From Polaromonas sp. JS666 (GTDB lineage Bacteria; Pseudomonadota; Gammaproteobacteria; Burkholderiales; Burkholderiaceae_C), in NCBI RefSeq assembly GCF_000013865.1, contig NC_007948.1, positions 2,294,001 to 2,358,000 of the forward strand: a DNA stretch of 64,000 bases, in the 5' to 3' direction. Position 1 is the first letter of the stretch, and each line of letters opens with the position of its first letter. Below the pieces are notes generated by a model. The model did no database searches. It was given only the letters and a program-made list of their open reading frames with translations, and was not told where the DNA came from. The position numbers were made by a program, and so were the translations under genes. Of the stretch, positions 1 to 64,000 are shown piece by piece.

Positions 1-4
1 AATA

Positions 5-22
5 TGCTATCAAATGTGTAGC
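5..22. repeat. Short interspersed repeat, copy 1 of 4
   Basis: The 18-mer TGCTATCAAATGTGTAGC recurs with few changes at 4791-4808, 30956-30973 and 44302-44319, always between genes. This copy lies in the leader of the FAD monooxygenase gene. I recall similar GCTAT...GTAGC hairpin repeats as common in Comamonadaceae genomes, but only the within-window recurrence is shown here. Confidence 0.6.
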
Positions 23-91
23 ATAACTGTTTCGTATTTAAAAGACCGGTCTCTGTTCACCCCATAAGAGCCACTAACCGACGAGAACACC

Positions 92-1333
92 ATGAAGATT
101 GCAATAGTTGGCGGCGGCATAGGAGGCTTGAGCCTGGCGCTGGCAGTCAAACAACGCGGTCTGGCATGCGATGTCTTTGAAACCGTCCCGGAGGTCCGGG
201 AGGTCGGTGTCGGTATCACCCTGTTGCCGCACGCGATGCGTGAATTGGCGGCGCTGGGCCTGCAGCCGCAGCTCGAAGCTGCCGGTATTGAAAACGAGGA
301 AAGCGTGTTTTTCAACCGCTTCGGCCAGTTCATCTACAAAGAGCCACGCGGGCGCCATGCCGGCTATGACTTGCCGGAAATTGGCATCCCGCGCGGCAAG
401 CTGCACCGGCTGCTGTACGAAGCGGCGCTGGAGCGCCTGGGCAGCGGCGCCGTTCACACCGACCACCGTTGCACCGGCGTGGACCAGGACGACAGCGGCG
501 CCACGGTTCATTTCACGCAGACGTCAAGCGGTGCAGACTTGCCCTCCCGGCGAGCCGACGTGGTGATTGCCTGTGACGGTGTCAACTCGACCGTGCGCCG
601 CCAGTTCTATCCTGACGAGAAGGTCGCTTTTGCCGGCATCAACACCTGGCGCGGCGTCACGCGCCACCAGCCCATTCTGACGGGCAAAAGTTATCTGCGC
701 GTGGGCTCCCTCCACACCGGCAAGATGGTGATCTACCCCATCGTCGACCGGGTGGATGATGAAGGTACCCAACTGATCAACTGGGTCGCTGAAATCCGGC
801 GTGACAACGCGGCGATGAACGACTGGAACCGCCCGGGCGACCTGAAGGACTTTCTGGACATCTTCAAGGATTGGCGTTTCCCCTGGCTCGATGTCGCCGC
901 GTTGATTACCAGTGCCGGGCAGATCCTTGAATACCCGATGGTGGACAAGGACCCGGTGCCCCAATGGACGTTTGGCCGCGTCACCCTGCTCGGTGATGCG
1001 GCGCATCCGATGTACCCGCGCGGCTCCAACGGTTCGGCCCAGGCCCTGATTGACGCGCGGGTGCTGGCTGAACAGCTTGCGGCCCACGCGGGCGGCGATG
1101 CGCGCGCCGCGCTGCAGGCTTACGAGGAACTGCGGCTGGCTCCGACGGCACAGCTTGTGCTGACCAACCGCTCGGTGCCGCCCGACTTCATCAACATCAA
1201 GGTCGATGAGCTGAGCGGCGGCAAACCCTTTGCGAACATCGACGAGCTGATCAGCCAGCAGGAACTGCGCAGGATTTCAGAGTACTACAAGAAAGTCGCC
1301 GGCTTCTCGCTGGATATGCCCAAGGCGGGTTGA
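92..1333 (+). CDS. FAD-dependent monooxygenase (class A flavoprotein hydroxylase)
   Basis: This 413-residue protein is a single-component flavin monooxygenase of the salicylate hydroxylase/PhzS type, expected to use NAD(P)H and O2 on a small, probably aromatic substrate. The N terminus has the Rossmann signature GxGxxG at residues 7-12. A DG-type motif (ACDGVNSTVRR) lies in the middle and the FAD-binding GD motif (GDAAHPMYPRGSNG) near residue 301. The length is normal for the family. The ATG at 92 follows a weak GACGAG ribosome site. It is not in an operon with the convergent unknown gene downstream, so the substrate cannot be inferred from context. Confidence 0.85.
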   Translation: MKIAIVGGGIGGLSLALAVKQRGLACDVFETVPEVREVGVGITLLPHAMRELAALGLQPQLEAAGIENEESVFFNRFGQFIYKEPRGRHAGYDLPEIGIPRGKLHRLLYEAALERLGSGAVHTDHRCTGVDQDDSGATVHFTQTSSGADLPSRRADVVIACDGVNSTVRRQFYPDEKVAFAGINTWRGVTRHQPILTGKSYLRVGSLHTGKMVIYPIVDRVDDEGTQLINWVAEIRRDNAAMNDWNRPGDLKDFLDIFKDWRFPWLDVAALITSAGQILEYPMVDKDPVPQWTFGRVTLLGDAAHPMYPRGSNGSAQALIDARVLAEQLAAHAGGDARAALQAYEELRLAPTAQLVLTNRSVPPDFINIKVDELSGGKPFANIDELISQQELRRISEYYKKVAGFSLDMPKAG

Positions 1334-1440
1334 ATAACCCACTGATCGAGTCCGCGAAGACAATGCACGCGGTCAGCGTGAGACACCCACCCAGACCAGC
1401 GTGCCACTGTCTGTCGCTGTCTGCCGTGGTCTGCTGTCAT

Positions 1441-2034
1441 TCAGTTCAGGTACCTGGGCTTGGCGGGCTCAATGGCCAGCTCGGGCACCTCGGAGCTGCC
1501 GGCTGGCGTGAGGTTGGCGGGCGCCACAGGCTCCAGCCACTGTGAGGCGTTCAGGCTCTGGTGCAGCAGGTGCAGCAAGCCGTTGGTCAGCTGCCCATCC
1601 ATCATGACCTGAAAATTTCGTACGGTGTCACTGCCTGGCAGTTTTTCAAGCATCTGCAGGCGCAGCTGACCACTGCTCATCAACGTGACCTTGACTTCGG
1701 TCAGCAGCAGCGGCTCGGGGCCCAGCACGGCATTGGCGGGCTGGCCCTGCCGGTCTTCGTAGGGCGTCTTGAAGTCGCCGGTGCGCAGCAATGCCTCTTT
1801 CTGGAAGGTGTCCAGCAGCTGGTCGCGCTGTTCGTCCAGGCTGGCCGCGGGCGCCGCGGGACCCGCGAGCTTGGTCATTTGGGCGGTTGCCGATTGGTTG
1901 AGTACTGGCAACAGGGCCAGGGCCAGGCGCCGGGTCAGCCAGGCGCGCAGCTCGCCGCCTTCCTTGCCATTGATCCGTATCAATAAACGGTCCTGTTCCG
2001 GCGCGTAATTGACCGAAACCTGATGTATGTTCAT
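1441..2034 (-). CDS. Hypothetical protein, divergent from clpB
   Basis: The protein has 197 residues, starting at the ATG at 2034 (MNIHQVSVNY). A longer reading to 2151 runs into the clpB promoter and is less likely. I do not recognise a domain. It is soluble, with no signal peptide or membrane segment, and contains an acidic/glutamine stretch (DEQRDQLLDTFQKEALL) near residue 70. It looks like a conserved Burkholderiales hypothetical protein. It is transcribed away from clpB across a roughly 140 bp shared region, so it may be co-expressed with heat shock, but no motif supports a specific role. Confidence 0.7.
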   Translation of the reverse strand: MNIHQVSVNYAPEQDRLLIRINGKEGGELRAWLTRRLALALLPVLNQSATAQMTKLAGPAAPAASLDEQRDQLLDTFQKEALLRTGDFKTPYEDRQGQPANAVLGPEPLLLTEVKVTLMSSGQLRLQMLEKLPGSDTVRNFQVMMDGQLTNGLLHLLHQSLNASQWLEPVAPANLTPAGSSEVPELAIEPAKPRYLN

Positions 2035-2114
2035 GTCAATGATTCTAGTCCGCTGCCCGCATGCCGGGGGGCCTCGGGGTAGCCGCTGGCCAGACCCGCC
2101 GGTTGTCGGCGCTA

Positions 2115-2142
2115 TTGAAAAAGCTTTGGTCCAGCCCCAGAT
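2115..2142 (+). promoter_or_regulatory. Probable sigma-32 (RpoH) promoter of clpB
   Basis: TTGAAA at 2115-2120 and CCCCAGAT at 2135-2142 are separated by 14 bp, closely matching the heat-shock consensus CTTGAAA-N(13-15)-CCCCATnT. The predicted start is about 25 bp before the clpB ATG, next to an AAGGGA ribosome site. Confidence 0.8.
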
Positions 2143-2172
2143 CAACAGCAATCAAATTCGAAGGGACGCCTC

Positions 2173-4773
<2,601 letters not shown>

Positions 4774-5467
4774 GCCCTGGTGCCCCAGGGTGCCATGGAG
4801 TTTGTAGCTTCCGGCGATCGCCATTTTCAATGGCTACGCATGTTTTGTCGCTGAGGATAAAACCCGATCCTGCGCAGACAGGATGCGGGTGCGGTGAGCG
4901 AGGCTTCAGTGAAATGCGCAGAGTGTTTGTGTAACCATGTGCTCGTTTGTGTAAAAGCCTTGAGGCCCGCGTCGAGTACTGCGCATTTCTGCCAGTGTTC
5001 GAGCCCTGGTGCGAAGGCAAACCAATCGTGAGCCCCCTGAGCACGAATGCCACCGTCTGCCGGCAAGGGCTTTTGGGCGATAAAAACAGGTACCGCCTGC
5101 GTGATGCCTGTACGGGCCGGTTGCACATGCTGAAAGCAGGACCCTTCAGCATCGTACGGAGTCCTGCGCCACAGCCTGTGCAGAGGCAGTGCAGGGTGTG
5201 GCAGTACCTGCCCACCTCGCACAAACGTGAACGAGCACCTCATTACATAGGGTTACCGCCGGGGAGCTCATGAGCGATAGAGTGGCTGCGTGCGCAACCG
5301 CTTTGGTCGAGCTTCTCACCATTTCACACGCGGTCGCACAAATGGCTGGCAAGTGCGCTTGCTTTTCCGATGCGCGTTGAATGTGCGACTGCACCCGTGA
5401 CCTTTGTCCGGCGTGCCCTCCGGCATTCACCGTATTCCTTTTTACACACGGAACGTCAATGCCTTAT
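4774..5467. other. Gene-poor stretch between clpB and the IS701 element
   Basis: Nearly 700 bases hold no convincing gene. The possible reading frames are short, cysteine-rich or lack ribosome sites and recognisable domains. The only structure seen is a degenerate interspersed repeat at 4791-4808. The ancestral stretch would have continued directly into the methyltransferase leader before the IS inserted. Confidence 0.5.
4791..4808. repeat. Short interspersed repeat, degenerate copy
   Basis: TGCCATGGAGTTTGTAGC matches 15 of 18 positions of the copy at 44302-44319. It lies 18 bp after the clpB stop codon. Confidence 0.4.
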
Positions 5468-6951
5468 TCTTACTGTGTTATAAATCAAGGCATTATCTGC
5501 ACATCTTCAACTGAAAGGTGAGCCTTGATGGACGAACTGCAAGAGTTTGATCGCTACATGGCGCATCTGAGCGAAGGTCTGGGCCATGCGGACCGGCACG
5601 CCGGACTGCGTGGGTACTGCACCGGCCTGATGTCGCCGCTGCAGCGCAAGAGCGTCGAGCCGATGGCCGCGCACATGGACCCGCTGAAGGTGCGCTCGCG
5701 GCACCAGTCGCTGCATCACTTCGTGGCCGATGCGAACTGGTCGGATGGGCAGATGCTGCTGCGTGTGTGCCAATGGGTGGTGCCGCTGATGGACCTCAAG
5801 GACGGCGGCTGGTGGATCATCGACGACACGGGTTTCCCCAAGCAGGGCCGGCACTCGGTGGGCGTGGCACGCCAGTACTGCGGGATGCTGGGTAAGCAGG
5901 ACAATTGCCAGGTGGCCGTGAGCGTGTCGCTGGCGTGCGAGGCGGCCAGCGTGCCGGTAGCGTGGCAGTTGTACCTGCCGCGCGAGTGGGCCGACGACCC
6001 GGCGCGCCGCGACAAGGCCGGCGTCCCCGAGGCACTGCAGTTCGCGACCAAGCCGCAGATCGCATTGCAGCAGATCGAGCATTTGATGGGTCAGGGTGCG
6101 CCCCGACACTGTGTTCTGGCCGATGCCGGCTACGGCGTGGACACGGCATTTCGCGCACGCCTGAGTGAGTTGGGCCTGCGCTATGCGGTGGGCGTCACCG
6201 GCAGCGTCACGGTCTGGCCGCCCGGGCGCGAGCCCTTGCCGCCGGCGGCCTACGGGGGGCGCGGGCGCCTGGCCAAGCGACTGCGCCTGGGCGGCACCGC
6301 TTTGCCGCAACACCATCCGCAATCGATCAAGGAACTCGCCCTGGAACTTGGAGCCAAGCATTGGCACACCGTCACCTGGCGCGAAGGAACGAACGCCAGG
6401 CTGCGTTCGCGCTTCGCCCGCGTGCGGGTGCGCGCAGCGCACCGGGACAACCTGCGCGAGGAATTGCGCGAACCCGAGTGGCTGCTCATCGAGTGGCCCA
6501 AGGGTGATGCAGAGCCGCTCAAGTACTGGCTGTCCACACTGCCCGAGGACACACCGCTGGCGCGCATGGTGTTTGAAGCCAAGATGCGTTGGCGTATCGA
6601 GCGCGACTACCAAGACCTCAAGCAGGATCTCGGCCTGGGCCACTACGAGGGGCGGGGCTGGCGGGGCTTTCATCATCACGCCAGCCTGAGCATCGCCGCC
6701 TACGGTTTCTTGCTCGCTCAGCGGTTGACCCACCCCGATGAAGCCGGGGGTAAAAAAAACGGCGCAAAACGCCAAGAGTCTGCCCTACCCACGCATTACA
6801 AGCCTCGGGGAAGCCCAGCGCACGCAGCGCCACGTCCCATCCTCGATCACCACCTTGCGGCTGCGCATCGGCGCGCTACTGGCTCGCAGTCTGCCTCGAT
6901 GCCCTTGTTGCCTTCGAGTTCGGGACGGACCAATTAACTAACACAGTAAGA
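5468..6951 (+). mobile_element. IS701-family insertion sequence, complete ends
   Basis: The element is 1484 bp long with a perfect 13 bp terminal inverted repeat, TCTTACTGTGTTA at 5468-5480 and its complement at 6939-6951. It is flanked on both sides by the 4 bp direct repeat TTAT (5464-5467 and 6952-6955). Four-base duplications and this size fit the IS701 family. The preserved duplication suggests a fairly recent insertion. It carries one DDE transposase gene. Confidence 0.9.
5528..6937 (+). CDS. IS701-family DDE transposase, with a probable frameshift near the C terminus
   Basis: The ATG at 5528 is preceded by AAAGGTGAG. The catalytic acids are visible: WWIIDDTGFPKQG around residue 98, LADAGYGVDT around 200, and a C-terminal glutamate in RWRIERDYQDLKQDLGLGHYEGR. 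After a run of eight A at 6752-6759 the reading frame turns into proline/alanine-rich sequence with no family character. The +1 frame from the same point gives a tail containing RHVPSSITTLRLRI and ending in LPRCPCC, which resembles normal IS701 transposase C termini. The copy therefore carries either a one-base expansion of the A run or a slippage site. Most of the catalytic domain is intact. Confidence 0.88.
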   Translation: MDELQEFDRYMAHLSEGLGHADRHAGLRGYCTGLMSPLQRKSVEPMAAHMDPLKVRSRHQSLHHFVADANWSDGQMLLRVCQWVVPLMDLKDGGWWIIDDTGFPKQGRHSVGVARQYCGMLGKQDNCQVAVSVSLACEAASVPVAWQLYLPREWADDPARRDKAGVPEALQFATKPQIALQQIEHLMGQGAPRHCVLADAGYGVDTAFRARLSELGLRYAVGVTGSVTVWPPGREPLPPAAYGGRGRLAKRLRLGGTALPQHHPQSIKELALELGAKHWHTVTWREGTNARLRSRFARVRVRAAHRDNLREELREPEWLLIEWPKGDAEPLKYWLSTLPEDTPLARMVFEAKMRWRIERDYQDLKQDLGLGHYEGRGWRGFHHHASLSIAAYGFLLAQRLTHPDEAGGKKNGAKRQESALPTHYKPRGSPAHAAPRPILDHHLAAAHRRATGSQSASMPLLPSSSGRTN

Positions 6952-6964
6952 TTATCGCCCTGTC

Positions 6965-7879
6965 ATGAAATCCCGAAATCAGTGTCCCGGCTGCCTGTCG
7001 GATTCGCTGTCTGTCGTTTACGAAGAGTCGTATGGCGGCCCGGGCATCAGGAGCTATATGGCGAGGCACTACGAAGGCAATGCCAGCAGCGCTGCTGATG
7101 CCTGTTCCTATGAGCTGGTGCGCTGCAACAGCTGCACCCTGGCCTTTCAAAAGCAGGTGCCTGATGACCGATTGCTGGATGAAATCTACAACGGCTGGGT
7201 TCCTGGCACCGAGCTGGACCGGACCCATCGGAACTACAGTCTTGACGACTACCGCTACCTGGCTGAGCAGGTTCAGTATGTCATTCAATACTTCGGCGTT
7301 CCACCGGGCGAATTGAGTGTTCTGGACTTTGGGTTCGGATGGGCACACTGGTCCCGCATGGCCATGGCGTATGGCTGTGATGTGTATGGTGTTGAGCTGT
7401 CTGAAGAACGCATCCGGCATGGCCGATCGGTGGGAATCAAGGTTGTCGAGCTCGCCGATCTGCCCGCCAAAAAATTTCATTTCATCCATACAGAACAGGT
7501 CTTCGAGCACCTGACTGAGCCTCGGGCGGTTCTTGAGCGCCTGGCGCAGGCGCTGGCTGCGGACGGGCTCATCAAAATCAGCGTGCCCAACGCAGGGCCG
7601 TCGCTGAAAAAGCTGGCCCGGCACGGTGATTTCGGCGCGCTTTCGCCAGCGCATCAAATGCCCATCGCGCCGCTTGAACACGTCAACGCCTTCAATCACG
7701 ATTCGCTGGTTGCGTTCGGTAAAACGCTGGGCCTGAAGCCGGTGCGACCCAATTTTTTCAAGCTGTACAACAGCGCATCCGGCATGCTCGCGGCCAAAAA
7801 CCTGGCGCGTGTTCTTGCGCGCCCCTTCTATCGGCACATCTTTCCGCGCAGCACGTTCGTCTACTTTGCGCACGCCTAG
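6965..7879 (+). CDS. SAM-dependent methyltransferase with N-terminal zinc-ribbon-like region
   Basis: The 304-residue protein starts with two cysteine pairs (CPGC near residue 8 and CNSC near 55) that could form a zinc ribbon. A class I Rossmann methyltransferase core follows, with LDFGFGWAHWSRMA as motif I near residue 121 and YGVELSEER as the acidic-loop motif. This architecture occurs in methyltransferases of sugar or surface-polysaccharide pathways, but the substrate is unknown. The right end of the IS701 element lies only 13 bp upstream of the ATG and no Shine-Dalgarno is visible in the remaining leader. Native expression has probably been altered. Confidence 0.8.
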   Translation: MKSRNQCPGCLSDSLSVVYEESYGGPGIRSYMARHYEGNASSAADACSYELVRCNSCTLAFQKQVPDDRLLDEIYNGWVPGTELDRTHRNYSLDDYRYLAEQVQYVIQYFGVPPGELSVLDFGFGWAHWSRMAMAYGCDVYGVELSEERIRHGRSVGIKVVELADLPAKKFHFIHTEQVFEHLTEPRAVLERLAQALAADGLIKISVPNAGPSLKKLARHGDFGALSPAHQMPIAPLEHVNAFNHDSLVAFGKTLGLKPVRPNFFKLYNSASGMLAAKNLARVLARPFYRHIFPRSTFVYFAHA

Positions 7880-7989
7880 TTTCTTGCTGAGGCCCAGGTG
7901 AAGTGCTGCGCGCTATAAAAAGTGTGTGTGCGGCCGCATGGATTTTGCAAAAGGGCTGATTGGCTAACCAGCTGCCCGCATCGGGGAGA

Positions 7990-8973
7990 TTACCTGGCGA
8001 CCTGGCTCATCAGGGCCGCAACGTCTGCGCGTGCCGGAATGCCGTCGATCGCGCCACGCCTGGTCACTGACAGGGCCGCCGCGGCATTGGCCCATTGCAT
8101 GGCGCTCGCGAGTGGCTCGCCGCGTGCCAGGGCCGCTGCCAGCGTACCGGTGAAGGTGTCGCCTGCGCCTATGGTGTCCAGCACGGGCATGCTGCGTCCG
8201 GCCAGGCCGATCGGGGTCTGTCTGCCTTGATAAAGGCGACAGCCGGCAGCGCCCAGCGTCACCAGCACCGCACCGGTTCCGCCTGCCAGCAGGTGATTTG
8301 CGGCGGCGTCCAACGATCCTGAGTGCTCCGCACCGGCGAGCTGATACAGCTCGCTTTCGTTCGGCGTGAGAACGTCGACCAGTGCCAGCAACTCCTCAGG
8401 CAGGGGACGTGCCGGCGCGGGGTTCAGCAGGGTGATGGCCCCGGCTTCGCGGGCCAGCCGGAAGGCCTGCAGCGTGGCCTCTACAGGCACCTCGCAGGAC
8501 GCCATCACGACGCGGCAGCTGCGCAGCACACCATGGGCCGCCTGTACCTGCGATGCGCCCAGGCCGGAGCCGGCGCCGGGGCAGACAGCAATGCTGTTGT
8601 CGCCATCGTCATACACCAGGATCTGGGCCACGCCGCTGCATTCGCCGGCGGCGTGCTCGACATGGTCGGTGGCGACGCCTTCGGCATGCCACAGCGTCAT
8701 GCCCATACGCCCGAAGTCGTCGTCGCCGATGCGGGCGATGAGCGCTACGCGCGCGCCCTGGCGGGCGGCAGCGACGGCCGCATTGCTGCCTTTGCCGCCG
8801 GGGCTGATGCTGAATGCACTGGCCATCAGCGTCTCGCCGCGAGCGATAGGCCGTGCCACGTGCGACACCAGGTCGGCATTCCAGCTGGCCACGCAGACCA
8901 CCTCGGCAGGCGCTTCGGTGGCTGTTATTGCTACGGGCTCTGCGGCGCCGGCGGGGCTATCCGGGTGGCTCAC
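7990..8973 (-). CDS. PfkB-family carbohydrate kinase (ribokinase-like)
   Basis: The GTG at 8973 overlaps the dctM stop codon by one base (TAGTG), giving 327 residues and translational coupling. The protein has both PfkB signatures: the N-terminal glycine pair in SPGGKGSNAAVAAARQGA and the C-terminal DTIGAGDTFTGTLAAAL with the catalytic aspartate. It phosphorylates a sugar or sugar-acid hydroxyl using ATP. It is last in a leftward operon with a TRAP transporter, an aldolase and a FucU/RbsD mutarotase. It probably acts on the imported sugar or a derived keto-sugar rather than necessarily on ribose. A start farther upstream would lie inside dctM and is rejected. Confidence 0.88.
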   Translation of the reverse strand: MSHPDSPAGAAEPVAITATEAPAEVVCVASWNADLVSHVARPIARGETLMASAFSISPGGKGSNAAVAAARQGARVALIARIGDDDFGRMGMTLWHAEGVATDHVEHAAGECSGVAQILVYDDGDNSIAVCPGAGSGLGASQVQAAHGVLRSCRVVMASCEVPVEATLQAFRLAREAGAITLLNPAPARPLPEELLALVDVLTPNESELYQLAGAEHSGSLDAAANHLLAGGTGAVLVTLGAAGCRLYQGRQTPIGLAGRSMPVLDTIGAGDTFTGTLAAALARGEPLASAMQWANAAAALSVTRRGAIDGIPARADVAALMSQVAR

Positions 8974-10271
8974 TATTTGCCTCCGTAGCCCATGGTTTGC
9001 GGCAGCCACAGCACAATTTGTGGAAAGCAGGTCATGGCGAGCAGCAAGAGCAGCAGCATGACCAGGAAATGCCAGCCTTCTTTCATCATTTCGCCAATCG
9101 GGATGCCGGTCAGCGCCTTGGTTACGAACAGCAGCATGCCAAAGGGCGGGTGGATCAGGCCGATCATCATGTTGAGCACCACCAGCACGCCAAAGTGCAC
9201 CAGGTCCACGCCCAGCAGCTTGGCCGCGGGCAGCAGCATGGGCACAAACACCAGCAGCAGCACCGACACATCCAGAAAGCAGCCCAGCACCAGGAACATC
9301 ACGTTGACCAGCAGCAAAAACTTGATCTGCGAGAGCTGCATGCTGTCGACCCACGTGGCCATGGCTTGCGGCACGCCTTCGGCGGTGAATGCGTAATTGA
9401 GCATGAAGGAGCCGGCCAGGATCATGGTGATGACGGCGCTGCCGCGGGTGGACTCCATGATCACGCCCCAGAAGGTGCGCCAGGTCAGCGCGCGGTAAAC
9501 CACCCCCGCCAGCACCAGCGCATGAAAAGCAGCCACCGCGGCGGCTTCTGTGGGCGTGAAGGCGCCGGAGTAAATGCCACCGAGCAGCACGATGGGCATG
9601 GACAGCGGCAGGGCGCCGCGAAAGATGATGCTCGGCCATTCACTCAGCGGAATTTTGTCTTCACGCGGCATGTTGCGTTTCACGGCAATGAAATGCACCA
9701 CTGCCATCATCAAAAATGCCATCAAAAAGCCCGGCACCACACCACCCAGAAACAGCGCCCCCACCGAAGCGCCCGACACCAGGGCGTAAATCACCATGGG
9801 AATGGAAGGCGGAATGATGGGTCCGAGTGTGGCGCTGGCCACCACCACGGCACCCGCAAAGCCGCGTGTGTATTCCGGCTTCTTGAGCATCTGGCGAATG
9901 GTGACCAGGCCGGGCCCGGCGGCGTCGGCAATGGCGCTGCCGCTCATGCCCGAGAACACCACGCTCACCAGAATATCCACTTGCGCCAGGCCGCCGCGCA
10001 CGCGCCCGACCAGGATGCGGCAGAAGTCAAAAATGCGCTCGCTCACCGTGCCGGCGTTCATGATGTTGGCCGCAAACACGAAGAGCGGCACGGCCAGCAG
10101 CACATAGCTGTTGTAGAGGCCGTTGCCCACCTGCTCGGCCACCAGGCCGATGTCCTGCCCCTTGACCATCAGGTAGGCAATGCCCGAGGCCAGCATCGAA
10201 AAACCGATGGGCATGCGCAGCAGCATGCCGGCCACCAGCACGAGAACAAGAACGAGGATTCCGGATGTCAT
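8973..10271 (-). CDS. dctM: TRAP transporter large permease, DctM family
   Basis: This 432-residue, roughly 12-segment inner-membrane protein is the ion-coupled channel subunit of a tripartite ATP-independent periplasmic transporter. It starts with a long hydrophobic helix (GILVLVLVLVAGMLL) and has typical DctM stretches such as GMSGSAIADAAGPG and PPSIPMVIYA. Its ATG overlaps the DctQ stop by 4 bases (ATGA). It works with the DctQ and DctP subunits encoded just upstream, importing a carboxylate or sugar-acid-like solute down the sodium gradient. Confidence 0.95.
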   Translation of the reverse strand: MTSGILVLVLVLVAGMLLRMPIGFSMLASGIAYLMVKGQDIGLVAEQVGNGLYNSYVLLAVPLFVFAANIMNAGTVSERIFDFCRILVGRVRGGLAQVDILVSVVFSGMSGSAIADAAGPGLVTIRQMLKKPEYTRGFAGAVVVASATLGPIIPPSIPMVIYALVSGASVGALFLGGVVPGFLMAFLMMAVVHFIAVKRNMPREDKIPLSEWPSIIFRGALPLSMPIVLLGGIYSGAFTPTEAAAVAAFHALVLAGVVYRALTWRTFWGVIMESTRGSAVITMILAGSFMLNYAFTAEGVPQAMATWVDSMQLSQIKFLLLVNVMFLVLGCFLDVSVLLLVFVPMLLPAAKLLGVDLVHFGVLVVLNMMIGLIHPPFGMLLFVTKALTGIPIGEMMKEGWHFLVMLLLLLLAMTCFPQIVLWLPQTMGYGGK

Positions 10272-10747
10272 ATGCGCAACTCCGCTTCAAGACCAACACC
10301 CCGAATCGCGTTCCAGATGGCCCACGCAGAGCGAACAACCAGTGCCGCCAGCAGCAGCACAAAAGGCAAAAACACCCACATGAAGGACAGGCCCAGCACG
10401 GGTGTTCCTTCCCGGGCCATGAAATGCACATAGTCCCAGCTGGCCGGAATGCCGCACAGCGCCAGCCCGCCAATCATCAGGTTGCCTGCGATCTGCATCA
10501 CCTGCCGGGCGCGTCGGCTGACGCTGTTCCAGACCAGGTCGAACACCACGTGTTCACGCTCGGGCACGATAAAAGCAGCAGCCCACAGAATGACCCAGAC
10601 ATACAGGATCACGGCGGCTTCGTCGGTCCATGCCATCGGTTTGTTGAACCCGAAGCGTGCCGTGACCTGGATCACAAACACGATGAACAGAGTCAGGAAT
10701 AACCCGCCGCCGATCAGGTCGGCAGCCTTTTTAGGCCAGGTTTTCAT
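10268..10747 (-). CDS. dctQ: TRAP transporter small permease, DctQ family
   Basis: The 159-residue protein has four predicted membrane segments, the first (GGGLFLTLFIVFVIQV) near residue 12. AWTDEAAVILYVWVILWAAA is typical of the DctQ family. It pairs with DctM in the inner membrane. The ATG at 10747 follows the DctP gene by 20 bases and the stop overlaps dctM, consistent with one transcript. Confidence 0.92.
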   Translation of the reverse strand: MKTWPKKAADLIGGGLFLTLFIVFVIQVTARFGFNKPMAWTDEAAVILYVWVILWAAAFIVPEREHVVFDLVWNSVSRRARQVMQIAGNLMIGGLALCGIPASWDYVHFMAREGTPVLGLSFMWVFLPFVLLLAALVVRSAWAIWNAIRGVGLEAELRI

Positions 10748-10767
10748 GGGGATGTGGCGTGCCGGAT

Positions 10768-11796
10768 TTACTTGGTGGCGTTGATGCGCTCAAGCAGGCC
10801 TTTGGGCCAGGCTTTGGCGTACTCCGAGTTCAGGTAGGTGGCCTGCACCGACTTGCGGAAGGCATCCACATCGGGCGTGGTGACCTGCAGGCCCTGTTGC
10901 TTGAAGAAATCAACCAGCTGCGCTTCTTCCTTCAGGCGGTTCTCGTTGTTGTAGCTTGATGCCGCCTGCGCAGCCGCCTTGACCTTCTGCTTTTGCGTTG
11001 CGTTCATGGCGTTGTACGCCTTGTTGGAGATCGCAATGAAGATGCCGTCCACCAGATGGCTGGTCAACACGATCTGCTTGGTCACTTCATAGAACTTGGC
11101 GGCGCGCACGGAAGGCAGGGGATTGTCCTGACCATCGATGGTGCCGGTCTTCAGGCCCAGGTAGACCTCGCCAAAAGCCAGGGGCGTGGCGGTGGCGCCC
11201 AGCGCTTCACCGAGGAACAGCCATTCCTTGGAGCCGGGCATGCGCAACTTGATGCCCTTGAGGTCGGCAGGGGTCTTGACATTGCGCGCCTCACGCAGGT
11301 TGACCTGCCGGGTGCCGAGGTACACGGTGGACAGCGGCGTCACGTCCATTTTTTCAGACACCGTCTTGAACATCTCGGTGCCAATGGGGCCGTTGAACAC
11401 CTTTTGCTGGTGGTCCGGGTCGCGCACGATATAGCCTGCAGTGAAGACCGAGAACTCGGGAATCAGCTTGGCAATGTCAAAGGCGGAGATCGAGGAGAGC
11501 TCCAGATTTCCGCGCGCCATGGCCGCCGGCTCGGTTCCCTGCTTGAACAGCGACGCGTTCAGGTTGATCTGCACGTCGAATTCGCCGGGCGCGCTTTTTT
11601 CCAGGTTGTCCTTGAAGACTGTCCACATCTTGGCATGCCAGTCGTCGGGAACGGCCGGGGTGGATATGCGCAGCACCATCTTGTTTTGCGCCTGTGCCTG
11701 TACCGGGATGCTGTGCAGCAGGGCACCCATCAGCATCACGGCGGAAGCGGTGGCCAGCAGGCTGCGGCGAAAAATGTTGTTCAGGGAAGTTTTCAT
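10768..11796 (-). CDS. dctP: TRAP transporter substrate-binding protein, DctP family
   Basis: The protein has 342 residues from the ATG at 11796, with a strong ribosome site (AAAGGAGACACC). It has a Sec signal peptide (RRSLLATASAVMLMGALLHSIPVQAQA, cleavage near residue 34). The mature part is a periplasmic DctP fold: the family's conserved ligand arginine probably lies in IKLRMPGSKEW near residue 186, followed by FGEVYLGLKTGTIDGQDNPL. It captures the substrate for the DctQM permease. The neighbouring mutarotase, aldolase and kinase suggest a sugar or sugar acid, but the ligand cannot be read from sequence alone. Confidence 0.94.
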   Translation of the reverse strand: MKTSLNNIFRRSLLATASAVMLMGALLHSIPVQAQAQNKMVLRISTPAVPDDWHAKMWTVFKDNLEKSAPGEFDVQINLNASLFKQGTEPAAMARGNLELSSISAFDIAKLIPEFSVFTAGYIVRDPDHQQKVFNGPIGTEMFKTVSEKMDVTPLSTVYLGTRQVNLREARNVKTPADLKGIKLRMPGSKEWLFLGEALGATATPLAFGEVYLGLKTGTIDGQDNPLPSVRAAKFYEVTKQIVLTSHLVDGIFIAISNKAYNAMNATQKQKVKAAAQAASSYNNENRLKEEAQLVDFFKQQGLQVTTPDVDAFRKSVQATYLNSEYAKAWPKGLLERINATK

Positions 11797-11863
11797 GGTG
11801 TCTCCTTTGTCGTTAAGTCGCTTGCAAACTCGTTGAATGCGGATCAGGCTTGCCTGATGCGGG

Positions 11864-12799
11864 TCAGTCGGATTTTGTATCAATACCGAAAGCGGTGATG
11901 CTCTTTTCGAGGGCCTTGAACTCGTCAGGTGTCAGAGCAACCAGCGGCGCACGCACACGCAGCCAGGTCTGGTCACCGCTCAACATGGCCATGATGCCCT
12001 TGAGCGCCGGCATCAATGAGTAGCCTTCGAGCAGGCCAAGCAACTTGATGATGCGCTCGCGTTCGGCAGGCGTTGTTGCGGCGTCGGGCTGGGTCACCAG
12101 GCGCTTGACCACACGCGGCATGAAGTTGGCCAGGCCGCTGATGGCGCCGGTGCTGCCGCGCCGGCCCATTTCCGGCAGGTCCGGCTCGAAGCCGACGTAC
12201 ACCGTCAGGTCTTTCATGAACGCATTGGCCAGGCCGACGGAATGCTCTGTGCTGCAGGCGCTGTCCTTGATGCCCAGAATGGTATTGGGGTACATGTTTT
12301 TCAGCGTGCTGATCACGTGGTGTGACAGGCCGACGCCGGTGACCTGCGGAATGTGGTACAGGTAAAGCTTGAGCCTGTCATCGGCCAGCCCGTCAATGAC
12401 ATAGCGGTAGCAATCGATGACTCCCTGGTCTGAAACACCCTTGAGGAAGAAGGGCGGCAGCATCAGGCAGCCGTGCACACCGGCGTTCACCGCGTGGCGC
12501 GTGAGCTCCAGGGTTTCGGGCAGGGCCGCGCAGCTGGTGGAGACCATGATCTGACCGGCAGGGATGCCGTTTTTAATCAGCTGCTCAATCGCCTCCTTGC
12601 GCTCGGCCAGGGAAAACGAGGGCCCTTCGCCGGTGGTGCCAAAAGCAGTGACGCCGGGGCAGCCGCTGGCGATCAGCGACTTGCAATGGGCTGCCAATTT
12701 GGCGTGGTCAATGCTCAGGTCGGCATGCAGCGGCGTGAGCAGGGCGGGCCAGATGCCACGGAATGCCAGCGATTTGGTGGAAGTTTGGGGTTCGGTCAT
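11864..12799 (-). CDS. Dihydrodipicolinate synthase-family aldolase (probable 2-keto-3-deoxy sugar-acid aldolase)
   Basis: The ATG at 12799 overlaps the GntR stop as ATGA and follows GGAG, giving 311 residues. It is a class I (beta/alpha)8 aldolase with GTTGEGPSFSLAER, the Tyr of YLYHIPQVTG and the Schiff-base lysine in GIKDSA. Catabolic members of this family cleave 2-keto-3-deoxy acids to pyruvate and an aldehyde. Its position beside FucU, a TRAP transporter and, divergently, a fucose-dehydrogenase-like reductase argues for this role rather than lysine biosynthesis. The exact substrate, for example 2-keto-3-deoxy-L-fuconate, is an inference. Confidence 0.85.
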   Translation of the reverse strand: MTEPQTSTKSLAFRGIWPALLTPLHADLSIDHAKLAAHCKSLIASGCPGVTAFGTTGEGPSFSLAERKEAIEQLIKNGIPAGQIMVSTSCAALPETLELTRHAVNAGVHGCLMLPPFFLKGVSDQGVIDCYRYVIDGLADDRLKLYLYHIPQVTGVGLSHHVISTLKNMYPNTILGIKDSACSTEHSVGLANAFMKDLTVYVGFEPDLPEMGRRGSTGAISGLANFMPRVVKRLVTQPDAATTPAERERIIKLLGLLEGYSLMPALKGIMAMLSGDQTWLRVRAPLVALTPDEFKALEKSITAFGIDTKSD

Positions 12800-13506
12800 A
12801 AAAGTTTCTCCAAAGACCACGGCATGTCCGGCCGCGGCAGTCCGAGTACGCGACGGTGCGCACTCTCGATGTGGTGGCTCAGGCGGTCGACCACGGCTTG
12901 CGGGTCGCGCCGCTTGAGGGCGTCTATAAACCAGAGGTGCTCTTCCATGGCGGGAATCAGCACTTCGGGTGAAAGGGTGGAGCCTTCGAGCTTGATGAGG
13001 CGCACGCGCAGGCTGTTGATGCGGTAGACCTCGGAAATCAGCTCGTTGCCCAGTGCGTCAATCATCAGGTCGTGCAGGCCCCAGTCCACCGCGGTGGCGT
13101 CCTTGAGCAGGTCGTCGTCGATCGCCGTCAGGCGTGCGCGCCGCACGATGTCGAGGTGGGCCTGCTCGATGGCGGCCAGGTCGCGATCGGACACGGTGGT
13201 GACAAAGCGGCTCGCCGCCTCGCGCTCAAGCAGCCGGCGCAACTGGAAGGCGTTGTTGATCAGCTTCAGGTCGACATGGGCGACCTGCAGGCCGCGCTGC
13301 GGCACGGTCTTGAGCAGGCCTTCGGCCTCCAGGCGTGGAATCAGCTCGCGCACCGCGCCCAGCGGCATGCCCAGCAGCTGCATCAATTCGCGCTGCGAGA
13401 TGAACTGGCCGGGCCGGATATTGGCATCGACGATCTGCTGCTGAAAGCTCTCGTAGGCCTGCGCGCGCAGGCTGGTGGGAGCGGGGTGGTGGGTGGTGGT
13501 GCTCAT
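12796..13506 (-). CDS. GntR-family transcriptional regulator (FadR/FCD subfamily)
   Basis: The ATG at 13506 gives 236 residues; a TTG nine codons earlier is possible but would overlap the mutarotase gene. The N-terminal winged helix-turn-helix is seen as SQRELMQLLGMPLGAVRELIPRLEAEGLL. The C-terminal helical FCD effector domain has WGLHDLMIDALGN and HLWFIDALKRRDP. It sits second in the operon and is the likely local repressor responding to the sugar or a pathway intermediate. The palindrome at 14112-14126 in the divergent promoter is its best operator candidate. Confidence 0.9.
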   Translation of the reverse strand: MSTTTHHPAPTSLRAQAYESFQQQIVDANIRPGQFISQRELMQLLGMPLGAVRELIPRLEAEGLLKTVPQRGLQVAHVDLKLINNAFQLRRLLEREAASRFVTTVSDRDLAAIEQAHLDIVRRARLTAIDDDLLKDATAVDWGLHDLMIDALGNELISEVYRINSLRVRLIKLEGSTLSPEVLIPAMEEHLWFIDALKRRDPQAVVDRLSHHIESAHRRVLGLPRPDMPWSLEKLL

Positions 13507-13513
13507 GCCTTGG

Positions 13514-13960
13514 TCATTCGTCGTCGCTGGCAATGACGCCTTTGCGCAGCACGATGTTGCCGTACTTGCGCTGCTCGCCGGTCTGCAGGATCAGGTAGGC
13601 TGACTGCGCGCGTTCGTAAAAATCAAAGCGCTCCAGGGAAACCGCAGGGCGCTCGCCGGCCTGGGCCAGCGCCGATGCAAATTCGGCCACCGGCGCGGGG
13701 ATGGCCGTGGCATTGCCGACCACCTGCATGGTCCAGGCGGCATCGGGCACAAAATCGTCCAGCGGAAGCAACTGCAATACGGCGTTGAGAACTTGCGGTG
13801 CGCTGGTTCCGGCAAGTTGTACCAGGCGGGCGCCGCTTTGCTGGGCCACGCGGGCTGCCGGAAAGTTGGCATCGACAATGGCCACATCATCGCCATGGCC
13901 CATGCTGGCCAGCGCGTGAAGTGCGTCGGGCGTGAGGAGGGGCGGAATGTTTTTCAGCAT
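13514..13960 (-). CDS. RbsD/FucU-family sugar mutarotase
   Basis: The protein has 148 residues from the ATG at 13960; upstream extension has no support. Family features are LLTPDALHALASMGHGDDVAIVDANFP at the N terminus, containing the catalytic His of the GHGD motif, and RFDFYERAQSAYLILQTGE with the C-terminal YGN (KYGNIVLRKG). FucU/RbsD enzymes interconvert sugar anomers or pyranose/furanose forms so that a kinase or dehydrogenase can act. It is the first gene of the leftward operon, facing the fucose-dehydrogenase-like gene. FucU (L-fucose mutarotase) is the more likely assignment. Confidence 0.88.
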   Translation of the reverse strand: MLKNIPPLLTPDALHALASMGHGDDVAIVDANFPAARVAQQSGARLVQLAGTSAPQVLNAVLQLLPLDDFVPDAAWTMQVVGNATAIPAPVAEFASALAQAGERPAVSLERFDFYERAQSAYLILQTGEQRKYGNIVLRKGVIASDDE

Positions 13961-14111
13961 GGCAGGGACAGGATGCGCAGGGGCGGGCGGGTTGTGGTCA
14001 GCTGTGGATGGTGGCTTGTGGACTTGTGGCTGGTGTTGACGTGCGCGGTGCTGCTGGAAGTTAATTAATTGCCAAACCACGGGATTTCCCCGTGTTGATG
14101 ACTGACATGTT

Positions 14112-14126
14112 AGCTATACCATAGCT
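14112..14126. promoter_or_regulatory. Palindromic operator candidate in the divergent sugar-operon promoter
   Basis: AGCTAT-ACC-ATAGCT is a perfect 6 bp inverted repeat with a 3 bp centre, in the 192 bp gap between the mutarotase and the aldo/keto reductase. It ends 27 bp before the reductase ATG, consistent with repression by the GntR protein encoded nearby. I did not find a second copy in the cluster. Confidence 0.5.
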
Positions 14127-14152
14127 GAACTTTTATCGGGATTTACCCTGCC

Positions 14153-15157
14153 ATGCCACCAGTTTTTCCTCCCTGCGCTGCCAGCCAGCTACGCCTTGGT
14201 CTCGGCGGTGCGCCCTTGGGCAACCTGTTTAGTGCCGTCACGGATGACGACGCCCAGGCGCTGGTTGACGCCGCCTGGGCCAGCGGTTGCCGCAGTTTTG
14301 ATACCGCACCTCATTACGGACATGGCCTGTCGGAACGCCGGCTGGGCGATAGGCTGCGCCGCCATCCGCGTGATGATTTTGTGCTGTCGAGCAAGGTGGG
14401 GCGCGTCTTGGTGCCGGATGCCGGCGCGCCCCGCGCCCAGCATGGCTATGTCGATATTCTTCCTTTTCGCCAGGTTTGGGACTTCAGCGCGGCGGGCACG
14501 CGCCGCAGCGTGGAGGACAGCCTGCAGCGCCTGGGTCTTTCGAGGCTGGACGTGGCGTATGTGCACGACCCGGATGCGGCGACCCACGGCGCGCGCGCGC
14601 CCGAAGTGCTCAGGCAGGTGATTGATGAAACCCTGCCGGCGTTGCGCCAGCTCAAACAGGAGGGCCTGGTACGCGCCATCGGCCTGGGCACCAACGACGT
14701 GGATGTGGTGCTGCAGGTGCTGCGTGAGGCCGATCTGGATGTGTTGATGCTGGCCGGACGCTACAGCCTGCTGGACCACAGCGCGCTGCCCGAACTGTTG
14801 CCGCAATGCGTGGCGCGCGGCGTGCGCATTGCGCTGGGCGGCGTCTTCAACTCCGGCATTCTTGCCACAGGCACCCGGCACGGTGCGGCGACGTTCAACT
14901 ACGCGCCGGCCGCAGGGACCTGGGTGGAGCGCACGGCAAGGATCGAAGCGGTGTGCGAGGCATACGGCGTGCCGCTGCGCGCGGCGGCGCTGCAATTTCC
15001 GCTGGCGCATCCGGCGGTGGAAATCGTGATGCTGGGCGCCCGTCAGGTCGCTGAATGGGAGGATGCGCTGGCCATGCTGCAGCACCGGATCCAGCCCGGC
15101 TTCTGGACGGCGCTGCGTGAGCAGGGCCTGTTGCCCGCCGAGGCACCTACGCCATGA
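14153..15157 (+). CDS. Aldo/keto reductase, L-fucose dehydrogenase/D-threo-aldose dehydrogenase-like
   Basis: The 334-residue (beta/alpha)8 NAD(P)-dependent enzyme has RLGLGGAPLGN at the start, the catalytic-tyrosine motif DTAPHYGHGLSERRLGDRL and the lysine in LSSKVGRVL. This subgroup oxidises aldoses such as L-fucose at C1 to the lactone. Its stop overlaps the next gene's start by 4 bases, and that gene encodes a lactonase-type amidohydrolase. The pair would give the first two chemical steps of oxidative fucose degradation. The substrate is inferred from family and neighbours. Confidence 0.87.
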   Translation: MPPVFPPCAASQLRLGLGGAPLGNLFSAVTDDDAQALVDAAWASGCRSFDTAPHYGHGLSERRLGDRLRRHPRDDFVLSSKVGRVLVPDAGAPRAQHGYVDILPFRQVWDFSAAGTRRSVEDSLQRLGLSRLDVAYVHDPDAATHGARAPEVLRQVIDETLPALRQLKQEGLVRAIGLGTNDVDVVLQVLREADLDVLMLAGRYSLLDHSALPELLPQCVARGVRIALGGVFNSGILATGTRHGAATFNYAPAAGTWVERTARIEAVCEAYGVPLRAAALQFPLAHPAVEIVMLGARQVAEWEDALAMLQHRIQPGFWTALREQGLLPAEAPTP

Positions 15158-15990
15158 GCATTGACGCGCACTTTCATTGTTGGCAGCTGGCGCGCGGCGA
15201 CTATGGCTGGTTGAACCCCGCGCGAGATCCGGCGCTGGCACCCATCTGCCGTGATGTGGCCGTGACGGACTGGCAGGCCCAAGCTATGCCGCACGGCGTC
15301 ACCGGCGGCGTGCTGGTGCAGGCCGCGCCGACGGAAGCTGAAACGCATTTCCTGCTGGCGCAGGCCGATGCGCATCCAGCGGTGCTGGGGGTGGTCGGCT
15401 GGGTGGATTTTCTGGCTGCTGATGCGCCTGCCCGCATGGCAGCGTTGGCAGGTCATCCGCGCCTGAAGGGCTTGCGCCCGATGTTGCAGGACATTGGCGA
15501 CCCCGCGTGGATACTGCAACCGGCGCTGGCGCCCGCATTGCGCGCCATGTCCGATGGCGGCCTGGTGTTCGATGCCCTGGTCAAGCCAGTTCACCTGCCG
15601 CACATCCTGACGCTGGCGCTGCGCTACCCGGATTTGCGCCTGGTGATAGACCATGGAGCCAAGCCGGCGATTGCCGCCAACGAATGGCAGCCCTGGGCCG
15701 ATGGGATGGCCCGGCTGGCTTCGCAAACGCAGGCCATGTGCAAACTCTCCGGGTTGATGACCGAGGCCGGCCCGGCACCGGCGCCCGGAGCGGTACGACG
15801 ATGGGCTGAGCATGTGCTGGCGTGCTTTGGCCCCTCCCGCGTGGTGTGGGGCAGTGACTGGCCGGTACTGGAACTCGCCGGCAGCTATGGCCAGTGGTGG
15901 CGCGAAACGCAGCACCTGCTGACCGGGCTGGGCGTGCAGGAGCAGGCGGCCATCATGGGTGACAACGCAAAACGCCTCTATCGCCTCTGA
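15154..15990 (+). CDS. Amidohydrolase family 2 protein, probable L-fucono-lactonase
   Basis: The 278-residue metal-dependent TIM-barrel hydrolase starts with DAHFHCWQLARGDYGWL, containing the HxH metal motif. RLVIDHGAKP and VVWGSDWPVLEL, with the catalytic aspartate, follow. This DxHxHxW opening is typical of L-fuconolactone and L-rhamnono-lactone hydrolases. It is translationally coupled to the upstream aldo/keto reductase. It should hydrolyse the aldonolactone made by that enzyme. A fuconate dehydratase, needed next, is not present in the window. Confidence 0.87.
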   Translation: MSIDAHFHCWQLARGDYGWLNPARDPALAPICRDVAVTDWQAQAMPHGVTGGVLVQAAPTEAETHFLLAQADAHPAVLGVVGWVDFLAADAPARMAALAGHPRLKGLRPMLQDIGDPAWILQPALAPALRAMSDGGLVFDALVKPVHLPHILTLALRYPDLRLVIDHGAKPAIAANEWQPWADGMARLASQTQAMCKLSGLMTEAGPAPAPGAVRRWAEHVLACFGPSRVVWGSDWPVLELAGSYGQWWRETQHLLTGLGVQEQAAIMGDNAKRLYRL

Positions 15991-16077
15991 CTCGTTTCCG
16001 ACTCGCCGGTGGCTGGCACAGCATCTGGAGGGGGTCTTTAAAATCACCTCATCATTTGTTGACCGGAAGAACCCCGC

Positions 16078-16581
16078 GTGACTGAATTTGCCTCCCCCAA
16101 CCTGCACATTTGCCGGGCCGACTACGCCCATCCGGTACACGCCCGCGCAGTGGTCGAGTTGCTGGATGCCTACGCACGGGACGGAGCCGGTGGCAGCAAG
16201 GCCCTCAGTGACTTTGCAAAGACCCACCTGGTGAAAGAACTGGCTGCGCGCCCCCAAGCCTTCAGCGTGCTGGCTTTTGCTGGTGACCAGCCCGTGGGCC
16301 TGATCAACTGCATCGAGGGTTTTTCCACCTTTGCCTGCCGTCCGCTGGTCAATATCCATGACGTGGCCGTGCTGCCCGGCCACCGCGGGCAGCGGGTGGG
16401 CGAGCGCATGCTGGCGCTGGTCGACCAGATTGCCCGCGAACGCGGCGCCTGCAAGCTCACGCTGGAAGTCCTGCAAGGCAACCAAAGCGCCATCAGGCTC
16501 TATGAGCGCGTGGGCTTTGCCGGCTACCAGCTGGACCCGGCCATGGGGCAGGCGCAGTTTTTCCAGAAGTGGCTGGAATGA
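16078..16581 (+). CDS. GNAT-family N-acetyltransferase
   Basis: The GTG at 16078, with GGAAGA upstream, gives 167 residues. The acetyl-CoA binding motif is clear: VLPGHRGQRVGERMLALV, with the Q/R-x-x-G-x-G/A pattern, followed by LEVLQGNQSAIRLYERVGFAGY, the typical motif B. The function is acetyl transfer to an unknown amine. It stands alone between the sugar cluster and the ars locus. Confidence 0.85.
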   Translation: MTEFASPNLHICRADYAHPVHARAVVELLDAYARDGAGGSKALSDFAKTHLVKELAARPQAFSVLAFAGDQPVGLINCIEGFSTFACRPLVNIHDVAVLPGHRGQRVGERMLALVDQIARERGACKLTLEVLQGNQSAIRLYERVGFAGYQLDPAMGQAQFFQKWLE

Positions 16582-16617
16582 TGGCCACCTGAGGCCATCG
16601 GCATACCTGAGGATTGA

Positions 16618-17364
16618 TCAAGGGTGCTGCACTCCGTCCGCGTGGGGTTGCGCGCCGGTGGCACCCAGCCATCGACTGAGCAGCACACCTGCCACCGCCC
16701 CGGCGGCCTCAGCCACCGCAAAACCTGGCGCACTGATGGGCGCAATGCCAGCAAAGCTGTCTGACAGCATGCGCCCGAGCACAGCGGCCGGATTGGCGAA
16801 CGAAGTACTCGCCGTGAACCAGTAAGCCGCGCCGATGTAGCAGGCCACCAGCGCCGCTGCCTTGCCTTTGGGCGCGCGCAGCACCACCAGAATCAGCCCG
16901 GCAGTGGCCACGCCTTCGGCCAGCCATTGACCCCAGCCGCTGCGCAGCTTGCTGCTGAACTGCAGCACGCTCATGTCGAACATGGCATGGGCCAGCCAGG
17001 CGCCTGACACCGCACCCAGCAATTGACCCGCTATAAGAAAGAGGGCGGTTGGCGTCCGTCCGCCATGGGTTGGGGTGCTTCTTGACCATAAAACGAGGGT
17101 TACCAGCGGGTTGAAGTGGGCGCCGCTTACGGGGCCCAACACTTCAATCAGCACGTAGAGGGCAAACACGGTGGCCAGCGTGTTGGCCAGCAGGGCTATG
17201 GCGGTGTTGCCGCCGCTCAGGCGCTCGGCCATGATGCCGGAGCCGATCACGGCGCACAGCAAGGCGGCGGTACCGAAAAACTCGGCCAGCAGCTGGTGCT
17301 TTAAACGTGGCGGGGCGGCCTGGGAATGCGCTTGACGGTCCGGGCTGGTCGACAGCTGGCTCAT
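16618..17364 (-). CDS. aqpS: MIP-family channel of ars operon (AqpS-like arsenite channel)
   Basis: The 248-residue membrane protein has six segments and two half-helix motifs: SGAHFNPLVTL, where NPL replaces the first NPA, and TSFANPAAVLGR. It is the last gene of an operon with arsR and arsC, with a 4-base overlap to arsC. By analogy with AqpS of Sinorhizobium, arsenite made by ArsC would leave the cell downhill through this channel. No ArsB or Acr3 pump is found in the window, which strengthens this role. A generic water/glycerol channel is the alternative. Confidence 0.85.
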   Translation of the reverse strand: MSQLSTSPDRQAHSQAAPPRLKHQLLAEFFGTAALLCAVIGSGIMAERLSGGNTAIALLANTLATVFALYVLIEVLGPVSGAHFNPLVTLVLWSRSTPTHGGRTPTALFLIAGQLLGAVSGAWLAHAMFDMSVLQFSSKLRSGWGQWLAEGVATAGLILVVLRAPKGKAAALVACYIGAAYWFTASTSFANPAAVLGRMLSDSFAGIAPISAPGFAVAEAAGAVAGVLLSRWLGATGAQPHADGVQHP

Positions 17365-17861
17365 GAATCCGCCAAATTACGTGCGCTGTTTTGCAGCATC
17401 AATTTGCCAAGGCTGGCTGGCGGCAGATTGACCAGCAGTTCCAGACGGCGGTGGATCGCATGCAATGTCTGTCGGAAAGCCTCCAGCTTTTGCGCATCGT
17501 TGCCGTCGCCCGCTGACGGGTCGGCATAACCCCAATGGACGGTAGCGGGGTGACCTGGCCAGAACGGGCACGCTTCGCCTGCAGCGTCGTCACAGACAGT
17601 AATCACCAGGTCCATCACGGGGGCACCGGGCAAGGCAAACTCATCCCAGCTTTTGCTGCGCAGCCCCTGGGTCGGGATGCCCGCAGTTTCCAGAACCTGA
17701 AGCCCCAGTGGGTTGGGTTGCTGATTTTCCCGCGGCCTGCTGCCGGCTGAAAACGCCTTGAAGCGGCCTTGGCCGATATGGTTCAGCAGGGCTTCGGCCA
17801 GAATGCTGCGGGCCGAATTGTGGGTGCATAAGAACAGGACGTTGAGGGGGTGCTCGGGCAT
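17361..17861 (-). CDS. arsC: Arsenate reductase, low-molecular-weight phosphatase type
   Basis: The protein has 166 residues from the ATG at 17861, preceded by GGAG. The CX5R catalytic loop is CTHNSARS near residue 12, after the beta strand LNVLFL. The second reactive cysteine region is VITVCDDAAGEACPFWPG, where two cysteines can form the disulfide cascade linked to thioredoxin or another thiol. It reduces arsenate to arsenite in the cytoplasm. It is a different family from the glutaredoxin-type ArsC encoded on the other side of arsR, so this locus has two unrelated arsenate reductases. Confidence 0.93.
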   Translation of the reverse strand: MPEHPLNVLFLCTHNSARSILAEALLNHIGQGRFKAFSAGSRPRENQQPNPLGLQVLETAGIPTQGLRSKSWDEFALPGAPVMDLVITVCDDAAGEACPFWPGHPATVHWGYADPSAGDGNDAQKLEAFRQTLHAIHRRLELLVNLPPASLGKLMLQNSARNLADS

Positions 17862-17889
17862 GAGAATTCTCCAGCGGTTTATGTTTTTT

Positions 17890-19245
17890 TCAGCAGACCG
17901 TGCCTGGGGCAGCAACGCATGCGCTGTCGCTTGCGGGCATGGTTGATCGGGGTGGGGGCAGGCGGCTGTCCAGGGCGGATAACACCACCACCGGGGAAAA
18001 ACCGCCGCCGGCCGTTCGGAAGTTGGTGGTCTGGCCGGTGTAGGTGCGCGCCGCCAGCAATTGCACCTGGCCGCGCCAGGTGTAGGCGCGCAGGTCCAGC
18101 TTCAGGCGGGTGGCCACACCATCGACGTCCACCAGGCGCTCGCTGGGCGGCACCAGCGCCTGGGCCACAAAGCCGCCGGCCAGGATATCGCCCCAGACGC
18201 CGCGCGTGAGCTTGTCGCCGCGGTAGGCGGCTTTTGCGCCATAGCCCGCCACGGGTTTGAAGAACAGCTGGCGCCGTCGGGCCCAGAGTGCTTGGGCATG
18301 GTCGGCGGTGACCAGTTCGGTGTGCGGAATGGCGGCCTGCAGAATCCGGCGGTCCTCATCGGACACCCCCCACGACGCAAGCAGTGCGTCGTTGCCGAGT
18401 GTGATGAGGTTGCGTTTGTCCGCATACAGCGCATGGGCACGCGGATGCGGCGTGACGACCGCTGCACCCGCCACATAAGCGTCGTGCAGGGCCGCATGGG
18501 TCGGGTCGGACAGGCTGAAGTCGGTCAGGCGGTTGTAGACCAGATCCACCGGCTGGCCTGCAGGAAGGGCCGGGTGCCACAGGGCGTCGTCCTTCCACTG
18601 CAATTCGCGCGCATCTCCCACGGCGGCAACGAGGCCATGGGCGAGGAACAACTGCCGTGCCAGCGCAAACTCGGGCGCGAGGTACTGGGCGTGCGGCGCG
18701 TCATCGATGATCAGGATGGTGCGCAGCGGCCGTGCTCCGCGCTGGGCTTGCCACTCGGCGCGGAACATGTCCACAAAGCTCTGGTTGACCCGCGTCAGAT
18801 CGGTTGACGCATCCATCAGGCCCTGCATGGGTTCGCAGCAGGCCCGGTGCGCGCGCGCCAGCGCTGCGTTCAGCAGGGCGCCACCAGCGTTGGTGTTGAT
18901 TTCAATCAGGCGTGGGCCGTCGACGCCGAGGTGAAAGTCATAGCCCATGAACACGCCTGCGGGCCCGAAATCATGGCGGGCAATCTCGGGGGCGCAGGCC
19001 AGGGCCAGTTGCTGGTAGGCGGGCAGGGCGATCACGCGCTCGATGGCGGCGATGGCCTGGCCCAGCGTCGTGCGGATCGCGGGGTCCAGAAAGACGGCGG
19101 TTTCGGAGAACAGGTGGGGATGCGTGGTGGCCAGCCCGGCCACCATGCCTTCCAGGCTGGGGTCGGTCTCGAGCTGCTCGCGCAGCTGGTCCGGGTTCAG
19201 GGTGCGGCACAGGCACCCCAGGTTCAATGCCTCTGCGAGGTTCAT
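17890..19245 (-). CDS. Unassigned ATP-grasp-like protein in the ars operon
   Basis: The 451-residue protein lies between arsR and arsC on one transcript (22 and 28 base gaps). Its C-terminal half looks like an ATP-grasp ligase: a lysine/glycine loop FFKPVAGYGAKAAYRGDKL near residue 320, an acidic/arginine strand LKLDLRAYTWRG, and TNFRTAGGGFSPV whose asparagine could bind Mg. Its N-terminal half has LIEINTNAGGALLN and conserved-looking cysteines (CLC near residue 11, CC near 135). ATP-grasp enzymes join a carboxylate to an amine or thiol. I do not recognise the gene. It may modify a thiol or an arsenic compound, but that is speculation. Confidence 0.75.
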   Translation of the reverse strand: MNLAEALNLGCLCRTLNPDQLREQLETDPSLEGMVAGLATTHPHLFSETAVFLDPAIRTTLGQAIAAIERVIALPAYQQLALACAPEIARHDFGPAGVFMGYDFHLGVDGPRLIEINTNAGGALLNAALARAHRACCEPMQGLMDASTDLTRVNQSFVDMFRAEWQAQRGARPLRTILIIDDAPHAQYLAPEFALARQLFLAHGLVAAVGDARELQWKDDALWHPALPAGQPVDLVYNRLTDFSLSDPTHAALHDAYVAGAAVVTPHPRAHALYADKRNLITLGNDALLASWGVSDEDRRILQAAIPHTELVTADHAQALWARRRQLFFKPVAGYGAKAAYRGDKLTRGVWGDILAGGFVAQALVPPSERLVDVDGVATRLKLDLRAYTWRGQVQLLAARTYTGQTTNFRTAGGGFSPVVVLSALDSRLPPPRSTMPASDSACVAAPGTVC

Positions 19246-19267
19246 GAGAGCTCCTGGGCGTTGTGAG

Positions 19268-19630
19268 TCAGCAGGCCCCGCAGGATGCGGTGTTGGTTAC
19301 CTCACAGGCCTCGCCTTGGCAGCAATGCTCGGTCAGGTAAGTCAGCAGCGCGGTCATCTGGCCGAAGTTTGCGCGGTAAATCAGGTTGCGACCGCGCGCT
19401 TCGCTGCGGACCAAACCCGAATAAGCCAGCTCTTTCAAGTGGAACGACAGCGCGCTGGGCGCCACACCCAGTTGCTCCGCCATGGCCCCCGGCGTCAGGC
19501 CATCGGGCCCAGCCGCCACCAGGGCCCGAAAAGCCCGCAGCCGTTGGGCCTGGGCCAAGGCGGCCAGCGCCTTTACGGCGGCACTTTCGTCCAGTGGGGT
19601 CAGCTCAATGGGGTGTGCTAAATATTCCAT
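19268..19630 (-). CDS. arsR: ArsR-family arsenic-responsive repressor
   Basis: The 120-residue winged-helix protein has recognition helix region APSALSFHLKELAYSGLV and a beta wing RSEARGRNLIYRANF. The C terminus carries CCQGEAC and a final CGAC. Such clustered cysteines can bind As(III) in ArsR variants whose sensor site is outside the DNA-binding helix. It heads the leftward operon and shares a 72 bp promoter region with the divergent arsC-arsH pair. It probably represses both sides. Confidence 0.92.
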   Translation of the reverse strand: MEYLAHPIELTPLDESAAVKALAALAQAQRLRAFRALVAAGPDGLTPGAMAEQLGVAPSALSFHLKELAYSGLVRSEARGRNLIYRANFGQMTALLTYLTEHCCQGEACEVTNTASCGAC

Positions 19631-19632
19631 AG

Positions 19633-19648
19633 TTCAAATATAATTGAA
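19633..19648. promoter_or_regulatory. Probable ArsR operator
   Basis: TTCAA-ATATAA-TTGAA is a perfect 5 bp inverted repeat with a 6 bp spacer, lying 3 bp upstream of the arsR ATG and followed by two further TTGAA half sites up to 19661. TTCAAnnnnnnTTGAA-like sites are bound by ArsR repressors, and the position in the divergent ars promoter supports this. Confidence 0.6.
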
Positions 19649-19702
19649 TCATTGAATTGAAGCAACCCCGCAATCCACCCATTCCTTCAGGAGTCAAAGC
19701 GC

Positions 19703-20134
19703 ATGTCTTCCGTCACGATCTATCACAACCCCCAATGCGGCACCTCGCGCAACGTACTGGCGCTGATCCGCAATACCGGCGTCGAGCCCGAAGTCATTGA
19801 GTACCTGAAAACACCGCCTACGCGGGAAAAACTGCTGGAACTGATCGCGCAGATGGCGGTGCCGGTGAGGGAGGTCATCAGGCAAAAAGGAACGCCGTAT
19901 GGGGAGCTCGGCCTGGACGACCCAGCGCTGCCGGATGAGGCCCTGATCGACGCCATGCTGGCCCACCCCATCCTGATCAACCGGCCCATCGTGGTGACGC
20001 CGCTGGCCACGCGCCTGTGCCGCCCCTCGGAAGCCGTGCTGGACATCCTGCCCCTGCCGCAGCGCGGCGCGTTCGCCAAGGAAGACGGCGAACAGGTCGT
20101 CAATGAGCGGGGAGAGCGTGTTGCAGGCCGTTAG
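19703..20134 (+). CDS. arsC: Arsenate reductase, glutaredoxin-coupled ArsC type
   Basis: The 143-residue thioredoxin-fold enzyme has the catalytic cysteine in [14 protein letters not shown] (residue 12) and the arsenate-binding arginines in [17 protein letters not shown] near residue 95-105. It uses glutathione and glutaredoxin to reduce arsenate to arsenite. It overlaps arsH by 32 bases, so the two are co-transcribed, divergently from arsR. Confidence 0.95.
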
Positions 20135-20858
20135 TCCCTCGCCGATGGATCTGCCGAACATCGATCCGGCGCTTTTTGTACAGCCGGTAACCGGGCTGCG
20201 AGGCCCAGCGCCCGGCATGCACGCGCCGCGCATCCTGCTGCTTTACGGTTCGGTGCGCGAGCGCTCCTACAGCCGCCTCGCCAGCGAGGAAGCGGCGCGC
20301 CTGCTGCAGGCCATGGGCGCGCAGACCCGGACCTTCGACCCCAGCGGCCTGCCGCTGCCCGACGATGCACCCGACACGCATCCCAAGGTGCAGGAACTGC
20401 GGCAATTGGCGCAATGGGCTGAGGGCATGGTCTGGTGCTCGCCCGAGCGGCACGGCGCCATGACCGGCATCATGAAGTCGCAGATCGACTGGATACCCCT
20501 GGCCGACGGCGCGGTGCGGCCCACGCAGGGCAAGACGCTGGCGCTGATGCAGGTCTCGGGCGGCTCCCAGTCCTTCAACGCCGTCAACCAGATGCGGGTG
20601 CTGGGCCGCTGGATGCGCATGCTGACCATTCCCAACCAGTCGTCAGTGGCCAAGGCTTTTCTCGAGTTTGACGAAGCCGGGCGCATGAAACCCTCGGCCT
20701 ACTACGACCGCGTGGTGGACGTGATGGAAGAGCTGGTGAAGTTCACGCTGCTGACGCGCGATATGTCGGCCTGGCTGACGGACCGCTACAGCGAGCGCAG
20801 GGAGAGCGCGGACGCGCTGGCCAAGCGGGTCAACCAGCGCGCGCTAAGTGGACTCTGA
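20103..20858 (+). CDS. arsH: ArsH, NADPH-dependent FMN reductase of arsenic loci
   Basis: The protein has 251 residues from the ATG at 20103; an internal ATG at 20145 ([11 protein letters not shown]) is an alternative because the family core begins there. The flavodoxin-like fold shows the FMN phosphate loop [22 protein letters not shown], then [20 protein letters not shown] and [22 protein letters not shown], all typical of ArsH. ArsH oxidises toxic trivalent methylarsenicals to pentavalent forms. It is coupled to the preceding arsC. Confidence 0.95.
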
Positions 20859-20889
20859 GCTTCCCCGGGAGTGCGAAAAAACTATTTCC

Positions 20890-22140
20890 CTACAGCAACA
20901 ACATCGCTGCCGCGATGATGGTTGGCAGCAGCGCACCGAGCAATAGCCCGCCGGCGCCGATGGATTCATCGTTAAAGCCCTGCTTGAGCAAGGCAATGCC
21001 GGCCGGGTTGGGAGCGTTCGCAATCACGGTCAGACCTCCGCCCGCGACGGCACCGGCAACCAGCATGTACTTGGCCGAATCACTCATGCCTTCAATCAGC
21101 GACCCCAGATAGGTTAGTGCAGCGTTGTCTGTGATGGCGGTCAGACCGAGGGCGCCAAAGAACAGGGCGGTTGGCTCCAGGCCGGACACGATGGGCTGCA
21201 GCCACCACTGCTGCATGCCCCCGAGCACCACCAGACCGGCAAGGAAGAAACCCACGAGTAAAGCCTCCTTCAGGATGAGGGGCGTCTGGTAGCGGGAATA
21301 GGCCTGCGTGAAACCGAGGAAGAGCAGGAACAGGCCGAGGAATATCACCGGGTGGTGGGCGAACGCCACGACGGTCGCGAGGAATGCCAGGTGAATCGCG
21401 CTGACGAGGGCTGGAATGCGCCGCTCACGGTCTTCGGGCGATGCTGGCTCAGCATCATCAAGATGCCGACGCAGCACCAGCGTAACAGCCGTGGCGTTGA
21501 TAACGACAGCGATGACGGCCTTCCAGCCGAAGTGTGTCACCATAAAGGCACTGTCCCAGTTCCAGGTGGCGGCCACCATGAGAACAGGGGGTGCAGCGAA
21601 GGAGGTCAAGGTGCCGCCCACGGAGATGTTTACGAACAAGACCCCGAGTGCGGCGTACTTTAACCACTCCGGAATGCCGGCGCGGAACACCAGGGAGCCG
21701 AGCATCAGCGCAGCAAGCGTCATTGCCGCTGGCTCGGTAATCAAGGAGCCGATCAGGGGCACCAGAGCCAGGCAAAGCCAGACTTGAGCGACGACGGTTC
21801 GAACCGGTGCGAACCTGGCGAAAGAGGCCACCAACGCCTTGATGACTTCCACAACTGGCCGTGATGCAGCCACCACCATGATGACGAACACAAACAAAGG
21901 TTCGGTGTACTGCCGGGACTCGGCGTACTCGATGGCTTGTGAACCTCCGACCACGAGAGCCATAACGGTGATGAGCACGACGGCCCAGAAGCCGAAGACG
22001 ACCTCCACTTCACCGAGCAGATGGAATAGGCCAGCATGGCGAGGGTGGCGGTGTGCCAGCCGCTCAAATAACTTTGTCGAGAAGGTGTGGACCAACGCGA
22101 ATGCAAAGAGAATGGCTCCGATGATGTCGATATTTGGCAT
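20890..22140 (-). CDS. Putative Na+/H+ antiporter-type membrane protein
   Basis: The protein has 416 residues from the ATG at 22140, with GAGGTC upstream. It has about ten hydrophobic segments and resembles the putative Na+/H+ antiporter family with conserved NISVGGTLTSFAAPPVLM and ITDNAALTYLG. It is convergent with arsH. A universal stress protein gene lies 151 bp upstream on the same strand, so they may share a transcript. Its ion is unproven. It is not similar enough to ArsB to call it an arsenite pump. Confidence 0.75.
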   Translation of the reverse strand: MPNIDIIGAILFAFALVHTFSTKLFERLAHRHPRHAGLFHLLGEVEVVFGFWAVVLITVMALVVGGSQAIEYAESRQYTEPLFVFVIMVVAASRPVVEVIKALVASFARFAPVRTVVAQVWLCLALVPLIGSLITEPAAMTLAALMLGSLVFRAGIPEWLKYAALGVLFVNISVGGTLTSFAAPPVLMVAATWNWDSAFMVTHFGWKAVIAVVINATAVTLVLRRHLDDAEPASPEDRERRIPALVSAIHLAFLATVVAFAHHPVIFLGLFLLFLGFTQAYSRYQTPLILKEALLVGFFLAGLVVLGGMQQWWLQPIVSGLEPTALFFGALGLTAITDNAALTYLGSLIEGMSDSAKYMLVAGAVAGGGLTVIANAPNPAGIALLKQGFNDESIGAGGLLLGALLPTIIAAAMLLL

Positions 22141-22291
22141 AGTGATTGACCTCGGAGCCAATCATACGGGGCGAATCAGCCTTCTAGACGCGGCTGCACA
22201 AGAGGCTCCTCAGCCAAGGAAATCTGGTCCACCGATTGTGGACGCGGCGATCAGTAAGGTTGCGCAATATGCTTCTGATGAAGCAAGGCAC

Positions 22292-22714
22292 CTACTTGAT
22301 CAGGATAACTGGCACCTCGACCAAGTGCACGACGCGAGTGGCGACAGAGCCGATCATGACGTTGGCGATCGGTCCCATGCCGCGTGTCCCCATGACTACC
22401 CCATCACAGCGTGTTTCACGCACTTGCGCTGCGATTTCGCTGGCGGCCGCGCCAACGCGGTAGTGTGCCTGATAGGGAATACCAGCTTGGTCGAGAATCT
22501 GTCGTGCCGGCTGAAGCACCTGATCCGCCTCACTCGCATACAGGTCATTGACCTCTATGTTGGTCAAGGTGGCGTGGGATCTGAGTGACATGGGATCAAG
22601 CACGTGCAGCAGTTCAAGTTCCAGGGTGGATTTTTCTTGCACCGCTGTGGCTGCATAGCGCACTGCGCGCAATGCATTGGGAGAGCCATCAAAAGGAATA
22701 AGTATTTTTTGCAT
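22292..22714 (-). CDS. Universal stress protein (UspA family)
   Basis: The protein has 140 residues from the ATG at 22714. The N-terminal strand and loop ILIPFDGSPNALRAVRYA and the C-terminal nucleotide loop GTRGMGPIANVMIGSVATRVV (G-2X-G-9X-G-S/T) mark an ATP-binding USP. The last strand, VPVILIK, is typical. The gene lies upstream of the antiporter on the same strand. Confidence 0.92.
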   Translation of the reverse strand: MQKILIPFDGSPNALRAVRYAATAVQEKSTLELELLHVLDPMSLRSHATLTNIEVNDLYASEADQVLQPARQILDQAGIPYQAHYRVGAAASEIAAQVRETRCDGVVMGTRGMGPIANVMIGSVATRVVHLVEVPVILIK

Positions 22715-23007
22715 GCTATTTTCCAAAAGGTTCTCGCTGAACCCGCATGTCGGCGCGCGCATCGCACAAGCCGCACCATTGCCAAGCTGTTCCTGCGAAG
22801 GATACTGCGACCGTGCAAGTTCTCTATTTGGTGCAGATCAAATCAATTCATACTGAGGCCAAGCACGGCCTTTCGTGTATGTATGGCCCCGACACCTTTT
22901 GCAAGATTTTTTTGGTGACTGGAAACAGTTTGCATGCATGTATACGGCTTGCTAATGAGCAAGTGCACACACGCCCGCAGCCTCGATGAGATTTGCACAC
23001 CCAGTCC

Positions 23008-23412
23008 TCAGCAAATTGGCGGCTTGATCCCGAGGGACACCATCGCTGTGGCGGAGATGGGCTCAACGCCGTCGATTGCGGAGATCTTCTTGCACAGGGC
23101 CGAGCGTTTCATGAACGCTTTGATCCAGCCTTCAGCGCGCTTGACGCGTTGTTCCAATTCCTGAATCTGCTGCACCAACTCCAAGAGCATGGCTTGGCAA
23201 ACGCTGGTCACCTTGCCTTCGCAATTGGCCAGAATCTGCGGCGCAGCACGCTTGAAAGCCTCTGGTGACTTGGCAATCGTCACGCCTCGCTTCCCCGGCA
23301 AGCCCTGAACTGACTGAGCGCGGTGCGCTGCTGGACCAGCAGCTCGCGTACGCACGCAATGGACCGCCTGTATATCCTGTTGCTCGACCGACTTCACCGT
23401 GACGAAGCGCAT
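23008..23412 (-). pseudogene. IS110-family transposase remnant
   Basis: The reading frame contains a stretch typical of the middle of IS110-family transposases: FVTVKSVEQQDIQAVH, then AIDGVEPISATAMV. The N-terminal RuvC-like catalytic region is absent, the middle (RAAGPAAHRAQSVQGL) looks frameshifted, and family similarity stops near 23030 after SATAMV. It is a degenerate internal fragment abutting another transposase fragment at about 23412. Confidence 0.65.
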
Positions 23413-23414
23413 CG

Positions 23415-23633
23415 CCGGCCGGCTGGCAACCGTTGGTCAGTCACGAGGTGATCGTTCAGTTGATCGCCAACACGACCACCCAGGCCGGACTGAAAATTCG
23501 CGCCGAACTCGACACGGGCCATTACCCTACAGGCATCAGCGTCACCGACGCCGAGTTGGCCGCGTTGAATCTCAAGCGCGCCAACTTCCATGGTGACTGG
23601 AACTACACGTTGCTGCCGCTCTGGAAAAAATAA
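23415..23633 (+). pseudogene. ISAzo13-family transposase C-terminal fragment
   Basis: The frame reads LVSHEVIVQLIANTTT, then AELDTGHYPTGI and ends FHGDWNYTLLPLWKK, which matches my memory of the C terminus of ISAzo13-type transposases. No start or N-terminal part exists. The sequence switches directly to the oppositely oriented IS110 fragment, suggesting nested insertion followed by deletion. Confidence 0.6.
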
Positions 23634-23799
23634 TAGTCAACTTATTTTGCCGCGACTCCTTACCCCTGAACTCGCCGGGCTTCAATCCGCTAGAAATTTG
23701 CTAAAGGATGGAAAAGGACGGCAAGGCGGTCACCGATGCCGATGGGCAGGCAGGAGGCGGATTGTGGTAGTGCCTCCGGCATCGAGTCGTCACGGCCCG

Positions 23800-23949
23800 C
23801 TACAGGCGTCCTCCTTTGTAGTGTGAAACCTGTTCCAGTTGCGACATATCGCCAGAGGAAGTTGTGGTCTTTCCGCCCATGCCTATGGAAGAACAGCCGG
23901 CAGAAATAAGAACCACGACCACGAGGGCAATCGATGCGAGCTTGCTCAT
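23800..23949 (-). CDS. Small putative lipoprotein
   Basis: A 49-residue product starts at the ATG at 23949, preceded by an excellent AGGAGACTTTC ribosome site. The signal peptide MSKLASIALVVVVLISAGC ends in a lipobox (SAGC), so the mature, acylated protein is only about 31 residues and contains KTTTSSGDMSQLEQVSHY. The function is unknown. It lies between transposase remnants and the mer module, in an accessory region. Confidence 0.6.
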   Translation of the reverse strand: MSKLASIALVVVVLISAGCSSIGMGGKTTTSSGDMSQLEQVSHYKGGRL

Positions 23950-24044
23950 GAAAGTCTCCTTGCGATTCCAGGGATAAGGGAGTGCGGAATTCGCCGGGAA
24001 CCAGGACGGCGAGCCCTGCAGAGCAGCAAAGGCAACCGCGACGC

Positions 24045-24224
24045 TCAAGGAACCAGCAAAGTTGGCCGCTTTTTGTGCAATTGCGAGTGAGACGCTCTAA
24101 ACAGAAATTCGCTTGAAAGCGCCCGCCGGTTACGGGCCAGGGCAAAATTTGCAGAGGTATTTTTTTTGACCTCCTTGTAACCAACCCGCACCATGGAACG
24201 AATACGAGGGTTGGCCGTGATCAT
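24045..24224 (-). CDS. Possible 59-residue ORF with strong ribosome site at the mer module edge
   Basis: The ATG at 24224 follows GGAGGAG with 7 bp spacing, one of the best Shine-Dalgarno matches in the window. The product starts MITANPRIRSMVRVGYKEV and has many basic residues, with no recognised domain. A run of eight A follows the GTC codon of KEV at 24165-24172. The ribosome site lies exactly at the breakpoint where similarity to the mer-associated urf2 ends, so it may be fortuitous. Confidence 0.35.
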   Translation of the reverse strand: MITANPRIRSMVRVGYKEVKKNTSANFALARNRRALSSEFLFRASHSQLHKKRPTLLVP

Positions 24225-24237
24225 GGTGGCACTCCTC

Positions 24238-24300
24238 CAGGCTGGCAGTGAAGCTCAAACTGTCCTGTCTCGACCGCCTGCACCAGTTGCGTCGCTGTTC
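24238..24300 (-). pseudogene. Truncated urf2 (EAL-domain ORF) remnant after merE
   Basis: Directly after merE the minus strand reads QLVQAVETGQFELHCQP, matching the start of the EAL-type urf2 that follows merE in Tn21/Tn501 (LAQAVERGQLELHYQP from memory). Similarity stops at about 24238 after CAGCC. The upstream start region is frameshifted, so nothing functional remains. Confidence 0.6.
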
Positions 24301-24321
24301 ATCCGGCTGGCTGGGAAACGG

Positions 24322-24558
24322 TCACGATCTTCCCTTGAAGGCCCGCAGCAGTCGTGCCACTGAAAGGCCGAATAAGCCGGTCAGCGCAATGGCTGCAACA
24401 ACCCAGTGCTCCCCTATGAAAGCACCAGCGGTCGTTCCGGCCAGCACGGCGGCGAGAACGGGTAGATGACAGGGGCAGGTCAACACGGCAAGCGCACCCC
24501 ACAGGTAGCCAGAAAGTGGCTTGCGTGTCTCAACGGGAATACGCTCAGGACTGCTCAT
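24322..24558 (-). CDS. merE: MerE mercury transporter
   Basis: This 78-residue inner-membrane protein has two membrane helices and the metal-binding CPC of LTCPCHLPVLAAV near residue 25. It ends in the typical basic tail LLRAFKGRS. MerE takes up Hg(II) and methylmercury. The ATG at 24558 overlaps the position where an intact merD would stop. Confidence 0.93.
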   Translation of the reverse strand: MSSPERIPVETRKPLSGYLWGALAVLTCPCHLPVLAAVLAGTTAGAFIGEHWVVAAIALTGLFGLSVARLLRAFKGRS

Positions 24559-24589
24559 GGCGAAATCTCCGTATCGCGTGCCAGTTCGG

Positions 24590-24919
24590 TTAGCTGACAG
24601 GCCAGCTGCGCTTCCAAGCCTGCTGCGCCTGACGCCGGCGCTCCACGAGCTGGCGCAGATCAGTAAGATACGCCAGCGCTTCATCGCCGTCTGCGGCATC
24701 CAGCGCCCGACGCAGCCGCGTTAGCGTGTCGAGGCCGATGTCTGCTTCGAAAGCGGCCCGCACGAAGCACAGCCGCTGCAAAGCATCCGCATCGAGCAAG
24801 CCGTAGCCGCCTGCGGTGCGGTCCACAGGCCGCAACAACCCACGCAGCATGTAGTCGCGCACGACATGCACACTCACACCGGCATCCAGGGCCAGATGGG
24901 ACACCGTGCAGGCGTTCAT
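24590..24919 (-). CDS. merD: MerD co-regulator, C terminus altered by frameshift
   Basis: The 109-residue MerR-like protein has the helix-turn-helix [24 protein letters not shown] and [17 protein letters not shown]. After [10 protein letters not shown] the frame gives AWKRSWPVS and stops at 24590. Reading one base differently from about 24617-24620 gives [17 protein letters not shown] and a stop overlapping the merE ATG, which is the normal mer gene junction. A single-base deletion has therefore probably replaced the last 20 or so residues. MerD normally antagonises MerR to shut the operon down; the DNA-binding part is intact. Confidence 0.88.
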
Positions 24920-24936
24920 CGAACACCTTCTTTTCT

Positions 24937-27082
<2,146 letters not shown>

Positions 27083-27110
27083 GTGTCGCTCCCGAGTCAG
27101 ATCCAGCGGC

Positions 27111-27386
27111 TTACCGCTTGACGCTGGACGGATAGCCCGCATCTTCGGTCGACTTGGTCAGCTTCTGGACGCTGGTTTTGGCATCGTCGAAGGTGACGAC
27201 GGCCTCACGCTTGTCGAAACTCACGTCGGTCTTGCTTACACCCGCTACTTTCGAGATGGCCTTTTTGACAGTGATTGGACAGGCAGCGCAGGTCATGCCC
27301 GGCACCGACAGCGTAACGGTCTGGGTGGAGGCCAACACGGGGGCAACGACGGCGACAAGTGCGAGGGAGGCAAACAGTTTTTTCAC
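27111..27386 (-). CDS. merP: MerP periplasmic mercury-binding protein
   Basis: The GTG at 27386, with AGGAG 5 bases upstream, gives 91 residues, the exact family length. A signal peptide (KKLFASLALVAVVAPVLAS) precedes a ferredoxin-like heavy-metal domain with GMTCAACPITVKKAI. It captures Hg(II) in the periplasm and hands it to MerT. Confidence 0.96.
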   Translation of the reverse strand: MKKLFASLALVAVVAPVLASTQTVTLSVPGMTCAACPITVKKAISKVAGVSKTDVSFDKREAVVTFDDAKTSVQKLTKSTEDAGYPSSVKR

Positions 27387-27399
27387 GGTGAACTCCTGA

Positions 27400-27750
27400 T
27401 TAGTAGAAAAATGGCATGACATAGGGAAAACCGAGCGCGACCAAGACCAGCACGGCCACTATCCAGAAAATGAGCTGGTAGGTAGTCCGCACCTGCGGGA
27501 TTGCGCAAACCTCGCCCGGCTGGCATGCCTGTACGGGCTGGAAAATGCGCAGCCAAGCGAAGGACATCGCCACCAGTGCCGCGCCGATGAAGATCGGGCG
27601 GTACGGCTCCACCGCCGTTAAATTGCCGATCCAGGCCCCACTGAATCCCAGTGCGACCAGTACCAGCGGCCCCAGGCAGCAAGTGGAGGCAAGGATGGCG
27701 GCCAGCCCGCCGGCGAAGAGGGCACCACGAACATTTTGTGGTTCAGACAT
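27400..27750 (-). CDS. merT: MerT mercuric transport protein
   Basis: This 116-residue inner-membrane protein has three helices. The first helix bears the cysteine pair in STCCLGPLVLVALG, and the cytoplasmic loop has ACQPGEVC. It imports Hg(II) received from MerP. It is the first gene of the mer operon, downstream of the MerR-controlled promoter. Confidence 0.97.
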   Translation of the reverse strand: MSEPQNVRGALFAGGLAAILASTCCLGPLVLVALGFSGAWIGNLTAVEPYRPIFIGAALVAMSFAWLRIFQPVQACQPGEVCAIPQVRTTYQLIFWIVAVLVLVALGFPYVMPFFY

Positions 27751-27785
27751 GTGTTTGTGCTTTCGAAACTGGAATGAATGGCGTA

Positions 27786-27816
27786 ACCTTATTTCCGTAG
27801 TAATGTACGGAGTCAA
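27786..27816 (-). promoter_or_regulatory. mer promoter/operator (P merT) bound by MerR
   Basis: On the minus strand -35 TTGACT (27811-27816) and -10 TAAGGT (27786-27791) are separated by 19 bp, the overlong spacer typical of MerR-activated promoters. The spacer holds the dyad CCGTAC-ATTA-CTACGG (27795-27810), matching the Tn21 operator except for one arm base. MerR-Hg untwists this DNA to activate merTPCADE. Confidence 0.92.
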
Positions 27817-27821
27817 GCGAT

Positions 27822-28256
27822 ATGCAAAATATTTTTGGGAATTTGACCATTGGCGTTTTTGCCAAGGCGGCCGGGGTCAACGTGGAGACCATCCGGTTCT
27901 ATCAGCGCAAGGGCCTGCTGCCGGAGCCAGACAAGCCTTACGGCAGCATTCGCCGGTATGGCGAGGCGGATGTAACGCGGGTGCGGTTTGTGAAATCGGC
28001 CCAGCGACTGGGCTTCAGCCTGGACGAGATCGCCGAATTGCTCAGATTGGAGGATGGCACCCACTGCCGCGAAGCCAGTAACCTGGCCGAGCACAAGCTC
28101 CAGGACGTGCGCGAAAAGATGGCTGACCTGGCGCGCATGGAAACCGTGCTATCCAAGCTTGTGTGCGCCTGCCATGCACGGAAGGGGAACGTTTCCTGTC
28201 CGCTGATTGCGTCGCTCCAAGGGGAGAAAGAAACTTCCAGCTCCGGGGCGAAATAG
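27822..28256 (+). CDS. merR: MerR mercury-responsive activator/repressor
   Basis: The 144-residue protein is divergent from merT. It has an N-terminal helix-turn-helix ([24 protein letters not shown]), a dimerisation helix, and the three Hg-binding cysteines at C82, C117 and C126. It represses without mercury and activates with it, and it overlaps its own promoter with the mer operator. Confidence 0.97.
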
Positions 28257-28273
28257 TTGAGGAACACGCGGGC

Positions 28274-28309
28274 CTTAGCGTGCTTTATTTTCCGTTTTTG
28301 AGGCGCCCC
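28274..28309. repeat. Tn21-type terminal inverted repeat
   Basis: Read on the minus strand this 36 bp segment starts GGGGCGCCTC, continues AAAAACGGAAAATAAAGC and ends ACGCTAAG, closely matching the 38 bp end of Tn21/Tn501-family transposons. It marks the outer end of the mer module beside merR. No partner end was found. Confidence 0.85.
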
Positions 28310-28315
28310 GAGAAG

Positions 28316-28330
28316 TTCGGTTGAACCGAA
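28316..28330. other. Perfect palindrome next to the transposon end
   Basis: TTCGGTT-G-AACCGAA is a perfect 7 bp inverted repeat starting 7 bp beyond the terminal repeat. A near copy, TTCGGTT-T-AACCGGA, occurs at 33682-33696, about 5.4 kb away. Its role is unknown; it could be an operator or a recombination site. Confidence 0.4.
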
Positions 28331-28512
28331 GCGTTCAGGTAGGTGCGGAGAGGGCTACCCTCGTTTTGCAGCCCTTGCTTTTGAGATTTCACGCCGACGG
28401 AGGCCAGTCGACGGTGGAGGTAACCCACGTCATGGGCAGGGTCGAACCTAAACGGCTTGACCTTCCCATGGGGGCAAGCACTATCTTCATGTTCATGGCT
28501 TGTTGTTCCCCC

Positions 28513-28710
28513 ATGAAGACTATTGCACTTGAGCAACGCCTGCTGAGCGTCTATAAGCAGGCGGTCCGTCAACACAATTGGCTCGTCGCCGACCATCTGC
28601 TATCGGCCATCGAGGCCTGCGCACCGCCCGGCGCCGAACTGAGCGAGACGGTGGCCGAAGCCTACCGCGCCCTGGCCGCGCAGGCCACTGCGCCGGGCGA
28701 ACGTCAATGA
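28513..28710 (+). CDS. Small hypothetical protein
   Basis: The likely product has 65 residues from the ATG at 28513: MKTIALEQRLLSVYKQAV and a helical, mostly acidic remainder ending TAPGERQ. Upstream codons in frame are not protein-like. No ribosome site is obvious and no domain is recognised. It lies between the transposon end and a MerR-type operon, so it is accessory. A start farther upstream at 28468 is possible. Confidence 0.45.
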   Translation: MKTIALEQRLLSVYKQAVRQHNWLVADHLLSAIEACAPPGAELSETVAEAYRALAAQATAPGERQ

Positions 28711-28728
28711 CAGGGCAACGCCAGGCAC

Positions 28729-28759
28729 TTGACCTTCGCCTTAGGACGAAGGTTTGCAG
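28729..28759 (+). promoter_or_regulatory. MerR-type promoter of the merR-thioredoxin-ccdA operon
   Basis: TTGACC at 28729-28734 is followed by a 19 bp spacer and TTGCAG at 28754-28759. Across the spacer lies the perfect dyad ACCTTCG-CCTTAGGA-CGAAGGT (28732-28753). The long spacer with a centred dyad is the hallmark of MerR-family targets. The -10 is poor, as expected for an activator-dependent promoter. It reads into the regulator's own gene 37 bp downstream. Confidence 0.6.
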
Positions 28760-28795
28760 TTGTTCTTTTAAACCCTGTTTAAAGCACCGCTTCCC

Positions 28796-29212
28796 ATGCT
28801 TACGATCGGCAAACTTGCGGCACTGGCGGGTACCACACCCAACACTTTGCGCTATCACGAGCGCGAGGGCTTGATTCCGCCAGCGTCCAAAGGCGACAAC
28901 GGCTATCGCCTCTACGCGCAAGACGCGGCGCAACGTGTCCACTTCATAAGGCAAGCGCAGCAATGCGGCTTCGCGCTCGCGGAGATTCGAGCGCTGCTGA
29001 CTATCCCGCGGCAGGCATCGGCCGGCTGCTCCGACGTTCGTACCTTTGCTATCGAAAAGAAACTCGCTCTGGAAGCAAAGATCAAACTGATGAAAGCAAT
29101 GCCGGCGGAACTCGACCAATTGATCGGTGACTGCGTTGATGACAAACGCCCGCTGAATGATTGCCCTATTTTGAATGCGCTGAACCGCGTGCCCGTGGAG
29201 ATAACACATTGA
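28796..29212 (+). CDS. MerR-family metal-responsive regulator
   Basis: The 138-residue protein has the MerR helix-turn-helix (IGKLAALAGTTPNTLRYHEREGLIPP), the long dimerisation helix and a C-terminal pair of cysteines in GDCVDDKRPLNDCPI, plus C79 in SAGCSDVR. This resembles the Zn/Cd/Pb sensors ZntR, CadR and PbrR more than MerR itself. It overlaps the next gene's TTG start, so it is the first gene of an autoregulated operon. The metal is not certain. Confidence 0.87.
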   Translation: MLTIGKLAALAGTTPNTLRYHEREGLIPPASKGDNGYRLYAQDAAQRVHFIRQAQQCGFALAEIRALLTIPRQASAGCSDVRTFAIEKKLALEAKIKLMKAMPAELDQLIGDCVDDKRPLNDCPILNALNRVPVEITH

Positions 29213-29469
29213 AGATCGAAGTCTTTTATGCCGATGGCTGCGGCAGTTGCAGCGCGGCCAGGCAAGAATTGAAGCAGGCGGTGCTTGAAGCGTTCCCCAC
29301 CGGCGCAGCCTGGAGCGAAATCGATATTGTCAAAAATATTGACTATGCGGTGGAGCTGGGTGTACTCACCGTTCCGGCCGTTGCGATTGACGGGGCACTC
29401 GCGTTTGCCAAGCTGCCAACAGCGCAGCAGCTTGTCTCTGAGCTGGCGGCACGCGTGGAAAGCAACTGA
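29209..29469 (+). CDS. Small thioredoxin-fold protein with CGSC motif
   Basis: The TTG at 29209 overlaps the regulator's stop (TTGA) and follows GGAG, giving 86 residues. It opens KIEVFYADGCGSCSAARQEL, with the CxxC at residues 11-14, and contains the cis-proline region VLTVPAVAIDG, so it is a minimal redox or metal-binding thioredoxin. It has no signal peptide. It is coupled to the CcdA-like gene, suggesting electron transfer between them. Confidence 0.8.
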   Translation: MKIEVFYADGCGSCSAARQELKQAVLEAFPTGAAWSEIDIVKNIDYAVELGVLTVPAVAIDGALAFAKLPTAQQLVSELAARVESN

Positions 29470-29880
29470 ATGAACACCGAAGTCTGGCTGCAGCTAGTCC
29501 AACAGGGCGGCATGACGGCGGTCATCGCTGCGTTTCTGACCGGTCTGGTCTCGAGCTTCAACCCCGTGGCGATGGCAGCCGTGCCAGTGGCGCTTGCGTA
29601 TGTGACCAAGGCCCGGGAAACCCGACAGGCGGTGCTGTATGGCGCCATGTTTGTGGCCGGCATGCTTGTCACGCACACGGCACCTGGATTTTTGGCGGGC
29701 CTGGGCGGCAGCTGGGTCCAGGGCTTGCTGGGGCGGTTTTGGGGTCTTTTATTGGGCCCGATCCTGATCCTGCTTGGTCTGGTCTGGACCGGCTGGGTCC
29801 GGATTCCCTTGCCTGTCTTTGCCCTGCGAGACTCCCCCGCTAACAAAGCCATTTCCCTTCTTAAATCGCTGATGCTTTGA
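29470..29880 (+). CDS. CcdA/DsbD-like membrane protein, truncated
   Basis: The 136-residue product starts directly after the thioredoxin gene. It has three or four membrane segments, with TGLVSSFNPVAMAAVPVALAYVTKARETRQAVLYGAMFVAGM typical of CcdA-like disulfide electron conduits. Family members are usually near 200-240 residues with six helices. Here the membrane topology stops after WVRIPLPVFALR and a non-family tail, DSPANKAISLLKSLML, follows. The gene therefore appears cut off by a rearrangement near 29835 and is probably non-functional or altered. Confidence 0.65.
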   Translation: MNTEVWLQLVQQGGMTAVIAAFLTGLVSSFNPVAMAAVPVALAYVTKARETRQAVLYGAMFVAGMLVTHTAPGFLAGLGGSWVQGLLGRFWGLLLGPILILLGLVWTGWVRIPLPVFALRDSPANKAISLLKSLML

Positions 29881-30082
29881 CTTGTTTCTGGGGCAACCGT
29901 ATCCATCTTCACGAAAAATGCGATGACCGCATGTCGAGAGACATTGAGATTTAATGATTAACTTATTTGCCAATCGTTGCATGGTGTCGCAATGTTCTGT
30001 CAACTCTCGTCGGACGCCAGGGTTTCGTTGTCGGGTTTAATATTGGTTGTCGTTTTCTGCCGATTTTTCCTGGAGCTTTTTC

Positions 30083-30952
30083 ATGGTCCACCATTCCCGA
30101 TCCGTTGCCCTCAGGGTCTTGGCAGCGTGCGTTGTGCTGGCTTTTGCGGGCGTGTCGCACGCGCAATCTGTTTTTCGCGTGACCACCATTCCCGAAGAGG
30201 CGGCGACCGAGCAGATGCGAAAGTTCGGCCCCATTGTGAAATACCTGGAGCAAAAGCTCGGAATGAAAGTCGAGTTCACACCCGTGAGCGACTACCCGGC
30301 TGCCGTCGAAACGCTGGTCAACAAGAACATCGATATGGCCTGGTTGGGCGGATTTACCTTTATCCAGGCGCAAAACCGCTCCGGCGGCAAAATCATTCCT
30401 ATTGCCCAGCGGGAAGAAGACACGAAATTCCAGTCGGTGTTCATTGCCAAAACCAGCTCGGGCATCAAGACTCTGGCTGACCTCAAAGGCAAGCAGGTCA
30501 GTTTTGGCTCCCAGTCCAGCACCTCCGGTCACTTGATGCCGCGCAGCTTTTTGCTGCAAGCCAATATCGACCCCGACAAGGACTTCAAGCGGGTGGCCTA
30601 CTCCGGCGCGCATGACGCCACGATTGCCTCGGTGGTGAGCGGCAAGGTTGAAGCTGCTGCGCTTGATATCACGGTGTGGAACAAGTTCGTCAAGGAAAAC
30701 AGGGTCGATACCAAAGACGTCAATGTCTTCTACACCACGCTCGGCTACTTCAACTACAACTGGGCCGTGCATGCCGACATGCCGGCGGCCTTGCGTGAGA
30801 AGGTCACCAAGGCCCTGATTGATATCGACCCGGCCACCGCACAAGGCAAGGAAATTCTCGACCTCAACCGCGCAACGCGCTACATCCCGACCCAGGCGGG
30901 CAATTACAGAGGCATTGAGGCAGCCGCCCGCAGTGCCGGTTTGCTCAAGTAA
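30083..30952 (+). CDS. phnD: Phosphonate/phosphite-type ABC transporter substrate-binding protein (PhnD family)
   Basis: The protein has 289 residues from the ATG at 30083, with GGAG 8 bases upstream. The signal peptide (SVALRVLAACVVLAFAGVSHAQ) is followed by a PhnD-like fold: TIPEEAATEQMRKFGPIVKYLEQKLGMKVEFTPVSDY, and the anion-binding loop GSQSSTSGHLMPR. It binds an oxyanion in the periplasm and delivers it to the PhnC-E-E transporter encoded next. The ligand may be phosphonate, phosphite or a similar tetrahedral anion. Confidence 0.9.
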   Translation: MVHHSRSVALRVLAACVVLAFAGVSHAQSVFRVTTIPEEAATEQMRKFGPIVKYLEQKLGMKVEFTPVSDYPAAVETLVNKNIDMAWLGGFTFIQAQNRSGGKIIPIAQREEDTKFQSVFIAKTSSGIKTLADLKGKQVSFGSQSSTSGHLMPRSFLLQANIDPDKDFKRVAYSGAHDATIASVVSGKVEAAALDITVWNKFVKENRVDTKDVNVFYTTLGYFNYNWAVHADMPAALREKVTKALIDIDPATAQGKEILDLNRATRYIPTQAGNYRGIEAAARSAGLLK

Positions 30953-30955
30953 AAA

Positions 30956-30973
30956 TGCTATCAAATAAGTAGC
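30956..30973. repeat. Short interspersed repeat, copy with adjacent hairpin
   Basis: TGCTATCAAATAAGTAGC is followed by CCTCT...GCCC/GGGC...AGAGG, which can pair as a hairpin up to 31003. It sits between the substrate-binding protein and the ATPase gene of the transporter operon. Confidence 0.6.
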
Positions 30974-31015
30974 CTCTCGCGCCCATCAATAAAGGGCTAG
31001 AGGTCGTTTTTGTAT

Positions 31016-31849
31016 ATGAATATCAAGCTAGACAAGGTATCGGCGCGGCATCCTGCGGCAAAACGCGATGCCGCGGCGGCGCTGCGCGGTGTGTCGCTGG
31101 AGGTGTCTGCTGGCGAACAGATCGCCGTGATCGGGCCTTCCGGCGCTGGCAAGACCACGCTGCTGCACGTACTGGGCTGTGCCCTGCCGCCGTCGTCCGG
31201 CAGCCTGCAGCTCAACGCGCGCGATCCCTGGCGGCTGCCCCGCAGCAAGCTGCAGCTTTTGCGCGGCGAGCTGTTTCTGGCACCGCAGGTGCCGCCCCTG
31301 CCGCCGCGTCAGCGCGTCGTCACCTCGGTGCTGGCCGGTCGCCTGCCGCATATCGGCCTGTGGCAGAGCTTGCGCAGCCTGTTTTACCCGACGGCGATTG
31401 CCCAGGCCGACGCCGCGCTGGCCCGGTTTGACTTGAGCGACAAGTTGTTTGCCCGGGTGGACCGGCTGTCGGGCGGTGAGCGTCAGCGCGTGGGCCTGGC
31501 CCGCGCGCTGGTCACCGAGGCCAGCTTGCTGCTGGTCGACGAGCCACTCTCTGCGCTGGACCCGACGCGCGGGCAGCAGGCCATTGCTTCTTTGACGCAA
31601 GCGGCACGCGAGCGTGGCGCCACGCTGGTCAGCACCCTGCACCATGTCGAGATGGCGCTGCAGAATTTTCCGCGCATCATCGGTCTGCGAGACGGAGAGC
31701 TGGCCTTCGATCTGCCGGCAGCCCAGGTGACGCCCGAGCGCCTGCAGGCGCTGTATGCGCAGCATTTGCATGAGCTCACTGGGCCAGCGCATGAGGCGTT
31801 CGATCTGCCTGCGGCAGCAACGCCTCCTGCGGTCATGCATTGCCGCTGA
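31016..31849 (+). CDS. phnC: Phosphonate-type ABC transporter ATP-binding protein (PhnC family)
   Basis: The protein has 277 residues from the ATG at 31016; the TTG two codons earlier is unlikely. It has Walker A GPSGAGKTTLLHVL, a Q-loop region (APQVPPLPPRQRVV), the signature LSGGERQRVGLARAL, Walker B LLLVDEPLSALD and the H-loop STLHHVE. The C-terminal tail after residue 245 (ELTGPAHEAFDLPAAATPP) extends beyond the usual core. It energises the two permeases encoded next. Confidence 0.92.
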   Translation: MNIKLDKVSARHPAAKRDAAAALRGVSLEVSAGEQIAVIGPSGAGKTTLLHVLGCALPPSSGSLQLNARDPWRLPRSKLQLLRGELFLAPQVPPLPPRQRVVTSVLAGRLPHIGLWQSLRSLFYPTAIAQADAALARFDLSDKLFARVDRLSGGERQRVGLARALVTEASLLLVDEPLSALDPTRGQQAIASLTQAARERGATLVSTLHHVEMALQNFPRIIGLRDGELAFDLPAAQVTPERLQALYAQHLHELTGPAHEAFDLPAAATPPAVMHCR

Positions 31850-31865
31850 CCGGCCCGACACTCCC

Positions 31866-32711
31866 ATGACCAGTGCGACCGCCCGCCTGCCCATGCGCCC
31901 CGAGCTGCGCGACCCGGCCTGGCGCGGCCGCATTTTCTGGGCACTGGCTGGTCTGCTGTTGCTCTGGCCCGCGCTGGTGCTGACCGAATTCAAGCCCTGG
32001 GTGATGGTCGAGCCCGGCACGCTCAAATCAACGCTGAAGTTTCTCAGCGATTTTGTCCCGCCCAAGGTCGAGCCGGACTTTTTGCTGCTGGTGGCGCGGG
32101 AAACCTGGCGCACGGTGGCCATCGCCACCGCCGGCATGGCGCTGGCGCTGCTGCTGGCCCTGCCGCTGACCTTGCTGTCGGTGCGCGTGTTGTCAGTGTC
32201 TGCCTTGAGTGGGCGCATGGCGCCGGTGCCGGCCGCGCTGCGACAGCTGGTGCGCTGGCTGCTGATTGTGTTGCGCAGCGTGCCCGAGCTGATCTGGGCG
32301 CTGATTTTTGTGCGTGTGGTCGGGCTGGGCCCGACCGCCGGCGTGCTGGCCATTGCGCTGACCTACAGCGGCATGCTTGGCAAGGTGTATGGCGAAATCC
32401 TCGAAAGCGGGGAAAGCCACGTCACTGTTTCGCTACTGCGCAACGGATCGGGCCGCCTGCAGGCTTTCTTTTATGGCTTGCTGCCGCAAAACGCGGCCGA
32501 GCTGACCAGCTACAGCGTCTATCGCTGGGAGTGCGCCATCCGCTCGTCGGCGGTGCTGGGTTTTGTCGGTGCCGGCGGCCTGGGGCAGCAGATGGACGCC
32601 TCGATGAAGATGTTCACTGGCGCCGAGGTCAGCACCATGCTGCTGGTCTTCATGGCGCTGGTTTGGCTGGCAGACCAGGCCAGCGCCTGGCTGCGCAAGG
32701 CCCTGGGTTGA
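31866..32711 (+). CDS. phnE: Phosphonate-type ABC transporter permease 1 (PhnE family)
   Basis: The 281-residue protein has about six membrane helices. It carries the ABC permease EAA loop, here LLRNGSGRLQAFFYGLLPQNAAELTSYSVYRWE, and the PhnE-type VLRSVPELIWALIFVRVVGLGP. AVLGFVGAGGLGQQMD near the end is typical. It lies 16 bases after phnC and forms a heterodimer with the second permease. Confidence 0.92.
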   Translation: MTSATARLPMRPELRDPAWRGRIFWALAGLLLLWPALVLTEFKPWVMVEPGTLKSTLKFLSDFVPPKVEPDFLLLVARETWRTVAIATAGMALALLLALPLTLLSVRVLSVSALSGRMAPVPAALRQLVRWLLIVLRSVPELIWALIFVRVVGLGPTAGVLAIALTYSGMLGKVYGEILESGESHVTVSLLRNGSGRLQAFFYGLLPQNAAELTSYSVYRWECAIRSSAVLGFVGAGGLGQQMDASMKMFTGAEVSTMLLVFMALVWLADQASAWLRKALG

Positions 32712-32732
32712 CAGCCGGCTCTGGACACTGCC

Positions 32733-33572
32733 ATGAATGAGCCTCGCCCGTCTGCACCTGCGGCCAACGAGGTCTATCGCCTGCCACCGCCACTTTTCGG
32801 TGCGCGTTGCAAGGCCTGCTGGCTGGTGGCTGGGGTGCTTGTGCTGGTGGTCCTGAGTTTCTTGACGCTGGACTTGAAGTGGGCGCAGTTCTTGTCCAGC
32901 GATGCATTGCGCAAGATGGCACGCTTTGTGGGCGAGCTGCTGCATCCCACGGGCGAGGCCGCTTTCCTGCAAAAGCTGCTGAAGGCCACGCTGGAAACCT
33001 TGGCCATGTCGGCCCTGGGCACCCTGATTGCGTCTGTGTCCGGCCTGCTGCTGGCTTTGCCTGCGAGCCGCACGCATGCCCACGACAGGGCCCGCTTCAA
33101 AGGAATCACGCGGCTGCTGCTCAACGCGCTGCGCAGCATTCCCGAGCTGGTGTGGGCGGCCCTGCTGCTGATTGCCGCCGGCTTGGGCCCCCTGGCCGGC
33201 ACGCTGGCGTTGGCTCTGCACACCACGGGCGTGCTCGGACGGCTGTTTGCCGAGGCGGTTGAAAACGTTCCCGAAGGGGCCGGTTTCGCGCTGCGGATGC
33301 GCGGTGTGGGCGAGGGCCGGGTATTTTGCTACGCCACCTTGCCGCAGGTGTTGCCGCAGCTGCTGAGTTACACGCTGTACCGCTGGGAAAACAACATTCG
33401 TGCTGCCGCCGTGCTCGGCGTGGTGGGCGCGGGCGGCCTGGGGCAGATGCTGGCGTTTCACATGGGTTTGTTCCAGATGTCCGAAACCAGCGCCATTTTG
33501 CTGTCGATGATCGGGCTGGTGGCGCTGGTCGATGCCTGCAGCTACCTGGTGCGGCGGCTCATGGCACGCTGA
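32733..33572 (+). CDS. phnE: Phosphonate-type ABC transporter permease 2 (PhnE family)
   Basis: The 279-residue protein has six predicted membrane segments. The core LLNALRSIPELVWAALLLIAAGLGP and AAVLGVVGAGGLGQML mirror those of the neighbouring permease. The two genes are therefore ancient duplicates, as in PhnCDE1E2/PtxABC systems. No phosphonate lyase, C-P hydrolase or phosphite dehydrogenase gene follows, so the use of the imported anion is unknown. Confidence 0.92.
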   Translation: MNEPRPSAPAANEVYRLPPPLFGARCKACWLVAGVLVLVVLSFLTLDLKWAQFLSSDALRKMARFVGELLHPTGEAAFLQKLLKATLETLAMSALGTLIASVSGLLLALPASRTHAHDRARFKGITRLLLNALRSIPELVWAALLLIAAGLGPLAGTLALALHTTGVLGRLFAEAVENVPEGAGFALRMRGVGEGRVFCYATLPQVLPQLLSYTLYRWENNIRAAAVLGVVGAGGLGQMLAFHMGLFQMSETSAILLSMIGLVALVDACSYLVRRLMAR

Positions 33573-34018
33573 CAGAGCAGCACCCAAGTATTATTTGCCA
33601 TATTGCATGGGTGCATATCACGACCAAAAAAAGGCCGAAGCCCGCATAAGCATTGGGTTGCGGCCGGATCGAGGGTCAAAGTTCGGTTTAACCGGACACT
33701 ACTGACGATGCATATCTATTTCAACCTGCCGCACCTGAGACGTATGCCATCGTCAATTTATTCCGTGGCGTTTCGAAAAGGTTTCCGCACTGGCCAAACT
33801 CGATCAACTTTCCTACGCGCTCCGTCATCCAGAAGAATGCTGCGTAATTGGCGATGCGGCGGGCCTGCGCGAGGTTGTGGCTCATGGTGTTTCAGAACGC
33901 AACAATGGGCCATGATATATGTCAGCAACCAACGTCACGATGGCCGAATTTACGTTCGGTCAACCGGCAGGCACGCTGGAAGTGGTAGCAACCAAGACGC
34001 ATCAGCGGAAATATTTCC
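33573..34018. other. Intergenic stretch without a convincing gene
   Basis: About 450 bases follow the transporter operon. Two items stand out: the palindrome TTCGGTT-T-AACCGGA at 33682-33696, and a short minus-strand frame at 33721-33885 (54 codons, MSHNLAQARRIANYAAFF at its start) that lacks a ribosome site but reads like eroded protein sequence. Nothing else is recognised. The adjoining stress-protein pseudogene suggests a decaying region. Confidence 0.4.
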
Positions 34019-34590
34019 TCAGCGAAGCACGAGAACCGGCACCGGGCTGGTCCGCAGCAAGGTGGTGGTGCTGCCCGCAATAAATTGGCGGATGCGGGAG
34101 TGCCCGGAAGCTGCTGCCACCAGTACCGGACGCCGCACCGAACGGATGGCCCGCTCGACCTTGTGGTCCAGATGGCGTTTTCCGCCCTGTTCGGCGTGGT
34201 GGTGTTGCCCGAGCACGAACAATCTGCCTTCAGGCTCCATGTCCAGGAGCGCTTCGACCAGGTTGCCGTGGCGCTGGCGGCTCTCCACCGCGGTCAGGCC
34301 CGCATCCATCACACGGCGAACCACGCCATCGAGCAGTTCGCGGCCATGACGTTGAGCCAGCGCGCTGCGTTTTTCATCCAGTGCAGCCAGTTCCTGCAAC
34401 GACGACTCCTCGGGACCCAGGCCGATGTTTCCCCGCTGTAGTCGGTGACCGGCGCCGGTTCCGGTTCCGGATGCCGGTCAGGCACAAGTAAAAATTCCAG
34501 CGGAACAGCCAGCCGCTGCGCGGCCCAAGATTGTGCAGTCGCACACGATGAGCGTATAGGCCGCTCCATCTACACAGGCATGACGTAAAT
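34019..34590 (-). pseudogene. Universal stress protein, frameshifted remnant
   Basis: The C-terminal half is readable on the minus strand: LQELAALDEKRSALAQRHGRELLDG, then GSTTTLLRTSPVPVLVLR, a typical USP ending. The N-terminal half lies in other frames: WAAQRLAVPLEFLLV, then APVTDYSG, with shifts needed near 34436 and again near 34540. At least two frameshifts and no continuous start mean the gene is dead. Confidence 0.7.
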
Positions 34591-34742
34591 CATGGCACCG
34601 GACCGTTCGGGGCGAACGGTAATACGGCACTTGTCGCTATTTATGAAACGCTCAATGGGCAGGCGGTGATTCGGGCGATCCATGATCAAGAGGATCTTTT
34701 ACTGGCTCTCGGTTGCCAGGGACGCGAAGTCAGCGCGGTGCG

Positions 34743-34771
34743 CTGTCATACAACTGCCATCGAACTGACAC
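34743..34771 (+). promoter_or_regulatory. Triple Pho box upstream of small unknown gene
   Basis: Three direct repeats sit 11 bp apart: CTGTCAT (34743), CTGCCAT (34754) and CTGACAC (34765), with 4 bp spacers ACAA and CGAA. The first two match the PhoB box CTGTCAT-n4-CTGTCAT with one mismatch. The array ends 57 bp before the chosen start of the downstream gene. Confidence 0.7.
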
Positions 34772-34828
34772 GAGCACGTCACCCCCGGCTTTCAGAATCA
34801 CGCCATGACCAGCATGACGGAGCACGCG

Positions 34829-35095
34829 ATGGAACTGTATTTGAACCACGCCCCTGAACAGGGCAAGCACGAGCAGGGCGCCGCCAGCGCCCTGAGCGCC
34901 GGCATCCATGACCTCAACCAGCAGTGCCTGCGCATCCTGCGCTGCACGGCCCAGGCGCTGGCCAACAGTCCGGGCGGATTGCGCTTCAAGGCGGGTACCC
35001 GGCCCTGGCTCGAAGGCCTTTCAAAAGCGCGGCCGGCGCTGATCACCGGCTTGGGGCGACGGGACGACGCGGTGTCGCTCGTCGTCGGCGATTGA
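34829..35095 (+). CDS. Small unknown protein behind a Pho box
   Basis: The ATG at 34829 has GGAG 6 bases upstream and gives 88 residues; ATGs at 34805 and 34814 are alternatives. The sequence starts MELYLNHAPEQGKHEQG, has a central helical segment with cysteines (LNQQCLRILRCTAQALANS) and a basic end. There is no signal peptide or membrane segment, and I recognise no domain. The Pho box upstream and a terminator after it indicate a phosphate-starvation protein expressed on its own or as leader to olsB. Confidence 0.65.
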   Translation: MELYLNHAPEQGKHEQGAASALSAGIHDLNQQCLRILRCTAQALANSPGGLRFKAGTRPWLEGLSKARPALITGLGRRDDAVSLVVGD

Positions 35096-35110
35096 CAGAG
35101 TGAGAGCCGG

Positions 35111-35134
35111 AGCCCCCTTTATTGGGGCTTTTTT
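35111..35134 (+). terminator. Rho-independent terminator
   Basis: AGCCCC-CTTTATT-GGGGCT forms a 6 bp GC-rich stem followed by TTTTTT (35129-35134). It lies 15 bases after the small Pho-controlled gene and before olsB, so it separates them or attenuates readthrough. Confidence 0.85.
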
Positions 35135-35200
35135 ATAGCGCGCCTGATTTGAGTCGTGGAGTTGCTGAAGTTGTTGACACAAGGAACCAAGGAGTTAGCC

Positions 35201-36085
35201 ATGAAAGAACTGCCCAATCCCACCTTTGCATTGTCGCCCGTCGCAATGCCACGGGGGTCACTTCATCAAAGCGGTCATGCTGTCAGCCAGCCCTCTACTC
35301 ATGGGGTTCAAGGGTCTCAAAGGCCTTCAGTGGGGAAAATCCTGGTCAGCTGGGCCCGGCACCAGGACGAGGTCCGGCAGGCGCAACGCCTGAGGTACCA
35401 GGTGTTTGCTCTTGAAATGGGCGCCACCCTGTCCAGGACCTTGCCGGGTCACGACATTGACCTGTTTGACGATTATTGCGAACACCTGCTGGTGCGCGAC
35501 GAGGCCAGCGGCGACGTGATTGGCACCTACCGCGTGCTCACCCCGACCCAGGCCAAGCGCGTGGGCAGCACCTACAGCGACACCGAATTCGACCTGACCC
35601 GGCTGCGCTCCCTGCGCGAGCGCATGGTGGAGCTGGGGCGCAGCTGCGTGCACGCAGACCACCGGCATGGCGGCGTGATTCTGGCACTCTGGGGCGCGCT
35701 GGCCGAGTTCATGGCGCGCAACCAGCTCGACACCATGATTGGTTGTGCCAGCATCCCAATGCAGCACAACGGTGTCTCCAGTGGGCAGGCGGCTGCCAGC
35801 ATCTGGCGCCAGGTGCGGCAAACCCACCTGGCCGCCATCGAATACCGCGTGACGCCGCGCCTGGCCTTGCCGGTGGAGCAGCTCGACGACTCACTGGATG
35901 TGGAGCCGCCGGCGCTGATCAAGGGTTACCTGCGCCTGGGCGCCAAGGTGCTCGGGGCGCCGGCCTGGGACCCGGACTTCAACTCGGCCGATTTGCCCAT
36001 GATGATGCGCATCGCCGACTTGCCGCCGCGTTACCTGAAGCATTTTTCGGGCAAGCCCCTTCCTGCCAATTCCGCGGAGGCTTGA
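35201..36085 (+). CDS. olsB: L-ornithine N-alpha-acyltransferase OlsB-like (GNAT fold)
   Basis: The ATG at 35201 has a perfect AAGGAG ribosome site and gives 294 residues. The N terminus is long and low in structure. The acyltransferase core starts around residue 50 with RHQDEVRQAQRLRYQVFALEMGA, and has LFDDYCEHLLVRDEASGDVIGTYRVL and MVELGRSCVHADHRHGGVILALWGAL. OlsB makes lyso-ornithine lipid from ornithine and 3-hydroxyacyl-ACP, the first step to phosphorus-free ornithine lipids. The stop overlaps the next gene (TGATG). No olsA is seen in the window. Confidence 0.85.
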   Translation: MKELPNPTFALSPVAMPRGSLHQSGHAVSQPSTHGVQGSQRPSVGKILVSWARHQDEVRQAQRLRYQVFALEMGATLSRTLPGHDIDLFDDYCEHLLVRDEASGDVIGTYRVLTPTQAKRVGSTYSDTEFDLTRLRSLRERMVELGRSCVHADHRHGGVILALWGALAEFMARNQLDTMIGCASIPMQHNGVSSGQAAASIWRQVRQTHLAAIEYRVTPRLALPVEQLDDSLDVEPPALIKGYLRLGAKVLGAPAWDPDFNSADLPMMMRIADLPPRYLKHFSGKPLPANSAEA

Positions 36086-36945
36086 TGCGGCACATGTTTG
36101 ACGCCCTCGCATCGTTCGGCAACGGGAATGTGCCGGGCCAGGACGACAGCGACGATGAGTCGTTGCGCAAGCGTTACCGCACGATTTTCATCTCTGACCT
36201 TCATCTGGGCACGCCCGGCTGCCAGGCGGCGGCGCTGCTGGACTTCCTGAAAGCCCATCCCAGCGACAACCTGTACCTGGTGGGCGATATCGTTGACGGC
36301 TGGCAGCTGCGCCGCAAGTGGTACTGGCCGCAGTCCCACAACGACGTGGTGCAAAAGCTGCTGCGGCGCGCCCGCAAAGGCTGCCGCATCATTTATGTGC
36401 CGGGCAACCATGATGAGTTTGCGCGTGAATTTATGGGCCACCAGTTTGGCGGCATTGAAGTGATGGAAGAAGCGGTGCACACCACGGTCGCCGGCTTGCA
36501 GTTGTGGGTGATCCACGGTGATTATTTCGATGCGGTCGTGCAATGCGCCAAATGGCTCGCCTACGTGGGCGACAACCTGTATGAATTCACGCTCAAACTT
36601 AACCGGCATCTCAACAGCCTGCGCGCCCGAATGGGTTTGCCCTATTGGTCGCTGTCGGCTTACCTGAAGCAAAAGGTCAAGAGCGCGCTGAACTACGTCA
36701 CCGACTTCGAAGTGGCCGTGGCCAGCGAAGCGCGCCGCCGCGGCCACCAGGGTGTGGTGTGCGGCCATATTCATCGTGCCGAGATGCGCGACATCAACGG
36801 CGTCCTGTACTGTAACGACGGCGACTGGGTCGAAAGCCGCACGGCCTTGGTTGAAAATTTTGACGGCAGCCTGGAACTGGTGCATTGGGCGCCGGCCCAT
36901 GAAACCCAGGGCCGTGGTCATGCCGTGCAGGCGGTGACCGCATGA
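36085..36945 (+). CDS. Calcineurin-like metallophosphoesterase, PlcP- or LpxH-like
   Basis: The 286-residue protein has all five metal motifs: FISDLHLGTPG, VGDIVDGW, PGNHDEF, VIHGDYFD and CGHIHRAEM. Family members are annotated as UDP-2,3-diacylglucosamine diphosphatases. In Sinorhizobium a member, PlcP, is instead a phosphate-starvation phospholipase C that turns phospholipids into diacylglycerol. Coupling to olsB (1-base-shifted overlap) and to a GT4 glycosyltransferase, inside a Pho gene cluster, favours the PlcP role. It has no signal peptide. The function is inferred from context, not proven. Confidence 0.85.
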   Translation: MRHMFDALASFGNGNVPGQDDSDDESLRKRYRTIFISDLHLGTPGCQAAALLDFLKAHPSDNLYLVGDIVDGWQLRRKWYWPQSHNDVVQKLLRRARKGCRIIYVPGNHDEFAREFMGHQFGGIEVMEEAVHTTVAGLQLWVIHGDYFDAVVQCAKWLAYVGDNLYEFTLKLNRHLNSLRARMGLPYWSLSAYLKQKVKSALNYVTDFEVAVASEARRRGHQGVVCGHIHRAEMRDINGVLYCNDGDWVESRTALVENFDGSLELVHWAPAHETQGRGHAVQAVTA

Positions 36946-38045
36946 AGATTGCCTTGGTCACGGACGCCTGGGGGCCCCAGGTTAACGGTGTGGTTACCAC
37001 GCTTGTGGAGTTGGTGCGCGAACTGGAGCAACTGGGGCACGTGGTTGAGGTGATCCACCCAGGTCTTTTCAAGACCCGGCCTTGTCCCGGCTATGCGGGC
37101 ATTGACCTGGCGATTCGCCCGGGCCGGGGCCTGACTGAAAAGCTCGATGCTTTTCAGCCTGACGCCATTCACGTCGCGACCGAGGGCCCGTTGGGCTGGG
37201 CGGCGCGCAGCTATTGCGACAAACGCGGCCTGAAGTTCACAACGGCATTTCACACCAAGTTTCCTGAAATCCTCCATGCGGCGCTCAGGATCCCGCTGTC
37301 GTGGGGCTACGCGCTGTTTCGTTACTTTCATAAACCATCATCCGGCGTGATGGTGCCCACGCAAGGCGTGTTGCGCATGCTGGAGCGGCGGGGCTTTCGC
37401 AATTTGCGCGGCTGGACGCACGGCGTGGACACGCAGCTTTTTGAATTTCAGGATGCGCCGCGTGTGTATCCGCCTGTGGGCACGCTGGTTCGACCGGTTT
37501 CGCTGTTTGTGGGGCGGCTGTCGTATGAGAAGAACATCGAGGCGTTTCTCAAGCTGGACATTCCCGGCACCAAGGTCGTTTGCGGCGTGGGGCCGCTGGA
37601 AGTCGCACTCAGGGAGCGCTATCCGCATGTGCGATGGATGGGTGTGATGCCCCGCAGTGAACTGGCCAAGGTGTACGCGGCCGCCGATGTATTTGTGTTT
37701 CCCAGCCGGTCGGAAACGTTCGGCCTGGTGATGCTGGAGGCCATGGCGGCGGGCACACCTGTGGCGGCCTACCCGGTGGATGGCCCGCTGGAGGTGCTGG
37801 GTAGCGAGGAAGGGAACTGTCACGGCGGTGTCATGAATACCGATTTGCAGCAGGCCTGCTACAGCGCGCTGGCGGTACCGCGGCATCAAGCCCGCAGGCG
37901 GGCATTGGACTTCAGTTGGGAACAGGCGACACAACAGTTTGAAAGTTACCTGGTTCTGGCCGTGAAAAGCACCTCTTGCAAGCCGGTCAGTGGGGGAATA
38001 GCATCAGTCAAAAGTACTGTCACGCCTTTGTCATCAAACCGGTAA
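36942..38045 (+). CDS. GT4-family glycosyltransferase (Agt/SqdX-like)
   Basis: The 367-residue GT-B enzyme starts with MKIALVTDAWGPQVNGVVTT, typical of SqdX/Agt and mannosyltransferases acting on lipids. The donor site motif is PSRSETFGLVMLEAMAAGTPVAAYPVDGP, with the catalytic E-x7-E. The start overlaps the metallophosphoesterase stop by 4 bases. In marine bacteria an Agt next to PlcP glycosylates diacylglycerol to make replacement glycolipids under phosphate stress. The same role is likely here. The last 25 or so residues look non-conserved and contain the ppk Pho box. Confidence 0.85.
   Translation: MKIALVTDAWGPQVNGVVTTLVELVRELEQLGHVVEVIHPGLFKTRPCPGYAGIDLAIRPGRGLTEKLDAFQPDAIHVATEGPLGWAARSYCDKRGLKFTTAFHTKFPEILHAALRIPLSWGYALFRYFHKPSSGVMVPTQGVLRMLERRGFRNLRGWTHGVDTQLFEFQDAPRVYPPVGTLVRPVSLFVGRLSYEKNIEAFLKLDIPGTKVVCGVGPLEVALRERYPHVRWMGVMPRSELAKVYAAADVFVFPSRSETFGLVMLEAMAAGTPVAAYPVDGPLEVLGSEEGNCHGGVMNTDLQQACYSALAVPRHQARRRALDFSWEQATQQFESYLVLAVKSTSCKPVSGGIASVKSTVTPLSSNR
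38017..38034 (+). promoter_or_regulatory. Pho box upstream of ppk
   Basis: CTGTCAC-GCCT-TTGTCAT is a near-consensus 18 bp PhoB site with two 7 bp repeats 11 bp apart. It lies inside the 3' end of the glycosyltransferase gene, 51 bp before the ppk start. Confidence 0.8.
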
Positions 38046-38085
38046 ACACTTGGATTGCCTTTGATTACAAAGACTTGTGTTGTTG

Positions 38086-40197
38086 ATGTCCGATTTGCTC
38101 CCTTCATTTATTTTGTCCGCTCAATCCTCGGATGCTGCGCGACCTGTCAGGTTTCTCGACCGTGACCACAGTATTCTCGCTTTCAACGAGCGGGTGCTGG
38201 ACTGGGCCAGGCGCCCGGATGTGCCATTGCTGGAGCGCCTGAGGTTTTTGTGCATTGTGTCGTCCAACCTGGACGAGTTTTTTGAGGTTCGCGCCGCGCC
38301 TCACCTGACGGCGGCCCAGGGCAACGAACAAAAAGGTCTGTACACCGTAGAGTCCTTCGCGGCGCTGTCGGCTGCGGCGCATGACATGGTGGCGCGCCAG
38401 TATTCCCTTTATAACGATGACCTGCTGCCGGAGTTTGAACGGCAGGGCATTCGCATCGTCTCGCATGGCGAGCGCAACGCCGCCCAGCGACGCTGGGTGA
38501 AGGCCTATTTTGAACGGGAAGTCCGGCCGCTGCTGATTCCGGTCGGTCTCGACCCTTCCCATCCTTTCCCGCAGGTGGCCAACAAGTCGCTGAACTTTAT
38601 TGTGAGGCTCGGTGGCCATGATGCCTTCGGCCGCCAGAATGAAGTCGCGATTGTCAAGATTCCGCGTGTATTGCCGCGCATGATCCACATGCCGACCTCC
38701 GGCGACAGCAAGGGCAGGCTGTTTGTCTCGCTGTCCAGTGTGGTCCGGGCCCACCTGGCCGAGCTGTTTCCGGGCCGGGAGGTCGGGCAGTTTTCCCAGT
38801 TCCGCGTGACCCGGCACTCCGATCTGGCGGTGGATGAAGACGATGTGAAGAACCTGCGCACGGCCCTGCGCCAGGGCCTGGAGCAACGCCATTATGGCCA
38901 GGCTGTCCGGCTGGAAGTCGCGGCCGGATGTTCGGAATACCTGGCGAACTTTTTGCTCAAGCAGTTCGACCTGCCGGCGCTTTCCCTTTACAGGGTCCAG
39001 GGGCCGGTCAATCTGGTGCGGTTGACCCAACTGGTGGACCTGGTCAACGACCCCAAGCTGCTGTTTTCGCACTACAGCGCCAGCTATCCCACGCAGCTGC
39101 AACCTGGGCAGTCATTTTTTGAACGGCTCAAGCAGGGCGATGTGTCCATTCACCAGCCCTTCGAGAGTTTTGACGGTGTTCTGGCTTTTTTACGCGAGGC
39201 GGTCAACGACCCGCAGGTCCTGGCGATCAAGCAGACCATTTACCGCACCGGCACTGATTCGGAGCTGATGCTGTTGCTGCGGGAGGCTGTTCGGCGCGGC
39301 AAGGAGGTCACCGTCGTGGTGGAGCTCAAGGCACGGTTCGACGAGGAAGCCAATATCAATTGGGCGGAGATGCTGGAGTCGATTGGTGCGCAGGTGGTTT
39401 ATGGGGTGGTGGGCCTGAAGACCCACGCCAAGATGCTGCTGGTGACCCGGCGTGAGGGTCGGCATCTCGTCCGCTATGCACATCTGTCCACCGGCAATTA
39501 CAACCCGCGTACGGCGCGCCTGTATACCGACATCAGCTACCTGACAGCCGATCCCTTGCTGACGCTGGACATTGACAATGTCTTTGTGCACCTGGCCAGC
39601 CAGAGCCGGCTGCCCAAATTGCATCACCTCTGGCTGGCGCCGTTTCAGCTGCAGCGCAAACTGATTGAAAAAATCGATGCGGTAGGCGAAGCCGCCCTGC
39701 AGGGCAAGGATGCCCGCATTGTGGTGAAGATGAATGCGCTGACTGATGAAGACTTGATGCTGGCCCTGACCAGGGCCGGGCAGCGTGGCGTCAAAATTGA
39801 CCTGATCGTGCGCGGCGCCTGCATGCTGCCCGCCGGTGTTCCGGGCGTGACAGACAACATTCGGGTCCGCTCGGTGATTGGCCGGTTTCTGGAGCACTCG
39901 CGGGTGTTTTATTTCCGCAGTGCCGAGGAAGAAACGCTCTACCTCTCCAGCGCCGACTGGATGAACCGCAACATGCTACGCCGGATAGAACTGGCCTGGC
40001 CGGTCAACGATCCCGTCATTCGCCAGCGCATCATCGACGAATGCCTGGTGGCCTATTTGCACGACGGTCGCGACGCCTGGGACCTGCAGCCTGACGGTAC
40101 CTACCTGCGGGTGGATCAACGTGCCAAGACCGCGGGTCATGGCGCTCAGGCGGCCCTGATGGCGCGTTATTCACCACTCCACCACAGGGAAAAATAG
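38086..40197 (+). CDS. ppk1: Polyphosphate kinase 1
   Basis: The protein has 703 residues from the ATG at 38086; a GTG at 38077 is an alternative. The N-terminal domain starts RFLDRDHSILAFNERVLDWA, followed by VSSNLDEFFEVR. The catalytic histidine loop is RYAHLSTGNYNPRTARLYTD near residue 465, and the second motif YLSSADWMNRNMLRRIELAWPV lies near residue 625. PPK1 makes polyphosphate reversibly from ATP at the membrane. It is placed with ppx and the pst-pho genes and under a Pho box. Confidence 0.97.
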   Translation: MSDLLPSFILSAQSSDAARPVRFLDRDHSILAFNERVLDWARRPDVPLLERLRFLCIVSSNLDEFFEVRAAPHLTAAQGNEQKGLYTVESFAALSAAAHDMVARQYSLYNDDLLPEFERQGIRIVSHGERNAAQRRWVKAYFEREVRPLLIPVGLDPSHPFPQVANKSLNFIVRLGGHDAFGRQNEVAIVKIPRVLPRMIHMPTSGDSKGRLFVSLSSVVRAHLAELFPGREVGQFSQFRVTRHSDLAVDEDDVKNLRTALRQGLEQRHYGQAVRLEVAAGCSEYLANFLLKQFDLPALSLYRVQGPVNLVRLTQLVDLVNDPKLLFSHYSASYPTQLQPGQSFFERLKQGDVSIHQPFESFDGVLAFLREAVNDPQVLAIKQTIYRTGTDSELMLLLREAVRRGKEVTVVVELKARFDEEANINWAEMLESIGAQVVYGVVGLKTHAKMLLVTRREGRHLVRYAHLSTGNYNPRTARLYTDISYLTADPLLTLDIDNVFVHLASQSRLPKLHHLWLAPFQLQRKLIEKIDAVGEAALQGKDARIVVKMNALTDEDLMLALTRAGQRGVKIDLIVRGACMLPAGVPGVTDNIRVRSVIGRFLEHSRVFYFRSAEEETLYLSSADWMNRNMLRRIELAWPVNDPVIRQRIIDECLVAYLHDGRDAWDLQPDGTYLRVDQRAKTAGHGAQAALMARYSPLHHREK

Positions 40198-40199
40198 CC

Positions 40200-40673
40200 A
40201 TGGACCTCATCTTGTGGCGCCATGCGGAGGCAGAGGACTGGCCCGGAGGTGATCCCGAGGGAGGCAGTGATCTGGACCGGTCTCTCACACCGCGGGGAGA
40301 GAAGCAGGCGGCCCGCATGGCCGGCTGGCTGGACCGGCAGCTCCCGGAAGGCACACGCATTCTGGTAAGCCCGGCGCGGCGCTGTGAGCAGACGGTGCTG
40401 GCGTTGGGACGCAAGTACAAGATACGGACAGAACTGGCACCTGATGCAACGCCTGCGCAGTTGCTGGAACTGGTGCAATGGCCGCAGAGCCGGTCGCCGG
40501 TTTTGGTGGTGGGGCATCAACCCACACTGGGACAGACCATTGCCAAGCTGCTGGGGCTGCAGGAGAGCGATTGCCCGGTCAAAAAGGGCTCGCTCTGGTG
40601 GCTTCGCAGCCGAGAACGCGACGGACATACCCAGACCATTGTGGTCACCGTGCAGTCGCCTGAAGTGCTCTAG
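40200..40673 (+). CDS. sixA: SixA-type phosphohistidine phosphatase
   Basis: The 157-residue histidine-phosphatase-superfamily protein has the RHA catalytic motif LILWRHAEAEDW and the second histidine in VLVVGHQPTLGQT. SixA dephosphorylates phosphohistidine domains of phosphotransfer proteins. The ATG comes 2 bases after the ppk stop. The stop codon TAG coincides with the first bases of an inserted palindromic element, so the native C terminus may have been longer or different. Confidence 0.88.
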   Translation: MDLILWRHAEAEDWPGGDPEGGSDLDRSLTPRGEKQAARMAGWLDRQLPEGTRILVSPARRCEQTVLALGRKYKIRTELAPDATPAQLLELVQWPQSRSPVLVVGHQPTLGQTIAKLLGLQESDCPVKKGSLWWLRSRERDGHTQTIVVTVQSPEVL

Positions 40674-40833
40674 TGTGGTGTTGCATGCTTGACGGCACCA
40701 ATAAAACCGATGGATTTTTGGTCAGGGCAAGGCGCAAACCACAGCAATAGTCCCGCTATTGCGCGGATTTGCAACGCCGCCATGGACGAAAAGACGCGGT
40801 TTTAGGTGCCGGATAGCGTGCAACACCACACTA
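40671..40833. mobile_element. 163 bp palindromic MITE-like element
   Basis: The termini are near-perfect 18 bp inverted repeats: TAGTGTGGTGTTGCATGC at 40671-40688 and its complement (one mismatch) at 40816-40833. The interior continues to pair, with GCAATAG-TCCCG-CTATTGC at the centre. TA dinucleotides bound both ends, as for IS630/Tc1-type insertions. It has no coding capacity. The whole element could fold into one long hairpin and may also act as a terminator for ppk-sixA. Confidence 0.75.
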
Positions 40834-40839
40834 GGTGTG

Positions 40840-40980
40840 GGGGGCTTCCATAAATCCAATTCTCGGGCGCATGGCCGCGTTGCGCGGTGCTCGGAATCCT
40901 CATGCACCCAAGTGCATTCCGGTTCCTGCGCTTCGTGCGCCTTGCCCTGCATCCCGATAATTGAATTTCTGGAAGCCCCC
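40840..40980. repeat. Second long palindromic element, 141 bp
   Basis: The ends GGGGGCTTCCATAAATCC... (40840) and ...TTTCTGGAAGCCCCC (40980) form an inverted repeat of about 28 bp with three mismatches, enclosing a centre with no reading frame. It sits only 6 bp from the first element but has unrelated sequence. It resembles a MITE or large REP unit. Confidence 0.65.
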
Positions 40981-41003
40981 GGTAAAAACCTCTTTTGCTG
41001 TGG

Positions 41004-41438
41004 CTATATTTTTAGGGCAGGGCGGCCAGTCTTGATGGCTGGAACCTGCTCCAGCGCCATCAGGAAGGCGGCATCGGACAGGGCTGCCAGGGCTTTGATG
41101 CCGGCACGCAGCACTTCGCTTTTTTTGGCCGGGCGGGTTAATTGGGCTGCACGCTGTTTGAGACCCTCAAGCACCAGGTATTCGGCTTTGGGAATGGTAA
41201 AGCTGTCGCGTACCAGTTTGGGTTTCTTGGGCTTGGCTGCCTTTTCAGGCGTCGTTGCCGGCAGGACCTTGGGCAGCGGCGCTTTGGCGCCCGCTTTTTT
41301 GGCAACGGGCGTGGGGGAGGGGGCCTTGCCCGTGACGGCTTTTCGGACGGGTGACTTTTTCAGTTCAGGTTTTGCTGCGTTTGGCTTGGCCGGGGTTTTT
41401 CGCGCCGGGGCGGGCGAGGCTTTCTTTGTGGTTGCCAT
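41004..41438 (-). CDS. Lys/Ala/Pro-rich protein with C-terminal RHH-like domain
   Basis: The protein has 144 residues. The first 75 are a low-complexity, histone-H1-like basic tail (KKASPAPARKTPAKPNAAKP). The C-terminal part, KLVRDSFTIPKAEYLVLEGLKQRAAQL...KKSEVLRAGIKALAALSD, fits a ribbon-helix-helix: a strand, then two helices. It is probably a small nucleoid-associated or regulatory DNA-binding protein. A perfect 13 bp inverted repeat at 41457-41492 starts 19 bp upstream of its ATG, consistent with autoregulation. I know no named homologue. Confidence 0.75.
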   Translation of the reverse strand: MATTKKASPAPARKTPAKPNAAKPELKKSPVRKAVTGKAPSPTPVAKKAGAKAPLPKVLPATTPEKAAKPKKPKLVRDSFTIPKAEYLVLEGLKQRAAQLTRPAKKSEVLRAGIKALAALSDAAFLMALEQVPAIKTGRPALKI

Positions 41439-41456
41439 GAGAATGTCCTTTTCAAT

Positions 41457-41492
41457 AAACGATATAAACCGTATATATAGTTTATATCGTTT
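41457..41492. promoter_or_regulatory. Large palindromic operator upstream of the RHH-like gene
   Basis: AAACGATATAAAC (41457-41469) and GTTTATATCGTTT (41480-41492) are a perfect 13 bp inverted repeat with the AT-rich spacer CGTATATATA. It covers the likely promoter of the leftward gene. Confidence 0.7.
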
Positions 41493-41538
41493 GAAAATGA
41501 ACCGTCAAGCCTCCTGGCTGCCACAGGGTTCCTGCTGT

Positions 41539-43038
41539 CTACAGACCGGAGACAATCAGGGTCCATGGCGTTTTTTGCCAGGCCAGCACTTCTTCGCGCA
41601 GCAAGTGCGCCGATTGAGGAAAGGCTTCAGCCCAGCCCGGCCTGCAGTTCAGCACAAAAATCCTGCCGGGTTCCGCGCTGCATTCGAGTTGCAGTCCCTT
41701 GAGGTCAGGGTCTCGCCGGGCGTGGCACAAAATGACCGCCATGCGCAGGCACAGCAGTTGCTGGACAAACACCCGGTCTTCGAAGTCAACTTCCAGCTTG
41801 CGCAGTTTCCCGCGATGACCCAGCACGAGCAGGCTCAGCCGGTGCAGCTCGGGGAGCGCAAAACCGGGCGCGTCGGCGTTGTCCAGAATATAGGCGCCAT
41901 GCTTGTGGTAGTCGCTGTGTGAAATCTGGCTGCCAATCTCATGAAGCTGCGCAGCCCACTGCAGCTTGCGCTGGAAACGCTCCAGTGCCTCGCCTGGGAG
42001 GCCTGCGCCAGCCATCCGGAACAGGTGCTGCGAAACTCTGCTGACCCGCTGGGCCTGTGCTGCATCTGAGTTGAATTTGCTCGCCAGGCGCTGGACGCTG
42101 GTTGAGCGCAAATCGGTGGAGTCCTGCTCCCGGTCGAGGAGGTCATAAAGAACGCCGTGGCGCAGCGCGCCCTGGGCGGCTTCCATCTGTTCAATGCCCA
42201 GCAGCCCGAACACAGCCCTCAGCACGCTGACGCCACCGCCAATGACGGCGCGCCGGTCATCTTTCATGCCGTCGAGCTTCACGCGGTCGGCATGTTGCGC
42301 CTTGAGCAGGCGATCGAGCAGCCAGTCGAGGCCATCACGCGTGACAAGGCCGGCAGGCCAGCCCGCGGCAGTCAGTACATCGCTGACGGCGCCAATCGTG
42401 CCGGACGAACCATAGGCGACATCCCAGACGCCCGGCTGGTAGGCATTGACCGCTTCATCAAGCACCGCTTTGGCCGCAATTTCAGCCATCTCGAAAGCCC
42501 GCGGCGTGAACTGGCCGTCCGGAAAGTACTTCATGGACCAAGCCACGCTGCCGACGCGGTAGGACTCCATCGTGCGTGCATCGAAGCCCTTGCCCAGGAT
42601 CATTTCTGTGGAGCGGCCCCCAATGTCCACAACCAGCCGGCGCTCATCCGACTGGGGCAGCAGATGGGCCACACCCTGGTAAATCAGTCGGGCTTCTTCG
42701 CTGCCTGAAATGACATCAATGGGGAATTCCAGAATCCGGAAGGCCTGCGCCAGAAATTCTTCCCGGTTGCGTGCCTCCCGCAAGGTTTGCGTGGCGACGG
42801 CCCTGACCTGCGTTTTTTTGAACCCGGCCAGCCGTTCGGCGAAGCGGGCCAGGCAGTCCCAGCCGCGCTGCATGGCGTCCGGCGTCAGGTTGCGGTCGCC
42901 GTCCAGTCCGTTGCCCTGGCGGACCGTTTCCTTGATGTATTCCGTGCGGTGGACCCGGCCATGATCAAGGCGGCCAATTTCAAGGCGAAAACTGTTGGAT
43001 CCCAGATCTACAGCCGCGAGCAGTGTTCCGTTTTGCAT
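41539..43038 (-). CDS. ppx: Exopolyphosphatase (Ppx/GppA family)
   Basis: The protein has 499 residues from the ATG at 43038. The ASKHA phosphate loop LAAVDLGSNSFRLEIGRL is at the N terminus. ISGSEEARLIYQGV and VVDIGGRSTEMILG give the second loop, followed by YGSSGTIGAV. The C-terminal helical HD-like region contains QLHEIGSQISHSDYHKHGAYIL. It degrades polyphosphate, or hydrolyses pppGpp, opposing the ppk product nearby. It is transcribed opposite to ppk. Confidence 0.93.
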   Translation of the reverse strand: MQNGTLLAAVDLGSNSFRLEIGRLDHGRVHRTEYIKETVRQGNGLDGDRNLTPDAMQRGWDCLARFAERLAGFKKTQVRAVATQTLREARNREEFLAQAFRILEFPIDVISGSEEARLIYQGVAHLLPQSDERRLVVDIGGRSTEMILGKGFDARTMESYRVGSVAWSMKYFPDGQFTPRAFEMAEIAAKAVLDEAVNAYQPGVWDVAYGSSGTIGAVSDVLTAAGWPAGLVTRDGLDWLLDRLLKAQHADRVKLDGMKDDRRAVIGGGVSVLRAVFGLLGIEQMEAAQGALRHGVLYDLLDREQDSTDLRSTSVQRLASKFNSDAAQAQRVSRVSQHLFRMAGAGLPGEALERFQRKLQWAAQLHEIGSQISHSDYHKHGAYILDNADAPGFALPELHRLSLLVLGHRGKLRKLEVDFEDRVFVQQLLCLRMAVILCHARRDPDLKGLQLECSAEPGRIFVLNCRPGWAEAFPQSAHLLREEVLAWQKTPWTLIVSGL

Positions 43039-43111
43039 GTCTGAGTTTCTTTGTCCGGGCCCAGCATAGCATTCACGCGGGCATCGGCACTCACCCCGGC
43101 ATTCCTGCTGC

Positions 43112-44257
43112 TTAGCCAATCAGCCGGCCATCTATCGTCATCATGCTTTGCGTGACATAGCTGCCGCTCCTGCGCTGCGGGTTGAAACTGACGCGAAACC
43201 CGCCGATGTCCAGGCTGGAGCGCCGCTGAAAGGCGGCCAACGCGCTTTGGCGTGTCAGCGGGCCATCCATGTCATTGAGCACTTCATAGGTGTATCTGGC
43301 GGCAATGAAGCCGGCCAGGCTCAGCGGGGCCGGGGGCTCATCAAACAGGCGTGCCAGTGTTTCGCGGTAGCTTCTGACCACCGGGAGGCTGGCATTGACC
43401 AGCGGCACCGGCTGGGTCGCAATGACCGGCGTGCTGCGCGCCGCCCCCATTTGCAGCATGGTCTGCAGGTTGACGTCGGCCAGCGCGACGACGTAGCGCT
43501 GGCGCGCCTGCTTTTCCAGTCCTTGCGTGAAGGCGGCAAGTTCGGGCGTGCCACCCACAAAAAGAAGTACAGCCGGCGTGCCGGGTGTCAGCTTCTGGCC
43601 GAGCAGACGCAAGTCCCCGTCGCCCTGAAACGACTGCAGCTTGAGCTGCATGCCGGCAGCAATGCGTTCGACCTCGACGCGGTAGGCCGCGTGGTCCTTG
43701 GCCGTCGCATAAATCGCGCCCAGCTCTTTCAGACCCATGACCGACAGGGTTTTAAGCGCGTAGGCGATCTGTTCCTGGCGCGCCGCGAAAATCGGGAACG
43801 TCTTGTCATCGATTTCGAGGCTGGAGTTTTGCAGCCAGGGCGCTGCGTGAGCAATATCCAGACCCCCCTGGCGCGACGGGGTGGCGATCTGGCTGGCGAT
43901 CTGGTCGCCGACACTGCCGGAGAGGACAACGCAGGATGGATTGTCCCGGACCGAGTCGAGGGCCGCGCGCAGGCTGGCTGGTGTGCCGTCCGTTTCGAGC
44001 GCAAGATGCTGCACCTGTCGGCCGCGTATGCCCCCCCGAGAGTTGATGTCCTGCCAGGCGGCGCGTGACCCGATCAGGAAATCTTTTGACACGTCCTGTT
44101 GCGCTTGTGAGAAGTCAACAACCTGCGCAACGACGACAGCGCGTGATGCAGCCGCTTTGCCAGGCTGCGCCCAGCCTGGTGCTACAGCACCGGCAGTCAG
44201 CATGCTGGCACCTTGCAGCAGTTGGCGACGGCTGATGGCTGGACTTTGTAAAGGCAT
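43112..44257 (-). CDS. Periplasmic ligand-binding protein, branched-chain amino acid type (Peripla_BP_6)
   Basis: The 381-residue protein starts ISRRQLLQGASMLTAGAVAPGWA, a twin-arginine-like or lipobox-free signal. The mature part has the type I binding fold: DFSQAQQDVSKDFLIGSRAAWQDINSRGGIRGRQV, then VVLSGSVGDQIASQIATP and VLLFVGGTPELAAFTQGLE. No ABC permease or ATPase lies nearby, so it may be an orphan receptor. It lies upstream of ppx on the same strand with a 73 bp gap. Confidence 0.82.
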   Translation of the reverse strand: MPLQSPAISRRQLLQGASMLTAGAVAPGWAQPGKAAASRAVVVAQVVDFSQAQQDVSKDFLIGSRAAWQDINSRGGIRGRQVQHLALETDGTPASLRAALDSVRDNPSCVVLSGSVGDQIASQIATPSRQGGLDIAHAAPWLQNSSLEIDDKTFPIFAARQEQIAYALKTLSVMGLKELGAIYATAKDHAAYRVEVERIAAGMQLKLQSFQGDGDLRLLGQKLTPGTPAVLLFVGGTPELAAFTQGLEKQARQRYVVALADVNLQTMLQMGAARSTPVIATQPVPLVNASLPVVRSYRETLARLFDEPPAPLSLAGFIAARYTYEVLNDMDGPLTRQSALAAFQRRSSLDIGGFRVSFNPQRRSGSYVTQSMMTIDGRLIG

Positions 44258-44301
44258 GAATGAATCCCCAGGCGGTGCAGTTCCCGCCGTCCGGTTTAAA
44301 G

Positions 44302-44349
44302 TGCTATTGAATTTGTAGCGGTCAACGCGCTTCAGAAAGGGCGTTGACC
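44302..44349. repeat. Short interspersed repeat with hairpin
   Basis: TGCTATTGAATTTGTAGC (44302-44319) is followed by GGTCAACGC (44320-44328) and its complement GCGTTGACC (44341-44349), a perfect 9 bp stem with a 12-base loop. The same layout of 18-mer plus hairpin occurs at 30956. Confidence 0.6.
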
Positions 44350-44390
44350 TGAAAGAGCCGTGATGCAGGGCCCTGAAGCCTGGTAGTGGC

Positions 44391-44873
44391 TTAGCGCTTC
44401 GCAGGAGGAATCAAAACGCTGTCGACGATATGCACCATACCGTTGGTCGCAGAAATATCAGCGGTTTGAACCATGGCTTCTTCCACCGTGACAAAATCGC
44501 CCGCTCTGGAGATTGCCACATTGGCGCCGTTGACGGTTTTGCTGTTGCCATTCTTGACGTCGGCGGCTATGACCTTGACGGGCAGTACGTGGTAGGTCAG
44601 CACGGCCTTGAGTTTGGCCGGATCCTTGGCAAGATCGTCCATGGTTTTTGCCGGAACCTTGGCGAAGGCCTCATTGGTAGGCGCGAAGACGGTAAAAGGG
44701 CCCGTACCCTTGAGGGTGTCCGTCAGTCCTGATTTGGCGACCAGGCTGGTGAGGGTGCTCAATTGCGGTTTGGCGGCGATGGTGTCCGCTACCGATACCG
44801 GGGCGCTGGAAGTAGCGCAGCCGGCGAGGGCGGCAACGGTTGTGGCGACGAGAAGAATGCGGAATTTGGGCAT
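44391..44873 (-). CDS. Fasciclin-domain lipoprotein
   Basis: The 160-residue protein has a lipoprotein signal (RILLVATTVAALAGC, lipobox LAGC at residue 19). One FAS1 domain follows: LSTLTSLVAKSGLTDTL, then GPFTVFAPTNEAFAKVP, LTYHVLPVKV and the C-terminal NGMVHIVDSVLIPP. FAS1 proteins mediate adhesion or surface binding. A Pho box on the same strand ends 45 bp before its ATG, so it is probably part of the phosphate-starvation response, divergent from pstS. Confidence 0.9.
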   Translation of the reverse strand: MPKFRILLVATTVAALAGCATSSAPVSVADTIAAKPQLSTLTSLVAKSGLTDTLKGTGPFTVFAPTNEAFAKVPAKTMDDLAKDPAKLKAVLTYHVLPVKVIAADVKNGNSKTVNGANVAISRAGDFVTVEEAMVQTADISATNGMVHIVDSVLIPPAKR

Positions 44874-44917
44874 GAAAATTCTCCTGATTAAGACAGCGCC
44901 AAGCGTAGGAGGTGTCG

Positions 44918-44935
44918 ATGACAGATCCGTGACGA
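44918..44935 (-). promoter_or_regulatory. Pho box upstream of the fasciclin gene
   Basis: Read on the minus strand, TCGTCAC-GGAT-CTGTCAT gives two 7 bp repeats spaced 11 bp, with one perfect half site. It lies 45 bp upstream of the leftward fasciclin start. Confidence 0.65.
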
Positions 44936-44993
44936 AAATTTGAAGGTTTTATGACAACCCTGTGGATTTCCATGCATTGCCCCGGGAGGGTGT

Positions 44994-45011
44994 CTGTCAC
45001 ATCGTTGTCAC
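44994..45011 (+). promoter_or_regulatory. Pho box upstream of pstS
   Basis: CTGTCAC-ATCG-TTGTCAC is an 18 bp PhoB site with two 7 bp repeats 11 bp apart, ending 52 bp before the pstS ATG. Together with the minus-strand box it makes this 190 bp region a divergent PhoB-controlled promoter. Confidence 0.85.
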
Positions 45012-45063
45012 ACAAGTTTTTTACAGTTCGTGCATCTTTCCTACCAACCCCAAAGGTGTTCCG

Positions 45064-46107
45064 ATGAAATTGAGTTTCAAAGCTTCTGCGACTGCTGTGA
45101 TGGGTGTTGCCATCATGTCGTTTGCCACGTTGTCGGCCGCGCAGGATGTCACGGGCGCTGGAGCCAGTTTCCCCGCTCCGCTGTATTCCAAATGGGCTGC
45201 TGACTACAACAAGGCCACCAGCATCAAGATTAATTACCAGTCGGTCGGCTCTGGCGCGGGTTTGCGGCAGATTGAGGCCAAGACCGTGGACTTTGGCGCA
45301 TCAGACGCTCCCCTGAAGGATGAAGAGCTCGCCAAAAAAGGGCTGGTGCAGTTTCCGACCGTGATTGGTGGCGTGGTTCCTGTGGTCAATATCAAGGGCG
45401 TCGCTCCGGGCCAACTGAAGCTGAGCGGTCAGGTCCTGGGTGACATCTACCTGGGCAAGATCACCAAGTGGACCGACCCCGCCATCAAGGCGATGAATCC
45501 TGCACTGGCCTTGCCGGATGCGGCCATCGCGCCGGTCCGCCGAGCTGATGGTTCAGGTACCAGCTTCATTTTCACCAATTATTTGAGCAAGGCCAACGCC
45601 GAGTGGAAGGCCAAAGTGGGTGAAGGTACGGCGGTGAACTGGCCGGCGGGTGCTGGCGGCAAGGGTAACGAGGGCGTCGCGGCGTTTGTCGGTCGCCTGC
45701 CCAACTCGATTGGCTATGTGGAGTACGCCTATGTCAAGCAGAACAAGATGACGTTTGTCCAGCTGAAGAATGCTGCCGGCAATTTCGTGTCGCCGGATGA
45801 TGCGGCATTCAAGGCTGCTGCTGCAGGCGCCGACTGGTCCAAGAGTTTTTACCAGATACTGACTGAGCAGCCCGGCAAGGATGCATGGCCTATCACGGGC
45901 GCCACCTTTATCCTGATGCAGAAGGCGCAGGACAAGCCCGCGCAGGCCGCTGCCTCGCTCAAATTCTTCGAGTGGGCCTATAAGAACGGCGACAAGATCG
46001 CTGACGACCTGGACTATGTGCCCATGCCCGCCAGCGTGAAGACGATCATCGAAAAATCGTGGGCTGACATCAAGGACACGTCGGGCAAGGCTGTTGCTTA
46101 CAAATAA
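45064..46107 (+). CDS. pstS: Phosphate ABC transporter substrate-binding protein PstS
   Basis: The protein has 347 residues from the ATG at 45064. The signal peptide (ASATAVMGVAIMSFATLSAAQ) is followed by DVTGAGASFPAPLYSKWAADYNK. Other phosphate-site loops are QSVGSGAGLRQIEAKTVDFGASDAPL, RRADGSGTSFIFTNYLSK and the C-terminal EFFEWAYK-like motif. It binds inorganic phosphate in the periplasm with high affinity and feeds PstCAB. A Pho box lies upstream. Confidence 0.98.
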   Translation: MKLSFKASATAVMGVAIMSFATLSAAQDVTGAGASFPAPLYSKWAADYNKATSIKINYQSVGSGAGLRQIEAKTVDFGASDAPLKDEELAKKGLVQFPTVIGGVVPVVNIKGVAPGQLKLSGQVLGDIYLGKITKWTDPAIKAMNPALALPDAAIAPVRRADGSGTSFIFTNYLSKANAEWKAKVGEGTAVNWPAGAGGKGNEGVAAFVGRLPNSIGYVEYAYVKQNKMTFVQLKNAAGNFVSPDDAAFKAAAAGADWSKSFYQILTEQPGKDAWPITGATFILMQKAQDKPAQAAASLKFFEWAYKNGDKIADDLDYVPMPASVKTIIEKSWADIKDTSGKAVAYK

Positions 46108-46164
46108 GCCTGCTGCTTGGCCTGTTTTCCCTGAAAGTGACGACGAATCATGGGGGTTTTATAA

Positions 46165-47196
46165 GTGTCCTCTACACTTCCGGCTAGCCGGGCCGCTTTT
46201 GATCACCCGGCGGATGCGACCGGACGTGACATGACCAATCCTCCTCCTGTAAATGGTATACGCAGAAGCTCCCTGGCAGACCGGCTTTTCGGCTGGGCCG
46301 CCCAGGGGGCGGCACTGCTGACGCTCGGTTTGCTGATCGGTATTTTGTTGTCGTTGATCGTCGGAGCGTGGCCAGCCATCAGCAAGTACGGACTCGGTTT
46401 TTTGACCAGCAGCGTCTGGGACCCCGTCAAAGACGAGTACGGCGGACTGATCATGATCTATGGCACGCTCGCCACGTCGCTGATTGCCCTGGTGATTGCC
46501 GTGCCCGTGAGCTTTGGTATCGCGCTGTTCCTGACCGAGCTGTCGCCCGCCTGGCTCAAAAGGCCTTTGGGCACCGCTATTGAACTGCTGGCCGCCGTGC
46601 CGTCCATCGTGTACGGCATGTGGGGCTTGCTGGTGTTCGGGCCCATCCTCGCCACCTACGTGCAGCAGCCGCTGCAAAGTCTGTTCAGTAATGTGCCTTA
46701 CCTGGGGGCCCTGTTTTCGGGGCCGCCGGTGGGCATTGGCATATTGTCGGCCGGCATCATTCTCGCGATCATGATCATTCCGTTCATCGCTTCGGTGATG
46801 CGCGATGTGTTTGAGGTCACGCCGGTGCTGCTGAAAGAATCGGCTTACGGCCTCGGATCCACCACCTGGGAAGTGGTATTCAAGGTGGTGCTGCCCTACA
46901 CCAAAGCCGGTGTGGTGGGCGGCATCATGCTGGGCCTGGGGCGTGCGCTGGGCGAGACCATGGCGGTGACCTTCGTGATCGGCAACTTCAACCAGCTCGA
47001 TTCCCTGAGCCTGTTTCAGGCAGCCAACAGCATCACGTCGGCACTGGCCAATGAGTTTGCCGAGGCGGCTGACGGCTTGCATCAGGCCGCATTGATCTAC
47101 CTGGGCCTGGTGCTGTTCTTTATCACCTTTGTGGTGCTTTCGCTGTCCAAGCTCCTGTTGGCCCAATTGAGGAAAAACGAGGGAGCCAAATCATGA
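46165..47196 (+). CDS. pstC: Phosphate ABC transporter permease PstC
   Basis: The protein has 343 residues from the GTG at 46165; the ATG at 46231 is an alternative start without the extra N-terminal tail. It has six membrane helices, with [26 protein letters not shown] after the first and [19 protein letters not shown]. The EAA loop [39 protein letters not shown] is canonical. It forms the phosphate channel with PstA. Confidence 0.96.
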
Positions 47197-48053
47197 GTGC
47201 CGTGATGCAGGATGCGCGCCTGGCCAAGTTTGCCCGCCGCAAACGTGTCAACCAGATTGCGCTGGTGCTCTCCCTGGCGGCCATGTCGTTCGGGCTTTTC
47301 TGGCTGTTCTGGATTCTGTGGGAAACGATACGCCTGGGCATCGGCGGCATTGCACTGGCGACCTTCACCGAAATGACGCCCGCGCCCAATGAATCCGGCG
47401 GCATTGCGAATGCGCTGTATGGTTCGTTCCTGATGGTGCTGCTGGCGACGTGCGTCGGCACACCGATCGGCATCATGGCCGGTATTTACCTGGCTGAGTA
47501 CAACACCAAGGGTTGGTTGGCATCGGTCACACGCTTTGTGAACGATATTTTGCTCTCGGCGCCCTCCATCGTGATCGGCCTGTTTGTGTACGCTGTGGTG
47601 GTGTCGCGCTTCAAGTCCTTTTCGGGATGGGCCGGCGTGATAGCGCTTGCATTGATTGTGATTCCGGTGGTGATCCGGACCACGGAAAACATGCTTCAGC
47701 TGGTTCCGGCCGGGCTGCGCGAGGCTGCCTACGCGCTGGGTGCGCCCAAATGGAAGGTGATCACCAGCATTACGCTCAAGGCGGCCCGCTCGGGTGTGGT
47801 GACCGGCATCCTCCTGGCCGTAGCGCGCATCGCGGGTGAAACAGCGCCTTTGTTGTTCACGGCGCTCAACAACCAGTTCTGGACTTCGGACCTGAGCCAG
47901 CCCATGGCCAGCTTGCCTGTGACGATTTTCAAGTTTGCCATGAGCCCGTACGAGAACTGGCAGCAACTTGCCTGGGCTGGCGTGTTCCTGATCACGCTCG
48001 CGGTACTCGGCCTGAATATTCTGGCGCGTGTATTGACGCGCACCAAACACTGA
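47193..48053 (+). CDS. pstA: Phosphate ABC transporter permease PstA
   Basis: The 286-residue protein has six membrane helices. [21 protein letters not shown] and [18 protein letters not shown] precede the EAA-type loop [42 protein letters not shown]. The ATG overlaps the pstC stop by 4 bases. Confidence 0.96.
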
Positions 48054-48098
48054 TGGGCTGACCGACGGTCGACCCACATACCAAGACAAGGTCAAAAG

Positions 48099-48890
48099 AT
48101 GGATACCCTCACTGCGTCACGCGAAAAGCTGGCCGAGAAATCGAAAATATCGGTCAAAAACCTCGACTTCTTCTACGGAAAATTTCACGCCCTCAAAAGC
48201 ATTAATCTGGAAATTCCCGAGAAAAAAGTCACAGCCTTCATTGGCCCCTCGGGCTGCGGAAAATCCACCCTGCTGCGGATCTTCAACCGCATGTATGAAC
48301 TTTATCCCGAGCAGCGTGCGGAGGGGGACGTTACGTTTGACGGGGAAAACCTGCTGACCTCCAAAAAGGACGTGGCGCTGATCCGCTCCAAGGTCGGCAT
48401 GGTCTTTCAGAAGCCCACGCCATTTCCCATGTCGATTTATGACAATATTGCTTTTGGGGTCAAGCTGTTTGAAAGCCTCAACGCCTCGGATATGGACGAG
48501 CGGGTCGAGTGGGCACTGCGCAAGGCGGCTCTCTGGGGGGAAGTCAAGGACAAGCTGAACCAGAGCGGTTCCAGCCTGTCCGGAGGCCAGCAGCAACGGT
48601 TGTGCATTGCCCGCGGCATTGCCATCAAGCCCGAGGTGTTGCTGCTCGATGAGCCTTGCTCGGCGCTGGACCCCATTTCCACGGCCAAGGTGGAGGAACT
48701 GATTGCCGAGCTGAAAAACGACTACACGGTGGTGATCGTCACGCACAACATGCAGCAGGCCGCCCGCTGCAGCGATTACACGGCCTATATGTACCTGGGC
48801 GATCTTGTTGAATTTGGTGCCACGGAAGACCTCTTCTTCAAACCCAAGCGCAAAGAGACGGAAGACTACATCACCGGCCGTTTCGGATGA
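48099..48890 (+). CDS. pstB: Phosphate ABC transporter ATP-binding protein PstB
   Basis: The 263-residue protein has Walker [18 protein letters not shown], the Q-loop region [20 protein letters not shown], the signature [15 protein letters not shown], Walker [14 protein letters not shown] and the H-loop [16 protein letters not shown], all specific to PstB. It energises phosphate import and helps signal to PhoR through PhoU. Confidence 0.98.
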
Positions 48891-48950
48891 ACAAAGCTTC
48901 CCCCTGTCTCGGCTCACTGCGTGTAGCCGGAATCCCCCTCCGGGGGACGG

Positions 48951-48980
48951 CGCCTGCGGCCCGGCGAAGCCGGTTCCGCG
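48951..48980 (+). repeat. GC-rich interspersed repeat, copy A
   Basis: The 30 bp core starts CGCCTGCGGCCCGGC and ends AAGCCGGTTCCGCG, and contains the stem GCCGGC/GCCGG. It recurs at 55581-55610 (inverted), 60376-60405 and, interrupted, 60562-60615. This copy lies in the pstB-phoU gap with partial flanks (CTCACTGCGTGTAGC, CCCCCTCCGGGGG). Confidence 0.8.
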
Positions 48981-49058
48981 ACGCCCGCTGGCTCGGCACT
49001 GAGCGTCTCATGCGTTGCGGCTCCGATTGCAGCGGCAAATAAACCCAAAGGGAACAAC

Positions 49059-49760
49059 ATGCCTGATAAACACCTCTCGACCCAGTTTGACAGCGAACTC
49101 AACGGCGTGTCCTCGCGTGTGATGGAGCTCGGCGGCCTGGTTGAATCCCAGATCCGTCTGGCCATCTATGCGTTGTCGCAATTCAGCACCGAGAGCGCCA
49201 ACCAGGTGATAGAGACTGAGGCGCGTGTCAACGCGATGGAAATCGACATTGACCGCGAGCTGTCTTCCATCATTGCCCGCCGCCAGCCTACTGCCCGCGA
49301 TTTGCGCCTGCTGATCGCCATTTCAAAGACCACGGCCAACCTGGAGCGTGCCGGCGATGAAGCCGAAAAAATCGCGCGCATGGTCAATTCGATCATCAAC
49401 AGCGGTTCGGCACGCGTCCTGCCGTCGTCCGATCTTCGCGTTGCCGCAGAACTGGCTTCCGGCTTGCTGCGCAAGGCGCTGGACGCCTTCGCCCGGCTGG
49501 ATACCGCTGCGGCGGTATCCATCCTCAAGGAGGACGACCTGATTGACCAGGAGTTTGACGGTTTTGTGCGCAAGCTGATCACCTACATGATGGAAGATCC
49601 ACGCACCATTTCAGCCAGCCTGGACTTGCTGTTTGTCGCCAAGGCCATCGAGCGTGTGGGCGACCACGCCAAGAATATCGCCGAGTTCATCATCTATATC
49701 GTCAAAGGCGCGGATGTCAGGCATACCTCCATGGACCAGATCGAGTCCGCCGTCAAGTAA
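49059..49760 (+). CDS. phoU: Phosphate signalling protein PhoU
   Basis: The protein has 233 residues from the ATG at 49059 with AAAGGGAA upstream. It is all-helical with two PhoU repeats, each with the metal-binding E/DxxxD pattern: ATEAR-like TEARVNAMEIDIDRELSSIIARRQPTARDLRLLIAISKTTANLERAGDEAEKIA and the second LDLLFVAKAIERVGDHAKNIAEFIIY. It mediates repression of PhoR by the Pst transporter when phosphate is plentiful. Confidence 0.97.
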   Translation: MPDKHLSTQFDSELNGVSSRVMELGGLVESQIRLAIYALSQFSTESANQVIETEARVNAMEIDIDRELSSIIARRQPTARDLRLLIAISKTTANLERAGDEAEKIARMVNSIINSGSARVLPSSDLRVAAELASGLLRKALDAFARLDTAAAVSILKEDDLIDQEFDGFVRKLITYMMEDPRTISASLDLLFVAKAIERVGDHAKNIAEFIIYIVKGADVRHTSMDQIESAVK

Positions 49761-49766
49761 GGCCGC

Positions 49767-50498
49767 ATGAAACACCAAGCCCGCATACTGATTGTTGAAG
49801 ACGAGCCAGCGATTGCCGAACTGATTGCGGTCAACTTGAGGCATGGTGGGTTTGAGCCCGTCGTGGTTCAGGACAGTGTGGCGGCCCAGCGCGAACTCGA
49901 CGCGGTGCTGCCCGATGCCATCCTGCTCGACTGGATGCTGCCGGGGCAGAGCGGCTTGGCGCTGGCGCGTCATTGGCGCAAGCAGGTACGCACCAAGGCC
50001 ATTCCCATCCTGATGCTGACCGCCCGCGGCGATGAGCCTGACAAGGTTGCGGGCCTGGATGCCGGTGCCGACGACTACATCACCAAGCCGTTTTCAACGC
50101 AGGAGCTGCTCGCGCGCATTCGTGCCGTGCTGCGCCGCCGCGCACCGGAGTCGGTGAACGACAGTGTGACAGTGGGTGCGCTGGTACTGGATGCAGGCAC
50201 CCATCGCATTTCGTTCCAGAACCAGGAACTCAAGCTGGGCCCGACGGAGTTCAAGCTGCTGCATTACCTGATGAAACATGCGGAACGTGTGCACAGCCGC
50301 AGTACCTTGCTGGACAAGGTGTGGGGTGACCATGTGTTCATTGAAGAACGTACGGTAGACGTTCACGTCAAGCGCCTGCGTGAGGCGCTGGGCGCCGCCG
50401 GTACCATGGTTGAAACCGTTCGCGGGGCGGGTTACCGTCTGACTGCTGCGGCTGCCGCTACCACTCGGGTAACTGCTGCGGCACAATCCGGCACATGA
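49767..50498 (+). CDS. phoB: Phosphate response regulator PhoB
   Basis: This 243-residue OmpR-type regulator has a receiver domain with the acidic pair in ILIVEDEPA, the phosphorylated aspartate in ILLDWMLPGQSG near residue 54 and the lysine in ITKPFSTQELLARI. The winged helix DNA-binding domain ends RTVDVHVKRLREALGAAG...VRGAGYRL. It binds the Pho boxes found in this window. It overlaps phoR by 4 bases. Confidence 0.97.
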   Translation: MKHQARILIVEDEPAIAELIAVNLRHGGFEPVVVQDSVAAQRELDAVLPDAILLDWMLPGQSGLALARHWRKQVRTKAIPILMLTARGDEPDKVAGLDAGADDYITKPFSTQELLARIRAVLRRRAPESVNDSVTVGALVLDAGTHRISFQNQELKLGPTEFKLLHYLMKHAERVHSRSTLLDKVWGDHVFIEERTVDVHVKRLREALGAAGTMVETVRGAGYRLTAAAAATTRVTAAAQSGT

Positions 50499-51850
50499 TC
50501 AACCGCTGGATCGCTTTTACCGCCTGCATGTTGGCCGGTGGCGCATTGGGATGGTTGACGACTGCGAAGGGTGGACCCGCATGGAGCCTGGGTGTGGGTC
50601 TTGGACTGGGCGCCTTGATATGGCTGATGATCGACAGCCTCTACCTGGCCCGGCTCCTCCGGTGGCTGCGCGCCGAGCAGGGCCGCGAAGCGCCGGCCAT
50701 GGTGTCCAGCCAGCTACCCCGCTTGCCCGGTGTATGGGAGGAAGTGGTCGACCGGACCCGCAGGCTGCTGAAGAACCGCGACCAGCAGTTGCAGGAAAGC
50801 CAGGCACGACTGGACGAGTTTCTGGCGGCCATGCAGGCTTCCCCGAGCGGGGTGGTGCTGCTGGATACGCAGGGGCGCATCGAGTGGTGCAATCAGATGG
50901 CGACCCAGCATTTTGGTTTTGACGTGCAGCGCGATGTGATGCAGCATATTGCCAACCTGGTTCGCGAGCCTGCCTTCAAGGCCTACCTGGCGTCGGGTAA
51001 CTATTCGCATGACGTGGTGATTCCCGGCAGCCTCAGCACACCGGCGCGACCCGTCAAGTTGTCAGTGCATGTGCATTCGTATGGCAAAGACCGCAAGTTG
51101 CTGCTGTCGCGGGACATCACCGCCGTCGAGCTGGCGGAAGCCATGCGCCGGGATTTTGTGGCCAATGTGTCGCATGAGATCCGTACGCCGCTGACGGTGT
51201 TGTCCGGCTTCATCGAGACGCTGCGAACCCTGCCTTTGGAGGAGCCCGAGCGCGCACGTTACCTGGCGCTGATGGCGCAGCAATCCCAGCGCATGCAGAC
51301 GCTGGTGAATGACTTGCTGACACTGTCACGCCTGGAGGGAAGCCCGTTCCCCGGCGCCAATGACTGGATCACCACCAGTGCGCTGCTGGTGCAGTGCGAG
51401 CAGGAGGCCCGGGCCTTGTCGGCTGTGATTGCGCCGCGCGGGCATCGGCTGGAGTTTGACGCCGGGCCGGCCAGCGAAATCGCAGGCGTGCAAACGGAGC
51501 TGTACAGCGCCATGTCCAACCTGGTGACCAATGCGGTCCGCTATACACCGGAGACGGGCCTGGTCAGCGTCAGCTGGAAGCTGCTCAAGGATGGCCGCGG
51601 CCAGTTTGAGGTCAGGGACACCGGACCGGGTATAGAGCCCGAACATTTGCCTCGCCTGACGGAGCGCTTTTATCGCATTGACCGCAGTCGCTCGCGTGAA
51701 ACTGGCGGAACGGGTTTGGGCCTGGCCATCGTCAAGCATGTCGCCCAGCGCCACGGTGCCGAACTGCATATCGACAGCCAGCCCGGGCACGGTTCGCGCT
51801 TTTCACTCATTTTCCCCGCGGCACGCATCCGCCCGGCTCACGCTGCCTGA
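50495..51850 (+). CDS. phoR: Phosphate sensor histidine kinase PhoR
   Basis: The 451-residue inner-membrane kinase has two N-terminal membrane helices (residues 5-45), no large periplasmic domain, and a PAS-like domain near residues 100-200. The phospho-acceptor motif is FVANVSHEIRTPLTVLSGF near residue 220. The ATPase domain has the N box (SNLVTNAVRYTPE), DTGPGIEPEHL and GGTGLGLAIVKHV. It senses phosphate through PstSCAB-PhoU. Its stop overlaps the convergent MATE gene by 13 bases. Confidence 0.96.
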   Translation: MINRWIAFTACMLAGGALGWLTTAKGGPAWSLGVGLGLGALIWLMIDSLYLARLLRWLRAEQGREAPAMVSSQLPRLPGVWEEVVDRTRRLLKNRDQQLQESQARLDEFLAAMQASPSGVVLLDTQGRIEWCNQMATQHFGFDVQRDVMQHIANLVREPAFKAYLASGNYSHDVVIPGSLSTPARPVKLSVHVHSYGKDRKLLLSRDITAVELAEAMRRDFVANVSHEIRTPLTVLSGFIETLRTLPLEEPERARYLALMAQQSQRMQTLVNDLLTLSRLEGSPFPGANDWITTSALLVQCEQEARALSAVIAPRGHRLEFDAGPASEIAGVQTELYSAMSNLVTNAVRYTPETGLVSVSWKLLKDGRGQFEVRDTGPGIEPEHLPRLTERFYRIDRSRSRETGGTGLGLAIVKHVAQRHGAELHIDSQPGHGSRFSLIFPAARIRPAHAA

Positions 51851-53205
51851 GTTTTCCCCGGGATGGCCCGCTGGCTCTGCCAAACCACGCGCCACAGCAA
51901 CCCCAGGAGGCAGGCGGCTGCCAGTCCGATCGCGATGGTGCTGGCAGCCCAGAAGCTGCTGGCCGATTGGGTGGCGGCACGGCCCGCGATACCTTCGTAG
52001 GCCAGCAGGTAACCGCCAAACAGGCCCAGCCCCCACAGGAAAATTCCATACAGTACCAGTGGCGTGAGCGTGATGCGGTAGCAGCGCAGCAAGAAGGCGC
52101 ACAGTGCCTGGGTGGCATCGGCGACGTGGTAAAAAGCCACCCACACCAGCAGGGACGACGCCAGGGAAATGATCGCTGGGCTGCCGGAATACCAGCTTGC
52201 CAGCAGCTTCCCTGCTACCGAAATAGTCGCAGCCAGTACCAGGGCCGCCAGCCCTGTGAGTTTCAGGCCCAGCACGACCACCCGCCTGGCGTAGTCCGGC
52301 CGTTCCGCACCCAGCCAGAACGATACGCGCGCACTGCAGGCAATGGCCATGGACAGCGGCATCATGTAAAGCACCGCCGCCACGCTGGCCGCGATCTGGT
52401 GGCTCGCCGAGGCCGTCGTTCCCAATCGCGCGATGAACAGGGCCATCAGTGTGAAGGAGGTCACTTCCACCAGATAGGCCAGCCCACCGGGGATACCCAG
52501 CCGGGCAAAGCCGCGAATCTGCGGCCAGTCGGGACGCTCCATGCGCCGCCAGATGCAAAACGGCCTGTATAGCGCTTGTGAGCGCAGCATCACCAGCGCC
52601 AGCACCAGAAGCAGGTAGTTCACGATCAGCGTGGCCAAGGCGCAGCCGGCGACACCCATGGGCTCCACGCCGCCACCGCCAGCCACCAGCCAGATGGACA
52701 GCGGGATTTTGAGCGCCAACGCGCCTACCTGCAGCCAGGTGACCAGCAGCGGTTTTCCCAGGGACTGGTTGAACGTGCTGTAAACCCGGAACAGCAGCGA
52801 GGGAACAAACCCGAAGGCCAGAATGGCGAGGTAGTGCCGCACGTCATCCTGCATCAGTTCGGGCACCTGTGCCCAGCGCAGCAGCGGGCCGGGAAACAGC
52901 AGGGCAGCCATGCCGGCGGCCGTGATGAAGCTGCACAGGTAAAGACTTTGCCGCAAGGATTGTCCGACCGCCTCATACTGTCGGGCACCCCGCATCTCGG
53001 CCCAGATGGGGAGCAGGGCCTGGACAATGCCAATCAGCCCGACGTAAACACTGATGTAGATGGCGGAGCCTACCGACAGCGCAGCCAGGGCCTCGTCGCT
53101 GTAGCGCCCGGCAATCACGGTGTCTGCCACGCCAAAGGCCATCACGGCCAGCTGACCCACCAGCACCGTACCCGCGTGCTGGCTGATGATTTTGAGTTCG
53201 CTCAA
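51838..53205 (-). CDS. MATE-family multidrug efflux transporter
   Basis: The TTG start at 53205 overlaps the upstream gene's stop (TTGA), giving 455 residues and 12 membrane helices. It opens HAGTVLVGQLAVMAFGVADTVIAGRYS, typical of NorM-like MATE exporters, and has repeated GIP/PxG features such as RLGIPGGLAYLVEVTSF. It exports cationic compounds using Na+ or H+. It is transcribed with the ArnT-like gene and convergently overlaps phoR. Confidence 0.9.
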   Translation of the reverse strand: MSELKIISQHAGTVLVGQLAVMAFGVADTVIAGRYSDEALAALSVGSAIYISVYVGLIGIVQALLPIWAEMRGARQYEAVGQSLRQSLYLCSFITAAGMAALLFPGPLLRWAQVPELMQDDVRHYLAILAFGFVPSLLFRVYSTFNQSLGKPLLVTWLQVGALALKIPLSIWLVAGGGGVEPMGVAGCALATLIVNYLLLVLALVMLRSQALYRPFCIWRRMERPDWPQIRGFARLGIPGGLAYLVEVTSFTLMALFIARLGTTASASHQIAASVAAVLYMMPLSMAIACSARVSFWLGAERPDYARRVVVLGLKLTGLAALVLAATISVAGKLLASWYSGSPAIISLASSLLVWVAFYHVADATQALCAFLLRCYRITLTPLVLYGIFLWGLGLFGGYLLAYEGIAGRAATQSASSFWAASTIAIGLAAACLLGLLWRVVWQSQRAIPGKTQAA

Positions 53206-55052
53206 GGGCGGGCGGGCAGACCGTCTCGCTTTGCCGCCCGGGCCTGGTTATCCGTGCTGACCCGTTTGAAAACCAGGACGTTCTCATTTTTGTCCGTCGG
53301 TCTGCGCACGGTGGCCAGGAACGCCCAGTCCGGCAAATTGACGGTGTTGCTGAGGGTCGACTGGGCATCGACATCGACGACCAGATAAGGACAGCTTGCA
53401 TGGGAGGTCGCCTGGCGCAGTTCCAGCCGGCCGTGGTACTGCAGCGCAGCAGCCTGGGCGCTGTCCACGCCATAGATCTCGACACAGGCATTTTTGTCAA
53501 CCAGGCTGGCGATCTGCCGCGACATCGGCGCATAGCTGCGCGCATAGTCGAGCAGGGGCATCCAGAGTGTCATCAGCAGCAGCCAGCAGAGGGTGGCGCC
53601 GCCGGCCGGCAGGACCAGCGACTTCCAGATGGCTGCGCGCTGTGCGCCGGCCCGCCACTTGACGAGCCAGGTCCAGGCCAGCGTGGCGGCCACCGCTGCC
53701 AAAAAAGCAAGCCACGAAAAGCTCGGTTCGAAGCCCGGCGCCAGCTTGGCAACATTGGCCGCGGGCTGCCGCGGCACGCCGGTCTGCATGGCAATCCAGA
53801 CGACCCAGATGATGATGGCGCAGCCCGTAAAAAAGAGCAGGGTGAACCAGTCAATCAGCGAGGCCCAGCTACGCTTGAGCGTTGGCAGGGCAAACGCGGC
53901 CAGTGCCGCCAGCGGCGGCAAGCTCAGCAGCAGACTGCGGTCGGAGGCAGTGGTGGTCAGCGTGGCGGCGACAGCCATGCCGGCAAACCACAAGGGCAGG
54001 GCAACGTGGCGGCTGGCCAGTTGCCTGCGCCAGCGCCACAGCGTCCACAGCGCCAGCGGCCAGGTTGGCCAGGTAAACCACAGTAGCAAACGCCCTAGCC
54101 GGCGCCAGTCTCTCCAGGCTGGTTGATCACTGGCGCCGGGCAGCTGAATTCGCCAGCGCCACAGGTCCAGCGCATACGCCAGCAGTGCGGCCAGTAGCGT
54201 GGCGCCGGCAATCAGCAGCACCCAATGCCAGGACTGCCGTCTGCTGTCAGTGTTGGCCTGACTGCCCTGGCCATCCTGGTTGTAGCCCCAGTGAAGTTGA
54301 GCCCCTTCGACCAGTACGCCGCCCACACCCAGCAGCAGGGCCAGTGTGGGCGCGCCACTCAGGGCAAGTCCTGCGAGACCAATCAACAAGCCCAGTGCCG
54401 GACCCACAATTTTGGTTGCCCGGCGATAGGGGCTGGCAGACATCGCATAAAACACCAGGGCCGTAAAGCCCAGTTGCGCCAGCGCGGGCGTCGTCTCGTG
54501 TGACAACTGTGCCAGGCCCAGGCTGGCAATCAGCGCCAGCAAACCGGCGTCTGCAATGGCCCGGGCGTAGTCCACCGGGCTGGCTTCGCCGCCAAAGGCA
54601 AAGGCCACGGGCTGAGCCTGCGGGCTGCGGGCCAGATAGTAGATGGCGTACCAGGTGGTGATCAGCGTCATCGCCAGCAGCAGGCCAAACGGAATGCGTA
54701 CCGCAAAAGCCGGGTCCAGGAAGGGCAGGCCCTTGATGGCGACGGCCCCCAGCCAATAAGGCACCAGCGCCTCAAACCCCGTGATCTGGCCGAGCAATTG
54801 AGGCTGCAGCCAGTTGGCCGCGGAGGTCGTCAGCTCCCGCATGACGCCGAAGGCGGCGATGTCCTCGTATTTCCAGGGGCCGCGGCCAAAAAATCCGGGC
54901 AGCACATAAGCCAGGCAAAACAGCAACAGCGCCAGCCGCGGCAGGCGGCGCACGGCAGACTGGGCAATGATGGCGGGCGAAGGCTTGTTCAAAACGGCTT
55001 GGTGATCAGGAGAGATGCCCGCAGGAGGGCTGGATAGCGATTTTCGCGGCAA
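53202..55052 (-). CDS. ArnT-like membrane glycosyltransferase (GT-C fold)
   Basis: The protein is about 616 residues; the start is unclear. The TTG at 55052 is used here, and no ATG lies near the expected N terminus. It has roughly 11-12 membrane helices. PGFFGRGPWKYEDIAAFGVMRE near residue 50 carries the catalytic-type acidic residues of the first outer loop of ArnT/GT83 enzymes. The C-terminal soluble domain, from about residue 500, has CVEIYGVDSAQAAALQYHG. It likely transfers a sugar from a lipid carrier to an outer molecule. It is coupled to the MATE gene. Confidence 0.78.
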   Translation of the reverse strand: MPRKSLSSPPAGISPDHQAVLNKPSPAIIAQSAVRRLPRLALLLFCLAYVLPGFFGRGPWKYEDIAAFGVMRELTTSAANWLQPQLLGQITGFEALVPYWLGAVAIKGLPFLDPAFAVRIPFGLLLAMTLITTWYAIYYLARSPQAQPVAFAFGGEASPVDYARAIADAGLLALIASLGLAQLSHETTPALAQLGFTALVFYAMSASPYRRATKIVGPALGLLIGLAGLALSGAPTLALLLGVGGVLVEGAQLHWGYNQDGQGSQANTDSRRQSWHWVLLIAGATLLAALLAYALDLWRWRIQLPGASDQPAWRDWRRLGRLLLWFTWPTWPLALWTLWRWRRQLASRHVALPLWFAGMAVAATLTTTASDRSLLLSLPPLAALAAFALPTLKRSWASLIDWFTLLFFTGCAIIIWVVWIAMQTGVPRQPAANVAKLAPGFEPSFSWLAFLAAVAATLAWTWLVKWRAGAQRAAIWKSLVLPAGGATLCWLLLMTLWMPLLDYARSYAPMSRQIASLVDKNACVEIYGVDSAQAAALQYHGRLELRQATSHASCPYLVVDVDAQSTLSNTVNLPDWAFLATVRRPTDKNENVLVFKRVSTDNQARAAKRDGLPARP

Positions 55053-55070
55053 CCAGTGGCAGTTTTAGCC

Positions 55071-55100
55071 GAAAAAAAAGCAGCCTGAAATTCAGGCTGC
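55071..55100 (-). terminator. Rho-independent terminator of rpmE2
   Basis: On the minus strand the stem GCAGCCTGAA/TTCAGGCTGC (55080-55100) is followed by eight T (55072-55079). It lies 34 bases downstream of the rpmE2 stop and just before the ArnT-like gene. Confidence 0.85.
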
Positions 55101-55133
55101 TTCTTGCAGGCTGGCGAAAGAATGTTTCGAAGC

Positions 55134-55415
55134 TTACTCGGCAGCTGGTGGAGTGGCCTCTTTCGCAGCGGTTTTGCCGAAGCGGTTGCGGAATTTCTCA
55201 ACGCGACCACCCATGTTGTCCACGGACTTTTGCGTACCGGTGTAGAAGGGGTGCGATTCGCTGGACGTATCGAGCTTGTACAGGGGCAGCTCGCGGCCGT
55301 CTTCCATTTTCACCATTTCTTTGGTGTTCACGCAGGAGCGGGTCACAAACTTGAAGTTGTTGGACAAGTCCAGGAAGCAAACTTCGCGGTAGTTGGGGTG
55401 AATGCCTTCTTTCAT
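55134..55415 (-). CDS. rpmE2: 50S ribosomal protein L31 type B
   Basis: The 93-residue protein starts [23 protein letters not shown] and ends in a basic, variable tail ([12 protein letters not shown]). [10 protein letters not shown] is the L31 signature. It lacks the CxxC zinc ribbon of the zinc-containing type A form, so it belongs to the B form, which in other bacteria replaces type A under zinc limitation. It has a terminator right after it. Confidence 0.97.
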
Positions 55416-55580
55416 GATCTTTCCTTATTCGTTGCGGGAGCCACTCAAGCCAGTCTTGGGCACTTTCCGCTAAGCCTATGATTATGGCATAAATCAGGTA
55501 TTTACAGCGGTTTTTAGCCCCCGTGAGGGCGAATTTGTGGCGAGGCCTCCCGAGGAGCCCGATTCAAACTCAGCCGGGGC

Positions 55581-55610
55581 CGCGGAACCGGCTTAGCCGG
55601 GCCGCAGGCG
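55581..55610 (-). repeat. GC-rich interspersed repeat, copy B (inverted)
   Basis: On the minus strand this is the same 30 bp core as copy A with one change (GGCTAAGCC instead of GGCGAAGCC). Flanks up to 55665 carry GAGCCCCCACGGTCGCTC and CCCCGAGGGGG segments shared with the 60.3-60.6 kb copies. It lies between rpmE2 and rho, directly downstream of the rho stop. Confidence 0.8.
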
Positions 55611-55671
55611 CAGCGGCCCCCTCGGGGGGGCAGGGAGCTACACGAAGTGAGCGACCGTGGGGGCTCTATTT

Positions 55672-56934
55672 CTAGCCGCCTCGCCGCATCATGTCGAAGA
55701 ATTCGTGGTTGTTTTTCGTCGCTTTCATGTTCTTGAGCATGAGCTCCATGGACTCGATTTCGTCCATGTTGTACATGAATTGACGCAAAATGCGCGACTT
55801 TTGCAGGATTTCGGGCGCCAGCAGCAGCTCTTCCTTGCGGGTGCCGCTGCGGTTGAGGTGGATGGCCGGGAACACGCGTTTTTCGTAGAGGCGGCGATCC
55901 AGGTGAATCTCGCAGTTGCCGGTGCCCTTGAACTCCTCAAAAATCACTTCGTCCATGCGGCTGCCGGTATCGACCAGCGCTGTGCCAATGATGGTCAGGC
56001 TGCCGCCTTCTTCGATCTTGCGGGCCGCACCAAAGAAACGCTTGGGGCGCTGCAGTGCATTGGCGTCGACACCGCCGGTCAGCACCTTGCCTGACGAGGG
56101 CAGCACGTTGTTGTAGGCACGGGCGAGGCGGGTGATGGAGTCCAGCAGGATCACGACGTCCTTGCCGAGTTCGACCAGGCGCTTGGCGCGCTCGATCACC
56201 ATTTCGGCCACATGCACGTGGCGCGCTGCGGGTTCGTCGAAGGTGGAGGAAATCACCTCGCCGCGCACGCTGCGCTGCATCTCGGTGACCTCTTCAGGGC
56301 GTTCGTCCACCAGCAGGACCATCATCACCACTTCGGGATAGTTGGCCGTGATGGCGTGGGCGATGTTCTGCATCATCACCGTCTTGCCGGATTTGGGGGG
56401 CGCCACCAGCAGGGCGCGCTGGCCTTTGCCGATGGGGGCAATGATGTCGATGATGCGGCTGGTCAGGTTTTCCTCGGCCTTGATGTCGCGCTCGAGCTTG
56501 AACTGCTCGCGCGGGAACAGCGGCGTCAGGTTCTCGAACATGACCTTGTGCTTGTTGTCTTCCGGCGCACCGTCGTTGACTTTGTCGAGCTTGTTCAGTG
56601 CAAAGTAGCGCTCGCCGTCTTTGGGGGTGCGCACTTCGCCTTCGATCATGTCGCCGGTGTGCAGGTTGAAGCGGCGGATCTGGCTTGGGCTGATGTAGAT
56701 GTCGTCGGTGCTGGCGGTGTAGCTCGAGTCGGGCGCACGCAGAAAGCCAAAACCGTCCGGCAGCACTTCCAGCACGCCATCGGCGACGATGGTTTCGCCG
56801 GTTTTTGCCCGCTTCTTGATGATGGCAAACATCAGCTCCTGCTTGCGCATGCGGCCAACGTTTTCGATCTCCAGGGCTTCGGCCTGCTTGAGGACTTCAG
56901 ACACGTGCAGTGCCTTGAGTTCGTTTAAGTGCAT
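55672..56934 (-). CDS. rho: Transcription termination factor Rho
   Basis: The protein has 420 residues from the ATG at 56934. The N-terminal helical and cold-shock RNA-binding domain has [14 protein letters not shown] and [13 protein letters not shown]. The RecA-like ATPase has Walker [33 protein letters not shown] and the Q/R loops ([34 protein letters not shown]). The length and motifs match the standard hexameric helicase. Its 300 bp leader is untranslated, as is common for autoregulated rho. Confidence 0.98.
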
Positions 56935-57239
56935 GGAATTACTCCTTGCGGAGTTCATTTAAAAAAACGGGGGAGGTTTGAAAAGAAGCCGCAGAGAGGG
57001 AAGGCTTACAAACCGGGAACTCGAACCAGCCGGTAACAACTGGCTGGTGAATAAAGCGCATTATGACAGGAAATTCAGGATGTAAATCGGGGTGCCAGGG
57101 CTGGCCCGGCGGGTGCCCGGCATGACGGGTTCAGCGGGCAGGGCAGTTGCGCGGGGCAGTCATCAAGGCGGTGCCGGATCAGGAAGCCGGGGTAATCCGG
57201 TTCCTGATGGCACGGCGACAGGTCCAGTCTCAGTGGCGC
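56935..57239. other. rho leader and trxA downstream region
   Basis: No gene is seen. On the rho side there is CCAGCCGGTAACAACTGGCTGG (57028-57049), an imperfect hairpin. On the trxA side a strong hairpin ATCAGGAAGCCGG-GGTAAT-CCGGTTCCTGAT (57178-57208) lies 32 bases past the trxA stop without a T run. Both may act in Rho-dependent control or mRNA 3' ends, which is an inference. Confidence 0.4.
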
Positions 57240-57572
57240 TCAGGCCAGTTGCTGGTCAATGAATGCGGTCAACTGGGCCTTGCTCATGGCGCCGACCTTG
57301 GTGGCTGCCAGCTGGCCGTCCTTGAACAGCATCAGCGTGGGAATGCCACGAATGCCGAATTTGGCGGGAATGTCGCGGTTTTCATCGACATTCATTTTGG
57401 CGATCTGCAACTTGCCGTCATAGCCGGTGGCCACTTCGTCCAGGATGGGGGCAATCATCTTGCAAGGGCCGCACCATTCGGCCCAATAGTCCACCAGAAC
57501 GGGTGTTGAAGATTTCAGCACGTCGGCTTCAAACGTGGCATCGGTGGTATGTTTGATCAATTCGCTCGCCAT
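57240..57572 (-). CDS. trxA: Thioredoxin
   Basis: The 110-residue thioredoxin has the active site [16 protein letters not shown] (CGPC) and cis-proline [11 protein letters not shown]. It provides reducing power to ribonucleotide reductase and other proteins, including the LMW-type ArsC encoded elsewhere in this window. The start ATG is at 57572. Confidence 0.97.
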
Positions 57573-57751
57573 GACGGCTCCTTTGGTCTAGTTACTAGAT
57601 TAGATACGGCTAAAGTTGCAGTCATTGTGTCAGAAAGCAAGTAACCGGGTCGCTCATGCAGCCGCTATGGGCCCGATAGCCGTCTTCTGAAACACGCCCC
57701 GCGTCCCGCTTGCCATCCGTTTTTCCTGTTTCCGAGTTCCCTCATCAATCC

Positions 57752-60322
57752 ATGCCGCCAGAGACCCTTGAGATCCCTGAGAACGCTGTACTGTCCCCGG
57801 ATGTGCTGTGCTGGCAGCGCGTCATGGCGCAGCTGGCCGCGACGCTCAAGACGCGAAATGTGCACCCCGCCGAGGCCGTTGTCCTGCTTCCGTATGCGCA
57901 GTTGATCCAGCAGGCGCGCCGGGCCTGGGCCGGGGTTGCGGGCGAAACATTTTTTGTACCGCGATTTGAGACCACCATGAACTGGGCCAGCAGCCTGGGC
58001 GGCACGCTGGGGCTTTTCACGCCATCGGGTGATGATTTGCGCATGGACATGGCGGTCGACATGCTGACCGCCGCATCGCTGCTGGAACGGGCCGGCCTGG
58101 GCGCGCAGCAGGATGCCCTGGCCGGGCGCCTTGTCGAGGCGGCGTGGAGTCTGGGGCGTGTCGCGGCGGCGGTGCTGCCGGCTCAGCGCCAGGTCTGGAG
58201 CGAGCGCCTGGCGGTGTCGCTGCAGGCGGGCCTGGATTCTCCGGTGCTGGCTCTGGAAGCCGCAGTGGGTCAGATCGCGCTGGCCTGGGCCGCGGCTTCG
58301 GCCTATCCGTCAGATCGCCTGTTCCAGGCCACACCGGCGTTGCTGGCCGTGCTGGAAGGGTTTCAGGCTGAACCGCTGACCGATGCACTGAAGGCGCACT
58401 TCGGCGAGCGTTCCATCTCCATTGCGCTGTGCCTGCCGCAGGACCTGCGGGCTCCCGCGGAATTGCCCCTGCCGTCGCTGCACGCCGCGATGGACGCCGA
58501 GGATGAGGCCGGCCGTGCCGCCGCCTGTGTGCTGGCGCACTTGGCCCAGGGGCGCAGCCCGGTCGCGCTGATCGCCCAGGACCGGCTCCTGACACGCCGG
58601 GTGGGCGCCATGCTGGCCGGGCGCGGCATTGCGATGCGCGACGAAACAGGCTGGAAGCTGTCCACCACGCGTGCTGCGGCCAGCCTGATGGGCCTGCTGC
58701 GCGCCATGCCGTGGGACGCCTCCACCGACGCCGTACTGGACTGGCTGAAGAATGCACCCGGCGTCAGTCCGGGCGAGGTCACCGCAGCGGAAACCGAACT
58801 GCGCAAGGCTGGCCTGCGCGCCTGGCGCGATCTGCCGGCGACCCCGCAGCCGGCCTTCGCTGCGACCCAGCAACTCGCCTTGCAGGTCGACGCATTGCGC
58901 AAGGCCCTCGGGCGCACACGCCCACTGGCCTCGTGGCTGCGCGACCTGCGTGCTGCCTTGCAGTCGGCAGGGCAGTGGGACGCGCTGGAAATCGACAATG
59001 CCGGCCAGACGGTGCTGGAGGTGCTTCGCCTGCATGAGGGCGCCGAGGCGGAGTTCGACAGCGCACCCACGATGGCGCTGGCCTCGTTCACCAGTTGGGT
59101 GAACCAGGCCCTGGAAGGCGGCAAGTTTTCTCCCGAGCACCCGCAGGGGGAGCAGGTGGTGATCCTGCCGCTGGCACAACTCCTGGGGCGGCCCATGCAG
59201 GCGGTGGTGTTGCCCGGCTGCGATGAAATCCGCCTGCCGGTTTCGCCCGAGCCTGCGGGTCTCTGGACGCCCGGACAACGCGAAGTTCTGGGCCTGCCCT
59301 CGCGTGACATGCTGGCCAGCGCCAACCGGGCTGCCTGGCACTATGTCCTGCAACTGCCGCATGTGGACCTGCTTTGGCGCACCAGCGAGGCCGGTGAGCA
59401 CCTGATTCCCAGCGGTTTTGTGCAGGAGCTGCTGCTCGCGCAAGCCGGGCACGGCGACAGTCCAGCCTTGGCGACTGACTCCCGCCGCTTGCGCCCGGTC
59501 GCGATCCAGCCCACGCCGCGTCCCATGCCCACCGGCGAGGCCTTGCCGGTGACCCGGCTGTCGGCCAGCGCCTATGAAGACCTGCGCCGCTGTCCCTACC
59601 GTTTTTTTGCACTGCGCCAGTTGCGCCTGCAGGAGTCCGGCGAGCTGGACAGCGAACTGGACAAACGCGACTTCGGCAATTGGCTGCACAGCGTTCTGCG
59701 CTATTTCCATGAGGCACTGAAAGCCGCGCCAACCCCCGAATTGTCTGCGCGTGAAGCCATGATTAACCTGGCGGCTGAACGGGTCACGCAGGCGATGGCC
59801 CTGAGCGACAGCGAGTTCCTGCCGTTTGCCGCGATCTGGCCGCGTGTGCGCGAGGGCTACCTGGCCTGGCTCACCGATCACGAGGCGGAGGGCGCCCGTT
59901 TTGAGGAGGCGGAAGCCGAGCGTGAAATGCCCCTGGGCAAGCTGCAGTTGATCGGCAAACTGGACCGCATCGACCGCCAGGCCGATGGCCATACGCTGCT
60001 GATTGACTACAAAACCGAGCCACGCACAGTGACGGTCGAGCGTATCAAGGACGGGCAGGAAGACACCCAACTGGCGTTCTATGCCGCGCTGATGCACGAC
60101 GACACGCTGGCGGCGGCCTACGTCAACCTTGGCGAAAAAGAAGCCACCCGCACCTACGCGCAGCCCGGGATCGTGGGCCTGCGTGACGCGCTGATCGAAA
60201 GCATCCTGACCGACATGGACCGCATTGCGCGCGGCACGCCGCTGCCCGCGCTGGGCGAGGGCAAGGCCTGCGAATACTGTGCGGCGCGCGGCTTGTGCCG
60301 CAAGGATTTCTGGAATGAGTAG
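57752..60322 (+). CDS. addB: AddB-like PD-(D/E)XK nuclease/helicase-like protein
   Basis: The protein has 856 residues from the ATG at 57752; a TTG at 57710 is an alternative. It starts with a helicase-like region typical of AddB. The C-terminal PD-(D/E)XK nuclease has GKLDRIDRQADGHTLLIDYKTEP with the catalytic Asp and Lys. An iron-sulfur cluster is suggested by RRCPYRFF near residue 612 and CEYCAARGLC at the end. With AddA it would process double-strand breaks for recombination, recognising a Chi-like site. It is followed by the addA gene after a repeat-filled gap. Confidence 0.88.
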   Translation: MPPETLEIPENAVLSPDVLCWQRVMAQLAATLKTRNVHPAEAVVLLPYAQLIQQARRAWAGVAGETFFVPRFETTMNWASSLGGTLGLFTPSGDDLRMDMAVDMLTAASLLERAGLGAQQDALAGRLVEAAWSLGRVAAAVLPAQRQVWSERLAVSLQAGLDSPVLALEAAVGQIALAWAAASAYPSDRLFQATPALLAVLEGFQAEPLTDALKAHFGERSISIALCLPQDLRAPAELPLPSLHAAMDAEDEAGRAAACVLAHLAQGRSPVALIAQDRLLTRRVGAMLAGRGIAMRDETGWKLSTTRAAASLMGLLRAMPWDASTDAVLDWLKNAPGVSPGEVTAAETELRKAGLRAWRDLPATPQPAFAATQQLALQVDALRKALGRTRPLASWLRDLRAALQSAGQWDALEIDNAGQTVLEVLRLHEGAEAEFDSAPTMALASFTSWVNQALEGGKFSPEHPQGEQVVILPLAQLLGRPMQAVVLPGCDEIRLPVSPEPAGLWTPGQREVLGLPSRDMLASANRAAWHYVLQLPHVDLLWRTSEAGEHLIPSGFVQELLLAQAGHGDSPALATDSRRLRPVAIQPTPRPMPTGEALPVTRLSASAYEDLRRCPYRFFALRQLRLQESGELDSELDKRDFGNWLHSVLRYFHEALKAAPTPELSAREAMINLAAERVTQAMALSDSEFLPFAAIWPRVREGYLAWLTDHEAEGARFEEAEAEREMPLGKLQLIGKLDRIDRQADGHTLLIDYKTEPRTVTVERIKDGQEDTQLAFYAALMHDDTLAAAYVNLGEKEATRTYAQPGIVGLRDALIESILTDMDRIARGTPLPALGEGKACEYCAARGLCRKDFWNE

Positions 60323-60375
60323 AGCCCCCACGCTTCTCGCTTCGCGTACTACGCTTCCCCCCGGGGGGGCCGCTG

Positions 60376-60405
60376 CGCCTGCGGCCCGGCGAAGCCGGTT
60401 CCGCG
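60376..60405 (+). repeat. GC-rich interspersed repeat, copy C
   Basis: The 30 bp core is identical to copy A, with flanks AGAGCCCCCACG (from 60320) and CCCCGGGGGGG before it. It is one of two copies filling the addB-addA gap. Confidence 0.8.
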
Positions 60406-60561
60406 GCCCCTGCTGGTATGAAGAGCCCCCACGGTCGCTCACTTCGCGTAGTGCGCGAGGTCTTGCAGGCCGCGGCTCGCGAGACGCTTCGCCTCTGTCG
60501 CCCGTCCCAAGCTGGGCAGGCAGCTTTGGAGCCGCGGGCTCCAGCCCCTCGGGGGCCGCTG

Positions 60562-60615
60562 CGCCTGCGGCCCGGCCCTTTGACAGGCTCAGGGCAGGCC
60601 AAGGCCGGTTCCGCG
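60562..60615 (+). repeat. GC-rich interspersed repeat, copy D, interrupted
   Basis: The core's first half (CGCCTGCGGCCCGGC, 60562-60576) and second half (GCCGGTTCCGCG, 60604-60615) are separated by a 27 bp insert, CCTTTGACAGGCTCAGGGCAGGCC plus AAG. The insert resembles another common interspersed motif, so one repeat has been inserted into another. Confidence 0.75.
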
Positions 60616-60652
60616 ACCCCGGGATGCCTGCGCCCGTCAGGAGGTTAGTGCG

Positions 60653-63600
60653 ATGAAGGTCGTCCACTATGCCGCCTACGAGTGCAACGGCGAACCGATT
60701 TCCGCTGACGCGTTCTACGCCATCGCTTGCAACCCACGCCGCAGCGTCGCGGTCGAGGCCTGTGCCGGTGCCGGCAAAACCTGGATGCTGGTGTCGCGCA
60801 TCGTGCGCGCCCTGCTGGATGGTGCAGGAGGCGGCCCTGATGCCCAGGTTCGCCCCCACGAAATCCTGGCCATTACCTTCACCAAAAAGGCCGCCGGCGA
60901 AATGCGTGAACGACTCGACGACTGGCTCAAGGCCTTTGTCCACGCCGACGACGCCACGCTGCAGCGCGAGCTTGAAATGCGCGGCGTCAGGTTCGGAGAT
61001 TCAAGCGAAAAAGGCCTGAAAGCCGCGCTTGAAATGCGTAAGCAGCTCTCAAATTTATACCGTTCCATCCTGGCCAGTGGCCGGTCGGTGCAGATACGCA
61101 CCTTCCACAGCTGGTTCGCCGCCCTGCTGCGCAGCGCGCCGGTGGCTGTGCTGCAAAGGCTGGGGTTGCCGGTCAATTATGAGCTGCTGGAGGATGATGC
61201 CCCCGCCCGGGCGCTGGTGTGGCGGCGCTTTTACGCCACGGTGGCGGCCAGTGATTCGCTCAAGGCGGATTTTGAGGCTGTCGTGCTGGCACATGGCCGC
61301 TTCCAGGCCGACAAGGCCCTGCAGACCGCACTCGACAAGCGCACCGAATTCACGCTGGCCGATGAGCTGGGCGTGGTCGATGCCTCGGTGCTGCCCTTTG
61401 GCGTGCAGTACCCCGACTTTGACGGGCTGGCTGCGCCTGGGGAATGGCTGGCCCATCCGGCCCGCCGCCAGACTTTGCTGGAAGCGGCGAAGGCGTTGGG
61501 CCGCGCCAGTGCGCCCACCTTCTCGGCCAAAGGCGTGGAGCTGGAGCAGGCCCTGACGGCGGGTGACATGTCCGCCGTTTTCAGTGCGCTGTTGACCGAC
61601 AAAGGAAGTCCGCGCAAGTTTGGCGAGAAGATCGCCGGCATCGACATCGTGCGGCAGGCGCAGGACCTGGCGCTGCGCGCGGTGGCGGCCTGCCAGCAGC
61701 ACGAGGCCTGGACCCACCAGCAGCGTATGGCCCGCCTCACCCGCGCGCTGATCGCGCAGTTCACCGGCCTCAAGCGCGAGCGCGGCTGGGTTGACATGAA
61801 TGACGTCGAGCGCGCGGCGCTCGTCATGCTGGGCGACCCGGTGCTGTCGGGCTGGGTGCAGGAGCGGCTGGATGCCCGCATCAAGCATTTGATGATCGAC
61901 GAGTTCCAGGACACCAACCCGCTGCAGTGGCAGTCGCTGTACGCCTGGCTGATCGGCTATTCCGGCGCCGGATCGGCGCCCAGCGTGTTTCTGGTGGGCG
62001 ACCCCAAGCAAAGCATTTACCGCTTCCGGCGCGCCGAACCCCAGGTGTTCCGCGCCGCGCAGGCCTTTGTTGTGGAGGGCCTCGGCGGTGACCTGTTGAG
62101 CTGCGACCACACCCGCCGCAATGCCGAAGCGGTGATCGACACGGTGAACGCCGCCATGGCCACGGCCCGGGCCGCCGATGGTTATGAGGGCTTTCGCGAG
62201 CACACCACGGCGTCTGGCCGAATTGGCGCAGCGGGGCGGCTGCCGCCCATACCGCGGCAAAAAGACACGGATGAAGCGGCTCTGGCCGGTCCGGAATCGG
62301 GCTGGCGAGACAGCCTTACGACGCCGCGCGAGTTGCCTGAGGAAACCCTGCGCACGCGCGAAGCACTGCAGGCCGCTGCATGGATTTCCGGGCAACTGGC
62401 CAGCGGCCTCAAGCCGTCAGACATCATGGTGTTGTCGCGCAAGCGGGCCGGCCTGCTGCCCCTGCAGGACGAATTGCGGGCCTTGCATATTCCTGCCCAG
62501 GTGGGTGAAAAAACCGACCTGATCGATTGCTGCGAGGTGCTGGACGTCGTGGCGCTGCTGGACGCGCTGGTGTCGCCGCAGCACGATCTGTCGCTGGCCC
62601 GTGCCCTGCGCTCGCCGCTGTTTGGTGTGGCCGACGCCGGCCTGGTGCAGCTGGCCTTGTTGCAGCGTGAACTGCGGATGCCGTGGTATCAGGTGCTGCA
62701 AAAAACAGAGCTGCTTGCGCCTGAACTGCAAGGGCCGGGCGCCGTTTTGACCCGATGGAAAGGCTGGCTGGACCAGCTGCCGCCGCATGATGCGCTGCAA
62801 AGCATTTACGACGACGGCGATGTGCTGGCGCGCTTTGTGGCCGCTGCGCCGGCCGCCCAGCGCGGCACCGTGCTGGCCAATCTGCGCGCATTGCTGGGTG
62901 TTGCGCTGGACCGCGACGGTGGGCGCTATGCCACGCCCTATGCCTTTGTGCGTGCGCTGAAGGCGGGCGGCACGCTGGCGCCTGCGGCCGTCAGCAACGA
63001 CGCCGTCCGGCTGCTGACCATTCACGGCGCCAAGGGCCTGGAAGCCGAAGCGGTGCTGCTGCTGGACACAGACACGCTGGAGCGCAATGCCGACAGCATG
63101 GGCGTGCTGGTCGACTGGCCCGGCGAAGCTGTCGCGCCGCATAAGTTTGTATTTCTGGTCAGCGAGAGCCGGCCACCCGCCTGCGCCGAAAAAGTGCTGG
63201 CCGACGAACTGCTGGCGCGCAAGCGTGAGGAGCTCAATGCCTTGTACGTCGCGCTGACCCGCGCGCGCCATACGCTGGTGATCTCGTCGATTGAACCGCA
63301 CCGCGAGACCAGCGAGAGCTGGTGGCAGCGGCTGTACGGACTGGTTGGCGAGTTACCGGCACCGGTGGTTGAATCGATTGGCCCAGCCGCCGCTTCCGCA
63401 GCAAAGAGCCAGATTTTCTACCTGCCTGAACTGCCCGTCTTGCCGGACACAGCGATCCACAAGGTGTTGCCAGACACGCCTGAGGACGAGGACAGTACCG
63501 TCGCCCGAGTCGGCAAGGCCATGCACCGACTGCTGGAGTGGGGCGGCCCGTTTTCCGCCCAGCAGTTGGCGGCGGTGGCGCGCGAGTTTCGCCTCAGCCC

Positions 63601-63940
63601 GGCGCAGGCCGCGCGCGCCGGCGGGCTGGCGGAGCGCATCCTGACGGGTGAGGGTGCCTGGGCCTGGAATCCCAATGCGGTGGCCTGGCAGGGCAACGAA
63701 ATTGATCTGGTGTACCAGGGCCAGCCCTTGCGGCTGGACAGACTGGTGCAGCGCAAGGACGCCGGCCATGAGGGCCACTGGTGGGTGCTGGACTACAAAT
63801 CGGCTGGCGCGCCGCAGTCGCAACCGGCGCTGCTGGCGCAGATGCAGACCTACCGCGCGGCGGTGCAACAGATTTACCCGGCGGCCACGGTGAAGGCCGC
63901 TTTCCTGACGGGATCGGGAGCGGTGGTGGAGCTTTCCTGA
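60653..63940 (+). CDS. addA: AddA/UvrD-family helicase-nuclease (exodeoxyribonuclease V beta-like)
   Basis: The protein has 1095 residues from the ATG at 60653 with AGGAGG upstream. The SF1 helicase has Walker A EACAGAGKTWMLV near residue 38, LAITFTKKAAGEMRERL, LMIDEFQDTNPLQWQSLYAWL, LVGDPKQSIYRFRRAEP, LLTIHGAKGLEAEAVLLLD and ALYVALTRARHTLVISS. The C-terminal PD-(D/E)XK domain has DRLVQRKDAGHEGHWWVLDYKSAGAP. It forms the break-processing complex with AddB. It is apparently complete, ending 60 bases before the window edge. Confidence 0.94.
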   Translation: MKVVHYAAYECNGEPISADAFYAIACNPRRSVAVEACAGAGKTWMLVSRIVRALLDGAGGGPDAQVRPHEILAITFTKKAAGEMRERLDDWLKAFVHADDATLQRELEMRGVRFGDSSEKGLKAALEMRKQLSNLYRSILASGRSVQIRTFHSWFAALLRSAPVAVLQRLGLPVNYELLEDDAPARALVWRRFYATVAASDSLKADFEAVVLAHGRFQADKALQTALDKRTEFTLADELGVVDASVLPFGVQYPDFDGLAAPGEWLAHPARRQTLLEAAKALGRASAPTFSAKGVELEQALTAGDMSAVFSALLTDKGSPRKFGEKIAGIDIVRQAQDLALRAVAACQQHEAWTHQQRMARLTRALIAQFTGLKRERGWVDMNDVERAALVMLGDPVLSGWVQERLDARIKHLMIDEFQDTNPLQWQSLYAWLIGYSGAGSAPSVFLVGDPKQSIYRFRRAEPQVFRAAQAFVVEGLGGDLLSCDHTRRNAEAVIDTVNAAMATARAADGYEGFREHTTASGRIGAAGRLPPIPRQKDTDEAALAGPESGWRDSLTTPRELPEETLRTREALQAAAWISGQLASGLKPSDIMVLSRKRAGLLPLQDELRALHIPAQVGEKTDLIDCCEVLDVVALLDALVSPQHDLSLARALRSPLFGVADAGLVQLALLQRELRMPWYQVLQKTELLAPELQGPGAVLTRWKGWLDQLPPHDALQSIYDDGDVLARFVAAAPAAQRGTVLANLRALLGVALDRDGGRYATPYAFVRALKAGGTLAPAAVSNDAVRLLTIHGAKGLEAEAVLLLDTDTLERNADSMGVLVDWPGEAVAPHKFVFLVSESRPPACAEKVLADELLARKREELNALYVALTRARHTLVISSIEPHRETSESWWQRLYGLVGELPAPVVESIGPAAASAAKSQIFYLPELPVLPDTAIHKVLPDTPEDEDSTVARVGKAMHRLLEWGGPFSAQQLAAVAREFRLSPAQAARAGGLAERILTGEGAWAWNPNAVAWQGNEIDLVYQGQPLRLDRLVQRKDAGHEGHWWVLDYKSAGAPQSQPALLAQMQTYRAAVQQIYPAATVKAAFLTGSGAVVELS

Positions 63941-64000
63941 CCGGGCCGGCGCATTGCGCAGGTGGTGCGCGGCCAGCCTGCAATAATTGGGGTACCGTGT

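Follow-up and report, generated by a model that had tools for sequence, protein, structure and literature searches.

The window analysed here is a stretch of 64,000 nucleotides from Polaromonas sp. JS666. Between positions 34743 and 51850, it carries one tight row of genes on the plus strand, olsB-plcP-agt-ppk-sixA, followed by ppx and by the pstSCAB-phoU-phoBR genes (Table 1). A preliminary description of this DNA had placed olsB, a metallophosphoesterase gene and a glycosyltransferase gene in one tightly overlapped unit. The overlaps are indeed present, with TGATG at the junction of olsB and plcP and ATGA (4 bases) at that of plcP and agt, and the proposed unit is real but incomplete because ppk and sixA also belong to it. 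Moreover, all of the ppk, ppx, pstSCAB, phoU and phoBR genes that had been assigned to the same 17 kb are present. The olsB gene more likely starts at the ATG at position 35201, which is preceded by AAGGAG, ppk more likely at the ATG at 38086 and pstS probably at the ATG at 45064, 3' of its Pho box.

Table 1 Features of the phosphate-related locus (positions in the window)
Feature	Position	Strand	Basis
Triple Pho box (7-mers spaced 11 bp apart), ahead of the small gene and olsB row	34743..34771	+	20.1 bits; aligned in related loci
Small conserved gene (96 aa), first after the Pho box	34805..35095	+	Core conservation, pN/pS
Intrinsic-terminator-like hairpin with T run, separating the small gene from olsB	35111..35134	+
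olsB, OlsB-like (ornithine N-acyltransferase-like GNAT)	35201..36085	+	PF13444, 123.4 bits; NF052554, 154.8 bits
plcP, intracellular phospholipase C-type metallophosphoesterase (286 aa)	36085..36945	+	S. meliloti identity, tree, GNHD
agt, probable diacylglycerol glycosyltransferase (GT4)	36942..38045	+	Identity to P. aeruginosa plcP partner
Pho box before ppk, within the 3' end of agt	38017..38034	+	21.1 bits
ppk, polyphosphate kinase 1	38077..40197	+	TIGR03705, 896.2 bits
sixA-like histidine phosphatase gene, row member	40200..40673	+	PF00300; TIGR00249, 64.8 bits, below cut-off 74.5
ppx, exopolyphosphatase	41539..43119	-	TIGR03706, 314.9 bits, cut-off 307
Fasciclin-domain gene	44391..44873
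Possible Pho box before the fasciclin-domain gene	44918..44935	-	15.9 bits
pstS, pstC, pstA, pstB	44962..48890	+
Pho box before pstS	44994..45011	+	19.6 bits
phoU, phoB, phoR	49059..51850	+	TIGR02135, TIGR02154, TIGR02966, above cut-off

Pho boxes were scored with a weight matrix that we built from the E. coli consensus. Four sites of at least 18 bits were found in the window (at 38017, 34743, 44994 and 37817), while 30 simulated windows with the same dinucleotide frequencies contained none. Strong sites stand before the leader of the row, ppk and pstS, in agreement with the earlier view that Pho boxes lie ahead of several units; the site at 37817, inside agt, may be a chance match. A search of the Pho regions for direct repeats gave nothing further. 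The boxes recur in related loci. With a threshold of 13 bits, olsB is preceded by a box in 29 of 66 loci compared with 6.7% of 1320 control windows; the other 37 loci remain below 13 bits, and at 17 bits the numbers are 8/66 loci and 3.6% of the controls. Before ppk, 47 of 59 related loci reach the 13-bit threshold, compared with 2.9% of 1180 control windows. These recurring boxes support a predicted Pho control of the row.

The first gene behind the triple Pho box encodes a small protein, the core of which is conserved in 11 of the 84 sequences examined, the window included. Its pN/pS ratio is 0.28 in its own frame; the two remaining forward frames give 1.49 and 2.22, and those of the reverse strand 0.43 to 2.09. 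NCBIfam and Pfam searches gave no match for the protein, and its predicted structure, which is mostly helical (mean pLDDT 59.4), is too weak for interpretation. Five weak matches to the small-protein profile (20-24 bits) were taken as chance because their surroundings contained no match at 1e-8 to any of the 19 window proteins used as queries.

The hairpin ahead of olsB could cut this gene off from the 34743 Pho box. If so, the row would not be one Pho unit: this box would drive only the small gene up to the hairpin, olsB-plcP-agt would be transcribed from a promoter of their own, perhaps a constitutive one, and ppk would depend on its own Pho box. We regard this arrangement as unlikely. A similar hairpin with a T run is located 60-103 bases before olsB in the window and in 7 of 16 other loci inspected; since it is also found after phoX in two loci (L057 and L072), it could simply be a terminator at the end of a gene. 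Its fold z-score in the window is only -1.39, and it is absent from the output of a consensus scan (11 sites found, 12.4 expected). Two observations speak against separate transcription: the plus strand ahead of olsB has no listed sigma-70-like promoter, and in loci without the small gene (L071, L082 and L123) a Pho box is located about 95-135 bases before olsB itself, which would seem to be under direct Pho control there. It is a further, rather doubtful idea that the small gene encodes a new Pho-induced regulator, whose translation or product would set the passage through the hairpin into olsB-plcP-agt. In that case, Polaromonas and its close relatives would respond to phosphate starvation in two stages, with phospholipid breakdown as the second, gated one.

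The conservation of the row was assessed in 80 close loci that were kept for plcP similarity, with the denominators counting those with enough room. The olsB gene immediately precedes plcP in 67 of 76 loci, the order olsB-plcP-agt is found in 48 of 73 and ppk joins it in 39 of 67. A PhoX alkaline phosphatase gene is located directly upstream of olsB in 5/80 loci. The row occurs in many loci of the Comamonadaceae, among them those of Polaromonas, Rhodoferax, Acidovorax, Limnohabitans and Hydrogenophaga. It is not universal in the GTDB family of the window: in an even draw from the order, the seven genomes of this family comprise seven with olsB, four with plcP, three with agt and two with the full row (the window's own genome and G234). 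In one further genome (G049) olsB is followed by agt and plcP lies elsewhere, and, at the thresholds applied, both plcP and agt are absent from three genomes (G093, G133 and G171). A survey of 274 genomes of the class detected PlcP in 76 (at 1e-60) and OlsB-like proteins in 44 (at 1e-30). Beyond the window's own genome, inspection by eye placed both genes within 3 kb of each other in three genomes (G282, G360 and G426), one pair being on opposite strands; thus, the plcP-olsB linkage is not confined to the window's order.

The uneven presence of agt bears on the role of PlcP. The enzyme could mainly recycle lipid phosphate, with the diacylglycerol being re-phosphorylated or degraded, an ornithine-type lipid being the main replacement and the Agt product being either minor or another glycoconjugate. 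In favour of this, 11 of 67 loci retain olsB-plcP-ppk but lack agt, and olsB is a more constant neighbour of plcP than agt (67/76 versus 53/77 loci). However, among the 64 typed genomes of the order with both genes, 58 have plcP immediately before agt, the two genes overlap in the window, and the homologous plcP-agt pair of Pseudomonas aeruginosa is reported to make a glycolipid (PMC8528852). We consider the recycling role improbable and prefer the reading in which Agt would use the diacylglycerol released by PlcP.

The 286 aa protein shares 52% identity with its Sinorhizobium meliloti homologue and 55.8% with the P. aeruginosa protein of the plcP-agt pair. In a tree of 40 rows it groups with both of these PlcP-type proteins (the S. 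meliloti locus name presumably being SMc00171), and this side is split from LpxH with 100/100 support. The motif GNHD is present in 117/117 rows of the PlcP side (112 distinct) and in the window's protein, whereas 32/32 rows of the LpxH side (31 distinct) carry GNRD. The metal-binding motifs of the phosphoesterase fold, D-H, GD-D, GNHD, H and GH-H, are invariant columns in a 13-row alignment (A2). The preliminary description had suggested that this COG2908-type protein is a phospholipase C, not a lipid A enzyme, and had proposed a phylogeny and a search for a second LpxH in the genome. The tree supports this, and a separate LpxH gene was found at C1:3024181 (177.8 bits to TIGR01854, slightly below the cut-off of 190.35). 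PlcP itself reaches about 42.6-42.8 bits with the same model and 48.2 bits with the best NCBIfam LpxH model (cut-off 134). LpxH is also present in 122 of the 125 genomes of the order that carry this PlcP. PlcP shares the calcineurin-like fold with LpxH (UDP-2,3-diacylglucosamine diphosphatase) and matches it distantly in sequence; the top Foldseek match of its predicted model (mean pLDDT 74.4) is the Haemophilus influenzae LpxH (19% identity, TM 0.47 and 0.56), a fold match that is not informative about the substrate. Automatic annotation calls such proteins a lipid A enzyme (24 of 32 listed plasmid records with a PlcP homologue). That the window's protein is such an enzyme, LpxH itself or an additional LpxH, would suit this fold match and its best NCBIfam and PDB sequence matches, all to LpxH, but is highly improbable and largely refuted by the scores, the separate LpxH, the motif and the tree, and plcP overlaps agt and sits among Pho boxes. 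PlcP likely cuts phospholipids to diacylglycerol.

Agt shares 50% identity over 334 columns with the P. aeruginosa partner of plcP and is a probable diacylglycerol glycosyltransferase; the products expected of a Pho-linked enzyme of this class would be MGDG or GADG. The NCBIfam OlsB equivalog NF052554 is the best match of OlsB, but its cut-off of 350 bits is not reached, and the protein was therefore filed as OlsB-like only. The better of two olsA candidates checked among six PF01553 places is located at about 1.19 Mb on C1, about 1.1 Mb away from the row, and scores 138.3 bits with NF052553 (cut-off 300). As neither protein reaches its NCBIfam cut-off, the lipid may be built on an amino acid other than ornithine. 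Genes of the putative ornithine-lipid and glycolipid branches are joined in one row, as had been proposed; the term full module was overstated, since the row contains one member of the olsB/olsA pair, olsB, and the olsA candidate lies elsewhere.

We are fairly confident that the locus encodes a Pho-switched row for phospholipid replacement. Gene identity and order, conservation, the recurring Pho boxes and the separation of PlcP from LpxH are read directly from the sequence; the lipids made and the phosphate response are predictions, and the enzyme activities are inferred from homologues. Among these, the P. aeruginosa pair has been studied experimentally by others (PMC8528852). At low phosphate, phosphorylated PhoB would occupy the Pho boxes and switch on olsB-plcP-agt, together with ppk and sixA. 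PlcP would convert membrane glycerophospholipids to diacylglycerol and a phosphate-bearing head group, and Agt would transfer a sugar, likely from UDP-glucose, onto this diacylglycerol to form a glycolipid. OlsB would produce a lyso-ornithine-type lipid that is completed by OlsA encoded elsewhere. Cleavage by PlcP combined with phosphate-free replacement lipids would free phosphate from lipids, and ppk, under its own Pho box, would prepare the cell for phosphate storage as polyphosphate.

S. meliloti PlcP resembles the window's protein in identity and tree position, but its gene (L048) lies beside genes for a LuxR regulator and an AHL synthase, and its 6 kb flanks contain no annotated agt or olsB. 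The P. aeruginosa pair likewise has no olsB, ppk or small gene annotated within its 5 kb flanks, as seen in a plasmid record (L050) that we take, from gene order and neighbouring genes, to be a copy of PA3219-PA3218. This pair (PlcP-Agt1) resembles the window in having plcP directly upstream of agt, a Pho box and 56% and 50% identity, and in plcP, agt1 and agt2 mutants glycolipids are lost or lowered under phosphate stress (PMC8528852). PlcP-Agt remodelling has been reported from marine bacteria, Pseudomonas and methanotrophs (PMC4796936; PMC8528852; PMC9239053). In the marine plcP contexts of Sebastian et al., plcP-agt adjacency with Pho boxes is the commonest type; the available text names agt, other glycosyltransferases and bta genes and does not mention olsB in the row (PMC4796936). 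In P. putida BIRD-1, PlcP, OlsA and OlsB depend on PhoBR and are jointly induced by phosphate starvation, but by locus tag plcP (PPUBIRD1_1390) lies apart from olsAB (PPUBIRD1_0974-0975) (PMC5082522). Agrobacterium tumefaciens also uses PlcP, Agt and OlsB in phosphate limitation, with the genes scattered by locus tag (plcP atu1649, agt atu2297 and olsB atu0344) (PMC3972451). Methylosinus trichosporium OB3b has plcP-agt and also overproduces ornithine lipid under phosphate limitation, but its olsA and olsB have separate locus tags and are not described within the plcP-agt cluster in the available text (PMC9239053). No account of an operon that combines olsB with plcP and agt was found in the open-licence literature, preprints excluded, which does not imply absence from print.

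Pho-driven PlcP-Agt remodelling is known; what appears to be new is the joined aminolipid, glycolipid and polyphosphate row, in which an aminolipid gene, a phospholipase gene, a glycolipid gene and a polyphosphate kinase gene are united. The common annotation of PlcP-type proteins as a lipid A enzyme makes the pathway easy to miss. From the locus, one would predict that such betaproteobacteria replace their phospholipids when phosphate is scarce, and it offers a single site in a culturable strain for testing this and for studying the timing of membrane-lipid breakdown.

The genome that holds the window (5.9 Mb, 3 contigs, 100% complete) has Polaromonas as its nearest named relatives at plcP. 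The genes olsB, plcP, agt, ppk and a sixA-like gene form a tightly packed row, and the junctions at plcP confirm the tight overlap of the first three that the preliminary description had claimed. After the row, the other strand carries a histone H1-like ORF, ppx, a periplasmic-binding-protein gene and a fasciclin-domain gene, followed by pstSCAB, phoU, phoB and phoR. The gene calls also agree with the description in placing ppk, ppx, pstSCAB, phoU and phoBR in one island.

Features of the phosphate island and its upstream border
Feature	Position in window	Strand	Remark
phnE	32733-33572		phosphonate ABC permease, TIGR01097 at 268.1 bits; shortly upstream of island
triple Pho box	34743-34771	+	predicted
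small gene	34805-35095	+	between triple Pho box and olsB
hairpin	35111-35134		between small gene and olsB
olsB	35201-36085	+	first gene of packed row
plcP	36085-36945	+	TGATG junction with olsB
agt	36942-38045	+	ATGA junction with plcP
ppk	38077-40197	+	row member after agt
sixA-like	40200-40673	+	row member after ppk
histone H1-like ORF	41004-41438	-	Lys/Ala/Pro-rich; no Pfam match
periplasmic-binding-protein-like gene	43112-44257	-	PF13458; overlaps ppx
fasciclin-domain gene	44391-44873	-	possible Pho box; divergent from pstS

The 286 aa metallophosphoesterase had been proposed to be a PlcP-type phospholipase and not a lipid A enzyme, and similarity, motif and phylogeny all point to this identity. 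By BLAST, the window protein is 52% identical to an S. meliloti protein whose gene adjoins those of a LuxR regulator and an AHL synthase, which we take to be SMc00171, and 55.8% identical to a P. aeruginosa protein with a glycosyltransferase gene directly 3'. An identity as LpxH was rejected because the NCBIfam LpxH models gave only 48.2 bits (cut-off 134) and 42.6 bits (cut-off 190.35), the genome encodes a separate LpxH, the protein carries GNHD, and a maximum-likelihood tree of 40 rows, a chosen part of the motif rows, split PlcP from LpxH at 100/100 support. The separate LpxH, the one found elsewhere in the genome, scored 177.8 bits, slightly below the cut-off of 190.35; it forms a long branch, yet carries GNRD. 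GNHD was present in 117/117 PlcP-side and GNRD in 32/32 LpxH-side rows among the 149 that passed the length and score filter (112 and 31 distinct, since some repeat the window genome), the LpxH rows from outside the window genome being the 30 best-scoring loci and not a random draw. Moreover, LpxH was matched at 1e-25 in 122 of the 125 genomes of the order with PlcP at 1e-30. The three exceptions (G015, G146 and G214) belong to one genus of a single family, f16. As f16 genomes lacking PlcP also lack LpxH (G063, G107, G183 and G244), a different lipid A enzyme is likelier in this family than a swap of PlcP for LpxH. In G015, PlcP-type matches occur at two places.

Over 334 columns, Agt shares 50% identity with the glycosyltransferase paired with plcP in P. 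aeruginosa, and an agt1 mutant of that species was reported to form no MGDG under phosphate stress (PMC8528852). The OlsB-like protein, the sole PF13444 match of the genome, contains Acetyltransf_5 (123.4 bits) and has OlsB as its top NCBIfam match, below the cut-off. The genome has six PF01553 acyltransferase places; of two checked, one best matches OlsA (138.3 bits, below the cut-off).

A search by plcP similarity gave 587 loci, and gene order was compared in the best 80 that were kept; these are close to the window and not an even sample (L121 and L129 come from one assembly). Among loci with room, olsB lay directly upstream of plcP in 67/76 and agt directly downstream in 53/77; olsB-plcP-agt was kept in 48/73 and olsB-plcP-agt-ppk in 39/67, while 11/67 kept olsB-plcP-ppk without agt. 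An even draw of the order (250 genomes) supports conservation of the row less than these close loci do: the seven genomes of the window's GTDB family had olsB in seven, plcP in four, agt in three and the full row in two. Among typed genomes of the order, plcP and agt were adjacent in 58 of 64 with both, always with plcP first, and olsB lay within 6 kb of plcP in 17/69. Of these, six had olsB upstream (e.g. G178, G209 and G239) and eleven had it downstream (e.g. G108, G225 and G245), so the two genes may have been joined repeatedly. pstS fell inside the fetched stretch in 23/80 loci.

Several neighbours recur in the 80 loci. The histone H1-like ORF lies between sixA and ppx in many, and the periplasmic-binding-protein-like and fasciclin-domain genes adjoin ppx and pstS, respectively, in several. 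In five loci (L057, L072, L073, L087 and L125), the gene immediately preceding olsB encodes a PhoX-type alkaline phosphatase; the L057 protein, the only one scanned, matched PF05787 at 554.4 bits. In L063, L067 and L068, in which olsB was not found, plcP is directly preceded by a PhoX-like gene of lower similarity (34-35% identity).

Pho boxes had also been noted in front of several units, and the predicted sites recur in related loci. In the 66 loci that had both olsB and enough sequence before it (14 of the 80 did not), the best plus-strand site within 500 b upstream of olsB reached 13 bits or more in 29 and 17 bits or more in 8, compared with 6.7% and 3.6% of 1320 windows drawn at random from these loci, true boxes included. 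Before ppk, at least 13 bits were reached in 47/59 loci and in 2.9% of 1180 control windows; thus, the ppk box, which in the window sits within the final codons of agt, is the best supported of the predicted boxes.

The small gene before olsB is, judging from its sequence, a new conserved gene. Its 96 aa product had no Pfam or NCBIfam match, and the core Q-LR-L-CTA-----SPGGLRF--G--PWL--L occurs in 11 of 84 sequences examined, those of the window and of L058-L062, L085, L086, L121, L129 and L135, where the gene likewise lies between a Pho-box region and olsB. pN/pS was 0.28 in frame; the remaining forward frames gave 1.49 and 2.22, and the reverse frames gave 1.06, 0.43 and 2.09. A profile search, which scored at most 13 candidates per genome and probably missed some, gave strong matches (at least 82 bits) in 7/399 family genomes, namely the window's, five congeners and one genome of a different genus; in all seven, the next gene downstream is olsB, at a distance of up to about 170 b. 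In the window and in 7 of 16 other loci inspected (L057-L062 and L072), a GC hairpin followed by a run of T precedes olsB by 60-103 b. The fold z-score of this hairpin is modest, and it was not among the sites listed by a consensus scan.

Taken together, the gene content indicates a known kind of response, a presumably PhoB-driven replacement of phospholipids by PlcP and Agt plus an aminolipid. The co-regulation described for P. putida (PMC5082522) and A. tumefaciens (PMC3972451) is without co-location, unlike the single row of the window. What is new is the arrangement: in many Comamonadaceae, genes predicted to serve aminolipid, glycolipid and polyphosphate synthesis stand in one row with conserved putative Pho boxes.
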